This document shows, piece by piece, positions 1 to 64,000 of a DNA stretch of 64,000 nt (its first letter is position 1; the number at the start of each line of letters is the position of its first letter). The position numbers were made by a program, and so were the translations under genes. The DNA is taken from positions 4,588,001-4,652,000 of the forward strand of contig NC_060254.1 of NCBI RefSeq assembly GCF_921293095.1, read 5' to 3'. The DNA is from Ischnura elegans (lineage: Eukaryota > Arthropoda > Insecta > Odonata > Coenagrionidae). The notes beneath the pieces were generated by a model. It worked only from the letters and a program-made list of their open reading frames with translations. It was not told where the DNA came from and searched no databases.

Positions 1-30
1 CACTGACTTCGTAAAATCAAGAGTTTACTG
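1..30. mobile_element. Right terminus of a pogo/Tigger-like element, cut by the window edge
   Basis: These 30 bases are identical to the right end of the element at 41579-46852 (…AAGAGTTTACTG) and are followed by TA. The rest of the element lies left of the window. In the other copy of the flanking sequence (62954 onward) the element is absent and the TA is intact, so this is an insertion polymorphism with a TA target duplication. Confidence 0.8.
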
Positions 31-397
31 TATCTACACGAGTAGATAGGAGTTTTACATTGTCTGAGATTACCTATGCGTGCATGAGCCACAGAGCTCA
101 TGGAAACATGTCTTAACAATCAACTATTAAAACTGCCTATGGTGGGAAAGTTTCCTTTGTTTGATAAGGTATTAATAATCCTTATTAATCCAAGCGCTAT
201 CTGCTAGCAGGTTACTCTGCTACCTGCTAGCAGCCTGCATCGTAGCAGTGCTCATAGCCTTGCACCAAGGTGGCAGCCAGAATCAGAATGATGTCACATG
301 GATTTTTCCCAGCATTCAAAATTAGATGTTGCGTTTTCGCATGCTTGAAAATTTTCACTTTTCATTTAAACGCGAAAAATAGATTAAAAAATCATAA

Positions 398-436
398 AGC
401 GTGAAATAAGTACTCCAGGAGTACTTATTTCACGCT
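398..436. repeat. Near-perfect palindrome, 19-nt arms
   Basis: The arm AGCGTGAAATAAGTACTCC is followed by one base and then its exact reverse complement. The same palindrome is present in the right copy at 63321-63359. It may be a relic of a MITE or a replication-prone hairpin. No function is evident. Confidence 0.85.
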
Positions 437-556
437 ATAGTACATCTTTTAATTTAGGCAATAAAAAAAATAGGAAACCATCCTATTGCATTTGGTGGTC
501 GATAGCAATACCAGCATTCCGTCAATAGTCAGCATGTGGCTTAATATTGTTGCACT

Positions 557-650
557 CACGTTATTAATGAGTGTGGATGTCCGGAAGTAATGATATCTGA
601 TAATGGTGCACAGTATGTAGGCAAGGTATTGAAAAGAGTTGTTTGGCATT
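557..650 (+). pseudogene. Gypsy-type integrase fragment (C-terminal half of catalytic core), left copy
   Basis: The plus strand encodes a stretch containing PEVMISDNGAQYVG, which matches the second catalytic aspartate region of Ty3/Gypsy integrases (P..ISDNG.QF). The frame closes quickly on both sides and no LTR is visible nearby. The N-terminal part of an integrase is found at 60375-60575, so the two may be halves of one element interrupted by other repeats. This is old, non-functional retrotransposon debris. Confidence 0.6.
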
Positions 651-1767
651 CCTCTGCACCACACTGCTCCTCCAGTGGCATTGGCTGGGGTATATTATCT
701 GAGTGATGGGGATTTGCGTTTTGGTTACAGAACGGGACTTTAGGCACCGCGGAGAGAACCACAAAGGTTGCAGAAGTCGAGACAGCTAGTGAGTCAACAG
801 CTTGAGGTGTTTCCTTTCCATTTACCTTCCTTTTTCTACCCCCTCTCCCTTCCTTAGAGATACAGGACTCGGGACACTTGAAGAGTGTAAGTCACCGAGG
901 GAATCACAAAAAGGACAAACCTTTCATTCCCTTCACCTCCAATCAGAGTGCAGGCGGATTGATCCTCAACTCACCTTTCCTGCACTGGCACCCTTATTTG
1001 CACCTTGGTTATCAGATTCTAGTGATTTGAGCCACTCGTCATCAACCACATCCAAAGCTAAGCAGGAGAAACAGTGCCATATTACGAAGTGTTTAGAGAA
1101 TTTTCAACTCGAAGCATACCTCTCCATTAATGCTTGGGAGTCTTCTAGCTTTCTGTCATAAATATAAAAATTGCCGAAGGAATTGAATTAAAGGTAAGAT
1201 CAGCAATTTATGGATTTATGGCATCAAAAACTAAAATATGAACAGAATGCTGACAGAAATTCTACACTGTTTCACATTTTCATGAAAATATGAAAAATGC
1301 TTACTCAAGGCCTAAGATATTGAGTTCCATTCGATGGCATGTTATGATACTCATAACGGAATAACCTAAAAACTATAGAAACTTTGTACAAATAGAAAAT
1401 AGAGGTACAGTAGGTAAGGGGTCAATCACATAACTACATTTAGTCCAATATTACATCATCCAGTTCCTTCAGCACCTCGGTACATTGACAACACATTAAG
1501 TAATTTTTGAGCACTTTCCACGACATAAAAACCAGCAGAAATGGTAACTAACAGAGAAATCATCCGATAAAATATTACCTCCCAGTGATATTCACCCACA
1601 TGGCACTTGAATTCTTTGGTTAATCACGCTTGCATGAGAGAGGTCGTAATGACAAAAAAAATTAAAAATGGCTTTCTCTTGCAAGCGGAATCCCCACTAA
1701 AAGGACCGGATACCAAAGGAAAAATAATCACAATAATGAAACCAAAAGTTGGAAAAAACGCACTTAC

Positions 1768-1897
1768 ACTTTTGTGGTAACGCCACTTGTAACCAGAAGC
1801 TGCGCACGAACTAATTTATCAGAATTGGCCAATGTTTCCAAAGCCTTTAAGGCAGCATTATGCTTCGCCTCTTTCTTGGAACGTCCACTTCCCGTCT
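1768..1897 (-). CDS. dsRNA-binding protein (R2D2/TARBP2-like), coding exon 2 of the left gene copy
   Basis: This 130-nt exon completes the first dsRBD begun in 1969-2110. It starts after TTTTAG and ends before GTAAGTG. It encodes TGSGRSKKEAKHNAALKALE, the beta3-turn and second helix of a dsRBD, with the KKxAK RNA-contact motif intact. A short acidic/hydrophobic linker ends in TSGVTTK. The exon leaves a two-base phase (GT). No downstream exon to the left lies in the window, but the exon at 55738-55940 begins with the single base that completes valine. That is where the transcript would continue in a tandem neighbour copy. Confidence 0.85.
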
Positions 1898-1968
1898 CTA
1901 AAACAGAACAAGTTTTAATAGCAACGAAAAGTTTGAGTACTTCATAAGCAATGGATTATCGCCCATAC

Positions 1969-2110
1969 CTCGGACATTTCCTGCTGTCACGACGTACTGA
2001 AAGAAAGTATCGTGTCCAGCACTATCCGTAATGAGCTCATACTGAGGAGTAAATCCCTTTCTCAGCATATACTCATTCAAAGTTGACATCGGCGTTTTGG
2101 CCGTGGCCAT
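1969..2110 (-). CDS. dsRNA-binding protein (R2D2/Loquacious/TARBP2/PRKRA family), first coding exon
   Basis: ATG at 2110 starts MATAKTPMSTLNEYMLRKG, the first helix of a type-A dsRBD (compare the KTP.x.LxE signature of TARBP2 and PRKRA), followed by beta strands through FFQYVVTAGNVR. The exon is 142 nt with donor GTATGG and is separated from exon 2 by a 71-bp intron. Family members bind small-RNA duplexes or precursors and partner with Dicer for RISC loading. The length and two-dsRBD layout of the joined product (301 aa) resemble R2D2 (about 310 aa) and PRKRA. I cannot separate these subfamilies by eye, so no symbol is given. The upstream region is CpG-richer than its surroundings. The downstream exons of this copy lie left of the window. 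Confidence 0.85.
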
Positions 2111-2151
2111 GATGTACCGGTTTACGCCCCAATTCTAAGGGAGTGTTTCTA

Positions 2152-2290
2152 CCTAATACACACAAAATAAAGGGCATGAGAGTTAACCAATTCACTACAA
2201 CCATAAACACGTGAGATGACTTATTACATACCTCTTAAATTATTCAGCACAATACACTTGTCACGACACACAGTTAACCACCAGCCCCGA
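2152..2290 (-). promoter_or_regulatory. Possible 5' UTR intron and upstream non-coding exon of the dsRBD gene
   Basis: On the minus strand a donor-like GAG|GTATGT sits at 2232/2231 and an acceptor-like TATTAG|G at 2153/2152, 42 bases before the ATG. A non-coding first exon ending at 2232 with a 79-bp intron is therefore plausible. CpG-richer sequence at about 2280-2500 could be promoter. There is no direct evidence for a start site. Confidence 0.3.
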
Positions 2291-2559
2291 TAACGAGCGC
2301 GTCCCGAGATTCACTGGCAGTACTGCCGGTGCTGCCAAACCGTTCCGAAATCAAATGGCAGTACGGGCAAGGGGGCGACAGAACTGCGATATATCGTATA
2401 GAAAACCTCTTTCGATTCGATTTTTCCGGAGCCCCAGTGGTCCAACGGCCTACCCAACATAGAGGCGCTGGTGTAGCCTGTTTTTCTGAGCAGTAATGAA
2501 CTGGGGGCTGCCATATTGAATCTCGATGTAAACAAACGTGATATTGAGGCTTATTGATA

Positions 2560-4780
2560 GTCATTAGTGTTAACTGCAGACTTTTTTTTATTGCTTACAG
2601 TGTCCCTTACGATTTTGGAATGTGCTCGATGAAGGATACGAGTCTCAATGATCTTGGTTATTGCTAAATTGCGTGGGTATGAAATGTATTTGGTGATGAA
2701 AGTGTGAGTAATTCTGTTTCCTTCATTATTCCATTTTGATTTCAACCTGTGATTAGCTAACCTTTTCTCATGTTTTCAAAATTTTATGGTGTCTTGTATT
2801 CCTTATATTTCAATATGTTTTTCATTGTACTTGCAGTTTTTCTAGTGTTCAAACTACTCATTTATCGCTAGTGCTATGCTTTCGTTTGTTTAATGCTAAT
2901 CATTTTGTTGGTTATGTATGTAATTTGCTATTTCAACTCTGTCCTTTCAACTGTTTAATTGTCATTAATTGAGCATCATTCATTAAGTGTTCTACGATGT
3001 TTACATTTCTTAAAACTTTAATCTCTTTCATTTTGAAGTAAGAACTTAATTTCTACTACATTGGTATAAAATATTCTTCACTTTTCTCGTTTTCTACTTT
3101 TGGAATACTTTCTTTCGTATAAGTGATTGATATTAACTTATAAGAACCTTTCATTTTAAGACTCCTCTGCCAAGATATGTTGCATATCTTAATGGGTACT
3201 CATCATGAACAACTTCCTACGAAATAATGTCCTCCTTTCATAATTAAATAATTATCTTCCATGAAATGATATCCAAACTTGCATGCTTATTTCTAGTGAA
3301 GTATTGTTATGGTCTATGGTTTCAGGATTAGCATTGTTTTCCCTGTACCAGAGCTATTGCAAGATACATCTACCTCAAGGAAAATTGGGTCACCCTCTTT
3401 GTCTATAACTGTGGAGTGTTTAATTAAGTAATGGAATCTTTCTCCTATTACGCAAAGGCTGCTCATCTCATGTTGTCATTGATATTGTTGTATTGTTGAT
3501 ATTGAAATTGTTATTGTTGTATTTCTTTTGCCAGTTATTGTATCAATAAATACTAATGTCCACTGAAGTAAGTTTCCGAGATCATTATTCTTACCAACCA
3601 CCAGATCGCCAGTTGACTTTGTACATTAATCTTGTATTATGGTTACTGCTTTAGTAACCTGGGGAAGTTCTTCAGGAAGATTTTCCTACATTCACTGCTT
3701 TTAAGTTTCTCGCAATTGCAGTATCATTATTAGGCCTGAATAGCACGCTCTATCGTGACGCGTAAAAAAAATTGAAACACGCGCCGAGATGTGCATTCAA
3801 ACTTCGCGGCAGCATTGGACCACTGGCATAGATGGCACTGGTGTATCAAAACCTATACGCATTATCCTTATGGGTATCCCCTTGGTACGGGGGCCTTCAC
3901 AGTTCGGCGTTGCGCAGAGTCCTCTGGATGGCAGTTCTCTACACTACTCCCTCATAGGGTCGAGTCGTTCCATACACTTCCACTATGGGAATTGAGACGT
4001 CCGCCATTTTAGTTCTTCCGTCTCTATAGAGTCTTATGGGGGAAAGTGATATAATGCCAGTTTTTTCATAAATACGCGATTCCTGTCGCATTTTCGGTAA
4101 TTATAATATATTCAGTCTTGAGGTACTAGGAACACTTTACTATCAATTTGTAAATTTTAAATCGTGAAAAATAACAAATATTCGCGCTTCAGTTAAGTTT
4201 TGATTCTTTTCACAGGATGTTTTTCTAGATATGAAACTCTCATATTTATGTCTGAAACAGGGTAAATTGTTTCCAAAAGTACAATTACTGCTCCCAGGGC
4301 TACTATATAGCGTTTTGTTCTCGTCAAAGGAATAATTTCAGATTTTGAAAACTACAATATCAGCTGAGAGAGAATTGTTATCTTCAGATCGGAAGAGATT
4401 TCGCATGTACTATCTGAGTTAACTTCCATGAAAACAGCGCAATGGATATTATACGAGGAATTTAAGGACAAGTCTGGTCAATTCTTAGTGCCGAAAAATC
4501 GGAAATATTATCCTACCTCAAAATTAGACAAGAAAAACTAAATAAGTCACAAGCTGTCATGCAGTTTATGTACTTTTCACGAGAGTTGCAGATCATAAAA
4601 GATATCATCAAAGGAGGTATATAAAAGAAAAAAATCACATTTTTCCAAAGTCTATAATGTACACACACCACAAATGTTACATTTTAAGATTTCCAGAATG
4701 ATTTAACAATTCCATTGAAACTAAGATTATTTACATAATGCAAAATAAAAAATAAATGTTAAGTGCACAAGATGTAACAT
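2560..4780. other. AT-rich stretch without a recognisable gene
   Basis: Mostly T-rich low-complexity DNA. Around 3888-3915 there is a match to the inverted-repeat terminus of the element at 57419-58373 (GGCCTTCACAGTTCGGCGTT), so a degenerate copy of that family lies at roughly 3780-4010. Nothing else is supportable. Confidence 0.5.
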
Positions 4781-4785
4781 TTCTA

Positions 4786-4867
4786 TTAAAATGGATTCAA
4801 ATTAGTTGGAGAGAATGATGAATAGGTGATGACAGCTGCCACACATCTTGCATTCTTCTCAATGTTG
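4786..4867 (-). pseudogene. Out-of-frame continuation of the terminal exon: dsRBD alpha-2-like segment
   Basis: Directly after the in-frame TAG, a second reading frame encodes EHSNIEKNARCVAAVITY and ends at TAA (4786). ARCVAAVITY fits the AKxxAAxxAL pattern of the last helix of a dsRBD. It would complete a third, divergent dsRBD if one base in AAAGGAACAT were extra. The segment may therefore be coding sequence pushed out of frame, or ordinary 3' UTR that resembles it by chance. Confidence 0.4.
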
Positions 4868-4914
4868 CTATGTTCCTTTACCACCAATGACATTGACTAC
4901 TCGAGTATATGAAC
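4868..4914 (-). CDS. dsRNA-binding protein, terminal coding exon (right gene copy)
   Basis: The acceptor TTACAG is at 4920-4915. The two bases GT complete the arginine codon left by the exon at 20769-20859. The frame reads RSYTRVVNVIGGKGT and stops at TAG (4868-4870). With the preceding exon it looks like the first helix and two strands of a weak third dsRBD that is cut short. All seven coding exons then sum to 906 nt, an exact number of codons. The stop may be caused by a one-base frameshift (see the adjacent entry). No clear AATAAA was seen on the minus strand just downstream. Confidence 0.55.
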
Positions 4915-5969
4915 CTGTAATTAAAAATATAAATAAAATTTCGTTAACTACACCAAAAGCATTAATTCACAAGTAATTTTAATGAACAGCATCTCAGTGA
5001 TACATCAAATTCTCACAATCAACAGTCATGATAAAGTTCTATAATGTGTTAATGTTTATTAAACTTGCAATCACTTAAGTTTCTATATCATATTTCATGG
5101 TTTGAGCAATAGGAAATTAATAAATTAAATTTCAATTGGCAGACAACTTTCGGGAAATTAATTCTATTACCAAGATGGCAATCTTCCTGTCAGCATACAA
5201 AATTATAAAAAGGAATAATATGACATTAACATTCCACAACACTGTTACTCAGTGGCATAACTACGGGGGGAGGAAGGGAAAGATCCCTCCCCAAAGCCTC
5301 AGAGAAATAAAAAAATTATTTATAATTATTTTATATATTGAACTGCATCGACTAAAAGTTAAATCTTTAGTGCCAAAATGATTTCAAATGTATTTCCAGG
5401 AATGTTATTCTTCAAAAATTTTCTTGGACTGATTCGTTGTCTGATGGGGGGAGGGGGGGTGCCACCCCAGGCCATCCTATCCTTCCCAAAGCATATTCCT
5501 AGTTAATTTCATGAACATAATAACATTTCATACATACTAATTTCCTCTGCAAAAATAAGGGGGTACTTCGTAACTGGAACTTTAAAACTTGACTGAAGGA
5601 TAAAAAGCAGTGGCTTCATAGTATGTGGTTTACAATATCATTGATTAAAAGATTCAACCATGTTGCAATGACCTATTGCAAAATTATTTTAACCATATGC
5701 TGAAGTAGAAAATTGAAAGTAAGAATTACAACTCTACAGCATGCTTAAAACACTCTGTTGTACTTCAACCATACAGTATAGTAGGCCCTTATAATGTATT
5801 CTACTGAAGACAAAATGATTCTTTGGTGTTCTATACAAAAAATACGAGAACTAAACAAGAAACCCAAAAATTACATTTAAATATGAATTATCTTCTGCAT
5901 GTTTATCGATGAAGCCATAATATCTTTGGAAAAGAATGACGCCAATCTTTATCTTTATCTTTATTCATC

Positions 5970-6528
5970 CACGGCGAGGATTGGCCCTCGCGGATGCTGT
6001 ATACAACACATTTATGAAAACATTCAATACAACGAAACATACAAAACATGTACATTGGATTAAAACATTAGAAACACATACATTACAAAGATTACATTTA
6101 AATTTACATTTAAAATAAAAGAGAAGAAAAGTCCAGCTCAAAATACTCATGAATTGAGTACAGTGGATAATTGCACAGCCACTTTTCCAGCACATTTTTC
6201 AGTCTAGTGATGCTCACTGATCTGGCTTTGCTGGGTAATTTATTAAATAATTTTACTCCCAAATTGTCAGACTGGTTGTTGGTCTTAAACAGCCTACAGT
6301 AATTAGTATTTAGGCTATTTTTAGCCCTAGTGTCATGAGAGTGGATGGTGGATCGAATGGGGTAGGTATCTATAAGTTATCTTTAATGTGCATAATGCTG
6401 CGAAACACAAAGAGGCTGTAGATGGTGAGGATATGAAAGTTTTTAAAAATTGGCCTGCAGTGGTCACGGGGCCCAGCACCACTCAGAATCCTCACTGCTT
6501 TTTTTTGCAGTTTTAGAATTTCTTTGAT
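5970..6528 (-). pseudogene. Decayed C-terminus of LINE-1 ORF2
   Basis: Beyond the TAA at 6529-6531 the ORF2 frame continues recognisably (KEILKLQKKAVRIL, then a RPIFKNF-like block). It then meets another stop (…MHIKDNL*) and continues in a different frame (…KLFNKLPSKARS). LINE-2 has the equivalent blocks intact (LQKRAMRII, RPIFKELLVLP, KLFNKLPKEIKN). Two stops and at least one frameshift make this copy defective at its 3' end. Confidence 0.75.
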
Positions 6529-8934
6529 TTATTTTGCATGTCCCCAGAGTCGAACACCATGGGCAAGAATACTATGAAAAAAAGCAAAATAGGCTAATCT
6601 CATGTACTTTACATTGATACAGGTTTTAAGTTTCCTCAATAAGTACAAAACCCTAGAGAGTTTTTTGCTGACTAGGAAAACATGTGAATTCCATGTCAAT
6701 TTAGCGTCAATATTGAAGCCTAGAAGCCTGACAGGATCATTGTTTAGCTCAGTACTTTTAAGACAGCATGTAAGATGTTGTGTCTTACCATTGTTCAGAA
6801 AGAGATTATTGGCTGTAAACCAGAGTTGAGATTCTTCTATTGCCTTTTTTGTAAGAAGTCTGACTTGGCTAGGAGTATTGCATTTCTGCACCAGAGTGGT
6901 GTCATCTGCATATATCATGCAGTCCATAGAAAGATTGTAAGGTAGGTCATTGATTAGAATAAGGAACAAGAGAGGACCAAGGACGGACCCCTGAGGAACT
7001 CCATGTTTCACTGGAAGAAAATCAGATTGGTTACAATTTACTTGTACCATCTGCTTTCGATCAGTGAGGTAAGAGGTCATGAATTTCAGCTCACTGTTAT
7101 GAAAGCCGTAGTATTGGAGTTTTTGCAGGAGGGTAGCATGATTGACGCAGTCAAAGGCAGAGGTTAAATCACAAAGTGTGAGTGAGACACATTGCTTGTC
7201 TTCAAATGCCCTTGATAAATTTTTTACCACTGACTCAACTGCCAATTCAGTGGATTTCCCCGGGCGAAATCCAAACTGGGAAGGGGTGAAGAGATTGTGT
7301 TTCTCAAAGTGTACTAGAATTTGTGTATAGGCAATAGTTTCTATTATTTTAGCGATCACTGATATAATGGTGATGGGCCTATAGCTGTTGGGAAGAGTAG
7401 TGTCTCCTTTTTTGAAGACAGGTATGACCTTAGAATATTTTAAGGAGTCTGGGAAGTATCCAGTGGAAAAACAGGCATTAATAATAATAGATAGAGGATG
7501 AGCTATAATATGTATTATGGACTTAATCAGATCATTGGAAAGCCCATTGATGTCACGACTGGTGGAGTTTTTAAATTTTTTTACTACATTGAAAATATCC
7601 CTCGTACTAATCCATTGCCACTGAAATTTAGGAGGGGATATCAGGTGTTTATTGAGTAGTGCTAAGGCATCACACCTGTTATTTGTGATTTTTGATAATG
7701 CGGTGTCCACGGAATTGACAAAGTGATTGTTGAAGGTATCGGGATCAATTGTAATAGGAGATCTGTTTATAGAAGTGCCTTTTTCCCTATTGATCACATT
7801 CCAGGCAGCTTTGAATTTATTAGAGGCACTATTAATGAAATCCATGTTCGCATTTTGTTTCGCTTTTATTGCTGCGAAATGATACTCCTTATTCAATCTT
7901 TTATACACTTGTTTCAAATCCTCAGTGGGTAGTCGCTTGTACTCATGATAGGCATGTAGTACACTTTCCCTGCGTATTTGGACCTCGGGATTGTTTGAGT
8001 GGCCACGTGATTTAAAGAATTTTCGGACTGGGACAGCTTTTCTGGGAAAGGATTCATTAAAAAGGGAGATTAAGGTTTCAAAGAACAAAGAGAAATTTGA
8101 ATGACTGTCGTTGAGTGAGAGTAAGCTAGTCCAATCCACACCACCAAGCAGGCCTTTAAAGACTTCAAGGCCGTGAATGGTGATTGGACTTTTGTACCTA
8201 GTGCTGGATTCCCTAGGTGGACTATTGTTAATTGCAATCAACTGAAAGAGTATGGCCATATGGTCTGCAACAAGAGGATCGATGACAGTAAGGTTATATG
8301 CATGAACATTAAGAGTGGTTATCACATTATCAATACATGAATTGTTCCTCGTGGGTTCACTGTTTACACAATAGAGGTTGAAAGATCTCAGGAGATTAGA
8401 CAGTTGCCTGCTACTCTTAGAGGAATATCTCATATCAATGTTTAAATCAGCACCAATTACAATGTTAGCATTAAACTGCATTAAATGACATAGTACCTTT
8501 TCAAGCTGTTCAAGAAACTTTTCAGGGTCGCCATTAGGTGACCGATATAGGGAGAGAACAATGAGATTGTATACACACAGAATAACAGCTGTGATTTCGA
8601 AGTGCAGTTCAATGCAGTACCTAGTAGTATCGATTACTTTAAATTGAAGGTTCTTTGATAAAAATATGCACACACCACCATGTATATGATGAGAGCGACA
8701 GAAAATTGAGGCAAGATTGAAACCGTCCACCTGATAAAGGCTACCTTCATCAACATGAAGCCAATGCTCACTGATACACAGAATATCACAATTTACTGAG
8801 TTGAGAAATAGTTCTAATTTAGTTATTTTATTTCGGAGACATTGTACATTCAGGACAGCAAGATTAATGAGTTCCTTACCAGCTGTTGGTTCAAGAGGAG
8901 CACTTCTTGTGATCACCAAGTTGGGATTCCCTAG
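6529..8934 (-). CDS. LINE-1 ORF2: AP endonuclease and reverse transcriptase
   Basis: The reading frame follows directly after the ORF1 stop. The first methionine is about 145 codons in, downstream of the first endonuclease motifs, so it cannot be translated whole from its own AUG. The endonuclease shows NVQCLRNK, ILCISEHWL, GADLNID and ADHMAIL; the usual SDH reads ADH. The RT shows NSYRPITIISVIAKIIE, FGFRPGKST, SAFDCVNH, GVPQGSVLGPLLF and the catalytic YADD. The product would nick target DNA and prime cDNA synthesis. The frame stops at LWGHAK, short of the usual C-terminus. The frame is the same as ORF1, with UGA-CUA-G between them. Confidence 0.9.
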   Translation of the reverse strand, partial: LGNPNLVITRSAPLEPTAGKELINLAVLNVQCLRNKITKLELFLNSVNCDILCISEHWLHVDEGSLYQVDGFNLASIFCRSHHIHGGVCIFLSKNLQFKVIDTTRYCIELHFEITAVILCVYNLIVLSLYRSPNGDPEKFLEQLEKVLCHLMQFNANIVIGADLNIDMRYSSKSSRQLSNLLRSFNLYCVNSEPTRNNSCIDNVITTLNVHAYNLTVIDPLVADHMAILFQLIAINNSPPRESSTRYKSPITIHGLEVFKGLLGGVDWTSLLSLNDSHSNFSLFFETLISLFNESFPRKAVPVRKFFKSRGHSNNPEVQIRRESVLHAYHEYKRLPTEDLKQVYKRLNKEYHFAAIKAKQNANMDFINSASNKFKAAWNVINREKGTSINRSPITIDPDTFNNHFVNSVDTALSKITNNRCDALALLNKHLISPPKFQWQWISTRDIFNVVKKFKNSTSRDINGLSNDLIKSIIHIIAHPLSIIINACFSTGYFPDSLKYSKVIPVFKKGDTTLPNSYRPITIISVIAKIIETIAYTQILVHFEKHNLFTPSQFGFRPGKSTELAVESVVKNLSRAFEDKQCVSLTLCDLTSAFDCVNHATLLQKLQYYGFHNSELKFMTSYLTDRKQMVQVNCNQSDFLPVKHGVPQGSVLGPLLFLILINDLPYNLSMDCMIYADDTTLVQKCNTPSQVRLLTKKAIEESQLWFTANNLFLNNGKTQHLTCCLKSTELNNDPVRLLGFNIDAKLTWNSHVFLVSKKLSRVLYLLRKLKTCINVKYMRLAYFAFFHSILAHGVRLWGHAK

Positions 8935-10044
8935 TCACAAAACACACTTAATTATTTCTGAGCACAGATGATTTTTCCCTTTACTGTTCAAATGAAGACC
9001 ATGACGAGTGTAGAATGAACGGTCAAGGCTATTTGTATCAATCATTGTTACATGATCGAAGTTGGTACTAAGTTTTAGCAGATCCTCATTTACCTTTTTA
9101 GTCTCAACATTGATACATGAGGTAGCAGGAAGGTCATGGCGATGAGGAATGTTGGCAATTATTACGTTGGTATTTGAAAGCTTTGACATCAGATTACTCA
9201 TGGTGTGAACAACAACTTTACCCTTATTGAGGTACACATCGTTCGTGCCGGCCATGATGATTATGTGGTCATTTTTGGTGAGGTTATGTGAGATCTTTTC
9301 ACAGGAGTTCGTGATCTCTTTGATCCCGGCGTTCGGCATCACTACACCACAAGTATTGTACACTTTACTATCCTCGGTTGCTGCAATTTTAGCCGAAATA
9401 CCACGGCCATGGCTGTCCGAATACAGCAGAATAGATTTCAGCTTCCGTTTTACGCGATGAAGACACTTGTTTACATTTTTGGGGGGTACAGGAACAAGAT
9501 GGTCTTCACAATGTTGCACATCACTGTTTTCAGGGAGTTGATTTAACAATTCAAATTTGTTACGCAGCGGCAACAAGGGTGGAGAAGGAGCTGTTTTCCT
9601 CGTTGAGTTCACACGCCAGTTGCCCTGTTGAATCCACTCGTCGTCCATCTCCACGGGACTTTTGGCTGCGACGACGGGCCTGCTCGCATGTTGATTCTTA
9701 TTCAAGATATGTAGCTGAATCTCTAGATTTTTGATTTTTTCCCGTAGAACACTCATATCATGCAGGAGTTGCGAGATCAGGGCTTCCTTAGAGGCGAGGT
9801 TACGTAGAAGGGAGACATTTTCGTCTTGAACGGTGTGCAATGAGCAAGCTAAACACGACCACGTATTTTCAAAACTTGAGACGTTAATATTCGGAACATT
9901 GGCACAATTATTGTGGAACGATGACTTGCAGGACTTGCAATTAACGCCGTTAACTACTTTTTTGTGGCAGATAGCGCATTTTATACTATTAACCAATATT
10001 TTACCGGTGCCGAGTACATTTGAGTACGTTCCACTAGGCGCCAT
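8935..10044 (-). CDS. LINE-1 ORF1: PHD-like zinc finger and SGNH esterase-like protein
   Basis: 369 codons from ATG (context CAAGATGGCG) to TGA. A Cys/His-rich PHD-like finger covers residues about 22-68 (CAICHKKV…CKSC…H..C…WSCLAC). A coiled-coil-like stretch covers about 85-115. An SGNH/GDSL-type esterase domain covers about 200-369, with LLYSDSHGRG (block I serine), IIMAGTNDVY (block III) and a C-terminal H-containing block (RHGLHLN). CR1-clade ORF1 proteins are known to carry PHD and esterase domains and to bind the element RNA. The stop is UGA followed by CUAG, and ORF2 continues in the same frame. Translation probably yields ORF1 plus a minor ORF1-ORF2 readthrough product (inference). 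Confidence 0.88.
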   Translation of the reverse strand: MAPSGTYSNVLGTGKILVNSIKCAICHKKVVNGVNCKSCKSSFHNNCANVPNINVSSFENTWSCLACSLHTVQDENVSLLRNLASKEALISQLLHDMSVLREKIKNLEIQLHILNKNQHASRPVVAAKSPVEMDDEWIQQGNWRVNSTRKTAPSPPLLPLRNKFELLNQLPENSDVQHCEDHLVPVPPKNVNKCLHRVKRKLKSILLYSDSHGRGISAKIAATEDSKVYNTCGVVMPNAGIKEITNSCEKISHNLTKNDHIIIMAGTNDVYLNKGKVVVHTMSNLMSKLSNTNVIIANIPHRHDLPATSCINVETKKVNEDLLKLSTNFDHVTMIDTNSLDRSFYTRHGLHLNSKGKNHLCSEIIKCVL

Positions 10045-10099
10045 CTTGGATCCATCCCTGATCCCAATCCAATCCCAATCCCAATCTTAAAATGATAAA

Positions 10100-12080
10100 A
10101 ATTCAGCCAATCAGTGATGTATAAAAAAAGTAAAGCTTATGCTACAATTAAAGTTAAGTTCGAACTCAAAGAGAACCAATGTGTCTAATATTTATACGCC
10201 ACTTTCATTATGAGGTTTTTGGCTTTTACTTTGCAGTGCACCATTTTCCTCTAGGAACCCTAATGAATTACCTTCAACAAATATATTCAAAGCTACAGAC
10301 ACTAACCTCAACCCTTAAGAAACAAATAAATGGCAATGTGGTACCCTATTCATACATACTGGTGAGAAAGGATAGTTGAACGTTCAATGTCAGGGTATTT
10401 CGTGTAAAATGTAGAACTTACCCAATCAGTAATTTTAGCATCTTGCACTAGTTCTTCCTATGTTGCTCCCTCGCCAAATGACACCCTTGGAACCTGCTTG
10501 AACAGCAGCAGCAACATGCAAGTGATAATGCAAATCAAATTTATTAATTTATTCCAATGGTAAACATTACTAATCACTAGAATATAGAATCACCGCAAAA
10601 GGAAATGGCAGAAAGTCCCCCTACGGCTAAGGATAAACACCATAAATGGATTTAGGAGTACAATATCCTAGGTTTATCGCAACATATCACTAAGAAATGC
10701 ATTTAAAGAAGTTTTTATTGCAACAGAAATCATGATATCTCCAAGATATCATTAAAACCGTATTATTTTCACACAATACCGCATCAGGTCTTGAATAAGT
10801 TATATCTACACATTAACAATAAGCTTCCACTCCACTCTTAACAATCACTATTTATATAAGATTTATAAAAGCACAATTAAACGCACAGGCTTAATAAAAG
10901 TAAATATAAAAGTAAAACAATAAGTTCTAGAGAAATGTACATGAATAATATACACACTGACAATAACGCATTGAAATTGAAATGGTGTACGAAGAAATAA
11001 TCAAAAACTCCTAGTTATCCATAGCCATATTTTTTTAATAACTCTCAATAATTAGGCATGAATGGTACCGTCCTCTTTGATAATCACTGAAGCCATTTCA
11101 GAAAAACCTAATTAATTATATATTTCCATATTTTACAATTAGTTACTAAGCTCGAATACGTACCACAAGTAAATATTCGGCCAAAGATGTTGAAACTTCA
11201 AGTACACAGGAGCAGACAGCAGTATAAGCACTGGGCCACGACAAAAGTTTGGTGTTGATGTATTTTTCCGTTTTAACCAGCCCTAGGAATGTGATCCTCT
11301 TCAAACAAAACTGGAATTAAAAATTCGGAATGAGTCAAGGAAAAGATCAGTCGCAATAGCGACTCGTCGAGATTTTAATTGCATCCTAAAATTAAGCATT
11401 CACACTACTTCGAAATATAATAGTCATTCTTCTCATGAACAACACACAAATAAAGCAATGAAAAGCGGAGTTTCGTCCACTAATATGTATCCGGATATGC
11501 AGATTCTAGTCAAAAACGTAATTGTCTTTATTGTTGTAAATGACCGTAAGATTACTTCATACCGGCATTGACAAAAACAAATATTTTTTTTTAATACAAA
11601 ACTAGCAGCACTAATAGTTATTGTTACACTTTGGTACGTAGTAAAGAACTAAGTCAATCATCTCTGCAACCCAGACTAAATATTATATTTTTGTCACAAA
11701 ATTTCACATATTCCATTGATGAATAGAAAACACAGAAGCACAAAAACACTCGTCAAGAACCTCGCCGGATTATCTGTACCGGAATACATATTTTTAAAAA
11801 TAACAACTTATGCACAGTTCAAACCTAATAATTGAAATACGTGGATCAACACTATTAAAATTTAAGGTAATAGTATTAAAGGAACCATTAAGTGCAGAAA
11901 AACTTACCTCACGTAGGCGGGAAGACGTTGTTTGGTGTCACTTGTCCCTTCGGCGTATTTGAAGCCATTTCGCTCCAAGCCAAGTCAAATACATGTTTAG
12001 GAAACAAGAAGTATTAACATTCGCCATCCACACGGCTAGATGACTCGATCGTGTGCTTCAGTCGACATAGCGGCTAAACT
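10100..12080. other. Intronic AT-rich DNA, nothing recognised
   Basis: Between LINE-1 and the hAT remnant I see no coding exon, RNA gene or clear transposon boundary. Short ORFs here lack family motifs. It lies inside the 15.9-kb intron between the exons at 20769-20859 and 4868-4914. Confidence 0.5.
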
Positions 12081-12129
12081 TGCATTATTCATTGGAATTG
12101 AGTCTTAAATAAATAGTCGAATGAACGAA

Positions 12130-13540
12130 AGGGGAGAATTGAACTCCTACCTCACTTTCGTCAACAGAGACGCCACAATGGCTTCTTAGACGAAAAATCC
12201 AGGGTACTGCCAGCGGTAGCGTAGGTTCAGCCTCTCCTTCAAGATCATCTGTAGCTTCCTTAAAAGGCTTAAGAAAGGCTACCATCTCAGCTACCAGGTC
12301 GGAATTGTAATTGTTTGCGAGGTGTACTCTTTCACTGTCACGGAGCAACTGTAAAACTCCGTCCTGTTGCTTGTGAATGGAATTTAGCATAGTGTAAATG
12401 CTGCTCCATCTTGTATCGACGTCCTGATGGAGAGTTCTTTCTAGCCGTGAGACAAGCCCAGATCTCTTCATTAACCCGACTATTTTTTCTTGCTGCCTGA
12501 ATAGCAACATAAACCTGGGGTACCTCCGTTTTGAGGAAATTCTCTTCATGAAACGTGTGCCTCAAAACAGTATTTAAGCAGTGAGCTAAACAAGGAAGTC
12601 GATCGTACATTTTCAGAGCCTTTTTGATGTTTGAACCCTGATCTGTCACGAAGGTCACTTTAAAAAGATCCTCACTACTTATGCCTATTTCAGCCAATTG
12701 ACCGAGTAACTCTTCCTTAATATTTGCCCCGGTTTTCGAGATATCTGGAAACTTGGTCGTGATAAGCACATTTGCCTGTAATTTCCATTCACCAGCTTCT
12801 TCGATTATGCGACTGGAGGTAGCCGTCATATAGTGAGTGAACTTTGCGATAATTATCCGTCCAAAGGTCCATAGTCATAGAAAGTTCCTTGGTAGCTATG
12901 GCTTCTTTTAATTTGGGGATGAGAGTAGCTCGAATTTGATTAGCCCTTTCACGCAAGGAACGGGCTACCGTACTTGGATGAGGTAGCACGTCTTTGGCCT
13001 CTAAGGGTCCGTACTTCACCCCAATATTAATTAACTCTTGCGCGAGGTCCTTGAACCCTTCTCCACCCACTGTCGCAAATGGACCCAAGTCTTTTGCACA
13101 CATGTCTACGCACTTGTCCCTCACACGGTCCTTGTCATCCCGAGAAACAACAGGTGTGGCTGGAGAAACATTTCTTTCGATTTTGCACTTGTGCCGTTTC
13201 ATGCCAGACGTACTTGCCTTATGCACAAGAACAGCTTGGCACGATTCTGTTGCACATCTCACATAACCCAGGGGCTTGCGTGTCTGAGAATCTAATACAA
13301 CCTGTCCGATAAACAAGTGGTTAGAACTTCATAAGTTAATGCATTACAGTTCCATATGCAAAATATTTCGCTGGTTACCTGAAAGTTTTTCCAACATGGA
13401 CTATTTCTCCCTATGTTCCAAGCAACTATGCATGTTCCCTCTTCAATTTTCTTCACTACTTCTTCTTTTGTATAATGGGCTCTATCGCCATCTTTATACT
13501 GTTCAACATGGTCATTTTCCTCAGAAAGAGCGTCAGCCAT
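12130..13540 (-). pseudogene. hAT transposase (hobo/Hermes-like, BED zinc finger), frameshifted
   Basis: Probable start MADALSEEN at 13540. A 77-bp intron (13302-13378, GTAACC…GGACAG) joins WKNFQ to VVLDSQTRKPLGYVRC. It completes a BED finger (C..C…H….C) at about residues 45-90. Next come the Hermes-type DNA-binding segment (KDLGPFATVGGEGFKDL) and the start of the RNase-H-like core (LSMTMDLWTD, then FVTDQGSNIKKA and LPCLAHCLNTVL). The frame is broken near 12835 and again near 12530. A third segment (DTRWSSIYTMLNS, FLKPFKEATDDLEGE) follows, and the C-terminal hATC dimerisation motif is not found. Terminal inverted repeats were not identified. It is a dead copy in an intron. Confidence 0.85.
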
Positions 13541-13918
13541 CTCGCTAGGTGTCCCCAAAAACGGAATAAAACCGAAACACCCAAAACCTTGCACGAAACG
13601 CGACGATTTGTTAGGGAACTTCGCGTTAGGAATATTGTATTTTTAATGTTCTTGGACACGTTAACTTATAAGAGAAACATTACAATAACTCTGTTTTAGC
13701 TGCAGATACTTATCTTTTTTTTTCTAAATTCTCTTTGTTTGTTTGTTTTCGAATTTCTCTTTGTTTATCAGCACTCTTGGTAACGTCCATATCTACAAAA
13801 TCGGCGTCACAGCGCCATCTCTGCATTAAACAATAAACTTAGGAATTCAACTTGATTTTAACATAATTACTTCAACAAGGAAGGTTCGTGCAAGTCTGCT
13901 AGAAAGCCAGCTAGTAGA

Positions 13919-13955
13919 TTTGACGGATAGCACATACTATGTGCTATCCGCCAAA
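13919..13955. repeat. 37-bp imperfect palindrome
   Basis: The perfect 12-nt arms GGATAGCACATA and TATGTGCTATCC are separated by one base and extend with one mismatch to TTTGAC/GCCAAA. It sits next to a GC-rich cluster of CTCCCG/CGGGAG motifs (13960-14082). Both may belong to a terminus of a DNA transposon. Confidence 0.7.
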
Positions 13956-13959
13956 TTGC

Positions 13960-14082
13960 CGGGAGCGACGAGAGCTCAATCCCGCTCGCTCCCGAGACCG
14001 CAATCCGGGATTGTTCGCTCCCGGGAGTGAGACTACCAGTTTGACTCCCGAGAGCGAGACTCGAGCGGGAGCGGAACGGCTT
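13960..14082. repeat. Cluster of CTCCCG / CGGGAG motifs in both orientations
   Basis: At least six copies of a CTCCCG(A/G)GAGCG-like motif and its reverse complement lie within about 120 bp, in otherwise AT-rich DNA. It resembles a subterminal binding-site array of a hAT-type element. The hAT coding remnant starts 420 bp away. Assignment is uncertain. Confidence 0.45.
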
Positions 14083-14850
14083 TTGCGCGCCTCTAGCTTT
14101 AAGTAGTACCCTACTATTGCTTAAGTCATCTGCTTACTGATTTTCCGTCATAATACTAGATTTAATGAACCTATTTTACAGGAGGAGGCAAAAATGAGCG
14201 AAACAATGCAAAGCAGATTATTGATGACATTGAAAGTGTAATGCTGAACAGCAAAATCGATATACTATTGGGATACTTTTTTGGTAGCACTGTTTTGTGG
14301 GAAGGAAAGGACAGCTGTGCAAAACACATTTTCAAAGATTAACAAAGCTCTAATGCTGATTATGATCTGCTAATGGACGTGGAACTTCACAAGCGTCTAC
14401 ACCAAAACCTCTATAAGCAACCAGGAAGAAATATGCTCTCATGCATTTTCAATGGAAACACCAGAGGCCTTCATTAAACATTCCACTTTACAAGGTAGAT
14501 GATGCAAACATTAGACAATGGTTAATCTAATATGTTGAAGCTTCTTTTTTAAATTATGTAATTTAGAAGCTGCATTAGACCATTAGTAAGCAAAATATTT
14601 ACTTGTTTTTATGTGCTTTTGAAATAAAAACTATGCTATGGAAGAAGATATGATTCCTTAGCAGTTCATGTCGTAGAATATCCAGAGAGGATTCTGGACA
14701 TGTAGGTAAGAATTCAGAACAAGACAAATGATTTTTCTTGTGGAATTTTCATACTTAACTTGCACTTGCAGGTGACCGTGAAGGATTGCCAGTGGCTAGT
14801 CTGGTGTTATTTTCTTGAATACTGAAATATTAATGCTTTCCATTTGATGT

Positions 14851-15263
14851 TAATTATGTACCATTCTCATTTTAGGCCCTCCTACGAGCACTAAGTTTGT
14901 CATAGCATTGACTAGGGTCAATTTATCCAACTAATCTACTGTCTACACTGACAGCTGTTCTGTTCAACTGACTACAGCTGTTCCATAATGCATAAGAACA
15001 CATTTGTATTTCATGAATAGCGATCAAATGAATAGGAAATGCTGTGATTTCTTTAGATGATGCATTAGGATTCATTCCACTTCACGTTTTTTACTTCTCC
15101 AAAACTCAACAGTTACCACCTTATCCATGTTTTTTCCTTGAAAATATCTAACTTGCACATATGTGCATTCAGTCTAGACAGCAGATTTGTTGCATAAATT
15201 TACCCAGTCAATGCAATGATAAATGAAATTAGGTGGGCCTAAAATGAGAATGGCACGTAATTA
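14851..15263. mobile_element. Small foldback/MITE with about 29-bp inverted ends
   Basis: TAATTATGTACCATTCTCAT…AGGCCC at 14851-14878 is the reverse complement, with few mismatches, of 15235-15263. The roughly 350 bp between them has no ORF. Target duplication and superfamily were not resolved. Confidence 0.5.
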
Positions 15264-15929
15264 GGATCAATTGTATTGCCATTAAAATAAAATTTATTTC
15301 AGGGGAAAATAACTCCACTTTTGGTGATGAAACAACAATGTCACCCTTTGCATGTGTCTATTCATTGGTAATCTCCAATACTTAATGATTAATTTTTTCC
15401 CTTTGCATTCCAAGAAATCCAAAATTAATGAATCTAAACCTCAAAGCAGATAAAGTTTTGCGGAAGGAAAGAGTTTCCGACCACAGGCTTACATGAAATA
15501 AAAATCCCAAAGAGATGAAGAGGAAGTTTCCTAGTGCATGACTTGGGTGCTGAGCACTGGACCACCATTGTCCGCATGTTTAAGTCTTTCAAAACGGTAT
15601 TTTATTACAGCCGCAATTGTTTTAACTATTGGTTATATATGGAGGATGATCCCTGGACAAGGTACCATGGACTGCAAGTCCATAAAGGTTGGATTGGATT
15701 CCGAGTCCCGGTTGAGGGACAATCCTAGCTAAAGTCGTTAATAATCACTCTTTAGTGTTATATAAAACATAGATAAATTTAATTCGTCAGCAAGAGAACA
15801 AAAGATATATGTAAATGCATTTCAAGCACAGCCAGAAAAAATAAAGGCTCTCCACATGGTGGTCGACTGCACCACCATTATTTGAAAAAGCGCAGAGCTG
15901 CTGCGCTTTATGATAGGAGTGGATTCAAG

Positions 15930-16967
15930 ATGGCGGATAGTGAACTAGCTTGTGCGTTATGCTCCGAAGTAATTGGCGAAAACCAAACGTTTTTATCGTG
16001 CGAATATGGCTGTAATGATATCTTTCATTTAGGATGCGTTGGTGTCTCTAAATCGTTAGCTAATTCAGTGATTAACAGTGAAAATTTCCTTTATCGCTGC
16101 AAAAAATGTGTGACTTCGCCGCCATGTGACTCGCCGCCATGTGACTCGCCGCCATGTGACTCGCCGCCATGTGACTCATTAAGCCAGATCCATAAAAGAC
16201 AGGAAGACATGTTCAAATTAATTCTTAAACTACAATTCAATGTTTCTTGTTGTGTAGAATTAATTGAATCGCAAAAGAATGAAATAGTGTCATTAAAGAA
16301 CGAACTTCGATCCAAGGTGGACTCAAGTAACAGCTCGACGTACGCTAACAAAGTAGTGTGCGCTCAAGAACTCTCTACGTTCAAACCTGTGCCTGCCGTC
16401 CATCCTCCAGCAAATCCTGTGCAAAAAAGTTCATCGATGATTAGAGTAGATTATAGTAAAAATCCTCAGCAAACTACCAAACTGAGGAATGTTACCAAAC
16501 ATGTGACCTTTGTCCCCAAAACAGTTAGTATTGATTCCAATGCGAGTAAAGATGTCAATCTAGTAAAGATTGATCCAACGAGGGAAACTCCTGATAATGG
16601 TGATAGTTACACAGTAGTGAAATCGAGACGTCGCAGGAAAACCCCGCTGGCCGTTGGTACCAAACCTCCTTCAGTGTGTACCCTGTCGGCAGTTCCACGG
16701 AAGACGCATCTGCATGTGTGGAGGTTTCTTCCAGAGACCACAATTGAGAATGTGTCTGATTTTGTCGTAAAAGTAGTTCCTGGGTCATCGAGTAAGGACT
16801 TAGACATCGAACAGCTTAAGGTAAGGGATAATAAATATGCCTCATTTCGGGTATCTGTGAGTCCCGATATCGGCAACGTCCTAATTGACAATGACGTGTG
16901 GCCAGAAGGTGTAGTGGTGGACAGATATTTTTTTCGGAATGCAACAAAGAATCCCCTTCCCGGATAG
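15930..16967 (+). CDS. LINE-2 ORF1: PHD finger, coiled coil and RRM-like protein
   Basis: The start at 15930 is preferred over an upstream in-frame ATG (15882) because it sits in CAAGATGGCG, the same context as LINE-1 ORF1. An N-terminal C4HC3-like PHD finger runs from CALCSEVIG to YRCKKC. Four tandem CDSPP units follow, encoded by a perfect 15-bp repeat. A coiled-coil-like segment (about 85-135) and a basic middle region follow. The C-terminal RRM-like fold runs from HLHVWRFLP to VVVDRYFFRN. This resembles nucleic-acid-binding ORF1 proteins of CR1/L2-type LINEs. The last 70 nt overlap ORF2 in the -1 frame, with a U-UUU-UUU heptamer at 16928-16934. Confidence 0.85.
   Translation: MADSELACALCSEVIGENQTFLSCEYGCNDIFHLGCVGVSKSLANSVINSENFLYRCKKCVTSPPCDSPPCDSPPCDSPPCDSLSQIHKRQEDMFKLILKLQFNVSCCVELIESQKNEIVSLKNELRSKVDSSNSSTYANKVVCAQELSTFKPVPAVHPPANPVQKSSSMIRVDYSKNPQQTTKLRNVTKHVTFVPKTVSIDSNASKDVNLVKIDPTRETPDNGDSYTVVKSRRRRKTPLAVGTKPPSVCTLSAVPRKTHLHVWRFLPETTIENVSDFVVKVVPGSSSKDLDIEQLKVRDNKYASFRVSVSPDIGNVLIDNDVWPEGVVVDRYFFRNATKNPLPG
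16116..16175 (+). repeat. Perfect 15-bp tandem repeat, four units, inside LINE-2 ORF1
   Basis: The unit TCGCCGCCATGTGAC occurs four times without mismatch and keeps the frame, encoding repeated Ser-Pro-Pro-Cys-Asp. A perfect repeat implies recent expansion, so copy number should vary between family members. Confidence 0.95.
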
Positions 16968-19822
16968 TTGACTCGCAGATAAAAGTGCTACATCTGAATA
17001 TTCAATGTATTCGCAATAAACTGCTTGAACTTGAAGTGCTCGCGAGTGACTATAAACCGGATGTGATTTGTTTAAGTGAACACTGGTTAAACCAAGAAGA
17101 AATATGCGCAATAAAACTCCCAGGGTATCGCACTGTCGATGTTTTCTGCCGTATAAACTATAAAAATGGGGGTGTAATTATATTACTGGAAGAATCACTC
17201 TGCCACACACCAGTTAAATGTACGAATTTTCCAAGATCGACTGATAAAATTTTTGAGTATTGTATTGTTGAAATTATGAAAGACGAGTGTAAATTCATTG
17301 TAGTTTCACTGTATCGATCTCCATCCACTGATTTCCGGGTGTTTCTGGATAAATTTCAACGATTAATTGAAGAAATTCATAAATGTAACAGGTACTCTAA
17401 AATTATAATAACCGGTGATTTCCACTGCAATTTACTCCACAATACAAAAGACAAAACTGATTTCTTAAATATTCTTGCCGCTTTTGATATCAAAATAACA
17501 AACTTTGCTCCCACTAGAGTTACTCACTCCACTCAAACAGTGATAGACAACATCCTAACCAACATTGACCTCAAAGATGTGAGCACCCAGGTAACTCATG
17601 AGCATATCTCAGATCATCTTCCCTTAATTGCTACCTTTAGATACAATGCAAATCCTGAAGCAAAGTGCCAAATCAAAAGAAACTTTTCTGACCAGAATAT
17701 GTCACATTTCCTACTGTCTCTCAATTCCCAGGACTGGTCAGAGGTCTTTAATGCTAAATCTTTTGAGGAGAGTTTCCATAGTTTTTACTCAGTTTATCTG
17801 CACCATTTTAATGTGTCATTTCCTATGGAAACGAGAAAAATACATTCTTTTAGACAAAAAAAGTCCTGGATCACAAATGATATAAAATTCTACTCATCAC
17901 TCCTTAAAAAACTGGCATATGAAACAAAATTGTCTGGTAGTTCCAAAAGCAAAGACCATTACAAACTCATGAAAAAACAGTACAGACTTCTTCTCTCGAA
18001 AGCTAAAAAAACATATAATGATGCAACTTTATCTAAAGCTACTAATAAAACTAAAGCTGCTTGGAAAATTATAAATAGTGCCAAAAACAAAGATGAAAAC
18101 TATGTCTTACCCAGCTCTCAATTCACTTCTAGTGAAAAGTCAAAATGTATGTATGATCTAGCTGATGCTTTTAATAAGCATTTTAGTTTGTTACCTGACA
18201 CCTCAGATGTAAGTCCTGGCACTAATTCTGCTGCGTTTAAGGCACCTTCTATCTTTATGATGCCCTCCAATGAAATAGAGCTAAAGTCCGTAATAGCAAA
18301 TTCATGCCAATACAGTTATAGTTCTGGTGTTGATGAGATCCCTGGTAATGTAATATACCTCAGCTATGATATGATTAAGTCTCCATTTCTGCATCTAGTT
18401 AATGAATCTCTGAGACTTGGAATTTTTCCAAACTCACTCAAAGTGTCTAAGATTGTGCCCTCTTATAAGAATAAAGGTAATACTGATGATTTGAATAACT
18501 ATAGGCCAATTGCACTGCAAAATGCATTTTCCAAAATTTTTGAAAAAATAGTCTACTCAAGATTTGTATCATTTTTAGACAAACATAAACTACTTTCTAG
18601 TAATCAACATGGGTTTACAAAAGGAAAATCCACAGTTACTGCTATTGCTCATGCAATTGATAAAATACTGGTATCCATTGATAATAGAAATGAAACTATG
18701 GCTTTATTCTATGATTTTACGAAAGCATTTGATCTTGTAAATCATGACCAGCTATTGATTAAACTTTATAGATTGGGCATTAGGGGTACTCCGCATCAAT
18801 GGATAAAATCATATCTACACAATAGATCTCAGGTGGTGACCATAAAATTTGATGGAGTCAAATATACTCCAACTGCTCGTCATTCAACAGTGGGTGTTCC
18901 ACAAGGATCAACTCTTGGTCCACTATTATTTTTATTATATGCAAATGACCTTTCATCATCCTTATCTTGTAATCAAAATAATACACCAGTTTTATATGCT
19001 GATGACACGACAGTGATAGTGTCATCCAATTCTGAACAATCATTGATTGATCAAGCTCAGTTAATTTCAAATGAGATCAGTAAATGGTCAAAGGATAACT
19101 TTTTAATTATTAACCCTAACAAAAGCAATTTAATGCACTTTAAGACCAGTGGCCCACGATCAGAAAACATCAGTGTAAGTCTGAACAGTAAACCTATTGA
19201 TCAAGTGGATAACTGTAAATTCTTAGGAATACATCTGGATTACAAAATGTCCTGGGCAGACCACATTGTATATATCAGCGGCAAACTTAGTTCTACTTGC
19301 TACTTGTTAAGACAGCTCAGTTCCACAGTGGAAAGGAAAACTTTATTAAACCTATATTACAGTGACTTTTATTCACATGTTACTTACAGTGTAATTTTCT
19401 GGGGATCAACTTATAAATCCATTAAAATATTCTGTCTACAAAAACGGGCCATGAGAATAATTGCTCATAAAGGCTATAGGTCTCCCAGTAGACCAATATT
19501 TAAAGAATTGCTTGTACTACCCATTCCGTGTGTATATATATTGTCAACTATTATGTATATAAAGAATAACCTGAAAAATTTCACTTTCAATAACAGTGTA
19601 CATAGCCATAACACTAGATCGCAAAGTGATATTCATCACAATTTTGTACGCACCAGAGTTACTAAAATGGGGCCCACAGAAATGGGCATCAAACTTTTTA
19701 ACAAATTACCGAAGGAGATTAAAAATGTAAATAATTCTAATTTGTTTAAAGCCAAGTTAAAAAAACTACTTCTGGCTAAAATGTATTATTCAGTTGATGA
19801 ATACTTAGGTGATGAATTTTAA
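16898..19822 (+). CDS. LINE-2 ORF2: AP endonuclease and reverse transcriptase
   Basis: Open frame of 974 codons overlapping ORF1. The first AUG is about 127 codons in, so expression probably depends on ORF1 translation. Endonuclease motifs are LNIQCIRNK, VICLSEHWL, ITGDFHCNLL and SDHLPLIATF (catalytic SDH intact; the usual GDFN reads GDFH). RT motifs are NNYRPIALQNAFSKIFEK, HGFTKGKST, YDFTKAFDLVNH, GVPQGSTLGPLLFLLYANDL and the catalytic YADD. The C-terminal region has LQKRAMRII and RPIFKELLVLP, which are decayed in LINE-1. The product performs target-primed reverse transcription. No internal stops. Confidence 0.93.
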   Translation: MARRCSGGQIFFSECNKESPSRIVDSQIKVLHLNIQCIRNKLLELEVLASDYKPDVICLSEHWLNQEEICAIKLPGYRTVDVFCRINYKNGGVIILLEESLCHTPVKCTNFPRSTDKIFEYCIVEIMKDECKFIVVSLYRSPSTDFRVFLDKFQRLIEEIHKCNRYSKIIITGDFHCNLLHNTKDKTDFLNILAAFDIKITNFAPTRVTHSTQTVIDNILTNIDLKDVSTQVTHEHISDHLPLIATFRYNANPEAKCQIKRNFSDQNMSHFLLSLNSQDWSEVFNAKSFEESFHSFYSVYLHHFNVSFPMETRKIHSFRQKKSWITNDIKFYSSLLKKLAYETKLSGSSKSKDHYKLMKKQYRLLLSKAKKTYNDATLSKATNKTKAAWKIINSAKNKDENYVLPSSQFTSSEKSKCMYDLADAFNKHFSLLPDTSDVSPGTNSAAFKAPSIFMMPSNEIELKSVIANSCQYSYSSGVDEIPGNVIYLSYDMIKSPFLHLVNESLRLGIFPNSLKVSKIVPSYKNKGNTDDLNNYRPIALQNAFSKIFEKIVYSRFVSFLDKHKLLSSNQHGFTKGKSTVTAIAHAIDKILVSIDNRNETMALFYDFTKAFDLVNHDQLLIKLYRLGIRGTPHQWIKSYLHNRSQVVTIKFDGVKYTPTARHSTVGVPQGSTLGPLLFLLYANDLSSSLSCNQNNTPVLYADDTTVIVSSNSEQSLIDQAQLISNEISKWSKDNFLIINPNKSNLMHFKTSGPRSENISVSLNSKPIDQVDNCKFLGIHLDYKMSWADHIVYISGKLSSTCYLLRQLSSTVERKTLLNLYYSDFYSHVTYSVIFWGSTYKSIKIFCLQKRAMRIIAHKGYRSPSRPIFKELLVLPIPCVYILSTIMYIKNNLKNFTFNNSVHSHNTRSQSDIHHNFVRTRVTKMGPTEMGIKLFNKLPKEIKNVNNSNLFKAKLKKLLLAKMYYSVDEYLGDEF
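16928..16934 (+). promoter_or_regulatory. Candidate -1 ribosomal frameshift site (T-TTT-TTT)
   Basis: In the ORF1 frame the codons read TAT TTT TTT CGG. The heptamer T-TTT-TTT is the canonical X-XXY-YYZ arrangement, and a -1 slip enters the ORF2 frame at TCG GAA. ORF1 ends 33 bases further on. A downstream stem or pseudoknot was not tested. Confidence 0.5.
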
Positions 19823-19979
19823 CTCTTTATGTTAACAGGTAATTATTCCTGATTAATTATGTATATCTGTATTTTTCTGTATTTACATGTATTATTGACG
19901 TGCCTTATATCTTGACCATTGCGAATGTACTAGATCGTTGGGCAAATAAAGATATTATTATTATTATTATGGTCACTCC

Positions 19980-20765
19980 TCCTCGCAGCGCCCGATCATC
20001 ATCATCAGAGCGTGAAGAAGATTGACCGACGCCATCTCTTCAGCTGCACTCTTGTCAGGACCTTCACCAAATTTCACCAACTCCGGAGTGGTACCCAGAC
20101 TAGCAGCGCACAATGCATTCCCAACTGTACAAGGGAGAGCAGAATTAGGCCAACGCGTACATCAACCCACGACTTGTTCTTTCAAAAACACCATTGAACA
20201 ACAACTAAGATTACCCGGGTAATTTTTTCAGTTTCTTGAGTAAGCTAAAGATTTCTCAGGCATCAGACAAAATTTATCCTTTCAACAAAAATTCAAAGTT
20301 TCACCTTCATTCTTTATTCACCATGGAATCTTCTAAAAATAGGTTGAATTTAATGTAGATTTGAGAAAAATGGAAAAATCTCGCGTTTATGAAAAAATTT
20401 AAGTTAGGAAAATAGTTTTAGCTTCTAATTAAATCGTTATCGATAAAAGCAGAAGATTCCGCAAAAGTAAGAGGTTTATGATAGGATACAACCCAACTAG
20501 AGGCCACACCCCACCCAAGGGAGAAAAAAAATACCTGACCAGAAACCAAAAATTCTGCCCTGCAAACCACTGCAATTAGGAGTGGCAATTAAGAGACTTT
20601 GGTTTGAATCCAAACTGAGCCACCAGAGTTTTTCACAGCCAGCATCAGCCTTGATTGAAACCCACTTTGCCTAACTGTGTGGGAAGTCACTTTTCAGAAG
20701 CAGTGTTTGGAAATAATGTTAAAGAGCTGCTCGAGTCAGCCACACAGCATACACAAGAGTGCACT
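19980..20765. other. Intronic DNA without recognised feature
   Basis: No exon, RNA gene or transposon boundary is supported between the LINE-2 tail and the next dsRBD exon. Confidence 0.45.
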
Positions 20766-20768
20766 TAC

Positions 20769-20859
20769 GATTAGATTTCATGAACATGTAATCAAGAGGA
20801 AGGTCATTCCCTTCTGCAAACTTCTCCAAAGTCTCCTTGGGTGTGTGGCTCAACGCAAA
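20769..20859 (-). CDS. dsRNA-binding protein, penultimate coding exon
   Basis: 91 nt, with acceptor TGCTTTCAG before 20859 and donor GTAAGTG after 20769. In the phase left by the exon at 28978-29142 it reads FALSHTPKETLEKFAEGND followed by LPLDYMFMKSN and one leftover base. The pattern helix, then LPLDYMF strand, resembles the start of a third, divergent dsRBD (in TARBP2 and PRKRA the third domain mediates Dicer contact). The leftover base joins with GT of the exon at 4868-4914. It was identified from splice sites, phase and domain fit, without similarity search. Confidence 0.6.
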
Positions 20860-20869
20860 CTGAAAGCAA

Positions 20870-23800
20870 AGACAAGCAGAGTGTTACAAGAGTGGTTTCC
20901 AAAAATAAATGCATCATTCTCTCTGCTGGCTACTTATTGACTTGCCAGCCATCTAACCAATGGAAACACTTGGACCCAAAATCACAATTCCCCAAAAGAA
21001 CTCAGTACACGTAAGGAGGAAAATACAAGTTACGTCAGAGAAAAATCTTCGCATTGAAATTTAGCAATGAAAAGGATATTCACATCTGTATAGACATTTT
21101 GCATTTTTCTTCCTTTTCTTACGTGAAGATGCCAACAAATCCTTCACTTTCACCATTTTTTCTCACTCTATCTTAATTAAAACAAGACATCAAAATGCCA
21201 AAAGCAAGGAATTTGGATGATTGAAAACATTTTACACCATAGCAGTCATTGAGGCATCGAAGATCCTGCCAGTATCTAGCAGGTGCATTCCCTGAGGTAT
21301 TCAGCATTAGTTCGTACATCCTTTCATTCAGAATTAATATCATCTCCACTATACACCATTCACTGGCTTGTCGTAATAAAGACATAAATAGAGGAAAAAC
21401 ATTGATTGCATTGATGAAACACTGACATTCTTTACAGTATATGGTGCTCGGGGGTAACTGGGGCATAGTTTTTCAATGTGATAGTACCATTTCATTTTCA
21501 AATATGTATTTATTGTACAGATAACTCCAGTGAATGGGTGAAAATAAACACGTAGATTTGACAATAATATGACTAGCACATCATGTGACTTGAATTTAAT
21601 TACTACCATTAAACAATATTTTATATTAATATTATTTTCACATCTCAGTTGACCCCACTTACCCCACTACTTGAGGGTAACTGGATCACCCCATGGCAAA
21701 TCCCATTTGAGCACTGCCACAATTATTTTGGATAACTGGATCTATCAAAGTACTTTAAATTATCAGAAAAAATATTGGTTAACACAGCTATTTTGATTAT
21801 TATGAATGTAAAGGCCGTTGTATCAGAACGGTTACGGAGACCTCACGGATTTCCCTTTCAAAACACAAACACCAGAGGCGGACTCTGCCAAGTCGAACAT
21901 TCTGAGTTAGTGCTTCAGAGATTTCAATCGGTGGGGTGAATTCTCAGCTGAAAAATGCGCAGTAAATTCTCGGTGAAGCTTCATTCAATTCACTGCAATA
22001 TTCATGAACTCTTCCGCGCATTCTTACATTATTAGATATAAAATCAATAAACATTAATATAGTCTAAGAGTTGCATCTCGAGCATTGCCAATCAAAATGC
22101 GTAATATTATTCCCCGAATTGACCGATCCCATGGATTCAGGAAAGTATGGTATCTCAGCGCTACATTACTAAACTGAATACTTAAATTGATTCATTATGT
22201 TATACTGCGATCTAAGGGCCCATAGTTTGCATTGTCTACTTGCCTTTAATCATTATATCTTCTGCCTTTTATATACTACGTAGATTGACGAATCTGGTGG
22301 TTTCACTGTCACAGTTAATACATGCACAAGGGGTTTCAAGGATTACGAGCAAATAACACAAAAAAATACCAGTAAATCACTATATTCTTAGACACATTCA
22401 CACGCACATACACTCAATCTTTCACGCACACAAACATACTTTCATTCTCTCATATCTCAATAAAATGATGTGAAAATATAATCATTTGAATAATTACTTC
22501 GCTGGAAACATCGAAGAGTATTTCAAATGCACGAAGCTAATAAAAAGTGAGCTTTTATTCAGCCAACTCCATCATTAACTTGCAACAAAGTTAGTGGGGA
22601 AAAGCTTTCAATAACGCAGTATTCATTTACATTGGCACACAATATGAGAGAACGAGAAAAATCAGCTTAATAAAATCTTTGCAAAATACAACACGGTAAA
22701 TCAGTCGCCAGAAACATGTAAACAAGTACGCAATTAATATCGTGTGTCAACTTTTTCTTCACTTTTTCGCATCGTTCATTGCTAACACTCAAAATTTCAA
22801 TGCCTTCACGTGGGTGTCAACTAATTCTTTTCCGCAATAAAGATTTCTGCTCGTACTTCATTTTCTTTTAATTCCACAGATGGAAATGTTCAAACTTAAG
22901 GATACAATTTCTAATGTTTGAAAGTCGGAGTTGGGGTGCGTATGGAGTGTAACAAGCTGTACCCTACAGGAGTGAGCGCAACCACTTCCATTGCTAGAAC
23001 TGCAAATTTTCACGTTGATTGGTGAACTGGGATTTATAAGCGATTTTTCTACAGAAATAAATGAAAATTCCTTCGAGGAATGATAAAAAAAATGGGTACT
23101 TTATTTTGTTTAGCACGTAAAAATCTCGATAACTATTCGATATTTTTTCTGCCATTGGGTATAAGAGCGAATATCTACTTCATCGCGCTCTCCATTCAAA
23201 AATTGATGTAATCACTTGAAATACGGTTATCACTTACGTAAGTACGGATTTACGTAAGTCGAGACATACGTAACTCGGGGGATGCCTGCAGTTAATTTAG
23301 ATCATTAATTAAGCGTGTACATAGTGGAAATACGGTTTGAGACATAATTTTTGCCGTCATAGGTTATCGGGCGATTGACTTCCAGGCAGAGGGTCTACAC
23401 TAAAGCCTTCAAGGTTTCGGTATTCATGGGGGAGAAATGGAGCGGTGGCTGAGTTGCGTATGAATAGCATAAACACATAAAAGGGTCCGCTTCAGAGTCT
23501 CAAACACAATGACTTCATTCCCTCCCAGCAGTCGTAGGCACTCTGCATCTGAAGTATACAGTGCAGCAGTTGCCCAGCAGCTGTTTCGATAGAGCCATAC
23601 AGTGTAAAAACCAAGAGAACAATGGCAAAAAATAGGAATGCGGATAGAAAAATCAAGAAGTTATCAAGAAAAACCATAAACCAAGAAGAGAAATTGAAAG
23701 AGGTCAATTTCTTTGAAAATTGAGAGTGTCAAAGCGATATTGCGTGGAAGTTTAAACTCACGATGCTTTATTCTGAATAAAGACAAAGTTAAACATCAGT

Positions 23801-24710
23801 GACCTCAGCCGTACCAACTTCAACCAAGCGGTCAACACTTACGGAAAGTTCATCGTGAATCGAGCCACTTCCTCGTGGTGAGTTCTGGGTAGTTTCTTCA
23901 CGATACTAACAGAGAGCTACTCAGTGTAATGCTTGGTGTTCAGGTTCTGTTCTTTCTCAGCCTTGGTTGAATTTCTTGTTTTAAATAGCTCCACAGGCAC
24001 GTAATTCGTCATTATGATTGATGATAATTTAAAATAATTCACCTTATTTTTACTTTTTGTGGGATTATTAACTACCATATGAAGACTTGCTAAAAACTTA
24101 AATTCAATCGAAATAAATATCATTTTAACTGCGATTTAGCCCCCAAAATGGAATTTTAGAAACGTATGCAAAAATGAGTTTTGTTTTGCGGGTGGTCTAT
24201 ACTACAATTTTGTTGTTAATTCATAGACATTGTTTGAACCATATATTTTGTCAAATAAACTTCAAATTTCATTTTTATAAACTATAAACATGTATACACT
24301 CTTTGATATTATCCATTATCCCATATTTTCATTAAATTCGTCTTCACAGCCGTTTTATTCTGAAATCAGCCTGATTTTTCACAAAATTTTAAACTTTAGA
24401 GCTCGGGCGGCAGTGGTTAATATTATCCGATTTGAAAAAAAATTTGTGTGCGAGATCCTTATATCATTTCGCAACTTTCCCGCACAGGGCAAATTTGATC
24501 AGGAAAAAAAATCTTTTTTCGGCCTACCCTAATGCACAGTCCTCATCAAGTATAGCTTACGGAGATGGAATGATTTATAGGGAGGTGTTTTTCAGGTTCT
24601 GATGCATCACTTTAAAGCATGTTCAGTCCTCATCAAGAGTTATTTATCACTATCCAAAACCAAACCATTAACCCAACTGCCCTGACCTGCAGAGCAACGC
24701 TCGACCGCAA
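20870..24710. other. Intron DNA, mostly unassigned
   Basis: AT-rich sequence without exons. Near 23203-23289 there is one end of a Tigger-like element (repeated ACTTACGTAAG / ACTCGGGGGATGCCTG motifs) whose partner end was not found. Nothing else is supportable. Confidence 0.4.
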
Positions 24711-25385
24711 AATACCGTATATCTCAGAATATAGTCCCCCTCTGAATATAGTCCCCCCCCAATTTTGAGACCTCTGTTTTGGGAAAAATTTTAAAATGCA
24801 AAGGAAGGCAATTTTTCTGTGGTTAGCAAGTTAAGATTCTAGAGTCGATAAAAACCATTATTTTCTGTGAAGATTAAGAACAAATCTGTTCACATATTTT
24901 CCATCACAACAAAATAACTATACCTAAAACATGTTGTGATCCATTGCATGTATCAGTAATTTATAGTTCCTTAACCAGATGTAATGAAGAAATGAGAAAA
25001 TGTTTTAAGTATCCAAGGCTATTGTATTTTTTAAACATTCACAAATTATTAATATTTTTGATTTCGAAATGACTACAAACAATGTCAATATATAAGCTTT
25101 AACTTAAATCCCATAAACAGTATAGCATTTGGCCCTGAAACTTCCTTAGATCCAGTGTAACACACCCATCAAGTCATCACAAATCCAAGTGACCTGAAGA
25201 ATTTAGGAAATCTAAATAAAATTGTGTTAAATAAATTATAAACATTATAAAAATATTGCCATCAAATGCCTGCTAAGCAAAATAATTAAACTACAGGACT
25301 TACAAATATCAAAGTAATAAAATTTAGAAATAAACTTTTTCCAACAAACGTTAAAACTGAAAAAAATATTATATAAATTTTCAAT

Positions 25386-25640
25386 GCCTCGTCGCGAATC
25401 ATTGCATAAGTTACACAAAGAGCTTCTGCTCTGCATTTGCGCACAAATTCGATGATATTTTCCTCTAATTCTTTGAATCTGCCGCATCGAGACCCCCGAA
25501 ATGACTTCCGCGATGTATTAGCACTTTGCAAGCGCTGTGAATACTATGATTTACGGCGTATTATGCAACGGCTATTTTTAAATTGGCATCGAAACTCCGT
25601 CTTTGATGGCCTCTAATCTGCCGCAGGATTGATCCTCATC
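25386..25640 (-). pseudogene. pogo/Tigger transposase N-terminal remnant in element D
   Basis: The minus strand encodes RCGRFKELEENIIEFVRKCR followed by AEALCVTYAMIRDEALKI, matching the CENP-B-type helix-turn-helix of pogo/Tigger/Jerky transposases (GRFP.LE..L..FV…). The DDE catalytic domain is absent. Confidence 0.65.
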
Positions 25641-25985
25641 TTTCTACTTGATCCATCACCTCACTGTTGAACGTAAAATTATTTTTAATAAAGAAAATAT
25701 CGCGGAAATAATTGCGAAACGTTATGTGACGTAATTTATCGATCCTACTTACCCTGGCGAATTGAAGATATTCCTCAATAAATTGATCACACTTTCAATG
25801 CTGAGTGGCTGGATTTCGATCAAATGCAGTAATGCCGGTGCTTTTGGTTTAAAGTCGTCGATTATTGCACCTTTTCAGAAACAAATGCATCACCTACAGT
25901 GCAACCTCGATATAACGACACCCCACGGTGCACTAATTAACACTCGCTATAGCGAATTGTCGCTTTACCGGAGGTGGAGCAAATA

Positions 25986-27816
25986 CCGTATATCTCCGAA
26001 TATAGTCCCCCCTTTTTTTCCAAAAATGGCCACGGAAAAGTAAGGGGGGGGGACTATAATCGAGTGTAATCCAATTTAGCATACTAAAGGTGACCATAAA
26101 GTAATAAATAACGGCATAATGGCTAATGTTCTCGTAGTCTTTCTATTTGAGTATATTTATGAGGATTATAATCGGAGATATTAGTAAATACTGCCACGTT
26201 TTACCGGAAATTAAGACAATTTTTACCACAAATGTTGTACAGATACGATTATTCCGATTCAAATAGCATATCGAATATGCGTTTTCACGGAATCCATCGG
26301 GTAGCCGCTAATTTTTCTTGGAAAAGTATTGTTAGAATAATTCAATCGACACTGATCACTTAATGACGCAAAACAGTAAATAATTAAAATGAAAACTAAA
26401 CACACACTATCATTACATTAATCGAACACTAGAATTGAATCAGTAGTATATGTACCCGTCACTCATTTAATAACTACACGATTTAAATAATTGCGAAAAA
26501 TAAACAGATAAAGTGAACCCGATTTAGCATTTCATTGCGTCCGTAGCTACTATACGTCCGTGCGGTTCGTGTTTACAACCACTGCCTTTACCGCCTTCAT
26601 AGAACAAGAATGCGCAATAGGTGATGCATTTGTTTCTGAAAAGGCGCAATAATCGACGACTTTAAACCAGAAGCGCCGGCATTACTGCATTTGATCGAAA
26701 TACAGCGACTCAGCATCGAAAGTGTAATCAATTTATTGAGGAATATCTTCAATTCGTCAGGGTAAATAGGATCGATAAATTACGTCGCATAACGTTTCGC
26801 AATTATTTCCGCGATATTTTCTTTATTAAAAATAATTTTACGTTCAACAGTGAGGTGATGGATCAAGTAGAAAGATGAGGATCAATCTTGCCGCAGATTA
26901 GAGGCCTTCAAAGACGGAGTTTCGATGCCAATTTAAAAATAGCCGTTGCAGAATACGCCGTAAATCATAGTATTTACAGCGCTAGCAAAGCGCTAATACA
27001 TCGCGGAAGTCATTTCGGGGGTCTCGATGCGGCAGATTCAAAGAATTAGAGGAAAATATCGTCGAATTTGTGCGCAAATGCAGAGCAGAAGCTCTTTGTG
27101 TAACTTATGCAATGATTCGCGACGAGGCATTGAAAATTGATATAATTTTTTTCAGTTTTAATGTTTGTTGGAAAAAGTTTATTTCTTAATTTTATTACTT
27201 TGATATTTGTAAGTCCTGTAGTTTAATTGTTTTGCTTAGCAAGCATTTGATAGCAATATTTTTATAATATTTATAATTTATTTAACACAATTTTATTTAG
27301 ATTTCCTAAATTCTTCAGGTCACTTGGATTTGTGATGACTTGATGGGTGTGTTACACTGGATCTAAGGAAGTTTCAGGGCCAAATGCAATACTGTTTATG
27401 GGCTTTAAGTTAAAGCTTATATATTGACATTGTCTGTAGTCATTTGGAAATCAAAAATATTAATAATTTGTGAAGGTTTAAAAAATACAATAGCCTTGGA
27501 TACTTAAAAAAATTTCTCATTTCTTCATTACATCTGGTTAAGGAACTATAAATTACTGATACATGCAATGGATCACAACGTGTTTTAGGTATAGTTATTT
27601 TGTTGTGATGGAAAATATGCGAACAGATTTGTTCTTAATCTTCACAGAAAATAATAGTTTTTATCGAATCTAGAATCTTAACTTGCTAACCACAGAAAAA
27701 TTGCCTTCCTTTACATTTTAAAATTTTTCCCAAAACTGAGGTCTCAAAATTGGGGGGGGGGACTATTTTCGGGGGGGGACTATATTCGGGGGGGGACTAT
27801 ATTCGGAGATATACGG
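25986..27816. mobile_element. Tigger-like element E (innermost), same family as D, opposite orientation
   Basis: TA-flanked (25984-25985, 27817-27818) with ends CCGTATATCTCCGAATATAG and the inverse. The 1,831-bp sequence is the reverse complement of D throughout, so D and E form a long inverted repeat. E lacks the C insertion and thus serves as the empty-site reference. Confidence 0.88.
26915..27141 (+). pseudogene. pogo/Tigger transposase N-terminal remnant in element E
   Basis: The plus strand reads FDANLKIAVAEYAVNHSIYS followed by ASKALIHRG. A second helix-turn-helix block (GRFKELEENIVEFVRKCRAE) then appears in another frame. The two blocks are the tandem HTH of CENP-B/Jerky/Tigger proteins. 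The catalytic domain is missing. Confidence 0.7.
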
Positions 27817-28977
27817 TAATAGCCAATATACCTGTTGCGAACAGATATACAGGAACAGGAGTGGTGCGGTGACAGATAAACGTAAGCATAAATCCAGACG
27901 AAAGGCGATGTTTTTTTTGAATCACTTAATTTCCTTACTCAAATAACGACTAACTATTCAAACAATTTATAAACGTCGCACTGAATAAAAATCATGCAAA
28001 GCATTGTTTCGTCAATCATTATATTTATCGAACGACAGTTTACCACATAAATTTGAGACTGAGCACTCCATTAACTTCATTTCTAAGAGATCGCTAGCAG
28101 TTACAGAGGTTAAGGAGTCTTGATGAAAGTCTTCCGGCGGTGAAACCCTCGCTATGGTGAGAGCCAACACCGAAAGGGTCTCGTAAAAACGAATTTCTAA
28201 CACGCTTATTATAGGGTCAATTGACGGTGCATTGGCTATCTCTCGTAATAACGGTGGTGTCGCTATAGCCCGTACTCGCTTTAACGAGGTTCCACTGTAT
28301 TGCGCATTCTTGTTCTGTGAAAGCGGTAAAGGCAGTGGTTGTAAACACGAACCGCACGGACGTATAGCAGCTACGGACGCAATGAAATGCTAAATCGTCA
28401 CGAAAGGTTCACTTTATCTGTTTATTTTTTGCAATTATTTAAATCGCGTAACTATTAAATGAGCGACGGGTACATATACTATTGATTCAATTCCAGTGTT
28501 CGATTGATGTAATGATAGTGTGTGTTTAGTTTTCATTTTAATTATTTACTGTTTTGCGTCATTAAGTGATCAGTGTCGATTGAATTATTCTAACAATACT
28601 TTTCCAAGAAAAATTAACGGCTACCCGATGGATTCCATGAAAACGCATATTCGATATGCTATTTGAATCGGAAGAATCGTATCTTTACAACATTTGTGGT
28701 AAAAATTGTCTAAATTTCCGGTAAAACGTGGCAGTATTTACTAATATCTCCGATTATAATCCTCATAAATATACTCAAATAGAAAGACTACGAGAACATT
28801 AGCCTTTATGCCGTTATTTATAACTTTATGGTCACCTTTAGTATGCTAAACTGGATTACACTCGATTATAGTCCCCCCCCCTTACTTTTCCGCGGCCATT
28901 TTTGGAAAAAAAGGGGGGACTATATTCGGAGATATACGGTATACCCCATCGAGCCAACTATGTACACACACACTTAC

Positions 28978-29142
28978 ACCTCTCAAAATTGACAGCTGAG
29001 GACCGTAGAGTTCTTGCAGCATCAGGTGAGACGTGCTGAGCGTTTGGCTCACATTCTTGCCAGCTGAACTCCCACCATCTTTATCCTTGATGGAGCAGTA
29101 GCCATCAATGGCAGCCTGATAATTTTTCTCCTCAAATTTCAC
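28978..29142 (-). CDS. dsRNA-binding protein, linker exon after dsRBD2
   Basis: 165 nt, exactly 55 codons, phase 0 at both ends. The acceptor is ATTATGGCAG and the donor GTAAGTGTG. It reads VKFEEKNYQAAIDGYCSIKD … STSHLMLQELYGPQLSILRG, which corresponds to the linker and lead-in helix before the C-terminal domain in TARBP2/PRKRA-like proteins. It follows the exon at 35346-35473 (…TVKQAEK) in phase. Conservation outside the dsRBDs is low, so support comes from splice sites, phase and position. Confidence 0.7.
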
Positions 29143-29447
29143 CTGCCATAATAAAAATAAAAGTAATGATAACCAAGGAAAAGACCATCGTCCAGAAAGT
29201 CACTGAGGAATAAAACATCAGGTTCACACTCATTCCAACAGCACAACTGAATAAATAGCATAACAGAATAACATGACTTGAATAGAATAGCAAGAAAAAT
29301 GTGGACAGATATGAAAGCACGTCACCCAAACTCTCCAATTGCAAGGTACATAACGTACATAAGAAACGTACATAAAACGAGGAAGAGGCAGGAGAGAATT
29401 AACATTAATCTTCACAATAAACACATTGAAAAACTTAGAAATTACGT

Positions 29448-30117
29448 CAGCAGACTCCCGATTATCCGGCTACGGTTTATCCGGGTTCCGGATTATCCGT
29501 ACATGTTTTCACTCTCGCTCAATTCTTCTGCGATCTTTATAAAAAAATAAAACTGAACATAAAATCACCAGAATCACTCCATTATAATATGTACCAGGAT
29601 ACACTGCAGTCATTATTTCCCTTCGTAAAACGGAAGCAATCAGACCCAAGCTGCATTCACGGGAGCACCGTGTTCCTGTTTTCCAAGCCTCACAGAGTAT
29701 GACCGCACTCCATGATCACGGACACATGTCCCACAGCAGTTGCAACGCGGGCAACTTGTGCGAGACACGACTACGTCGCATGGTGCCTGACAGTGTAGTT
29801 TCCGACGTCGAGCAGTGGTTTTGAAGCATTCGTGCAAACCACTTTTCTGTATCCGTGATCACACAGCCACGGATGTGTGGTTTTCGAAACCAGGCCTTAG
29901 ATGGAGCATTAATAATACGAGTAAAACCATGTTATCGCCACTAAAAAGACCACGAACTGGCAAAGAAAGCTCTCAATGAGTCCGTTAAGCACTCTTAAAT
30001 AACAGAATAACTGCATAAATAATAATATATTGTTTGTTTTACGTAAATTGTGAACACTACAAAACATTTAAGAGAAAGTTTTGATTATCCGTGTTTTCCG
30101 ATTATTAGTGCCGTCCC
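29448..30117. mobile_element. Degenerate Tigger-like MITE
   Basis: CAGCAGACTCCCGATTATCC with further GATTATCCG repeats at the left, and GGATTATCC/CGATTATTAGTGCCG in inverse orientation at about 30085-30117, resemble eroded Tigger inverted ends. No target TA is clear. About 670 bp, non-coding. Confidence 0.4.
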
Positions 30118-30835
30118 TCCCCATCACATCATTAGCCCATTCGGAGTGTATTAGGAAACAGCTGTATGGAATGTTTTCTACATCTTCCTTCATCAAAAAT
30201 GTATGGACACCTTACAGTCAAATACCTGATTGAAACTGATGGTGCAATAGCAGCCATACTAGACAGGCTTATCAGCACAAAAAATCATGGAAAATTTATA
30301 ATGAAGGATATAATCGCATAACAAAATGTGAAACAATTGAGCATATAAACGCGTTACGCACACTGAAATTTTTTCAGGTACAAAAAGGTCACTCCTTCAA
30401 AATATTTTTCATTCTTTCCTACTCGTCAGCTTCATAATACGATCCTCTGAACATATGAAACCTCCCAAGATATTGCCGATGTGATCATCTTTTTTGACAA
30501 TGAGTCAGTCAGTGTTTGCAGTTTTTTATACATCGATATACAAGGTGAGACTGAGCAATAGCCGTTTATCTGTAGATATTCCTTAAACTATCTTACTACT
30601 AATGCTAAAATTCAGGCAATTGGTGCATTTTTAATTGCTTATAAGGGTACCAAACGAGCCATACTAGGAAGGAATCTGAGTGAGCCCAGATGAGAGGTTG
30701 AGCTAACATGGATTGCCACAGTTATACCGTATAAGCGTGTGTAAGAGGCGCACCCCTATTTTGAGCATCAAAGCTATGAAGAAAAAAAATTTTGCAACAT
30801 TTTTTAATACTATCCCGCGGTGTTGCAGACGTATA

Positions 30836-30916
30836 TTCGATAACTGTCGAAATTCCAGTACGCCTGGAATTTCGACAGTTATCGAATTTTCCTCTTTCAA
30901 TATTAATTGAAAGAGG
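30836..30916. repeat. Double hairpin inside copy 1
   Basis: A perfect 23-nt stem with a 5-nt loop (30836-30886) is followed by a second inverted repeat around TCTTTCAATATTAATTGAAAGA. Similar stem sequences occur in copy 2 (about 40680-40720) and copy 3 (about 54870-54930), so the hairpins are part of the family. Confidence 0.85.
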
Positions 30917-31551
30917 AAATTTTGATAACTGCGGCGGTAATAGTGGCATAAGAGAGAGTAGAAAGAGTTTCGATCCTCTCTTAGCATACGCCGTTGCTCT
31001 ACGATGCTTGTCCTATTCACGAACAATTTTGTTTAAATGCTCTCGCAGGAGTACTGCAATAGAATTGCAGCCGTGAAAATTTTAAGGCAATACACGACAG
31101 GCACATAGCATGAACCTTCCCAAGAGCTTGGACAACAATCGGGGCAATCTCAGCGCCATATGATAATAACCACATCGTAAATTTAACGGAACCACACTCG
31201 GCCCTCCATCAGCCAATGCCTCTGCCGTTTTTTTTCCTTTCCGAGACCCCACAGGAAAATAGGAAAACATCAAGTTACAGGGGAACAATCGAAACGTGTT
31301 TCATCCCTTCCCCGTCTCACCAACTGACCTTGATCGATCTCCCAGTTTATGGAGGCCAAAAGGCCAAAGGTGAGTCATCTACTGAGCCTGAAGATACCTC
31401 GATAGCTTTCAATAATTGAATGACACTCACGAGGTTCAAAAAAAGAAAGAGATCTAACGCGACGCATATCTGACAGAATTTAAGTTTTTTAAGCTCTAAT
31501 TGTTTGACACAAAGATTTATAGTTACAACAAGACTACTAATATTCAAAATA

Positions 31552-32514
31552 CAGGTGGTCCTCGACTTTCGTACACTCGACTTTCGTACAATCGCCACTT
31601 TCGTACGTCCAAAAGTGACACCTTTTACTCGACTTTCGTACGCTAAATTCGGACTTTCGAATGCTGGTCTGTAATTTTTTTAAAATTCCCGCTATGTTTA
31701 TTGCGCATCCCAACATTCAATTGTTTCAAATTGCAGTATCGGCAGTATATGCGAACAATATGAACGTATATAATGAAGGGAATTGTTGGTAATTGACTCT
31801 GATCTAGGTGATTTATTTGGGAGAGAGACTGCCTGCTATAGGCTCCTTTATCAAGAGAAGAGGAAAGCCTTCATTGAAGATATTTTTCAAAAGACGTTGA
31901 CTAGACATCATCGAATAGCTTTCAATAAAACTAGTAAGACCTTCTTTCTAATTGTGTTTTTCCGTTTGAGTGCTGTTTAATTCATGTAAACCTTCAGCAA
32001 CGATATTGCACGACATATCACCCGAATTCCGTTTGTCTTTTGTCTTTTTTGAATAACATGCAGAACATACGCGATCACGAATGTCACCTGCCAAACATCG
32101 AATTTTGGTGTAAAAATTAAAAGGTATCCAGAGTGCGGGTTCAACGAATACATTTTTTTATGCTACTTGATACGTCCTTTTATTTATAGTGGACGTAATA
32201 AGTGGAATGTCAACTTAAACGCCAAGAGGAAGTTTCACTCGATAGCCAACGGAGTTCTTGTTTTTTAAACTTATATTTGCATTTTCTGCGTATTTTCGAA
32301 ATAAATTATATGATTTGAGGAGTTTTATTAATATATTATTAAAATTAAGTCAATTGAAATGAATTCCGTGAAAAAAAAGTTTTAATACGTAAATTCCGCT
32401 CTTTTGGAACGTAACCCCTAATTAGTATGGAAGTCAATGGTTCGACTTTCGTACAATTCGACTTTCGTACAAGTTTTCGGGAACGCATTGTGTACGAAAG
32501 TCGGGGACCGCCTG
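31552..32514. mobile_element. Tigger-like MITE inserted in copy 1
   Basis: The ends CAGGTGGTCCTCGACTTTCG and …CGAAAGTCGGGGACCGCCTG are inverted, 963 bp apart, with TA on both sides. Copy 3 (53.9-54.0 kb, reverse orientation) holds the uninterrupted target, confirming the boundaries. CGACTTTCGTAC motifs repeat within both ends. Non-coding. Confidence 0.88.
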
Positions 32515-33459
32515 TAGTCCAAACAGGACAATTTCGGAAGAAACAAGAGTAGCATAAGCGCATTCAAACAAGACGAGACGGACTGGAAACTTCAGGCAAC
32601 GCAAACTGCGTATATCATATTGCTGCCCCTTCGCCCCTTTGCTTTGAAGACAACGACGTCACATGCAAGATCGGACGTGTTCTTCCCGTGCTCCTTCACT
32701 CATAGCCTCGTAGCTTGAAATACGGAGGGGAGGGAGCACGCGCGCTCCTTCCCCTCCGTATTTCGTTGCTTGCTTCGAAGACAGAGGGATCGCGCTCCTT
32801 CCCCTGGACCTCTCCTTCCGCGCTCCTCACTTATAAGCATTCCTGATTTCTTCCATCCACAATTTAGTCCAACAATGAACACACTCGTTCGAATTTTTTA
32901 AAGCGCAGGTTTTGATACCAATATAATTTTCAGTTGCAATAATCCTCATATTAGCGTCTGCAGATGATTTTTGAAAAATCATGTGCTCAGCGTAATGGCA
33001 AGACAGATGCTGACTATTAACCAGGTATGTCCTTCAACACTACGCGTTTCTCTACGTTTGATAAGCGATTACTATGGGCAGTATAAATGCCGTGGGATGC
33101 CCACTCGTGGCAGTAAATTTTGCGTGCCCTCCGGAGCGAAAAACCCTGCGCGATCTTCCATGTTCACCTCTGGGGTACCGACGTGACGGCGTAATGCTTA
33201 CAAGAAATTCAAACAGGAGCATTTTAAAAATACGTTACTAAGGGAGTAACTCCCCTGCCTGCCGCTTGTTTTTGACCTAGGGATTCAGATGACCGACTCA
33301 CACTGAAAACCAAGGCCACTCAGTTCCCCTTAGACTTGCGACCGGTGAAGGGGAGGGGGGGGGGAAGATAAGAAGTTTGTGTAAGAGGCGAACCCTCATT
33401 TTCGGCTGCAATTTCTGGGAAAAAAGGTGCGCCTCTTACACGCACTTATACGGTATTTC

Positions 33460-34190
33460 GTTTAATTTGACTGTACAGCAAAATATACTTCTAGTGCAAC
33501 AATACACCCCCGCAATACGAAGTGGGGAATGGAAGTGAATAACCGTGAAAAGCTATTGCACACAACTCAATCACACATACAGACATGATTTGGAGTGAAA
33601 TAATTAATGAATGCCATTTCAAGCTCCCAAGTATGTTTGCAAAGGCAGTGCTTAATTTCAATGTTCCCCTACTCGGGTAGTCATCCCACCACAGGGATGG
33701 AATACATTCTCCATTTATTTTTCATTTTTAGCAATTGCCATAGCGAAGGAAACATTCATGAACAGGAAAGAGAGCATCATTACGTATGAGTAAAAAGAAA
33801 AGTCTAGCGAAGGGAGCACAGCACAATTCAGAGCCAAAGCATGGTCTACACTTGGGAAGGAGGAAAGGAAAAGACCTGAGGGATTTGGGTTCAGGGGAGA
33901 ACTGAGACGATGATGCTGACGAAGACTGACCACAAAGTGCTGGACATGGGGGTGAGGAGAGAAAGCTTAAGATACGGAGGAGATGGAAGGGGTGGATGTA
34001 GGGAGTACTGAGTGGGGAGGGGATGTTGAAAACAGCGTTAGATTAGGGGAGAGTGTTAGACAAGCAAGAAAGGGGAAGAAAGAGATTAGGATTAATCGCT
34101 GGAATGAAATAAAGTAGGCCTCGTAGAGAAGCGGAGAGGGAAGTCGAACTTGGGATGGGACTTGCCACGCTATTCTCATATTGATCCATG
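33460..34190. other. Intronic purine-rich stretch, no gene
   Basis: GA-rich low-complexity sequence (33840-34120) with no exon or transposon boundary that I can support. Confidence 0.4.
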
Positions 34191-34195
34191 TTGTA

Positions 34196-35205
34196 CAGTA
34201 GACTCTCGTTAATATGAACATCGTTATTACAAAGTTCTTGTTATTACGAAGCAAGTCGTTGGTCCCGACGAAAAGGCCTACCCAATCTAATGTAAAATAA
34301 AAATTAATAAGAAATCTTCATTATTTTGAAAATACGAATCTGATCCGGTCCTGGCAATTAGAAAATGAACTTTATTACGAAGTTCCACTAGTAGTAGGCA
34401 ACGGCATTTAGGTGGAAATAGACTACGCTACTTTATCATCATTGCACTACATTTAAATTCTCCTTGTGCATTGTGCCCAAGAGCGTCAATTATGGTACTT
34501 CATTCAGTAGGAGATATGTACTTCAGTATGCACGCAACATCAGATACTAAGCTTCATTCCTGTGGAATTATGGTGACCCACTCATTAATGCTCGCAAATT
34601 GGACGTCCAGTTAGTCCTCTTCCTACGCACATTGGATTTATGAACTTTCAGAGATATGACGTTTAAAAGAATTCAAGAGTGCCCAAAATTTAAAATTTGG
34701 TGCCTATGGAGTTTGCCGATGCGACACGACATGATGTACAGGAACTCGCACTTTGGGCTGAACAAAGTATCATTTAATCTGGTTTGAAGTCAGGAACTGT
34801 TCAGCGCTTCGCCCGTTCTTTCTTCCCGCACAAAGCGAATTTTTTCGGCACCGGCTACATTGCAAGCTAGATCAGTTAGTCACAATCGTGAGTTAACGCA
34901 CGATTGTGATGCAGTGTTGCATTCTGCAAGATCTCTCGATGCCTTGTATAGGTTTATCAACTTAAAGAGCAAGGTCTCGGAACGCATCTTCTTCGTATAT
35001 CGAGGACTTGTGCATAATTTAATCGCGTACATTACACACTTGACTCTGAAGATTATAAGTTTAGGAGATTGAAGAGACAAGAAATTTTGACAAAGTATGT
35101 TTTTTTTTATTCGATGATTCCTAAAAGAAACATTCATACGAACTTCGTTATTACGAACCTCTGCTTTTTCAGTCCCGTGAATGTCGTAATAACGAGAGTC
35201 TTCTG
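34196..35205. mobile_element. Tigger-like MITE, 1,010 bp
   Basis: The ends CAGTAGACTCTCGTTAATAT and …GTAATAACGAGAGTCTTCTG are inverted and flanked by TA (34194-34195, 35206-35207). No transposase frame. A partial second copy lies at 35776-36275. Confidence 0.85.
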
Positions 35206-35345
35206 TAGTCTACATAAAATGGAATAGCTAGAATACTTTACTAGATAACCGAGTATCAGATAAAAATTTAATAAATTTGAGTCATCTAAACTATTTAATT
35301 GAGTGGCACAATAGTTATGGAGACCAGTAAAAAGGATGCACTAAC

Positions 35346-35473
35346 CTTCTCAGCTTGCTTCACCGTTCTCGTCTCACTGATCAAAGGTGAGGCCATGGCC
35401 AGATGTTCCCTTATCTTGTCAATCATCAGCTTGGCAGAAATTTGTTTGGCTTGCTTTTTTGTGCGAGCCTTCC
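35346..35473 (-). CDS. dsRNA-binding protein, second half of dsRBD2
   Basis: 128 nt, with acceptor TTGCTTCCAG and donor GTTAGT. Its first two bases complete the glycine begun in the exon at 55738-55940, giving REQGKARTKKQAKQISAKLM. That is the loop and last helix of a dsRBD with the TKKQAK RNA-contact motif. The remainder (IDKIREHLAMASPLISETRT and VKQAEK) is linker. The exon ends in phase 0 and joins the exon at 28978-29142. It is flanked on both sides by copies of one Tigger-like MITE family, 140 bp and 300 bp away. Confidence 0.85.
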
Positions 35474-35775
35474 CTGGAAGCAAAATCATAATTCCATGAC
35501 TTTTACACTCAAACATCATCATCATAACAAACATCCGTTCCACAAAACACCTCTGCACAGCAAATATACATCATGGCCCCAATCACCCTCTCATGAACCA
35601 CACCTCTTCCCAAAAAGCATTTCTGTGCATAAAAATTAATTGGTGGCACACACAAGATTTTTCACCTGTTTAGAACAAAATACATAGCAAGATTTGGTCA
35701 CTGACATTCCCAATTATGCCATCACAGAGCACAATGCCGAAGAGTAGCTAAAGAAATATGAAACGAACGATATGA

Positions 35776-36275
35776 TACATTAATGCGAACAACCTTATTA
35801 CCAAGTTTTCATTATTAGTACAGTCTGAACAAAGTATCAATTAATCCATCATGAATTTAAGAACTGTTCAGCATTTCACCCATTTTTCCTTCCCCACTGA
35901 TGGCAAATTTTTTTCGGCTCCAGCCACGTCGCACGAGCAGCTAGATCAGTTTGTCACAATCATGAGTCTATGCAAAATTGTATTGCAGTGTTGCATTATG
36001 CAGGTTAACCAAACTTTTCAATGCCTTGCATAGGTTAATCCATTTATGAACAAGGTCTCGGAACAGACTTTGTGCGAAATTCAGTCGTCTAATTTTAAAC
36101 ACTTGGCTCTTAAGCTATTCCGCAGTGCAACTATAAGTACGGGATATTAAAGAGACAAGGAATTTTGGCACAGTATGTTTCTTTGAGATGATTCCTGAAA
36201 GAATCATAATTACAAACTCCATTATTACGCACCTATGGTTATCGGTCCCACGAACTTTGTAACAAAGAAAGTCTC
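35776..36275. mobile_element. Partial second copy of the 34196-35205 Tigger-like family
   Basis: Aligns in the same orientation to about 34740-35190 (shared GAACAAAGTATCA, AACTGTTCAGC, AAGGTCTCGGAAC blocks) with moderate divergence. The left end is missing and the right end is eroded. Confidence 0.7.
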
Positions 36276-36839
36276 CTATAATTCCTTTTTCATTCCTGTG
36301 ATTTGAATGGTGTTGAAGGCCATTAAAAATGCACATATCCAGGAAAAAACATTTGAATTTTTTTCATGGGAATTTTGGAAAAATTCCTCACTTTAGCTGC
36401 TGCTTGTTGCAATGTAGCTTGATTTAACTCACTCCCAATAATTGGCCAGGACATATGAGCCAAAATATTTTCTGTACAGCAAACAATGAGTTTTTATTGC
36501 CTTAGAATTAGTAAGCTATACAGCAAACACTTCCATGCAAAAAGAAATTTTTAGTCCCGAAAAGTCTGTTTTAAAGATATACTACTGTATAAGCCCGTGT
36601 AAGAGGCACACCTTTGAGGCAAGTGATTTATGGTCTGTGGCATCTCGGAAAGGAAAAAAAATCAGAGGCATTGGCTGATGGAGGGCCGAGTGTGGTTCCA
36701 TGAAATACGGCACTGAGATTCCCCCAATTGTCGCTCAATCTCTTGGGAAGATTCAAGCTATGTGCCTGCCGTGTTTTGCCTTAAAAATTTCCACCGCTGC
36801 AATACTCCTAAGAAGGTGTTTAACAGGTTGACTGCCGTG

Positions 36840-36900
36840 GCGGACACCGGTGTCCGCTGTGGTATCTTCTTCTCCCGCCGTGGCGGTCACCGGTGTCCGC
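36840..36900. repeat. Left subterminal palindromes of piggyBac
   Basis: GCGGACACCGGTGTCCGC (36840-36857) is a perfect 18-bp palindrome. A second version with one change lies at 36883-36900. The same motif occurs at 40087-40104 and 40265-40282. Placement just inside both ends suggests transposase binding sites (inference). Confidence 0.8.
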
Positions 36901-37207
36901 GGAAAAAAGTTCGTCTTCGTGCGCCGGGTGACCGCCATTTACGTACTTTTGCATAGATATCTTTTCCGCAACGGCCTCAGCTAAACTGTCACTCCTTTGG
37001 TTTTTGCTAATTGTTTATAAAATTTTTTTTGCTGTCTTGAATGTTACTTACGTATTTTTTTATACCGGTTGGCACATTGGAAGCCGTTATCCCTCGAAGT
37101 AGACCTCCGGAGACGCTTTTTCCGTGTTAAATGTTTCATAAACTACGATGTTGTATGAGCAGGGAGTACTTACTCTTTGTTCGTAATCCAGGGCTGCTAT
37201 ATATACA

Positions 37208-37247
37208 TTAAATCTGAAAGCATACTATAGTATGCTTTCAGATTTAA
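37208..37247. repeat. Perfect 40-bp palindrome
   Basis: The 20-nt arm TTAAATCTGAAAGCATACTA is followed immediately by its reverse complement with no spacer. It lies between the piggyBac left end and the 3' end of the transposase gene, so it may end the transcript or be a hairpin element. Confidence 0.9.
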
Positions 37248-37565
37248 TTGAGAAAGAATATATATCTTCTTTGGGAGACGAATTATATTTTCTACTCAGT
37301 GTTTTGCATCCTTCAGATAGTTTCAACTGGTAAACACATCTATAAAAAGAAATTGAAGAGAAGGATAACAAAATCTTTCCCAGCTTTACCTTATAATTCA
37401 AATTAACTTTACCGCAGTAATTTTGTAGGTCTTTAGAGCCCTCCTCTCACCGACATTTATTCTTACTTTCCCTTGCTCCTGAAATATCAGAAAGGTGAAA
37501 TAAATAATATATATCCTTTTCAAATAATCACTTTTTATTGCAATAATGGACAATTATTCATATTT

Positions 37566-37673
37566 TTACAGATGATGTTTATGAAAGCAATCCAAACAGA
37601 ACCGTGGCTTTTTAGGGCAGTCATCACAGTAGGTAGTGACTTTTTTCACTTTGTTTTTTTCAATTTCCCCAAG
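37566..37673 (-). pseudogene. C-terminal cysteine-rich tail of piggyBac transposase, beyond a premature stop
   Basis: The same frame continues after TAA (37674-37676) for 35 codons to another TAA. It contains TYCDDCPKKPRFCLDCFHKH, the second half of the cysteine-rich domain (CxxC…CxxC…H) that piggyBac transposases use for end binding and nuclear import. The first half (YCRGC) is in the main ORF. The combined length of about 587 codons is close to the 594 of the founding member. Confidence 0.8.
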
Positions 37674-39329
37674 TTATTTCTTTTCGTAGCATCCTCGGCA
37701 ATATTTCCGATTGATTCGCGCACCTCCTTCCTCCTTTTTGAATGAATGAGTAGCCATTCTTTTCCGTGATGTTTGTGGCAATGTAAGACTGGTCGGAGAT
37801 CTATCGCCCTGTGACTCATTTCCCAAAAGCGATCCGATAAGGTTTTCCCTGAATTTTACTATCTGCATCTTACTGCCACAAATTTGGTTGAAAATGAAAT
37901 AAGCATTCACCACAGAAGTCCCTAATAATAGTTCTAACGCTACTTTTCTGTACCATTTCAAAGACCGACGCAATGGCGTTGAATAAGAGGAAAGTTGATC
38001 AGAAAGGTCTATGGATGATTTCCCCTCATTATACTTCAGGATAGCTACTGGTTTCAAAACCCTTGACCTATATTTTTCCACTTCCTCCATCTCGTTTGAG
38101 TGGCATGTTGACAATAGCAAAACATCGCGTTTATCTTTCCACTTCATTATTGACACACCTCTTTGATTTTCTTTGACTACTATTTCCCCTTTCTTAAGTT
38201 TTTTGGCCGTTACATCTTTGGGTATTCCCCTCCGATTTTTACGCAGGGTACCTAGTAAATGTGTCCTACGATCAAGAAGTGAATTGGCCAACTCTAAGCT
38301 CGTGTAATAATTGTCTGTAACAATCGTTCTGCCAGCATCTAGTAACTTCTCGGAGAGCTGCATAACTACAGCTGTTGGAACAGATCGCCTGGCATCGCGC
38401 TCACGTCCTGCATAAATTTTCATATTCCATACATAGCCCTTACCAGAGCACAATTTAAAAATTTTGACACCGTACTTATGCCTTTTTTGAGGAATGTACT
38501 GTTTTAATGCTAACCTGCCTTGAAATGGAATAATTGATTCGTCAACGCATAAAATTTCCCCAGGCGTATATAATTCCTGATAATTACAAATGATTTTATC
38601 CAAGAGTGGTTGAATTTTATGCAAACGGTCTTTGTTTGAATTTTCTTCATTATTGGAGAAGTGCAACATCCGTAACAAGAGTTCAAAACGATTTCTGCTC
38701 ATGTGAGAAGGAGCTACATCATTACGATATATGAAGTTTTTACTCCAGTAGTCAGAAAGTTTTGGCATTTTTACCACACCCATATAAATCAGAATCCCAA
38801 AGAGCTTTTTGATCTCGTGAAGAGTTGTCGGTTTCCAATCTACCACACGAGATTTTCTAGAAGTAGTCAGACCTTTCACTTGATTGGCATAAATATTAGT
38901 TTGTTCCACTATCATTTCGAGAATTTCATTGTCTATAATGTTAGAAAATATTCCAAAAGGGGAAGGATTACTCATATCTGCAACTACAGCACTCAATCCA
39001 CTCTGCGCCGTAAACTGAAAATTCGGATGATTTTTCACTGGTTCAGTCCAAAAGTCAGATGACGCATTTGGTGATGAGGGCACCGGTCTATTTAGCTGCA
39101 CATTTTCACTCTCACTTAGCTCTCCGTCGGTTGTATCGGAGGTTGCCCCTCGTAGCAATTGTCCATCCTGCAAGGAATCGTCGCTTGAAGAGTTCACTCT
39201 GATGTCCTCATCACTGGAAGGGATATATTCATCATTTCCCGTTACACTTTCAGAATCAGATGACTCTTCTAAGTATTTCCTCTTAGCCGCTTCAACAATG
39301 AATCTGGTCCGCGGGGTGAATTTATCCAT
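37674..39329 (-). CDS. piggyBac transposase (551 aa, truncated in the C-terminal zinc-binding domain)
   Basis: ATG at 39329 begins MDKFTPRTRF and an acidic N-terminus (SSDSES, SSDEDI). The RNase-H-like core follows. Catalytic aspartates are visible in VDESIIPFQGRL, IVTDNYYTSLELANSLL and SIDLSDQLSSYSTPLRRSLK, together with KHKYGVKIF and KWYRKVALELLL. The enzyme excises and inserts at TTAA by cut-and-paste. An in-frame TAA removes the second half of the C-terminal cysteine-rich domain, so the protein is probably inactive or altered. The rest of the frame is intact, implying recent activity. It is the only coding gene of its element. Confidence 0.95.
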   Translation of the reverse strand: MDKFTPRTRFIVEAAKRKYLEESSDSESVTGNDEYIPSSDEDIRVNSSSDDSLQDGQLLRGATSDTTDGELSESENVQLNRPVPSSPNASSDFWTEPVKNHPNFQFTAQSGLSAVVADMSNPSPFGIFSNIIDNEILEMIVEQTNIYANQVKGLTTSRKSRVVDWKPTTLHEIKKLFGILIYMGVVKMPKLSDYWSKNFIYRNDVAPSHMSRNRFELLLRMLHFSNNEENSNKDRLHKIQPLLDKIICNYQELYTPGEILCVDESIIPFQGRLALKQYIPQKRHKYGVKIFKLCSGKGYVWNMKIYAGRERDARRSVPTAVVMQLSEKLLDAGRTIVTDNYYTSLELANSLLDRRTHLLGTLRKNRRGIPKDVTAKKLKKGEIVVKENQRGVSIMKWKDKRDVLLLSTCHSNEMEEVEKYRSRVLKPVAILKYNEGKSSIDLSDQLSSYSTPLRRSLKWYRKVALELLLGTSVVNAYFIFNQICGSKMQIVKFRENLIGSLLGNESQGDRSPTSLTLPQTSRKRMATHSFKKEEGGARINRKYCRGCYEKK

Positions 39330-39992
39330 GTGGAATCACTAATGATGAAAGTAGATTTTGGTTCAACATTTCTTATATAATGAAAAAGATTATGAAAATA
39401 TTCCAAAAATATACCAAAAAGTAGAAAAATGCAACTAAATATGTAAACCAATCTTACCAAAAGGACGATGACGCACCAAAGTAGAATTCAGCGCAGGACG
39501 CACAAAGTGGCACCGAGCACTCTTCACATTTCTTCTACTAATCGTATTATAGAAGAAAATGTAGCCTCTTTTCATGTCACTGTGACAGCACTGATCTTTC
39601 GAAACGTTCTGTCGTCTCAAGACATAAAAGCGCCCTATATATAATGCTACGTATACCTTCAACAAGTAGAAAGGGATACATTGTGTTGATGATGTGATAT
39701 GAAGTTCCACACAATGATTTACATTAGTCGAATAAAAGAGTTCTCCGTCATAAACATAATAGCACTACATGTAGAAGGAAGGAGGGTCTCCTGGTATAAC
39801 TTGTTGTTTAGTGTCTGTGCAGCGCCTACTGGCAGGAACGGACTTGAGTATACGCTAGGGAAGGAGACAAAGTTAGCTCCGCGGAGGACAGCTGTGTCCG
39901 CGGAGGGGGGGCGGACTGGAGAGAAAACTGCTACTAAGAAGTGTAATACTGAATATAAAATGAATGTAGGTGTTATTTATCACTACGAATAT

Positions 39993-40330
39993 TTTACTGC
40001 ACTACAAATGAAGTAATTGCCGTGTTTTCGTAAATTTATAGGTATCCGCCAGCGCATAAGTTGGTGGTCGTGACGCTGACACCGTGGCGGACACCGGTGT
40101 CCGCTAATTAAATTTATCATTAGATAGAAAAAATAATGTTACGTGCAATTTATTTTTTCATTAGCAAAGTTTTACTGCACTACAAATGAAGTTATTGCCA
40201 TATTTTCGTAAATTTGTAGATATCCGCGAGTGCATAAGTTGGTGGTCGTGACTCCGACGCCGTGGCGGACACCGGTGTCTGCTAATTAAATTTATCATTA
40301 TAATGAAAAAATTAATGTTATGTGCAATTT
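39993..40330. repeat. 178-bp tandem repeat at the piggyBac right end, two units
   Basis: TTTACTGCACTACAAATGAA starts at 39993 and again at 40171. Each unit carries one GGACACCGGTGTCC-type palindrome and ends near TGCAATTTA. The units differ by scattered substitutions, so the duplication is not recent. Confidence 0.8.
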
Positions 40331-40849
40331 AATATTGCTCAACTCTATTAGTCACAATAAACACATTTAAATATTAACTTGGCCTAAGGGGACATATTTA
40401 AAAAAAACCCTCGGCAGTTAACCTGTTAAACAAAATTGTTCGTGAGTAGGACAAGCATGGTAGAGCAACGACGTATGCAAAGAGACGATAGGAACTCTTT
40501 CTAATCCCTCTAATGGGACATTGCAATCATGAAAGCAATGATTTAAAATTTCGGATTCATATTGAATTTCCGACCATACCTAGTAAGCATCATAAGGTTA
40601 AGACTATAAGTGAATACCTACTTATCACCGAGAGCCATAGGTATCATGAAAATTAGGCTGAAAAAATACCGCGAAAATTTTTAGTACTGAAAGAGGAAAT
40701 TTTGATAACTGTCGAAAGTCCAGGCATACGTCTGCAACACAAACGATAACACAACAACGATAGGATAAAAAAATGCCGCAAATTTTTTTTTCTTCAGCTC
40801 CGACGCTCAAAATATGGGTGCGTCTCTTACATGCACTTATACAGTAACA

Positions 40850-41575
40850 GAATCATACTGAATAACTCAACACACTGCTGCATTTTAAGCATGCTGGAGA
40901 GCTATCAGATGTGCAAAAAATACACCTGCAGACTGCAGTTGATGACTTGACAGCTTGTCATGGCATTTTGTGCATTTGATCACAATTTTTCATTGTTTCT
41001 TGTACTCTAGGGATGCGTTCCAAATCACACATCACGTGCATCGATGTGGGCATGCATAGAGCATATTTTGAGGTTCCGGAAGCATCAACTCACATTGGCT
41101 AGCATCAGAAATTCTTGATGCAGTTGATGCAAAGGCAAGAACGGGCACTGCCCCTAAAATTGTGATGGTGTCTTTGGAGTTAGCATAGGATGTTTATATT
41201 GTGCTCCTAAAGTTTTAGGAAAGAGTTGAAAGAGTTATAGTTATTAGTTTTTGATATAATTAGTCCATCTATAATTGAAAATTGGGAATTCTATATCGAT
41301 GCGTTGAAGTGAGCATGTAAGTAACTTGTTTACGCCCATTCTTAATTTCACAGGTAGCAAAGAATGCAATATACAATCTATAATTTAACTCATTGAAATG
41401 CAAGCGTGGTAGTTTTAACCAAAATTTTGCTTATATACACTAAATTGTGGAAATTTCCAACACTTAAATGTTGTATTGCAAAAATATTAGTTTACTAGGG
41501 AGTGTTTAGCGGTGTGGTCAGAATTATAAATTGGCTCCAAGTTGTATGTATTAGGGAGTGGTTATAACATAATAC
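40850..41575. other. Intronic DNA without recognised feature
   Basis: No exon or transposon boundary supported. GTCAGAATTATAAATTGGCT at about 41519 recurs at 47301, on the other side of the large Tigger-like element. Confidence 0.4.
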
Positions 41576-42576
41576 ATACAGTAAACTCTCGATTATACGA
41601 AGCAGGATTTTACGAAGTTTTCGATTATACGAAGTGATATTGCGGTCCAGCGAAAAGCCTATGCGAAATACATGGCGCTATTCGATTATACGAAGTTTCG
41701 ATTATACGAAATGTTTTGAATTTACGAACCTCGGATCGGTCCCCAGGAGCGAAAGGCATTCGTTTATACGAACTATGGCGAAATATTTGTCAACAAAACT
41801 AGTTACGCCGGCGTAAGTAGCTAAAAATATCAGCGCTTCCAACTGTGGTTCATCAAAAGTGTGAAATCGTAAATGATAGTGCAACTTTGGAGAGAAAGGG
41901 TTCGCCTAAAACCTCACGGTGGAAATTTAGGGGAAGAAGGAGTTAAGTAAAATATCGTGACTGACATAATGCCCCTATTTACGTGCCTATTCGTAAACAT
42001 CGCTTCGACAATACTTTGTAGTTTAACATGTCAGGAAGGTCGCACGGGGTATTTCGTACACTCCTAATTAACCCTTTGTACTGCTGTGAACGTACCTGGT
42101 ACGTTGCTACTGTGAAAGTACTTCGAAGACTACTCGACTACTTTTCACCGAAGCACTTCAAAGGGTCCCTAATCCGGGACCCTTTCCTCGACGAGCTCAC
42201 CCTCGCTGGCCCCTCTCTTCGACCCTCCGAGCCTTTCTCCCCAAAAGTGACCGCTCTGACTACATTTTGAGTATCTATAAATCAATACCATCATCAAAAA
42301 ATAATTGTTTGCATCGCACTCCTGCCAATCAGATTTTGTTAACTTTGCTAAAATGGCCAAGTTAATAAAACTGTCATTTTTCATCGCAGAAACACGGTTC
42401 AAAGACATGCTTTATTTCCTCCACTACAATCGCAAATTGCTGGAAATCGGCCGGATTCTCTTTGATAACGCATCATGAGGATGTTCTCGAGGTTGGTAAT
42501 TGATACAACTAGCCTACTAGTAATTCTACCACTATAATATCACGGCTATGGTTGATTCGTTACGTTATACCTTCAG

Positions 42577-42909
42577 GAAGATGCAGCGGATAAAATCGCG
42601 GAGGGTATTAGAGGCCTAAAAGATGATTTTGAAAAATTCTTGGAAAAAGCAGGAAGAGCACAGCGCGCAACATCTAACGATTATATTGCCCTTGACGATG
42701 ATCTCCGGGCTTGCGACAATGGGACGCCGGTACATATGTCGGAAGAAGCAGCGGCCAGGTCTAGTCAGAATAGCAGTGACGACGAAGATGAAAATGAGGT
42801 AGTAATTTCACCAAATAAAGAAGAAGTACACGTTGCCCTCCAAACATTAAGATATTTTGATCTGGCTAACGAGTTAGGTCCCCAATTTGATTCCCATTTA
42901 TGCAAGTGA
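42577..42909 (+). pseudogene. Tigger/pogo transposase C-terminal exon
   Basis: After an acceptor-like TTATACCTTCAG the frame reads EDAADKIAEGIRGLKDDFEK … SNDYIALDDDLRACDN and ends with EEVHVALQTLRYFDLANEL and a stop: 110 codons. An acidic linker followed by a helical EAL..LR.F tail is typical of Tigger/Jerky proteins. The CENP-B DNA-binding and DDE domains were not found in this element, so it is incomplete. The acceptor suggests that the original gene had introns. Confidence 0.6.
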
Positions 42910-42999
42910 GAAACCATGGTGGAAGCGGCGATGGAGAAGGGCAAAAAGAAAATATAACAGATTTTTTAGTACTATCTTTTCGTGTATATAATAGCCTTC

Positions 43000-45090
43000 C
43001 TGAGTAAACAACTTAAATATCTTAAGTATTGGGCTCTATTAACCACAAACTTATTTTTCAGGCTACTCGTAATGAAGACGCACTTCTAACTCTAACCATG
43101 AACTTTCTTCTCGCGTGTCTCCCCGTTTTCCCATGCCGAGAGATCTTTCTTTCCAAGTCTTTGTTTACTTCCTCCCGCGGCCTTCTGCTGATCTTGCTGA
43201 CACCCACCTTAGGCATTCCAAACCCCTCCTTCCCCAGCATTTCCCATTCACTCCCCCCCCTAAAGTTACGGAGCTTGAGTGCGTCGTAGGAAAAAACGCC
43301 CCCCAAACTTAAACTGAGGCAGAGCTGAAGGCCCTTTCCTCACCCTTCTTTCTCCTGCCCCCTTCACCCCACCATATGCCGACCACTTCTTTCCTCAGGC
43401 AATCCCCATCCCACTCTTATCCACCCCACCCACTGGGAACGTTCCCCGATTGTGGAGAAGGGCATGGTTCATCTTTACCTGCAACGGGGGTAAGTTACTA
43501 ACCGGAGAGAGGCTGAAGAAGTATCTTCCACTATCGGGGAAATGGTGCCGCGCTTATAATGGGGAACTTGCATGAATTTTTTTTATTTCATAGGCGGACA
43601 GAAAATTATTTTCTGAATACAACAAAGAAAACCGCATGTAAATCTGAGTTTTCCTTCGCGAGATATTTAATGATAAATATAACGAATTTTAAAGCGCGGG
43701 AAAAACTCCCTCACCCCCCAAGCCACTGCCGACGAAGCCTCGATGACGTCAAAGGTGCCTAAACATCACGCGAAGCTATTGTTGTGATTGTTTGTAATAG
43801 TTGCCAGCAGTTGTGAGAGCTTCGTTTGTTAGACGTGTTGATTATTTTATATTTAAAGATAAATATCCGACGATAGAGGCTTGGAAGCCCTCGTATTTTG
43901 CATTATTTATAATATTAATATCTGAGTAAAGGCATAAAATATAAAACTGGAGCAGTTAAACCAAAAATTTTATAATACCTAAATAACATCGTTGTAGGAG
44001 TCTGAGCCACGGCCATTGGAAGGGGGATACGTTAATTGTAAGTTGATGTTATCGACGGCATATCATTCATTTAAGTATGTAATTAGAACGATTTTGATGT
44101 TTACTAATGTCCGCTTAGCTTGTATATACAATAACTTCATCCGTTTATTCGTAGGTACCGGAGAATTCGTCGTTTAGGACTGTCTGTGCATGTATTATGG
44201 GGTGAATTCCAGTCAATGCAACTTTTGCTCGCTGATTGGAGACATCTAGGAATATTTTTGTGCCAAAATAGTGTTATTTTCAACGTGACATCTCCCGTTA
44301 AGCTACTGCTAATAATCACAGTGCCAGTGGTTGTAATGCACAAAGTTTGACAAGGTTGAAAAATATCGGCCAAGAGTTATCAGTGTTCCATCGTGATTGA
44401 ATTGTAAAAAGTGCTATTACGCTATCGATAAATGTGTAACAGTGGTGTAAAAATTGTCAGTGGCGTGCTAATCTCCGTTGTTCACCGTAGATATGACATT
44501 TCACGATCACGCTATTGAAATAAAAACTGTGTGTGAAGTTTGTTATTCCATTATTTCAACGAATAGTAGTGAGAAATGTCACCTGTGTCGGCTAATTTAA
44601 GGGTTTAAATCAGTGAATAAATAGTTGTATTCATCATTCATCATCAACGAGTTCTGTTATTGTAAGTTGTACGTGATGAATATAAGAATGTGATAGTGAC
44701 ATCCAGTTTTTGATAAGAGTATTTGCCTATTTCCCACTATATTTTTATGGTATATGCTAGTATATTGTTTATGGATTTACCTATATTATTGAAATAGGTT
44801 GTAGCTTGTGTGTGTGTTGGCAGCGGAACTGATTCGTGATCTCACATGTGGATTGTGTGCAGACTGTTTTGCTGTGAATTCGTACCGTAGGACGGATAGG
44901 ACTACCTTCTCCGTTAATCCGGCGTTGCCAAATTCAACAGCACAGCTTACTCTAATGTCAACAGCACAGCTTACGATCTTTATCCTCCAGTATTACAAGT
45001 TTCTTTCACAACTCGATTTGCCGCCGACGTATAGCAATAATTTGTCTTAACAAATTCCATGAGGGTCGTGGCATCAATTTTTGGTGTCCT
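43000..45090. other. Interior of the Tigger-like element, no gene recognised
   Basis: Contains C-rich and AT-rich tracts and short ORFs without family motifs. It may be eroded transposase UTR or further insertions. Confidence 0.35.
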
Positions 45091-45098
45091 AAAAAAAG

Positions 45099-45181
45099 GC
45101 TGGTGTCCTAACACCCCATGCCACACGCCTTTTAGGCGGCTTGCGGGGTATTATGTAGACGTAGATGAATTTCAGGTGTAC
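45099..45181 (+). mobile_element. 3' tail of a LINE family
   Basis: GGTGTCCTAACACCCC…GGCGGCTTGCGGGGTATTAT GTAGACGTAGATGA matches the tail of the LINE fragment at 56127-56500, including the TAGATG-type terminal microsatellite. Severely 5'-truncated. Confidence 0.7.
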
Positions 45182-46854
45182 TATTCGAACGAGTGGCAAC
45201 GTTATCATCCATTTTTCTGATAACCAAAACACACGAAGTGAAACGCTTGTACTTCATCATCCCGATGCCGCATTATTAATATCCCAAGTAATAATCTAGG
45301 CACAATATCAATAGGAAAACTTGCCCAAGAATAACAGAACAAAATAAAGTGACGATAAGCGGCTAAATACTCCCTCAAAACAAATTTTACACCATGCGCT
45401 CAGCGTATTTCCCTACTCCCTACGGTTGTTTAGGCACCTATGACGTCACGCCTGGCCTCGGCAACTCTCGGGTGTCTTCGCGCAGTGGTCGGCTCAGAGA
45501 AATTTTTCTTGATTTTAAATGCAATTTTTTTTATTTCTTTTGATGTTGAATGGAGAAACTGAAGGTATTTTTGCGAGCTAATGTATCCATTTGACTTATT
45601 CAAAATAGTTTTCAGAGGAATCTACGACCCATGCAAGTTCCTCATTGTCTCTCTTCTTCTCTGCTGACGTTTCAATTGAAATTATTTTCTTTGCTCTTTC
45701 CTCACTATATTTATTCACGATTATGGCACGACTATTTTTTAGTGCTAAAGCTAAGAAAATCTTTTCTCTACGTCAATGATTCTTTGCATAACTTTCAATA
45801 CGGCAGAGAAAGGAACACGAAAACTAAATGAGGTGAATGTACAGGTTTTTGCGTGTCATTTTTGGGAATTCACGCAAGTGAACCAATACTTAACACACAT
45901 TGAGAAATGATGAAACATCTCTTGTAGGAAAACAATCAATGCGGATAATAACGTTTCTCTCTTTATTTCTCCGATAATGGAAGATGCTTCTCCTGTTGTT
46001 TTCCGGTTGGAACCTTGCTCCCGTCGGCATAAAAGAAGAGAGAAATACTATATGAACATAGCACTTCACACCCAGTATGAAGAATATGGTCCTGATGAAG
46101 AATAAAGTCTTTCGTAGCAATGTCTGCTAAGATGACGGAGCACAGTATCCGGACGGAGAACTCAAACAGAATTTACTTCAAATATTCGCCAGAAGATAAT
46201 CATATCCTACGTAATTTATAATCGTAACTGAATCTCAATGAAAATAACTAATGGAAAAGATAGCACATTCAACTGAAAATACGGAGTAACTCGAAATATT
46301 TACTTATGAAGGTTATTTTGGAAACGGGTGGAGGCCCTCGTTTTTCTTTTTTTTTCTCGTCACTGAGCGATAGAGGGCGACATAAATGGCGGTTAGGCCG
46401 GCTGCCGCTAAAATTCCGTGGGTGCTGGAAACAAATATCTATCTTACGCGAACTTAATAATTGTTATTCGCTCCTAACCACAAATTTATAACATGAAATT
46501 CTTATAATAAACTTTGCAATTCATTATTTGATTACGTTTTCTAAACTGGTCGGGAATTTCTTAAGCGATCGTTGACGTTGAAGTATGAACGAGAAATCGG
46601 AATTTTATGGTGGTTTAATCATTTAACGATCTTTCACAGCATAAATCGATAACAAAAAGCCTTTTCTATGAATAATACCGAGAATAACCACCGAAAACAT
46701 TTAAAGGAGACCACTAAAGACAAAAAAGGGCGGAAGAAACAAAACCGAACATTTTTTCGTGGCTTATGAAAAAGGTTTGAAATTACGAAACTCGACTTCA
46801 CCAAGTGCCAATTTTCAGGTCCCACTGACTTCGTAAAATCAAGAGTTTACTGTA

Positions 46855-48135
46855 GCCACTTCAAAATAACTATATAAGATTTTGTTTATTGATATAAAAG
46901 AATGCTTATGAATATAAAATTGCTTATGCTTTGCAGAATCTCACTGGTCTATCATTTGAAGGCACATCGCAAATTGTTCCTATTTTGCCACACATTTATT
47001 AGCTCTTTAATATGCGAAATTAACTTCATTGCAAGTGAATTTGCTCAGTAAGTACCAAAATTATTTACCCTGCTAAACAGATTAGTTCACCTAAAGTAAA
47101 GGGACATACAGGGTAGTGAAACCGTAATAGACAACAGCATCAAGTAATTTATATATGTATGCATTTTATACAGTGATCATGGATGTGAGCTTGATTTACA
47201 GAGATATGTGCTTAAAGAATCCCATTGAGGTGATTGAGTATTAAGTGCAATTATTTTTTTTCAAAGCACGTGATTTGGTAAGCCTTGATAAAAACTTGCG
47301 GTCAGAATTATAAATTGGCTCCAAATACTCTTTGATACTCCAAATACTGTATTGATGACACGGCAAACTCATTTTCAGTATCCTCCCAAATGCTATCTAT
47401 CTATAGGCACACTCCTATCAATGATATCAAAATTAATGGGTTTCTAAAATGGTTCTCAGCTGCACTCTGGTATTGATTTTGTTTTAAGAAGCTGCATCAT
47501 CAAACATTGAAGAGTACCGGTGATCACTATCTTAGTAGTGATTACTGATTTTCAATGTTTATATTAAATTTTCAAATATAATTGCTCCATGTAAAACTTT
47601 CTGATATCAGAAGGAAGTGCAAAATTCTGTCTCAAGACAGCCACAATGTCCAATGATGCATTTCACAAAATACTCAGTTTTGTTGTGATTTAGGTTTTCT
47701 ATGGACTCGAAACAGTTCAACACGTACCTCTTTTTAAAAATGAGACTCAAAACATCCTTTTCATCAGAGAACAACAGTACATTAGCGGTTGCCACAAAAC
47801 ATGTTGTTGCTATTTATTTCTTAACTTAGCAACTAGGTTACAAGTACAACACCCTCCCTCCAACTAGTTGCTTCCATCAGCTACAAGATTCTGTTGATTA
47901 ATGCAGTTCCCACGCTTGAAATTGTAAAGCCCCTTTGGTAAAACATATGCTACCATATATATTATGTTGACTTGTATTCAGCAATTATTTTTCCTTCGGC
48001 AACAGTGCTTCTAACAAAATTGTGTCTAACCTCTGTGCTGTGACCTTTCCTTGATGTGTCCAAAATTTGCATTTTTTACTCCAGACTTGTCATAATTTCC
48101 ACCAATTTTAATTTTAATTTCATTAATGCACCACA
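46855..48135. other. Intronic DNA without recognised feature
   Basis: AT-rich. No exon, RNA gene or transposon ends could be supported. Confidence 0.4.
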
Positions 48136-48138
48136 TCA

Positions 48139-48507
48139 CTACCAAGTATTTTAATGCAGTTCTTTCCAACGATTCCTTGTATAACTCTGGAGACTGTAAC
48201 ACTATTTTTTGCTCCAGCTGCCAAACTTACATACCTACTCGCCTTCTATTGCATACATGGCTACACATCACTGCTCTTTGTTTTCCCATGCTACTGCTCC
48301 ATTAGCTAACTTAAGTTTATCCAGTGCAGGATACTCCGTTAATAGTATGGCATTTTGCAATGTGGTAGGTTGCCATGATATTTCTTATTTATGTTTTTTC
48401 AAACAGTTTGTTTTGCTAATTTTTGTTGGAATTTGATATAAAGTGTATGGTGTGTTGTGTGTTTCTCCTAATTAAAACTGTTCACGATTTGGACTAAAGG
48501 ACTGTAA
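48139..48507 (+). repeat. Direct repeat, left copy (about 370 bp)
   Basis: Nearly identical to 51136-51523, with a few substitutions and one extra 22-bp unit in the right copy. A sequence starting ACAGGGTTCCCACTCTACC follows this copy only, so a transposon may have inserted at its right edge. The ends are not TG…CA, so these are not obvious LTRs. Confidence 0.85.
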
Positions 48508-50390
48508 TACAGGGTTCCCACTCTACCTGAACAATGAAATTCACGGCTTTTTCCAGGTTTTCACGGTTATTTTTCACATTTTCACGTTTTTTTTTAAGGT
48601 TTTCACGGTCTCAATTTTGCTAAATTCACGGTCCGATAATAAGCCAACAATAAGAAAATCACTGGCCGTATATCAACAGAAAATTAACGTACGCGAAAAA
48701 CGCCGTGAATGTTAACGCCGCAATGAAAAGTGATATCTGTTATGACGTGATCTATCGTTTGCAAAATTCAGGGCCGACTAAAGGACCAGCCCAACCGCGC
48801 TCTTGCCCGGACGCCGAATACCCTTCGGACCTTCTTCCGTCCGGACACTCGAGGTACTTTTTTAATTCCTCGCTGAGAGATTGTTTTTTGCGCACGTTGT
48901 TATTACTGCAAAGTAACCGAATTTCCCCCACCCCAATATTTCTTATTTAACGGAAAATATTTTATTTAAATTGTTTATAGAATATAATAAATTGATTCTT
49001 TCTTATTCAGCGGAAAATATTTTATGAAAATTGTTAATAGAACATAATAAATCGAAAAACAATTTCATACACCGTATTAGCACGAATCTAAGACGAACAC
49101 GATTCTAAGACTACCCTCCTTTTTTGGAACTCCACTAGGGGACAATTTTTCTTTATTAATAACGATACGATTATAAAATGAATGCGGAAAAACGATCAAT
49201 GCTTCATTTTTTTTGCTGGATTGCCTATGTCCCAGGAAACGCAGGATTTTGGCGAGTAATTAAGAAATTCATTTAAGGTTTCAAAACAATATTTTAGATA
49301 ATAACAGGAATAGTAGTACTTTATCAAGACACACGGCATTTACACTGCTATTATGGATTTCAGTGAGATATAAAAATTCTTATCCATCAAACACCATTTC
49401 CAGTACACGTATTCACGAGAGCAATGTGCATGTTGTGCCTAAAACAACCGCATTCGCCGGTGCAGTGACTGGTTGTGAGATGGATCACGAAGGCCAAAAA
49501 TAGTCAATTACTTGAATTGTTCCTGTCTAATGAATATATTTTTAATACAATTGAGGTAGTGTGTAAAGCGTGAACAATGTTGCGTTAATCGTCAGTGGCA
49601 CGCCCACCTGGATCTTCGCCTTCATATCTCTACTTGTTTTCTCCAGGTAGCTCACTCTACCCCCACCCCTACCGTCATGTGCTAGCGGACAACCCAAGGC
49701 GCTCTGCAATATTCACGTGCATCTAGCCCGGATTCTTTTCTTCATGTTCAATTATTTTCAGTCCATCTCTTAAAGTTCTCAATAGTTTCTTCGGAGGGGC
49801 CATGGTCGGAAGACGACTAAAATTAAACTAGTGAAAATGACTCTATTAAACTCACATGGAAAACACTCGGTGGTTCAAAGTCCAGCCACCCCGGAAAGTA
49901 GGGAACCACTCGTACGAGGTGAAGTTCGGAACTGATGCTATCGCGTACGGGGGTACGCAGAGCACACTGCAGAGGGCGAAGCGTGACCATATGACTGCGC
50001 CATGAAATTTTTTACCCTAAAGATGCCCATTCTTTTCTAATTAGCGTAGAGCAAGATGATCAGATGAATTCGGATTGTTAGTAGGGAGAAACAAAAATCC
50101 TGAGAAGATATCCCTTCGTCAGTAACTCTGACAAGTGAGACTACTTGTAGTAGTATAGCTCGTAAATTGATAACTGATAACAACCTGGTATCATGTTTTC
50201 GGAACAAAATGCCGAATTAACTGCCGTAAGCTCAGCTACGAGGATATCGCGTTTCGCCAAAAATCACCATCGTATTTTTCCATCTATTTCCTTGCTTAAA
50301 ATACGTCATGTGTGGTCTCGTTTTTTTTTAACGTGCAAATTACTAACATTTCAATCTAATAAAAGCATAATAGCAATTACTGAATATCAT

Positions 50391-50525
50391 TGTTAGATAC
50401 CTTTTGGGCTAATAGGTGATTCATGCAGCAGTTGACCTCCATAAACTGGGAACTTTAGGCTGAAAAAGGTCAGTTGGTGAGAAGAGGGGGGAGCGCGAAA
50501 CACGTTTCTATTGTTCTCGTGTAAC
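50391..50525 (+). repeat. Fragment of the GTAAGAGGCGCACC family
   Basis: AAAAGGTCAGTTGGTGAGA and neighbouring blocks match copy 3 at about 54140-54260. The reverse complement of this stretch recurs at 59170-59335. Confidence 0.65.
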
Positions 50526-50794
50526 TCGATATTTTTTTCGAAGCTAAAGTCTTCGTAATAAGATCCCTGCGCGAGCTGGGACCTGTTTTTATTTTGAAGA
50601 AGAGAAAAGCGTCAGAAGGGGGGAGGCGAATGGTGAATGGAGGGGGATAAAGGTTCTTGGGAAATGCGCTAATGTTACTTTCCCACGGCACTGAGCTTCT
50701 CCCAATGGTAGTTCCATCTCTTGGAGAGGATTCCAACTACGTGCTTGTCATTATTAGCCATAAATGACACATTGTATTTATTTCGTCTCATTTT

Positions 50795-50977
50795 CGTCAA
50801 ACGATGGATGCGGGAAAATTCTGCGTCGGAACCGCGATCTTCAAACGATCAATGCGAGAAACGATACTTCGGGGAACGATAGATGCGGTAAAAAATTAAA
50901 TTGTCTATAAGGAACTTTATTTGGGACCAGAAACGGCGAACGATCAATGCGGGAACGATAGATCGAGGTTCCACCGT
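50795..50977. mobile_element. Right end of a Tigger-like element
   Basis: Repeated AACGATCAATGCGGGAA motifs end in ATAGATCGAGGTTCCACCG followed by TA. The reverse complement CGGTGGAACCTCGATCTATC is a typical Tigger terminus. The left end was not found. Confidence 0.5.
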
Positions 50978-51135
50978 ATAACTTTCTTTTGAAAGCGGCA
51001 GTGTAATGACTTCTTTTCTCTGCTATTGTAATACTCTGAAACCAAAACTGAATCGATCTCTCTAATCAGAGGCAAATCATGTTCCCTTCTTACCGTTGCT
51101 CTGGGAAAAATGGAACGACTATGTAGCATAATAGC

Positions 51136-51523
51136 ACCAAGTATTTTAATGCAGTTCTTTCCAACGATTCCTTGTATAACTCTGGAGACTGTAACACTAT
51201 TTTTTGCTCCAGCTGCCAAACTTACATACCTACTCGCCTTCTATTGCATACATGGCTACACATCACTGCTCTTTGTTTTCCCAGGCTACTGCTCCATTAG
51301 CTAACTTAAGTTTATCCAGTGCAGGATACTCCATTCATAGTATGGCATTCCGTTAATAGTATGGCATTTTGCAATGTGGTAGGTTGCCATGATATTTTTT
51401 ATTTATGTTTTTTCAAACAGTTTGTTTTGCTAATTTTTGTTGGAATTTGATATAAAGTGTATGGTGTGTTGTGTGTTTCTCCTAATTAAAACTGTTCACA
51501 ATTTGGACTAAAGGACTGTAATA
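51136..51523 (+). repeat. Direct repeat, right copy
   Basis: Matches 48139-48507 in the same orientation. It contains a local 22-bp duplication (ATACTCCATTCATAGTATGG…CGTTAATAGTATGG) that is absent from the left copy. Confidence 0.85.
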
Positions 51524-51559
51524 ATACATATTTATCAGGTTATGGAAGCCCAGGAACCC

Positions 51560-51835
51560 TTTGGTCAACATTGGAAATTCTGAATTGGAAATTGAAGGCT
51601 GATGATGAATCATGACTACTCATATAGAAACTAGGTCCCTGTGACGTCACGTGGAGTGGCATCATATGGGCGCCAATCTGGCCTTTTTCAAATGAGGTTA
51701 AAATTGACAATTGCCATTCGTCAAAACTGGGATTTCTAAAACCAAATACTTTGTATATTACGAATACACTAATGGTGGGTAACGAATCGCAATCAATGCC
51801 TTTTGTTTTCTTTGACAAAGGAAACTACCCTATTT
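51560..51835 (-). repeat. Dispersed repeat X, inverted relative to 60541-62953
   Basis: GTGACGTCACGTGGAGTGG, GGCGCCAATCTGGCC, TTGGTTTTAGAAATCCCAGT (reverse) and AGGGTAGTTTCCTT blocks are shared with the copy split by the hAT element at 60588-62784. Superfamily unknown; no ORF. Confidence 0.8.
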
Positions 51836-51839
51836 CATG

Positions 51840-53120
51840 ATATACCGATAAAAATGTCTTTCATTGTGTAGAAACATTTTTATTGACAATAAGAGACCCA
51901 TAAGCGTGCACGGTGACGTGAAACTGTCGTTAGGGAGTGCAAAATCCACCTCAACGCAACTGAAGCATTTGAGGGTGGAACACAAGTCAGTATGTGATGA
52001 GAAAGTGACAAAATTCAGGGGAAACTTATGTGAGGAATATCAAAATTAAGTCAAAGGTTTCTTTCAAAAGTTTCTGAAGATTGAACCTATTTTCATTTCC
52101 AAACGCAAGCATAACGGTTTACGTCCTGAGCGTGTAAAAATTTTATCATTTTTAAAAATGATCTGAAAGCTTATAAAAATGATTTTTTATCGGTAAAAAT
52201 ATTTAAATGTGTATGTAAATCTAAATAGCATTCCTTTGATTGTATGTACCCAGAAGAAACTTGAATAACTACTTCGTTTCATAGCAGACAATTGAAAATG
52301 CATTTGGATCCGAAAATATCCCGAGATCCGGGTCCTAAAAAAATCCTGGATTTCGCCAGCCTCAGAATCATGCGTGGCACATGAATGACAGTTGTTTATT
52401 TTCCTTCTTGAAAAATGATTAACCTACTTTTTCATTCATTGAGCTCCAACAATCATGAAGATGAATTCTCCTGACGTTGACATACACTCATTTTGCAGCA
52501 GTAAGAATCAGCATTTTCTTTCAAATATTGTTCTTCAGATGCCGTTTCTGCAAGTGAAAGCACTCTTTTCCAATCAAGGGTTCATATATTTTTTTGAAAA
52601 TCCACGAGCGAAATAGCCAGTTGTTTCAAGTGCAGACAGTGCTAGTTTTTCCCAAATTACTCCCATTCTCCACACTTATAAGATTAGCTGCGACTACTAA
52701 CACTAAATTAAACAGTTCAAATTCACAATCGGTTACTATTTACAGTAACTTGCCGTTGTGGGATAACTCCTTTCGGAGGATTTGATTATTACCAATAAGT
52801 TCATGTCCGTGGTCATGAAAATGATATGGAATTTGCGACAGGTGCTCATTGAAAAATATCGAGGTGCAAAATACTGATGTTCTAGTTTTATTGTAAAAAT
52901 ATTGTGCCATTTTTCTTCCATTTACAGGTAGTCTCATCCAGATTACTTTCACAACTTCTACCTTCACAATTTACAGAGGAAGAACTTTTTCAAATGTTCT
53001 GAATCTTTTTTAATAACTTTTAATCATACATGTTATGAATTTGAACGGGTTATTCTAATCACTTGTCCCTTCACACAACGATTCATCATTTCCACTGATG
53101 CCAACGTACGTTCCGAACAA
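51840..53120. other. Intronic DNA without recognised feature
   Basis: No exon or transposon boundary supported. Confidence 0.4.
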
Positions 53121-53124
53121 AATA

Positions 53125-55054
53125 CCGTATAAACGCGTGTAAGAGGCGCACCTTTTTTCCCAGACATTGCAGCCAAAAATGGGGGTGCGCCTCTTACACA
53201 AACTTCTTATCTTCCCCCCCTCCCCTTCCCCGGTCCCAAGTCCAAGGGGAACTGAGTGGCCTTGGTTTTTAGCATGAGTCAGTCATCCGAAACCCTGGGT
53301 CAAAAACAAGCAGCAGGTAGGGGAGTTTCTCCCATAGTGACGTATTTTTAAAATGCTCCTGTTTGAATTTCTAGTAAGCATCGCGCCGTCATGTCGGTAT
53401 CCCAGAGGTGAACATTGAAAAGATCGCGCGGGGTGATTCGCTCCGGAGCGCACGCTAAATTTACTGCCACGAGTGGGCATACCGCGGCATTTATACTGCA
53501 TATAGTAATCGCTTATCAAACGTAGAGAAACGCGTAGTTTTGAAGGACATACCTGGTTAATAGTCAACATCTGTCTTGCCGAGAAATTTCCATTGCGCTG
53601 AGCACCTGATTTTTCAAAAATTATCTTCAGACGCTTATATGAGGATTTTTGCAACTGAAAATTATATTGGTGTCAAAACCTGCGGTTTAAAAAATTCGAA
53701 CGAGTGTGTTCATTGTTGGATTAGCGCTGAAGGAGAGGTCGAGGGGAAGGAGCGCGCACCCTCCCCTCCATATTTCAAGCTACGAGGCTACGAGCGAAGG
53801 AGCAAGGGAAGAACACGTTCGATCTTGCATGTGACGTCGTTGCCTTTAAAGCGAAGAGGCGAAGGCGCAGTAATGTGATATACGCAGTTTGCGTTGCCTG
53901 AAGTTTCCAGTCCGTCTCGTCTCGTTTGAATGCGCTTATGCTACGCTTGTTTCTTCCGAAATTGTGCTGTTAGGACTAAGTTGAATATTAGTAGCCTTGT
54001 TTTAGCTATAAATCTTTGTGTCAATCAATTAGAGCTCAAAAAACTTAAATGCTGTCAGATATACGTCGCATTAGGTCTAATTCTTTTTAGAACCTCGTGC
54101 GTGTCATACAATTGCTGAAAGATATCGAGATATATTTTCGAGCTCAGTTGGTGACTCACCTAGCATTTGACCTCCAGAAACTCGGAGAATTGAACCTGGT
54201 AGACCGAAAAAGGTCAGTTGGTGAGATGGGGTAGGGATGAAATGCGTTTCCATTGACTGTAACTTGATAATTTCCTATTTTCCTGTGGAGTTCAGGAAAG
54301 GAAAATAGTCCCCTTGCACACACACCGATTTTGGATGGCCGGTAAAAAATATCGGCAGATATTTTACCGGCGAAGCGATGCTTGCACACACGCCGGATTT
54401 TAACCGGTCAAACGATAAGTTGCTATGTTTTTGAGCCGGCGACGGCGATCCACAGTGACAATGGCCGGCAGCTAACCGGCATTTAGCCGGTGCCGGCGCG
54501 TGTTCGGTACGTGTGCAAGCTCCAATGCTCTCCCATTGTTCACTATTGGAATGTGGACGGCCGATATTTTACCGGCCGTCCAAAATCGGTCTGTGTGCAA
54601 GGGGCCTTAAATATATGAGGTGGTTATTATCCTAAGGTGCTGAGATTGCCCCGATTGTTGTCCAATCTCTTGGGAATGTTCATGCTATCTGCCTGTCGCG
54701 TTTTGCCTTAAAATTTTCCACGGCTGCAATTCTATTGCAATACTCCTGTGAGAGCTTTTAAACAAAATTGTTTATGAGTAGGACAAGCAACGTAGAGCGA
54801 TGGCGTATGCGAAGAGAGGATCGGAACTTTTTCTACTCCCTCTTATGCCGCTATTACCGCCGCAGTTATCAAAATTTCCTCTTTCAAACAGTACTGAAAG
54901 AGGAAATTTCGATAACTGTCGAAATTCCAGGCATACGTCTGCAACACCGCACGATAGGATAAAAAAATGCCGCAATTTTTTTCTTTATAGCTTTGATCCT
55001 CAAAATAGTGGTGCGCCTCTTACACGTGTGCGCCTCTTACACACGCTTATAAGG
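53125..55054. mobile_element. GTAAGAGGCGCACC-family TIR element, copy 3
   Basis: The ends CCGTATAAACGCGTGTAAGA and …CTTACACACGCTTATAAGG are TA-flanked (53123-53124, 55055-55056). 1,930 bp including a foldback at 54308-54606. It lacks the inserts of copies 1 and 2 and is the empty-site reference for both. The right end has a short duplication of the GTGCGCCTCTTACAC motif. Confidence 0.85.
54308..54606. mobile_element. 299-bp foldback MITE rich in GCCGGT/ACCGGC
   Basis: GTCCCCTTGCACACACACCG at the left is the inverse of CGGTCTGTGTGCAAGGGGCC at the right, and complementarity continues into GGATGGCCGGTAAAA. PIF/Harbinger-like in appearance, but the target duplication is unclear and copy 1 differs at the junction. 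Confidence 0.65.
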
Positions 55055-55059
55055 TAATA

Positions 55060-55735
55060 TCATGAGTTGCAGTGTTTACAAATAGGTAACAGATTTATTC
55101 ACCATTAATGTCATTCATCCAGAATGCATTCTGTCCCAAGCATTTGTAAGTTGCCGTGACTCTCTCATCATTGTCATCATCCATCAGAGAAGGATAGGAA
55201 GAGTTGCACAGAAAATAAGTCGGGAAATTTCGGGAAAACTAACGCTTTATTCTCACTTCATTAACAGACCCACGTCGACTGAATGCTGTGCCATTGTCTC
55301 CCTCTCGTCAGTGTCGTAGACATTTATTTCAATCATTTTACATCCATGCTACATGAACTCAATCACTGAATCATGAAAGAAGACATCTTGGAAAGAAAAA
55401 TAACATAATGAATAAAATCAAAGGACCCAAAATAAAAAGAAAGACAAGCCATTAACAACTACTTGACTCCATTTCAACATAGTGTGCGGCAATTCGCTGC
55501 TAGTTCTTCTGAGGTATGACAGATAGCATCCAGTACGCACTAGTTTTTTTATACGTACACCATTTAGCAAATTTTTCATTCACTGATGAATCTTGTTTTT
55601 GCTAATTTTTTCTGTTATCCGGCCTTAAGACTCCCTGACATCCCTTATGTTCGATTCAAGTCAAGTTCATTTCAAATCCCTTGAAAATGCATCATAGATT
55701 GTCATCATGATGATGACAATAAACAATGGCTACTC
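55060..55735. other. Intronic DNA without recognised feature
   Basis: No transposon ends or exon supported up to the donor of the next dsRBD exon. Confidence 0.4.
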
Positions 55736-55737
55736 AC

Positions 55738-55940
55738 CCTGCTCCCTTAGCGTAAGCACCTGGCAGAGAATGACAAATGTTTTCGAATGCGCAGGACCAG
55801 ACTCAGCCACCAGTTGGTACTCTGGTTCTTTGAGGTTCTGTTGCGCACACAGCTCTGCCAGCGCACCAACAGAATTCTCCGTCACCTGCTCAGCATACGG
55901 GGAGACAGCCACAGACGCAGCGTCATCCTTATCAAGTGCC
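55738..55940 (-). CDS. dsRNA-binding protein, exon with first half of dsRBD2
   Basis: 203 nt, with acceptor TGTGTTGCAG and donor GTGAGTA. The first base completes a valine started by GT of the exon at 1768-1897, so phase agrees although that exon lies at the other end of the window. It encodes an acidic linker (ALDKDDAASVAVSPYAEQ) and then ENSVGALAELCAQQNLKEPE YQLV … SGPAHSKTFVILCQV. This is a classic second dsRBD of the TARBP2/PRKRA/Loquacious/R2D2 group (N..G.L.E…PEY….GPAH.K.F). It continues at 35346-35473 across a 20.3-kb intron. Its 5' partner exons are predicted at about 64691-65033, just right of the window. Confidence 0.9.
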
Positions 55941-56126
55941 CTGCAACACATGCACACCCATCACCACAAAGAACATATCAAAACAGTAATTCACTCCAGC
56001 TTGTGGAACTTTTCAATCACGACAGTTCAATGATACGATATGATGACTCTTCTTTCTTGCTTGACAACAAATTGCTTTCCACAACAGTTGCATAACAATC
56101 AGACAAAACCTTCCTGCAAAACCTAC

Positions 56127-56500
56127 CTCAAAAACTACGCATATATGGTTTAAGCGAATTAGGCTGGGAACCGCTTGAGACTTGGGAGGCTGCACGAACT
56201 AGGCTTAGTTTGCTTGAACAATTGAGAATGGATATCTTTAAGAGTGACACAGAGAACATAATATTAGAGCCACACTATATTTCTAGGTCCGATAGAAGCG
56301 ATAAATTAAGAGAGATGTTTTGCCGAATGGATAGATATGGGAATTCGTTTTTTCCCCGAACCATAAAGGACTTCAATAAATGCTAGTTCCATCTTCGTTA
56401 GAGCACTTCATTTTTTATGTGTATATGGCTGGTGTCCTAACACCCCCTGCCACACGTCTTTCAGGCGGCTTGCAGGGTATTATGTAGATGTAGAAGTATC
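56127..56500 (+). pseudogene. 3' fragment of a LINE: end of ORF2 plus tail
   Basis: The frame reads RIYGLSELGWEPLETWEAAR … RMDRYGNSFFPRTIKDFNKC and stops at 56386. L..LGWE.LE.RR is the common C-terminal block of LINE reverse transcriptase ORFs. A 3' UTR follows and ends GGCGGCTTGCAGGGTATTAT GTAGATGTAG. Strongly 5'-truncated. Same family as the tail at 45099-45181. Confidence 0.75.
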
Positions 56501-56585
56501 CTGGGAGTAGCCACGGAGATAACTTTACAGGAGTCACTTGCAAAGCACAAATTGTACGAAAAATTCACAGAGAAAAAAATCATTT

Positions 56586-56658
56586 GCCTTGACCGGGATT
56601 TGAACCTGGATGCCCCAATCTCTGGTCAAATGCTTTAGCCAACTAAGCCACCGAGGCA
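56586..56658 (-). ncRNA. tRNA-like head of a SINE
   Basis: On the minus strand an A box (TGGCTTAGTTGG) and B box (GGTTCAAATCC) are correctly placed. Acceptor-stem halves GCCTCGG/TCAAGGC pair with one mismatch, and the D stem GCTT/AAGC pairs. The anticodon stem does not pair well, so a tRNA-derived SINE is more likely than a working tRNA gene. A second copy in opposite orientation begins near 57313. Confidence 0.6.
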
Positions 56659-56750
56659 TCATCCCTCCCACTGGATATTTGCGGACACTACCGCACAAGG
56701 TGTGGACACTACCACCTTGTCCAGTTATGTCCACAAATATCCATAGGGAT

Positions 56751-57304
56751 TAGGGATGTGTGAGTACTCGAAAATTCGAGTCGAGTAGTTGGTACTTAAC
56801 TCAAGTGATTCGAGTGGCATTACGAATGTTGAGTCGAGTCGAGTAGTTTCGGTTACAGTGTTGTCGATGCCAGTAAGTTCAAAAATCTGCCGACAGGAAG
56901 CGCTATCATGAAGCATTATCACAATGGTGCAAATGCTTTTACTCAGGGCTGTTTCTGGCAGTTCGGCTACATATACATATAAATATTAATTAAATTCACC
57001 ACATATTACCATAGGTTAATTCATTCCCATAGTGCTTATGGAACTTTTCAAGACTCTTTAATTTTCATTCATTTCCTAATACAGACGCAATTACCATCAA
57101 CATTCCTCATAATCTTTCACTTTTTACATCAAGCTAAGCATTCAGGACAGAAAATTCACAAAGGGATTTGAAAATTAGAATATGTTGTCGCATATATATT
57201 ATCATATTGCCAGATCCAGAGATGACCAAACTCGACTCGACTCGATACTCCTGAGTGGTTTTCAACTCGAGTCGAGATCAACAAGCACTCCTTGCACATC
57301 GCTA
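56751..57304. mobile_element. hAT-type MITE, 554 bp
   Basis: Ends TAGGGATGTG… and …CACATCGCTA are imperfect inverted repeats. The 8-bp flanks ATAGGGAT and ATAGGGAC are a near-perfect target duplication typical of hAT. ACTCGAGTCGAG motifs are reiterated at both ends. Non-coding. Confidence 0.75.
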
Positions 57305-57312
57305 ATAGGGAC

Positions 57313-57400
57313 GAATGATGCCTCGGTAGCTTTACAGGCTAAAGTGCTCAAACGGAAATAGGGGGGGGATCCAGGTTTGTCTGTGGATTTCTCCCACTAC
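57313..57400 (+). repeat. Second, degenerate SINE head
   Basis: GATGCCTCGGTAGCTTTACAGGCTAAAG corresponds to the tRNA-like head at 56586-56658 but in plus orientation and more decayed. The pair is head-to-head with the hAT MITE between. Confidence 0.5.
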
Positions 57401-57418
57401 ACATATTTCCCACCCTTA

Positions 57419-58373
57419 AGGGTGCCTTCATAGCTCGGCGTTGCATACTTGGGGGCAGAGCTAACTCATCGCAGCAAGTTGGAGCCCATCACAGTTCTGC
57501 GTTGCGAAAACAAATGAAAGGCAAAATGCATTGGCTCCTAAAAATCGGCATGGGAGCATATCATCTTATGATTTCGAGCAAAACACACTATACATATGTT
57601 GTTTTGTGTATTTTTATGCAATTTCATTTCTTAAAATATTCTTCGCAACTATAAATAGCATTTGAAGTTAATATGGCGACCATAATGTCAATAATCATGC
57701 ATGTAATGATGGCCCTTGCCTATGCATTATTATGATCTTTAAATTTTATTTCCCAACTTGCAATATTCGAAAAATAGCTATTTACATACACTCAGTGAAC
57801 ATGAGTAACTTGGAATGTTATCAGGAATATTTATTAATGATAACTGTTGTTCAAATAGATTCCCCTAGTCATGTTATCTAAATAGCTCTAACTGAGTAGA
57901 TCATGGGGGCACAATTATTAGATATCAATTGGAATTTAAACGACCGTAGTCACCAACAAGGAGCTCTCAAGCCGTATTTAGCTTGTGATACAATTGACGG
58001 GTATGATTTATGCTAATCTACGCTCCTCAGTGATTGTAATATAATTTAGGGTTAACATTTATCCTATATTTAGGAAAGATACGAAATATCTATGCTTAAC
58101 ACTTCAAAATAATAGTAAATAATGAAATAAACAGCATTTGTCACTCCCATTGGAGCTAATCTTGCATATTTGTATACCTAAGCTTCCCATAGACAAACAC
58201 CAATTCGAAATCGCCGGCGTACTGCCGCCTTCACGCAGAGAAAATCCGACAGGTTCAGTTTTTCTGCGACGATGCAGCGAGCTGGAGACGTGACGTCATC
58301 AATTCTCAAAGACAGGCTCTGATGGGCTCGCTAGCTGCGGCGTCAACGCAACGCCGAACTGTGAAGGCACCCT
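57419..58373. mobile_element. TIR element of unassigned superfamily, 955 bp
   Basis: AGGGTGCCTTCATAGCTCGG CGTTGC at the left is inverted as GCAACGCCGAACTGTGAAGG CACCCT at the right (24 of 26 match). No ORF. PIF/Harbinger-like ends, but the target duplication is not clear. A related scrap lies near 3888. Confidence 0.75.
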
Positions 58374-58675
58374 AACCCTTTCACTGCCAGCCCATTTCAG
58401 GATGTGGGATGTATGAAGACTGCCAAGGCTATTTTCCGGAGTTAGCAACATTTCACATTTAAAAATTTTTCAGCTACTTAATTATATTTAAGGTCTCGAT
58501 TTTTTTCCCAATTCTTAAGATATGTTTATATCTCATAACCATAGATATATTATGGGGGTTTGCATGAATTACAGCCGTTGAAAAGGCCACAATCACGAAA
58601 AAAAAAGTGAAATTATTTAGGCCGATAAATCGGCCCCTGGCAGTTTCCGCTCTACCAACGGTGGCAGTAAAAGTA
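58374..58675. mobile_element. Possible piggyBac-type MITE
   Basis: AACCCTTTCACTGCCAGCCC at the left and GGTGGCAGTAAAAG at the right resemble the inverted CCCTTTCACTGCC ends of piggyBac-type MITEs, but TTAA sites are not intact. Weak. Confidence 0.35.
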
Positions 58676-58679
58676 GAGA

Positions 58680-60370
58680 TGTGCGAATAGTATCCGCAAA
58701 TACTCGAAAACCTCGAATACTTCGAATACTTTGAATTTTGCGGCCTACACTGTCGTTGGTAGTTGACTTAGAAAATTGTAAAGAACTCAACGTTTAGTGC
58801 ATGCAGTGCCGTTATAGACTAGTTGACGAACTACATCAAATTCGTAGATTAGAGCGGTGAAAAGAGTTCGACGTGGGGAGCCAAAAATGATTGGGTGAAA
58901 AAATCCAAAAATCCCCGCTTTCCCCACCAGGAGAACCTCAGTGCCATGGGATAGTAACTACGTAGCACAATTCCCAAAATCCGCTACCCCTCTATTCAAT
59001 AGCCCTCGGCCACTCCTCCGATGCTTTCCTCCTCTCCAATATCAAACAAAAGGTGAAAAGGTCCCAGCTCGCGCAGGGTTCGCATCACGAAGACCATAAA
59101 TGAAAAGCTTCCAAAGAAAATATCCAGTTATAAGAGAATAATAGAATCGTGTTTCACCCTTCCCTCTTTCTCCCTCCAAAAAATATGAAGTTACACGAGA
59201 ACAATAGAAACGTGTTTCGCGCCCTCCCTTTTCTCACCCACTGACCTTTTTCAGCCTACCTGCTTCAAAGTTCCCAGTTTCTGGAGGTCAACTGCTGCAT
59301 GAATCACCTATTAGCCCAAAAGGTGTCTAACAATGACTTTCGGCTTAGCTCATTAGCGTCTGATTGCGGCCAGCTCAGGAACTATTTGAAACTCATTCAT
59401 CTTCCAAAATTTTGTCCTCATAATATTCTCATACAACCGGGCATTTTCCAACAACACAACTCTTCAGCCAGGGAAATTCAATCATGTGCCGTTCAGTAAG
59501 ACAAAGTGTAATAGACCCAAGAAAGAATTTTTCCGAAGTATCCCAGCCCACATCCCACCTTGAATGGAATATACTCTCGTTGGAACATCAGTGAACACAG
59601 ATGACATTTTGGACATTGAAACTGCTATAGAGCACAATCGTTCCCATGGTGTAGTGTGTTAAGTATCATGCAACAAAATAGAAGTTTTAAAACAGAAAAT
59701 AACCATTGAAAATTATTGTGATGAATAAACACAAGTAAATCGGTGCTTATAGGGGCACATATATTAGTAGAAAACAATCAAAAAGTGAATAGAAAATGAT
59801 GGTTAATCATCAAACGTTTTCCATAGGGCAGATTGTTAGTTTCCATAAATATGCTTTCCTGTGCCCCACATCTCATTGGAAAGAAAAACCATAGGATCAT
59901 AAAACACCAGTGCACTTCTTTCTATAGGCATGTGCGTGAGCATCACTCATGTGCATGGAATGAAATATTTAAGCAAACCATTTACATCTTACTTTGAAGA
60001 GAAGAATTCACAAGCTCATTCAGTTCTAACTAAGGGCAGGGTTGTACATTCATATAGATGAATCCAGTTTTGAGAAATTTCACTGGAAATTTTTTATATA
60101 AACGGTTGGGGGTGGGAAGCTACAACGGCAATTTGTTCCCCGTTTTGCTGCCATGGCCTCTTGACTGATTTGCTGAGAAAGAAAAGCCTGGCACCCATCT
60201 AGAGGGGGGGGGGGAAGAGGGAGAGAACAAGATGAGGCTTTTAGAAAATTGAAAAATGCCTTTAGAAAATAGAAAGCAGCTACTACAGATTAATCATTTC
60301 AGCAGAAGACTTATGGAATTTTCAAAACATTGAAAAATATTCAAAAATTTTATTTCTGGCCCGGGTTTAG
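58680..60370. other. Repeat patchwork, no gene
   Basis: 59170-59335 is a reversed fragment of the GTAAGAGGCGCACC family (inverse of 50391-50525). GTAGAGATGTGCGAATAG near 58675 looks like one end of a hAT MITE without a visible partner. No exon supported. Confidence 0.45.
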
Positions 60371-60374
60371 GCAT

Positions 60375-60575
60375 GACATGAGTCGTTACGTGTGGGAATG
60401 TAAAAGCTGTCAGAACATAGTGATCTGGCCGGTTTGATGGAATCACAGAAGATGATTAAACATTGGACAGTAGAGTCCATGGATATCATCAGCCCCATGC
60501 CCAGGTCTAGGCAGGGATCCCATTACATTCTGATGTTTGTTGAAAATAGGGTAGTTTCCTTCATCAAAGAAATCG
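60375..60575 (+). pseudogene. Gypsy-type integrase fragment (zinc-binding tail and first catalytic segment)
   Basis: YVWECKSCQ in one frame (end of the HHCC finger) and, after a frameshift, HWTVESMDIISPMPRSRQGS followed by HYILMFVE match the W..VSMD.IGP.P.S..G….V.VD block of Ty3/Gypsy integrases. The sequence then runs into repeat X. The matching C-terminal half is at 63480-63573. Confidence 0.65.
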
Positions 60576-60892
60576 AAAGGTAGTGATTAGAGATGGGTCA
60601 AAAAGAACCGAACTGCCAAAACGAACTGTTCACTGAAATGAACCAGTTCGAAAATGAACCGTTCTCTAAAACACCCTGTTCACTGTTCATGTTGGCACTG
60701 CACAATTGCGGCGTACTCGGTACAGTAGGTATGATCATCAAGAGGCATTTTGAACTGCAGCTTACTCGAGCAAGTACGTTGTGGGTACAACAGATGGCGG
60801 TTACGAGGGAGGCCATTCAAGGCCGCCGAAGTGCGTCGTAGACGACCGAGCCCCTCCCCTTCTTTCTCTACTATTCCCCTCCGATAGCCACT

Positions 60893-61065
60893 GAACCGTT
60901 CGTTCTAACTAATATTTGAACTGATATTTAAAATATTAGTTCTTTCGAACCGTTCGAAATAACTAATATTTGAACTGATATTTAAAATATTAGTTCTTTC
61001 GAACCGTTCGAAATAACTAATGTTTGAACTGATATTTAAAATATCAGTTCTTTAGAACCGTTCGA
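60893..61065. repeat. 54-bp tandem repeat, about three units
   Basis: The unit GAACCGTTCGAAATAACTAA …TTTGAACTGATATTTAAAAT… repeats three times with a few changes. It contains GAACCGTTCGAA/TTCGAACGG-like palindromes related to the hAT ends. Confidence 0.85.
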
Positions 61066-61513
61066 AATATTAGATCAAATATTAGTTTCCTCGGGGCGTT
61101 CAGTTGGGATATCGCGTTCATTTTGCTTTCGTATTTTGAACATTTGTGGATCTGTGGATGCATCTCCAAAAATATTGTTTAAAACGCGATTCATGAACTT
61201 AGGAAACGATTGAACACATGATTGTGAAACATTTTTTTCGGTCCCTTTACCAAGTTGATATTTGGACTTAGTTTTTGGCGCCTACGATGAAATTTTAATT
61301 TTTTAAGTGCGCTGTATTGTGCAATGTGGATGCATCTCCAAAAATGTTGTTTACAACGCGATTCATGAACTTAAGAAACAATTAAAGTCTTTGGACTTTG
61401 TTTTTTCAGGTGCATCATCTAACTAGGAGTTTAATCGTTTCTTAAGTTCATGAATCGCGTTTTAAACAATATTTTTGGAGATGCATCCACATTTCACATC
61501 ACATCGCACTTAA

Positions 61514-62345
61514 CCCTTTCGAGACCGCAGAGTTTTCGTCTTAGCTTGACTGCTGTACCGCTCCCCAAGAGACTCTTCTTTCTCGTGGTACGGAGCATTT
61601 TTGGAGGGCATTCGTTAAGAAGGGTCTCGCTGAACCTTTTTCGACCCCTCCACGGTGGGACTCCGTATTATCTCGGACTCCAAGAGTAGTTGTGCTCCCT
61701 CCTTTCCGGGTTTACGACCATACCTGCGGCATTGGTTCGCGGTCAACTTATGTATTGCTTATATGTATTTAGCAAATGGATAATTGTTGCTTGCACGTAA
61801 ATTACAGGCATTGAATATAATTCCTCATTTTTATCTGAGCATTGTCAAATTTTAAACGAAGTTCTAAGGCCATTATCAAAGCATTTAACGCAGCAACAAT
61901 TTCCATGTTGATGTTTATACATAACTCGAGATAAGTTAATATTTGTCGTAGAATTACGTTTAAAAATTGTAAACGCTGCTCAAAAGACAAACAATTCAAT
62001 TCTTAGTTTATATTTCTTGAGAAATGAACAAATATTTATTTCGAAAATTGACTCTATAAACAATTGTATGACCGCTGTCCCTTACCGCTGAGAGAGGTTA
62101 TAAAAGACGAAGGGTCCGGGTACCTGCTCCCGGATTCGGAGGGTTAATCCTAAACCCCGAAGCGTTGGGTCCCGAGACAAATGCGACCTAAACCCACGAC
62201 AGTCCTGAAAGGGGGAGAGCTCGAAAACGTATATATACGGGTTTCGTTTTCTTGACCGGGAAAATCTCACACGTATATATACGCCCGTGGTCTCCCGGGT
62301 CAGGAAACGTCCACACGTATATATACGTGTACGGTAGGGAAAAGG
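61514..62345. mobile_element. piggyBac-type MITE nested in the hAT element, 832 bp
   Basis: TTAA flanks (61510-61513, 62346-62349) with ends CCCTTTCGAGACC and …GTAGGGAAAAGG. The hAT element carries an inverted duplicate of this neighbourhood at about 61255-61340 in which the TTAA is unoccupied. Three copies of the palindrome ACGTATATATACGT-like lie near the right end. Confidence 0.8.
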
Positions 62346-62953
62346 TTAAAAAATTTCATCGTAGGCGCCAAAAACTAAGTCTATAACTAAAAAAGAGTAT
62401 ATGATGACAATATAAAATGTGTACATTGTATCCACTATTTATGTTTTTCTTAGGTTGGTCGTACAGATATTTACTTTTAACTGGTTTAATCTATATTTTA
62501 CCCTGCGTCGCTTAAGAGTTCTCAACTGATGATAGTGGGAAACACATATTTGGCTCCAAATTACATCAAATTACTTGTTTGTATCTGCAAACTTTGGCAA
62601 GCTTGTAATAACCTATTAATCGCACACCACACTAAGCTTTCATGTACTCTAAACGCATGATAAACAATATTTTCTACCAGATGACCCTACCTGTTCACTA
62701 TGAACCGATATTTTGAACTGTTCTTTTTACTGAACAGGATCAAAGTGAACGGTTCATAAAAATGAACAGTTTAACCCACCTCTAGTAGTGATTGTGATTC
62801 GTTACCCACGATTAGTGTCTTCATAATATACAAATTATTTGGTTTTAGAAATCCCAGTTTAGACGAATGTCAATGGTCATTTTTAACCTCATTTGAAAAA
62901 GGCCAGATTGGCGCCCATGCCAATCCACTCCACGTGACGTCACAGTGGCCTAG

Positions 62954-64000
62954 TATCTACACGAGTAGATAGGAGTTTTACATTGTCTGAGATTACCTAT
63001 GCATGCATGAGCCACAGAGCTCATGGAAACATGTCTTAACAATCAACTATTAAAACTGCCTATGGTGGGAAAGTTTCCTTTGTTTGATAAGGTATTAATA
63101 ATCCTTATTAATCCAAGTGCTATCTGCTAGCAGGTTACTCTGCTACCTGCTAGCAGCCTGCATCGTAGCAGTGCTCATAGCCTTGCACCAAGGTGGCAGC
63201 CAGAATCAGAATGATGTCACATGGATTTTTCCCAGCATTCAAAATTAGATGTTGCGTTTTCGCATGCTTGAAAATTTTCACTTTTCATTTAAACGCGAAA
63301 AATAGATTAAAAAATCATAAAGCGTGAAATAAGTACTCCAGGAGTACTTATTTCACGCTATAGTACATCTTTTAATTTAGGCAATAAAAAAAATAGGAAA
63401 CCATCCTATTGCATTTGGTGGTCGATAGCAATACCAGCATTCCGTCAATAGTCAGCATGTGGCTTAATATTGTTGCACTCACGTTATTAATGAGTGTGGA
63501 TGTCCGGAAGTAATGATATCTGATAATGGTGCACAGTATGTAGGCAAGGTATTGAAAAGAGTTGTTTGGCATTCCTCTGCACCACACTGCTCCTCCAGTG
63601 GCATTGGCTGGGGTATATTATCTGAGTGATGGGGATTTGCGTTTTGGTTACAGAACGGGACTTTAGGCACCGCGGAGAGAACCACAAAGGTTGCAGAAGT
63701 CGAGACAGCTAGTGAGTCAACAGCTTGAGGTGTTTCCTTTCCATTTACCTTCCTTTTTCTACCCCCTCTCCCTTCCTTAGAGATACAGGACTCGGGACAC
63801 TTGAAGAGTGTAAGTCACCGAGGGAATCACAAAAAGGACAAACCTTTCATTCCCTTCACCTCCAATCAGAGTGCAGGCGGATTGATCCTCAACTCACCTT
63901 TCCTGCACTGGCACCCTTATTTGCACCTTGGTTATCAGATTCTAGTGATTTGAGCCACTCGTCATCAACCACATCCAAAGCTAAGCAGGAGAAACAGTGC
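62954..64000. repeat. Right copy of the long terminal direct repeat
   Basis: Matches 31-1077 (offset 62,923 bp), reaching the end of the window. It is preceded by …GTGGCCTAG and the TA that is the unoccupied target of the Tigger-like insertion seen at 1-30. If homology continues, the 5' exons of the dsRBD gene should recur at about 64691-65033. Confidence 0.95.
63480..63573 (+). pseudogene. Gypsy integrase fragment, right copy
   Basis: Identical to the fragment at 557-650 (PEVMISDNGAQYVG). It may be the distal half of the integrase whose proximal half is at 60375-60575, split by repeat X and the hAT element. Confidence 0.6.

Follow-up and report, generated by a model that had tools for sequence, protein, structure and literature searches.

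The window analysed here, a stretch of 64,000 nucleotides from the damselfly Ischnura elegans (C9, positions 4588001-4652000), is very probably a slice of a tandem array of R2D2-like genes; this confidence concerns the array only and does not extend to any effect of gene dosage. In the assembly this RNAi-helper gene has about 12 copies in two clusters on two chromosomes, and there are processed copies in addition. The duplication exceeds what the window alone could show. The original prediction described a gene with circularly permuted exons, but the permuted order is a property of the window's frame, which cuts across the array, and not of the gene.

The gene consists of seven exons with a coding sequence of 1011 nt including the stop codon, and the 336-aa translation differs from P0002, a named Ischnura elegans protein, only at residues 2 and 336. 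The exons in the window lie on the minus strand and belong to two copies. Copy C9_2 contributes, at the left end and as originally predicted, E1 (1969..2110, 142 nt, donor GTATGG), which carries the start codon and the first half of dsRBD1, and E2 (1768..1897, acceptor TTTTAG, donor GTAAGT), which carries the second half; its E3-E7 are located left of the window. Copy C9_3 contributes E3 (55738..55940, first part of dsRBD2), E4 (35346..35473, second part of dsRBD2, identical in the four copies read, with eight of the 12 not read), the linker exon E5 (28978..29142, 165 nt, in frame, missing from the shorter named isoform P0001), E6 (20769..20859, leading into the third dsRBD, identical in all 12 copies) and E7 (19973..20124, the remainder of the third dsRBD and the stop codon TGA). 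The E1-E2 of this copy were found right of the window at 64691-65033 (genome 4652691-4653033), just where they had been expected. The phase of E3 fits, as claimed, that of the exon which ends at 1768, and the proposed splice across the unit boundary is borne out by five retrocopies without the E2-E3 intron, in which the junction is visible as DNA. Two details of the predicted gene did not hold. The exons sum to 1011 nt and not to 906 nt, and the C-terminal exon proposed at about 4868 was rejected: E7 is the last exon both of the named proteins and of the retrocopies, and in retrocopy L029 the stop is followed by the 3' UTR and then poly(A), without sequence from 4868.

The evidence for the array starts with the ends of the window. 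Positions 30..1077 recur at 62953..64000, the start of the next unit (no strand assigned to either piece), with 99.8% identity (1045 of 1047 ungapped positions, offset 62,923), in agreement with the repeat originally reported, and also at ten other genome sites at 99-100%, one of them partial. This 1047-bp piece thus has at least 12 places at 99-100%, seven on C9 and five on C6, a number which by itself is a lower bound, as 40 of 10,090 candidates were scored. Genome-wide searches with E3 (17 matches, 17 of 17 candidates scored), E5 (17) and E7 (18) returned each time the same genomic set of seven copies on C9 and five on C6. By their lengths, C6 and C9 correspond to chromosomes 6 and 9 in the chromosome table of the assembly paper (PMC9975421), both of them autosomes. 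The units are about 61-77 kb long, and each contains one seven-exon gene on the minus strand, transposon-filled introns and intergenic DNA; as far as the exons were located, their order (E7, E5, E3, E1-E2) is common to all 12 copies. The units are near-identical, number more than two and are arranged head-to-tail in a single orientation, as in a tandem segmental duplication. A counterpart of E3 was also expected in the left flank, at -6983; it exists (genome 4577187-4577389) but sits at about -10.8 kb, because adjacent units differ in length.

The original prediction left a choice between tandem duplication and two haplotypes assembled in series. The head-to-tail repeated unit stood, but the haplotypes did not: a haplotypic duplication has at most two copies of otherwise the same structure, and here there are 12 intron-bearing genomic copies with differing insertions. 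A broader form of this explanation supposes that two haplotypes were placed in series or that one array was over-expanded and split over two chromosome scaffolds. The assembly (PMC9975421) was made from 26x PacBio data, for which the DNA had been sheared to an average of 12-20 kb; as the sheared fragments are shorter than a unit, the assembly could have collapsed or added units or assigned some to C6 in place of C9, or the reverse. Several copies resemble those on the other chromosome as closely as those on their own, and the published curation, as described in that paper, removed 25 haplotypic duplications, so that some did exist. Against this, neighbouring units are told apart by their insertions, by an inverted piece and by linked variants; given the insertions, the units are not a single sequence that was assembled several times. 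Moreover, 260 kb (260,000 bases) of the C9 array, with four complete genes in order, was read with zero N, a check that covers this part of C9. We consider an assembly artefact unlikely, although it must be noted that the copy number is the assembly's figure for one individual.

The intronless copies, five of one origin and a sixth, are distributed over C4, C5, C14 and C16, and their lack of introns, poly(A) and 5' truncation mark them as processed retrocopies. Between nt 217 and the stop, L029 and the spliced coding sequence agree at 794 of 795 positions. Taken as DNA copies of an mRNA, the retrocopies indicate that the gene has been transcribed and spliced and has a poly(A) site. The five of common origin begin at codon 73, immediately past an in-frame stop, and have no start codon; one of them carries a stop and lacks a codon, another has an apparent frameshift, and L029, L032 and L033 are otherwise open as far as the natural stop. 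With no start codon and two of the five broken, they are unlikely to be functional genes. The idea that the gene travels as transposon cargo was not supported either: the flank of L029 contains a C2H2 zinc-finger frame, and the flanks diverge past the shared part.

Some of the intron-bearing copies are damaged in the 3' UTR. In C9_3 a LINE in antisense orientation (15913..19966, plus strand) is inserted a few bases past the stop, after CCATAA, and the displaced remainder of the 3' UTR lies beyond it at 15758..15912 on the minus strand (genome 4603758-4603912), 98% identical to the retrocopy 3' UTR. The same interruption also begins in C9_1, C9_5 and C9_6, making four copies, and is absent from the remaining eight; the complete element was read only in C9_3. 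In C9_2 over half of the 3' UTR is missing because of an inverted piece. In view of these losses some copies may be poorly expressed.

The protein appears to be an R2D2-like Dicer partner with three dsRBDs, which would be expected to bind Dicer-2 and to load siRNA into Argonaute-2, but the R2D2 label is not secure. P0002 has two canonical N-terminal dsRBDs (Pfam PF00035, E 4.9e-29, two stretches). The third was not detected by Pfam in P0002; it is seen in the AlphaFold2 model as a helix, three strands and a helix at 263-331, a block with pLDDT 84-95. The pTM of the whole model is 0.35, which we read as loose placement of the domains. It is conceivable, but in our estimate very improbable, that the gene is Loquacious of the miRNA pathway. 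A relative from Hetaerina carries the name 'Loquacious-like', Foldseek places TARBP2 and Loqs-PB ahead of R2D2, and a topology in which the odonate rows are the sister group of Loqs survives the AU test (p-AU 0.244). Yet the ten rows that we labelled as Loqs, including two mayflies, form a group with 100/100 support that excludes the odonate rows, and a previous tree, which contained seven Loqs rows, likewise places the odonate rows outside; in neither tree do they fall inside the Loqs clade. The R2D2-like rows are long-branched and do not make up one clade. A look for a distinct Loqs gene of this species found no recognisable Ischnura protein among the 120 listed of 775 protein matches, many of them with incomplete names.

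Sequence comparison shows that the copies are recombining and share haplotypes across chromosomes. Pairwise divergence, with coding and noncoding pieces joined, is between 0 and 1.73%, 44 of 171 site pairs show four-gamete conflict, and both intron-6 haplotypes occur on both C6 and C9. E1, E2, E3, E5, E6 and E7 are open and gap-free in all 12 copies (12 variable sites in 883 of the 1011 nt). Variable sites are about a third as frequent in coding as in adjacent noncoding sequence (9 of 718 vs. 43 of 1189, Fisher p 0.002; 36 of 1182 noncoding sites and p 0.012 when a seven-site cluster of C9_7 is excluded), although these p values are rough, the copies being related and the pieces having been picked near exons. 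A hand count gave seven amino-acid-changing and four silent events, weak evidence for protein constraint. The amino-acid variants specific to copies are A2D, L64V, A92T, E206G, G225R, R332H and E336R.

We propose that unequal crossing-over between homologous units, long and rich in transposons, enlarged the array, that a multi-copy block was copied onto a second chromosome, and that gene conversion or crossing-over between the copies maintains their likeness. One 5'-truncated mRNA would have been reverse-transcribed, probably by LINE enzymes, and this retrocopy would have reached its five sites by later duplication; the other retrocopy, on C5, would be of separate origin. Amplification is surprising for a core RNAi gene, but the mechanism is an ordinary one. 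The most likely function predicted is that several copies make one siRNA-loading cofactor, hence the effect, if any, would be a higher dosage of the siRNA pathway, antiviral and anti-transposon. That such a dosage effect is under selection we put forward tentatively, at slightly under even chances; the remaining probability goes to a recent amplification that drifts neutrally or under weak constraint. Neutral amplification competes with this dosage step and not with the array: on this view a transposon-rich unit recombines unequally, growth is recent, the likeness reflects youth and gene conversion, and the extra R2D2 brings no benefit. The low divergence, the exchange revealed by the four-gamete conflict and the damaged 3' UTRs agree with it, whereas the reduced coding variation, and the six exons unbroken in 12 of 12 copies compared with two broken among five retrocopies of one origin, speak against it; it too falls a little short of an even chance. 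A more specific version of the dosage reading, in which some twelve intact copies of a core siRNA cofactor, converting one another on two autosomes, are a recent dosage response in an arms race with viruses or transposons, or a drive suppressor, with a copy number that probably depends on the individual, we regard as doubtful.

It is useful to compare this array with known systems. Insect R2D2 and R2D2-like genes also encode small tandem-dsRBD proteins of the Dicer-partner family, and duplicates are known: Tribolium is described as having two (Tc-R2D2, Tc-C3PO) and Drosophila one (PMC2395250), and Gryllus longicercus has two R2D2-like rows in both our trees. These are, however, one or two diverged copies, unlike the roughly 12 near-identical copies in two arrays in Ischnura. 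RNAi-pathway genes also duplicate in the Drosophila obscura group, where conflict with viruses, transposons or drive was the interpretation given (PMC6505081); the main text of that paper contains neither the word R2D2 nor loqs, and, in contrast to the duplicates it describes, the Ischnura copies form arrays and barely differ from one another. Co-amplified X/Y genes of Drosophila, reported as multi-copy and more than 99% identical and connected with RNAi and drive in that study (PMC6690552), resemble our case in being near-identical sets on two chromosomes, but in Ischnura the arrays are autosomal and the amplified gene is itself RNAi machinery. In the open-licence PMC literature we found nothing on R2D2 or RNAi in Ischnura elegans, on dragonfly R2D2/Dicer-2 genomes, on damselfly gene-family expansion or on tandem tarbp2/R2D2 in insect genomes, and the only match for Odonata and R2D2 concerned a spider virome.

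In Ischnura, attempts to knock down or edit this gene or to study its expression would hit many copies simultaneously, and short-read assemblies would probably collapse the array. An R2D2-like gene occurs once or twice in the insects compared (Drosophila, Tribolium, Gryllus), as opposed to the twelve-copy state here. This recent state is a natural experiment that bears on whether siRNA defence is limited by R2D2 dosage and on the way in which arrays on different chromosomes remain alike.

The circular permutation of the exons proved to be a framing effect of the window. Within the assembly (1.72 Gb, 110 contigs) the window lies at G000:C9:4588001-4652000, and the 260,000 N-free bases around it hold four complete tandem genes, all on the minus strand, whose exons follow the usual order. 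The left edge of the window is inside the gene copy C9_2, to the right of its exons E3-E7, and the right edge falls just short of E1-E2 of the next copy, C9_3. The tandem duplication at the core of the original prediction is real, and larger than was claimed. The end repeat of the window matches at 1045 of 1047 positions at an offset of 62,923, and E1-E2 of C9_3 are present, where they had been expected, at 64691-65033 in window coordinates. A counterpart of E3 on the left side had been expected at -6983; it does exist, but at about -10.8 kb because unit length varies, with 60.9 to 76.8 kb from one E7 to the next.

The gene consists of seven minus-strand exons defined by splice sites and phases (E1, 142 nt; E2, 130 nt; E3, 203 nt; E4, 128 nt; E5, 165 nt; E6, 91 nt; E7, 152 nt), which make up a CDS of 1011 nt, stop included. 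The proteins closest to its product, P0001 and P0002, are both named from Ischnura elegans. The translated CDS and P0002 disagree at just two residues, 2 and 336. E5 is absent from P0001, so one isoform may arise by skipping it. The predicted joining of E2 to E3 across the unit boundary can be seen in the DNA of an intronless retrocopy on C14 (L029), which agrees with the spliced CDS at all but one of 795 positions, from nt 217 up to the stop, and continues with the 3' UTR, then poly(A).

In the assembly the nearly identical gene copies form arrays on two chromosomes. The 1047-bp unit piece had 12 matches at 99-100%, seven on chromosome 9, of which one is partial with 912 bases, and five on chromosome 6; as 40 of 10,090 candidates were scored and 52 matches listed, this search gives at least 12. 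Among the other listed matches 28 represented a dispersed repeat (80-83%, part of the query) and 12 were short inverted matches within the same 12 places. Genome searches with E3, E5 and E7, in which all candidates were scored, yielded 17, 17 and 18 matches, respectively, and each found the same twelve copies. The remaining matches were to intronless pieces: two on C14, one on C16, two on C4 and, in the E7 search alone, one on C5. E1, E2 and E6 were read in all twelve copies from fetched pieces, E4 in four of the twelve. In Hetaerina americana a single protein cluster (P0003) contains two members, a hint of fewer copies there, with the proviso that clusters do not count genes.

The six exons read in every one of the twelve copies (E1, E2, E3, E5, E6 and E7) are gap-free and open throughout; of their 883 nt, 12 vary. 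Read by hand, this variation amounts to seven amino acid changes (A2D, L64V, A92T, E206G, G225R, R332H and E336R, the last involving two bases) and four silent changes. A comparison of matched pieces, E5 left out, found 9 of 718 coding and 43 of 1189 noncoding sites to be variable (Fisher p 0.002). Without a seven-site cluster seen in C9_7 alone the numbers were 9/718 and 36/1182 (p 0.012), and with E5 added and the cluster removed 12/883 and 36/1182 (p 0.012). The sites are not independent, hence we take the lower variability of the coding DNA as suggestive of constraint.

The original prediction allowed that two haplotypes had been assembled in series. Insertion and inversion differences between the copies are evidence against a single sequence having entered the assembly several times. 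C9_1, C9_3, C9_5 and C9_6 share an interruption of the 3' UTR at one site, which the other eight copies lack; in C9_3 it is a 4 kb LINE that lies entirely within the window. In C9_2 66 bases of the 3' UTR are left, followed by inverted unit DNA: a piece of about 3.3 kb (C9:4539899-4543226, equivalent to window 1930-4938) adjoins E7 and carries an extra inverted E1. Intron 5 contains a long inverted repeat (window 24727-25896 and 26618-27787, 96% over 1172 bases, spacer about 0.7 kb), which could form a dsRNA hairpin if it is transcribed. For the segment around it (23862-32514), coverage is complete in C9_1 and 39% in C9_2 and C9_4. Two LINEs with long open frames and reverse transcriptase and endonuclease domains are located at 6529-10044 (minus strand; one frame has a weak PHD-finger match) and 15882-19822 (plus strand). 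An open minus-strand frame of 551 aa with a DDE_Tnp_1_7 domain (37674-39329) encodes a piggyBac-type transposase, and broken hAT-like transposase pieces, one with a Hermes DNA-binding domain, lie on the minus strand at 12085-13316.

In the assembly the copies bear marks of sequence exchange. From E6 through to where E7 ends, 44 of the 171 pairs of 19 informative sites are in four-gamete conflict, and each of two haplotypes of intron 6 is present on chromosome 6 as well as on chromosome 9. The distance of C9_2 and C9_4 to C6_4 and C6_5 is 0.26-0.31%, whereas that to C9_1 and C9_3 is 1.35-1.52%. This pattern would be explained if the founding transfer brought over two or more unit types and recombination or conversion followed.

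Five retrocopies start at CDS nt 217, directly behind one common upstream repeat, and run through poly(A) into a common flank, which suggests one retroposition and a later spread through duplication. No difference separates the two C4 retrocopies across 2470 bases. A stop and the loss of a codon affect one of the five, an apparent frameshift another. The C5 retrocopy comprises E6-E7 and about 20 bases ahead of E6, and its flanks are different. The retrocopies look like processed pseudogenes. L029 adjoins a C2H2 zinc-finger frame and is matched across 2.4 kb by L031, the loci being on C14 and C16. Chromosome 13 is reported to carry the female colour-morph locus with zinc-finger genes (PMC10781644), and both C14 and C16 might belong to that chromosome.

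Pfam finds two dsRBDs in the protein, and a predicted structure model has a third dsRBD fold. Relatives with solved structures are TARBP2, Loqs and R2D2. In two trees the odonate rows lie outside the 100/100 group of the rows to which we gave the label Loqs. A sister position of the odonate rows to Loqs was not rejected (p-AU 0.244), therefore we chose the careful name R2D2-like. Gryllus longicercus has two R2D2-like proteins (P0019, P0032) and one Loqs-like protein (P0133); the pair is another duplication of the R2D2-like gene.

The arrays would have grown by unequal crossing-over, with a transfer of units to the second chromosome, and any functional effect may be one of gene dosage. What surprises is that a cofactor of RNAi occurs in about twelve copies, intact as far as they were read.
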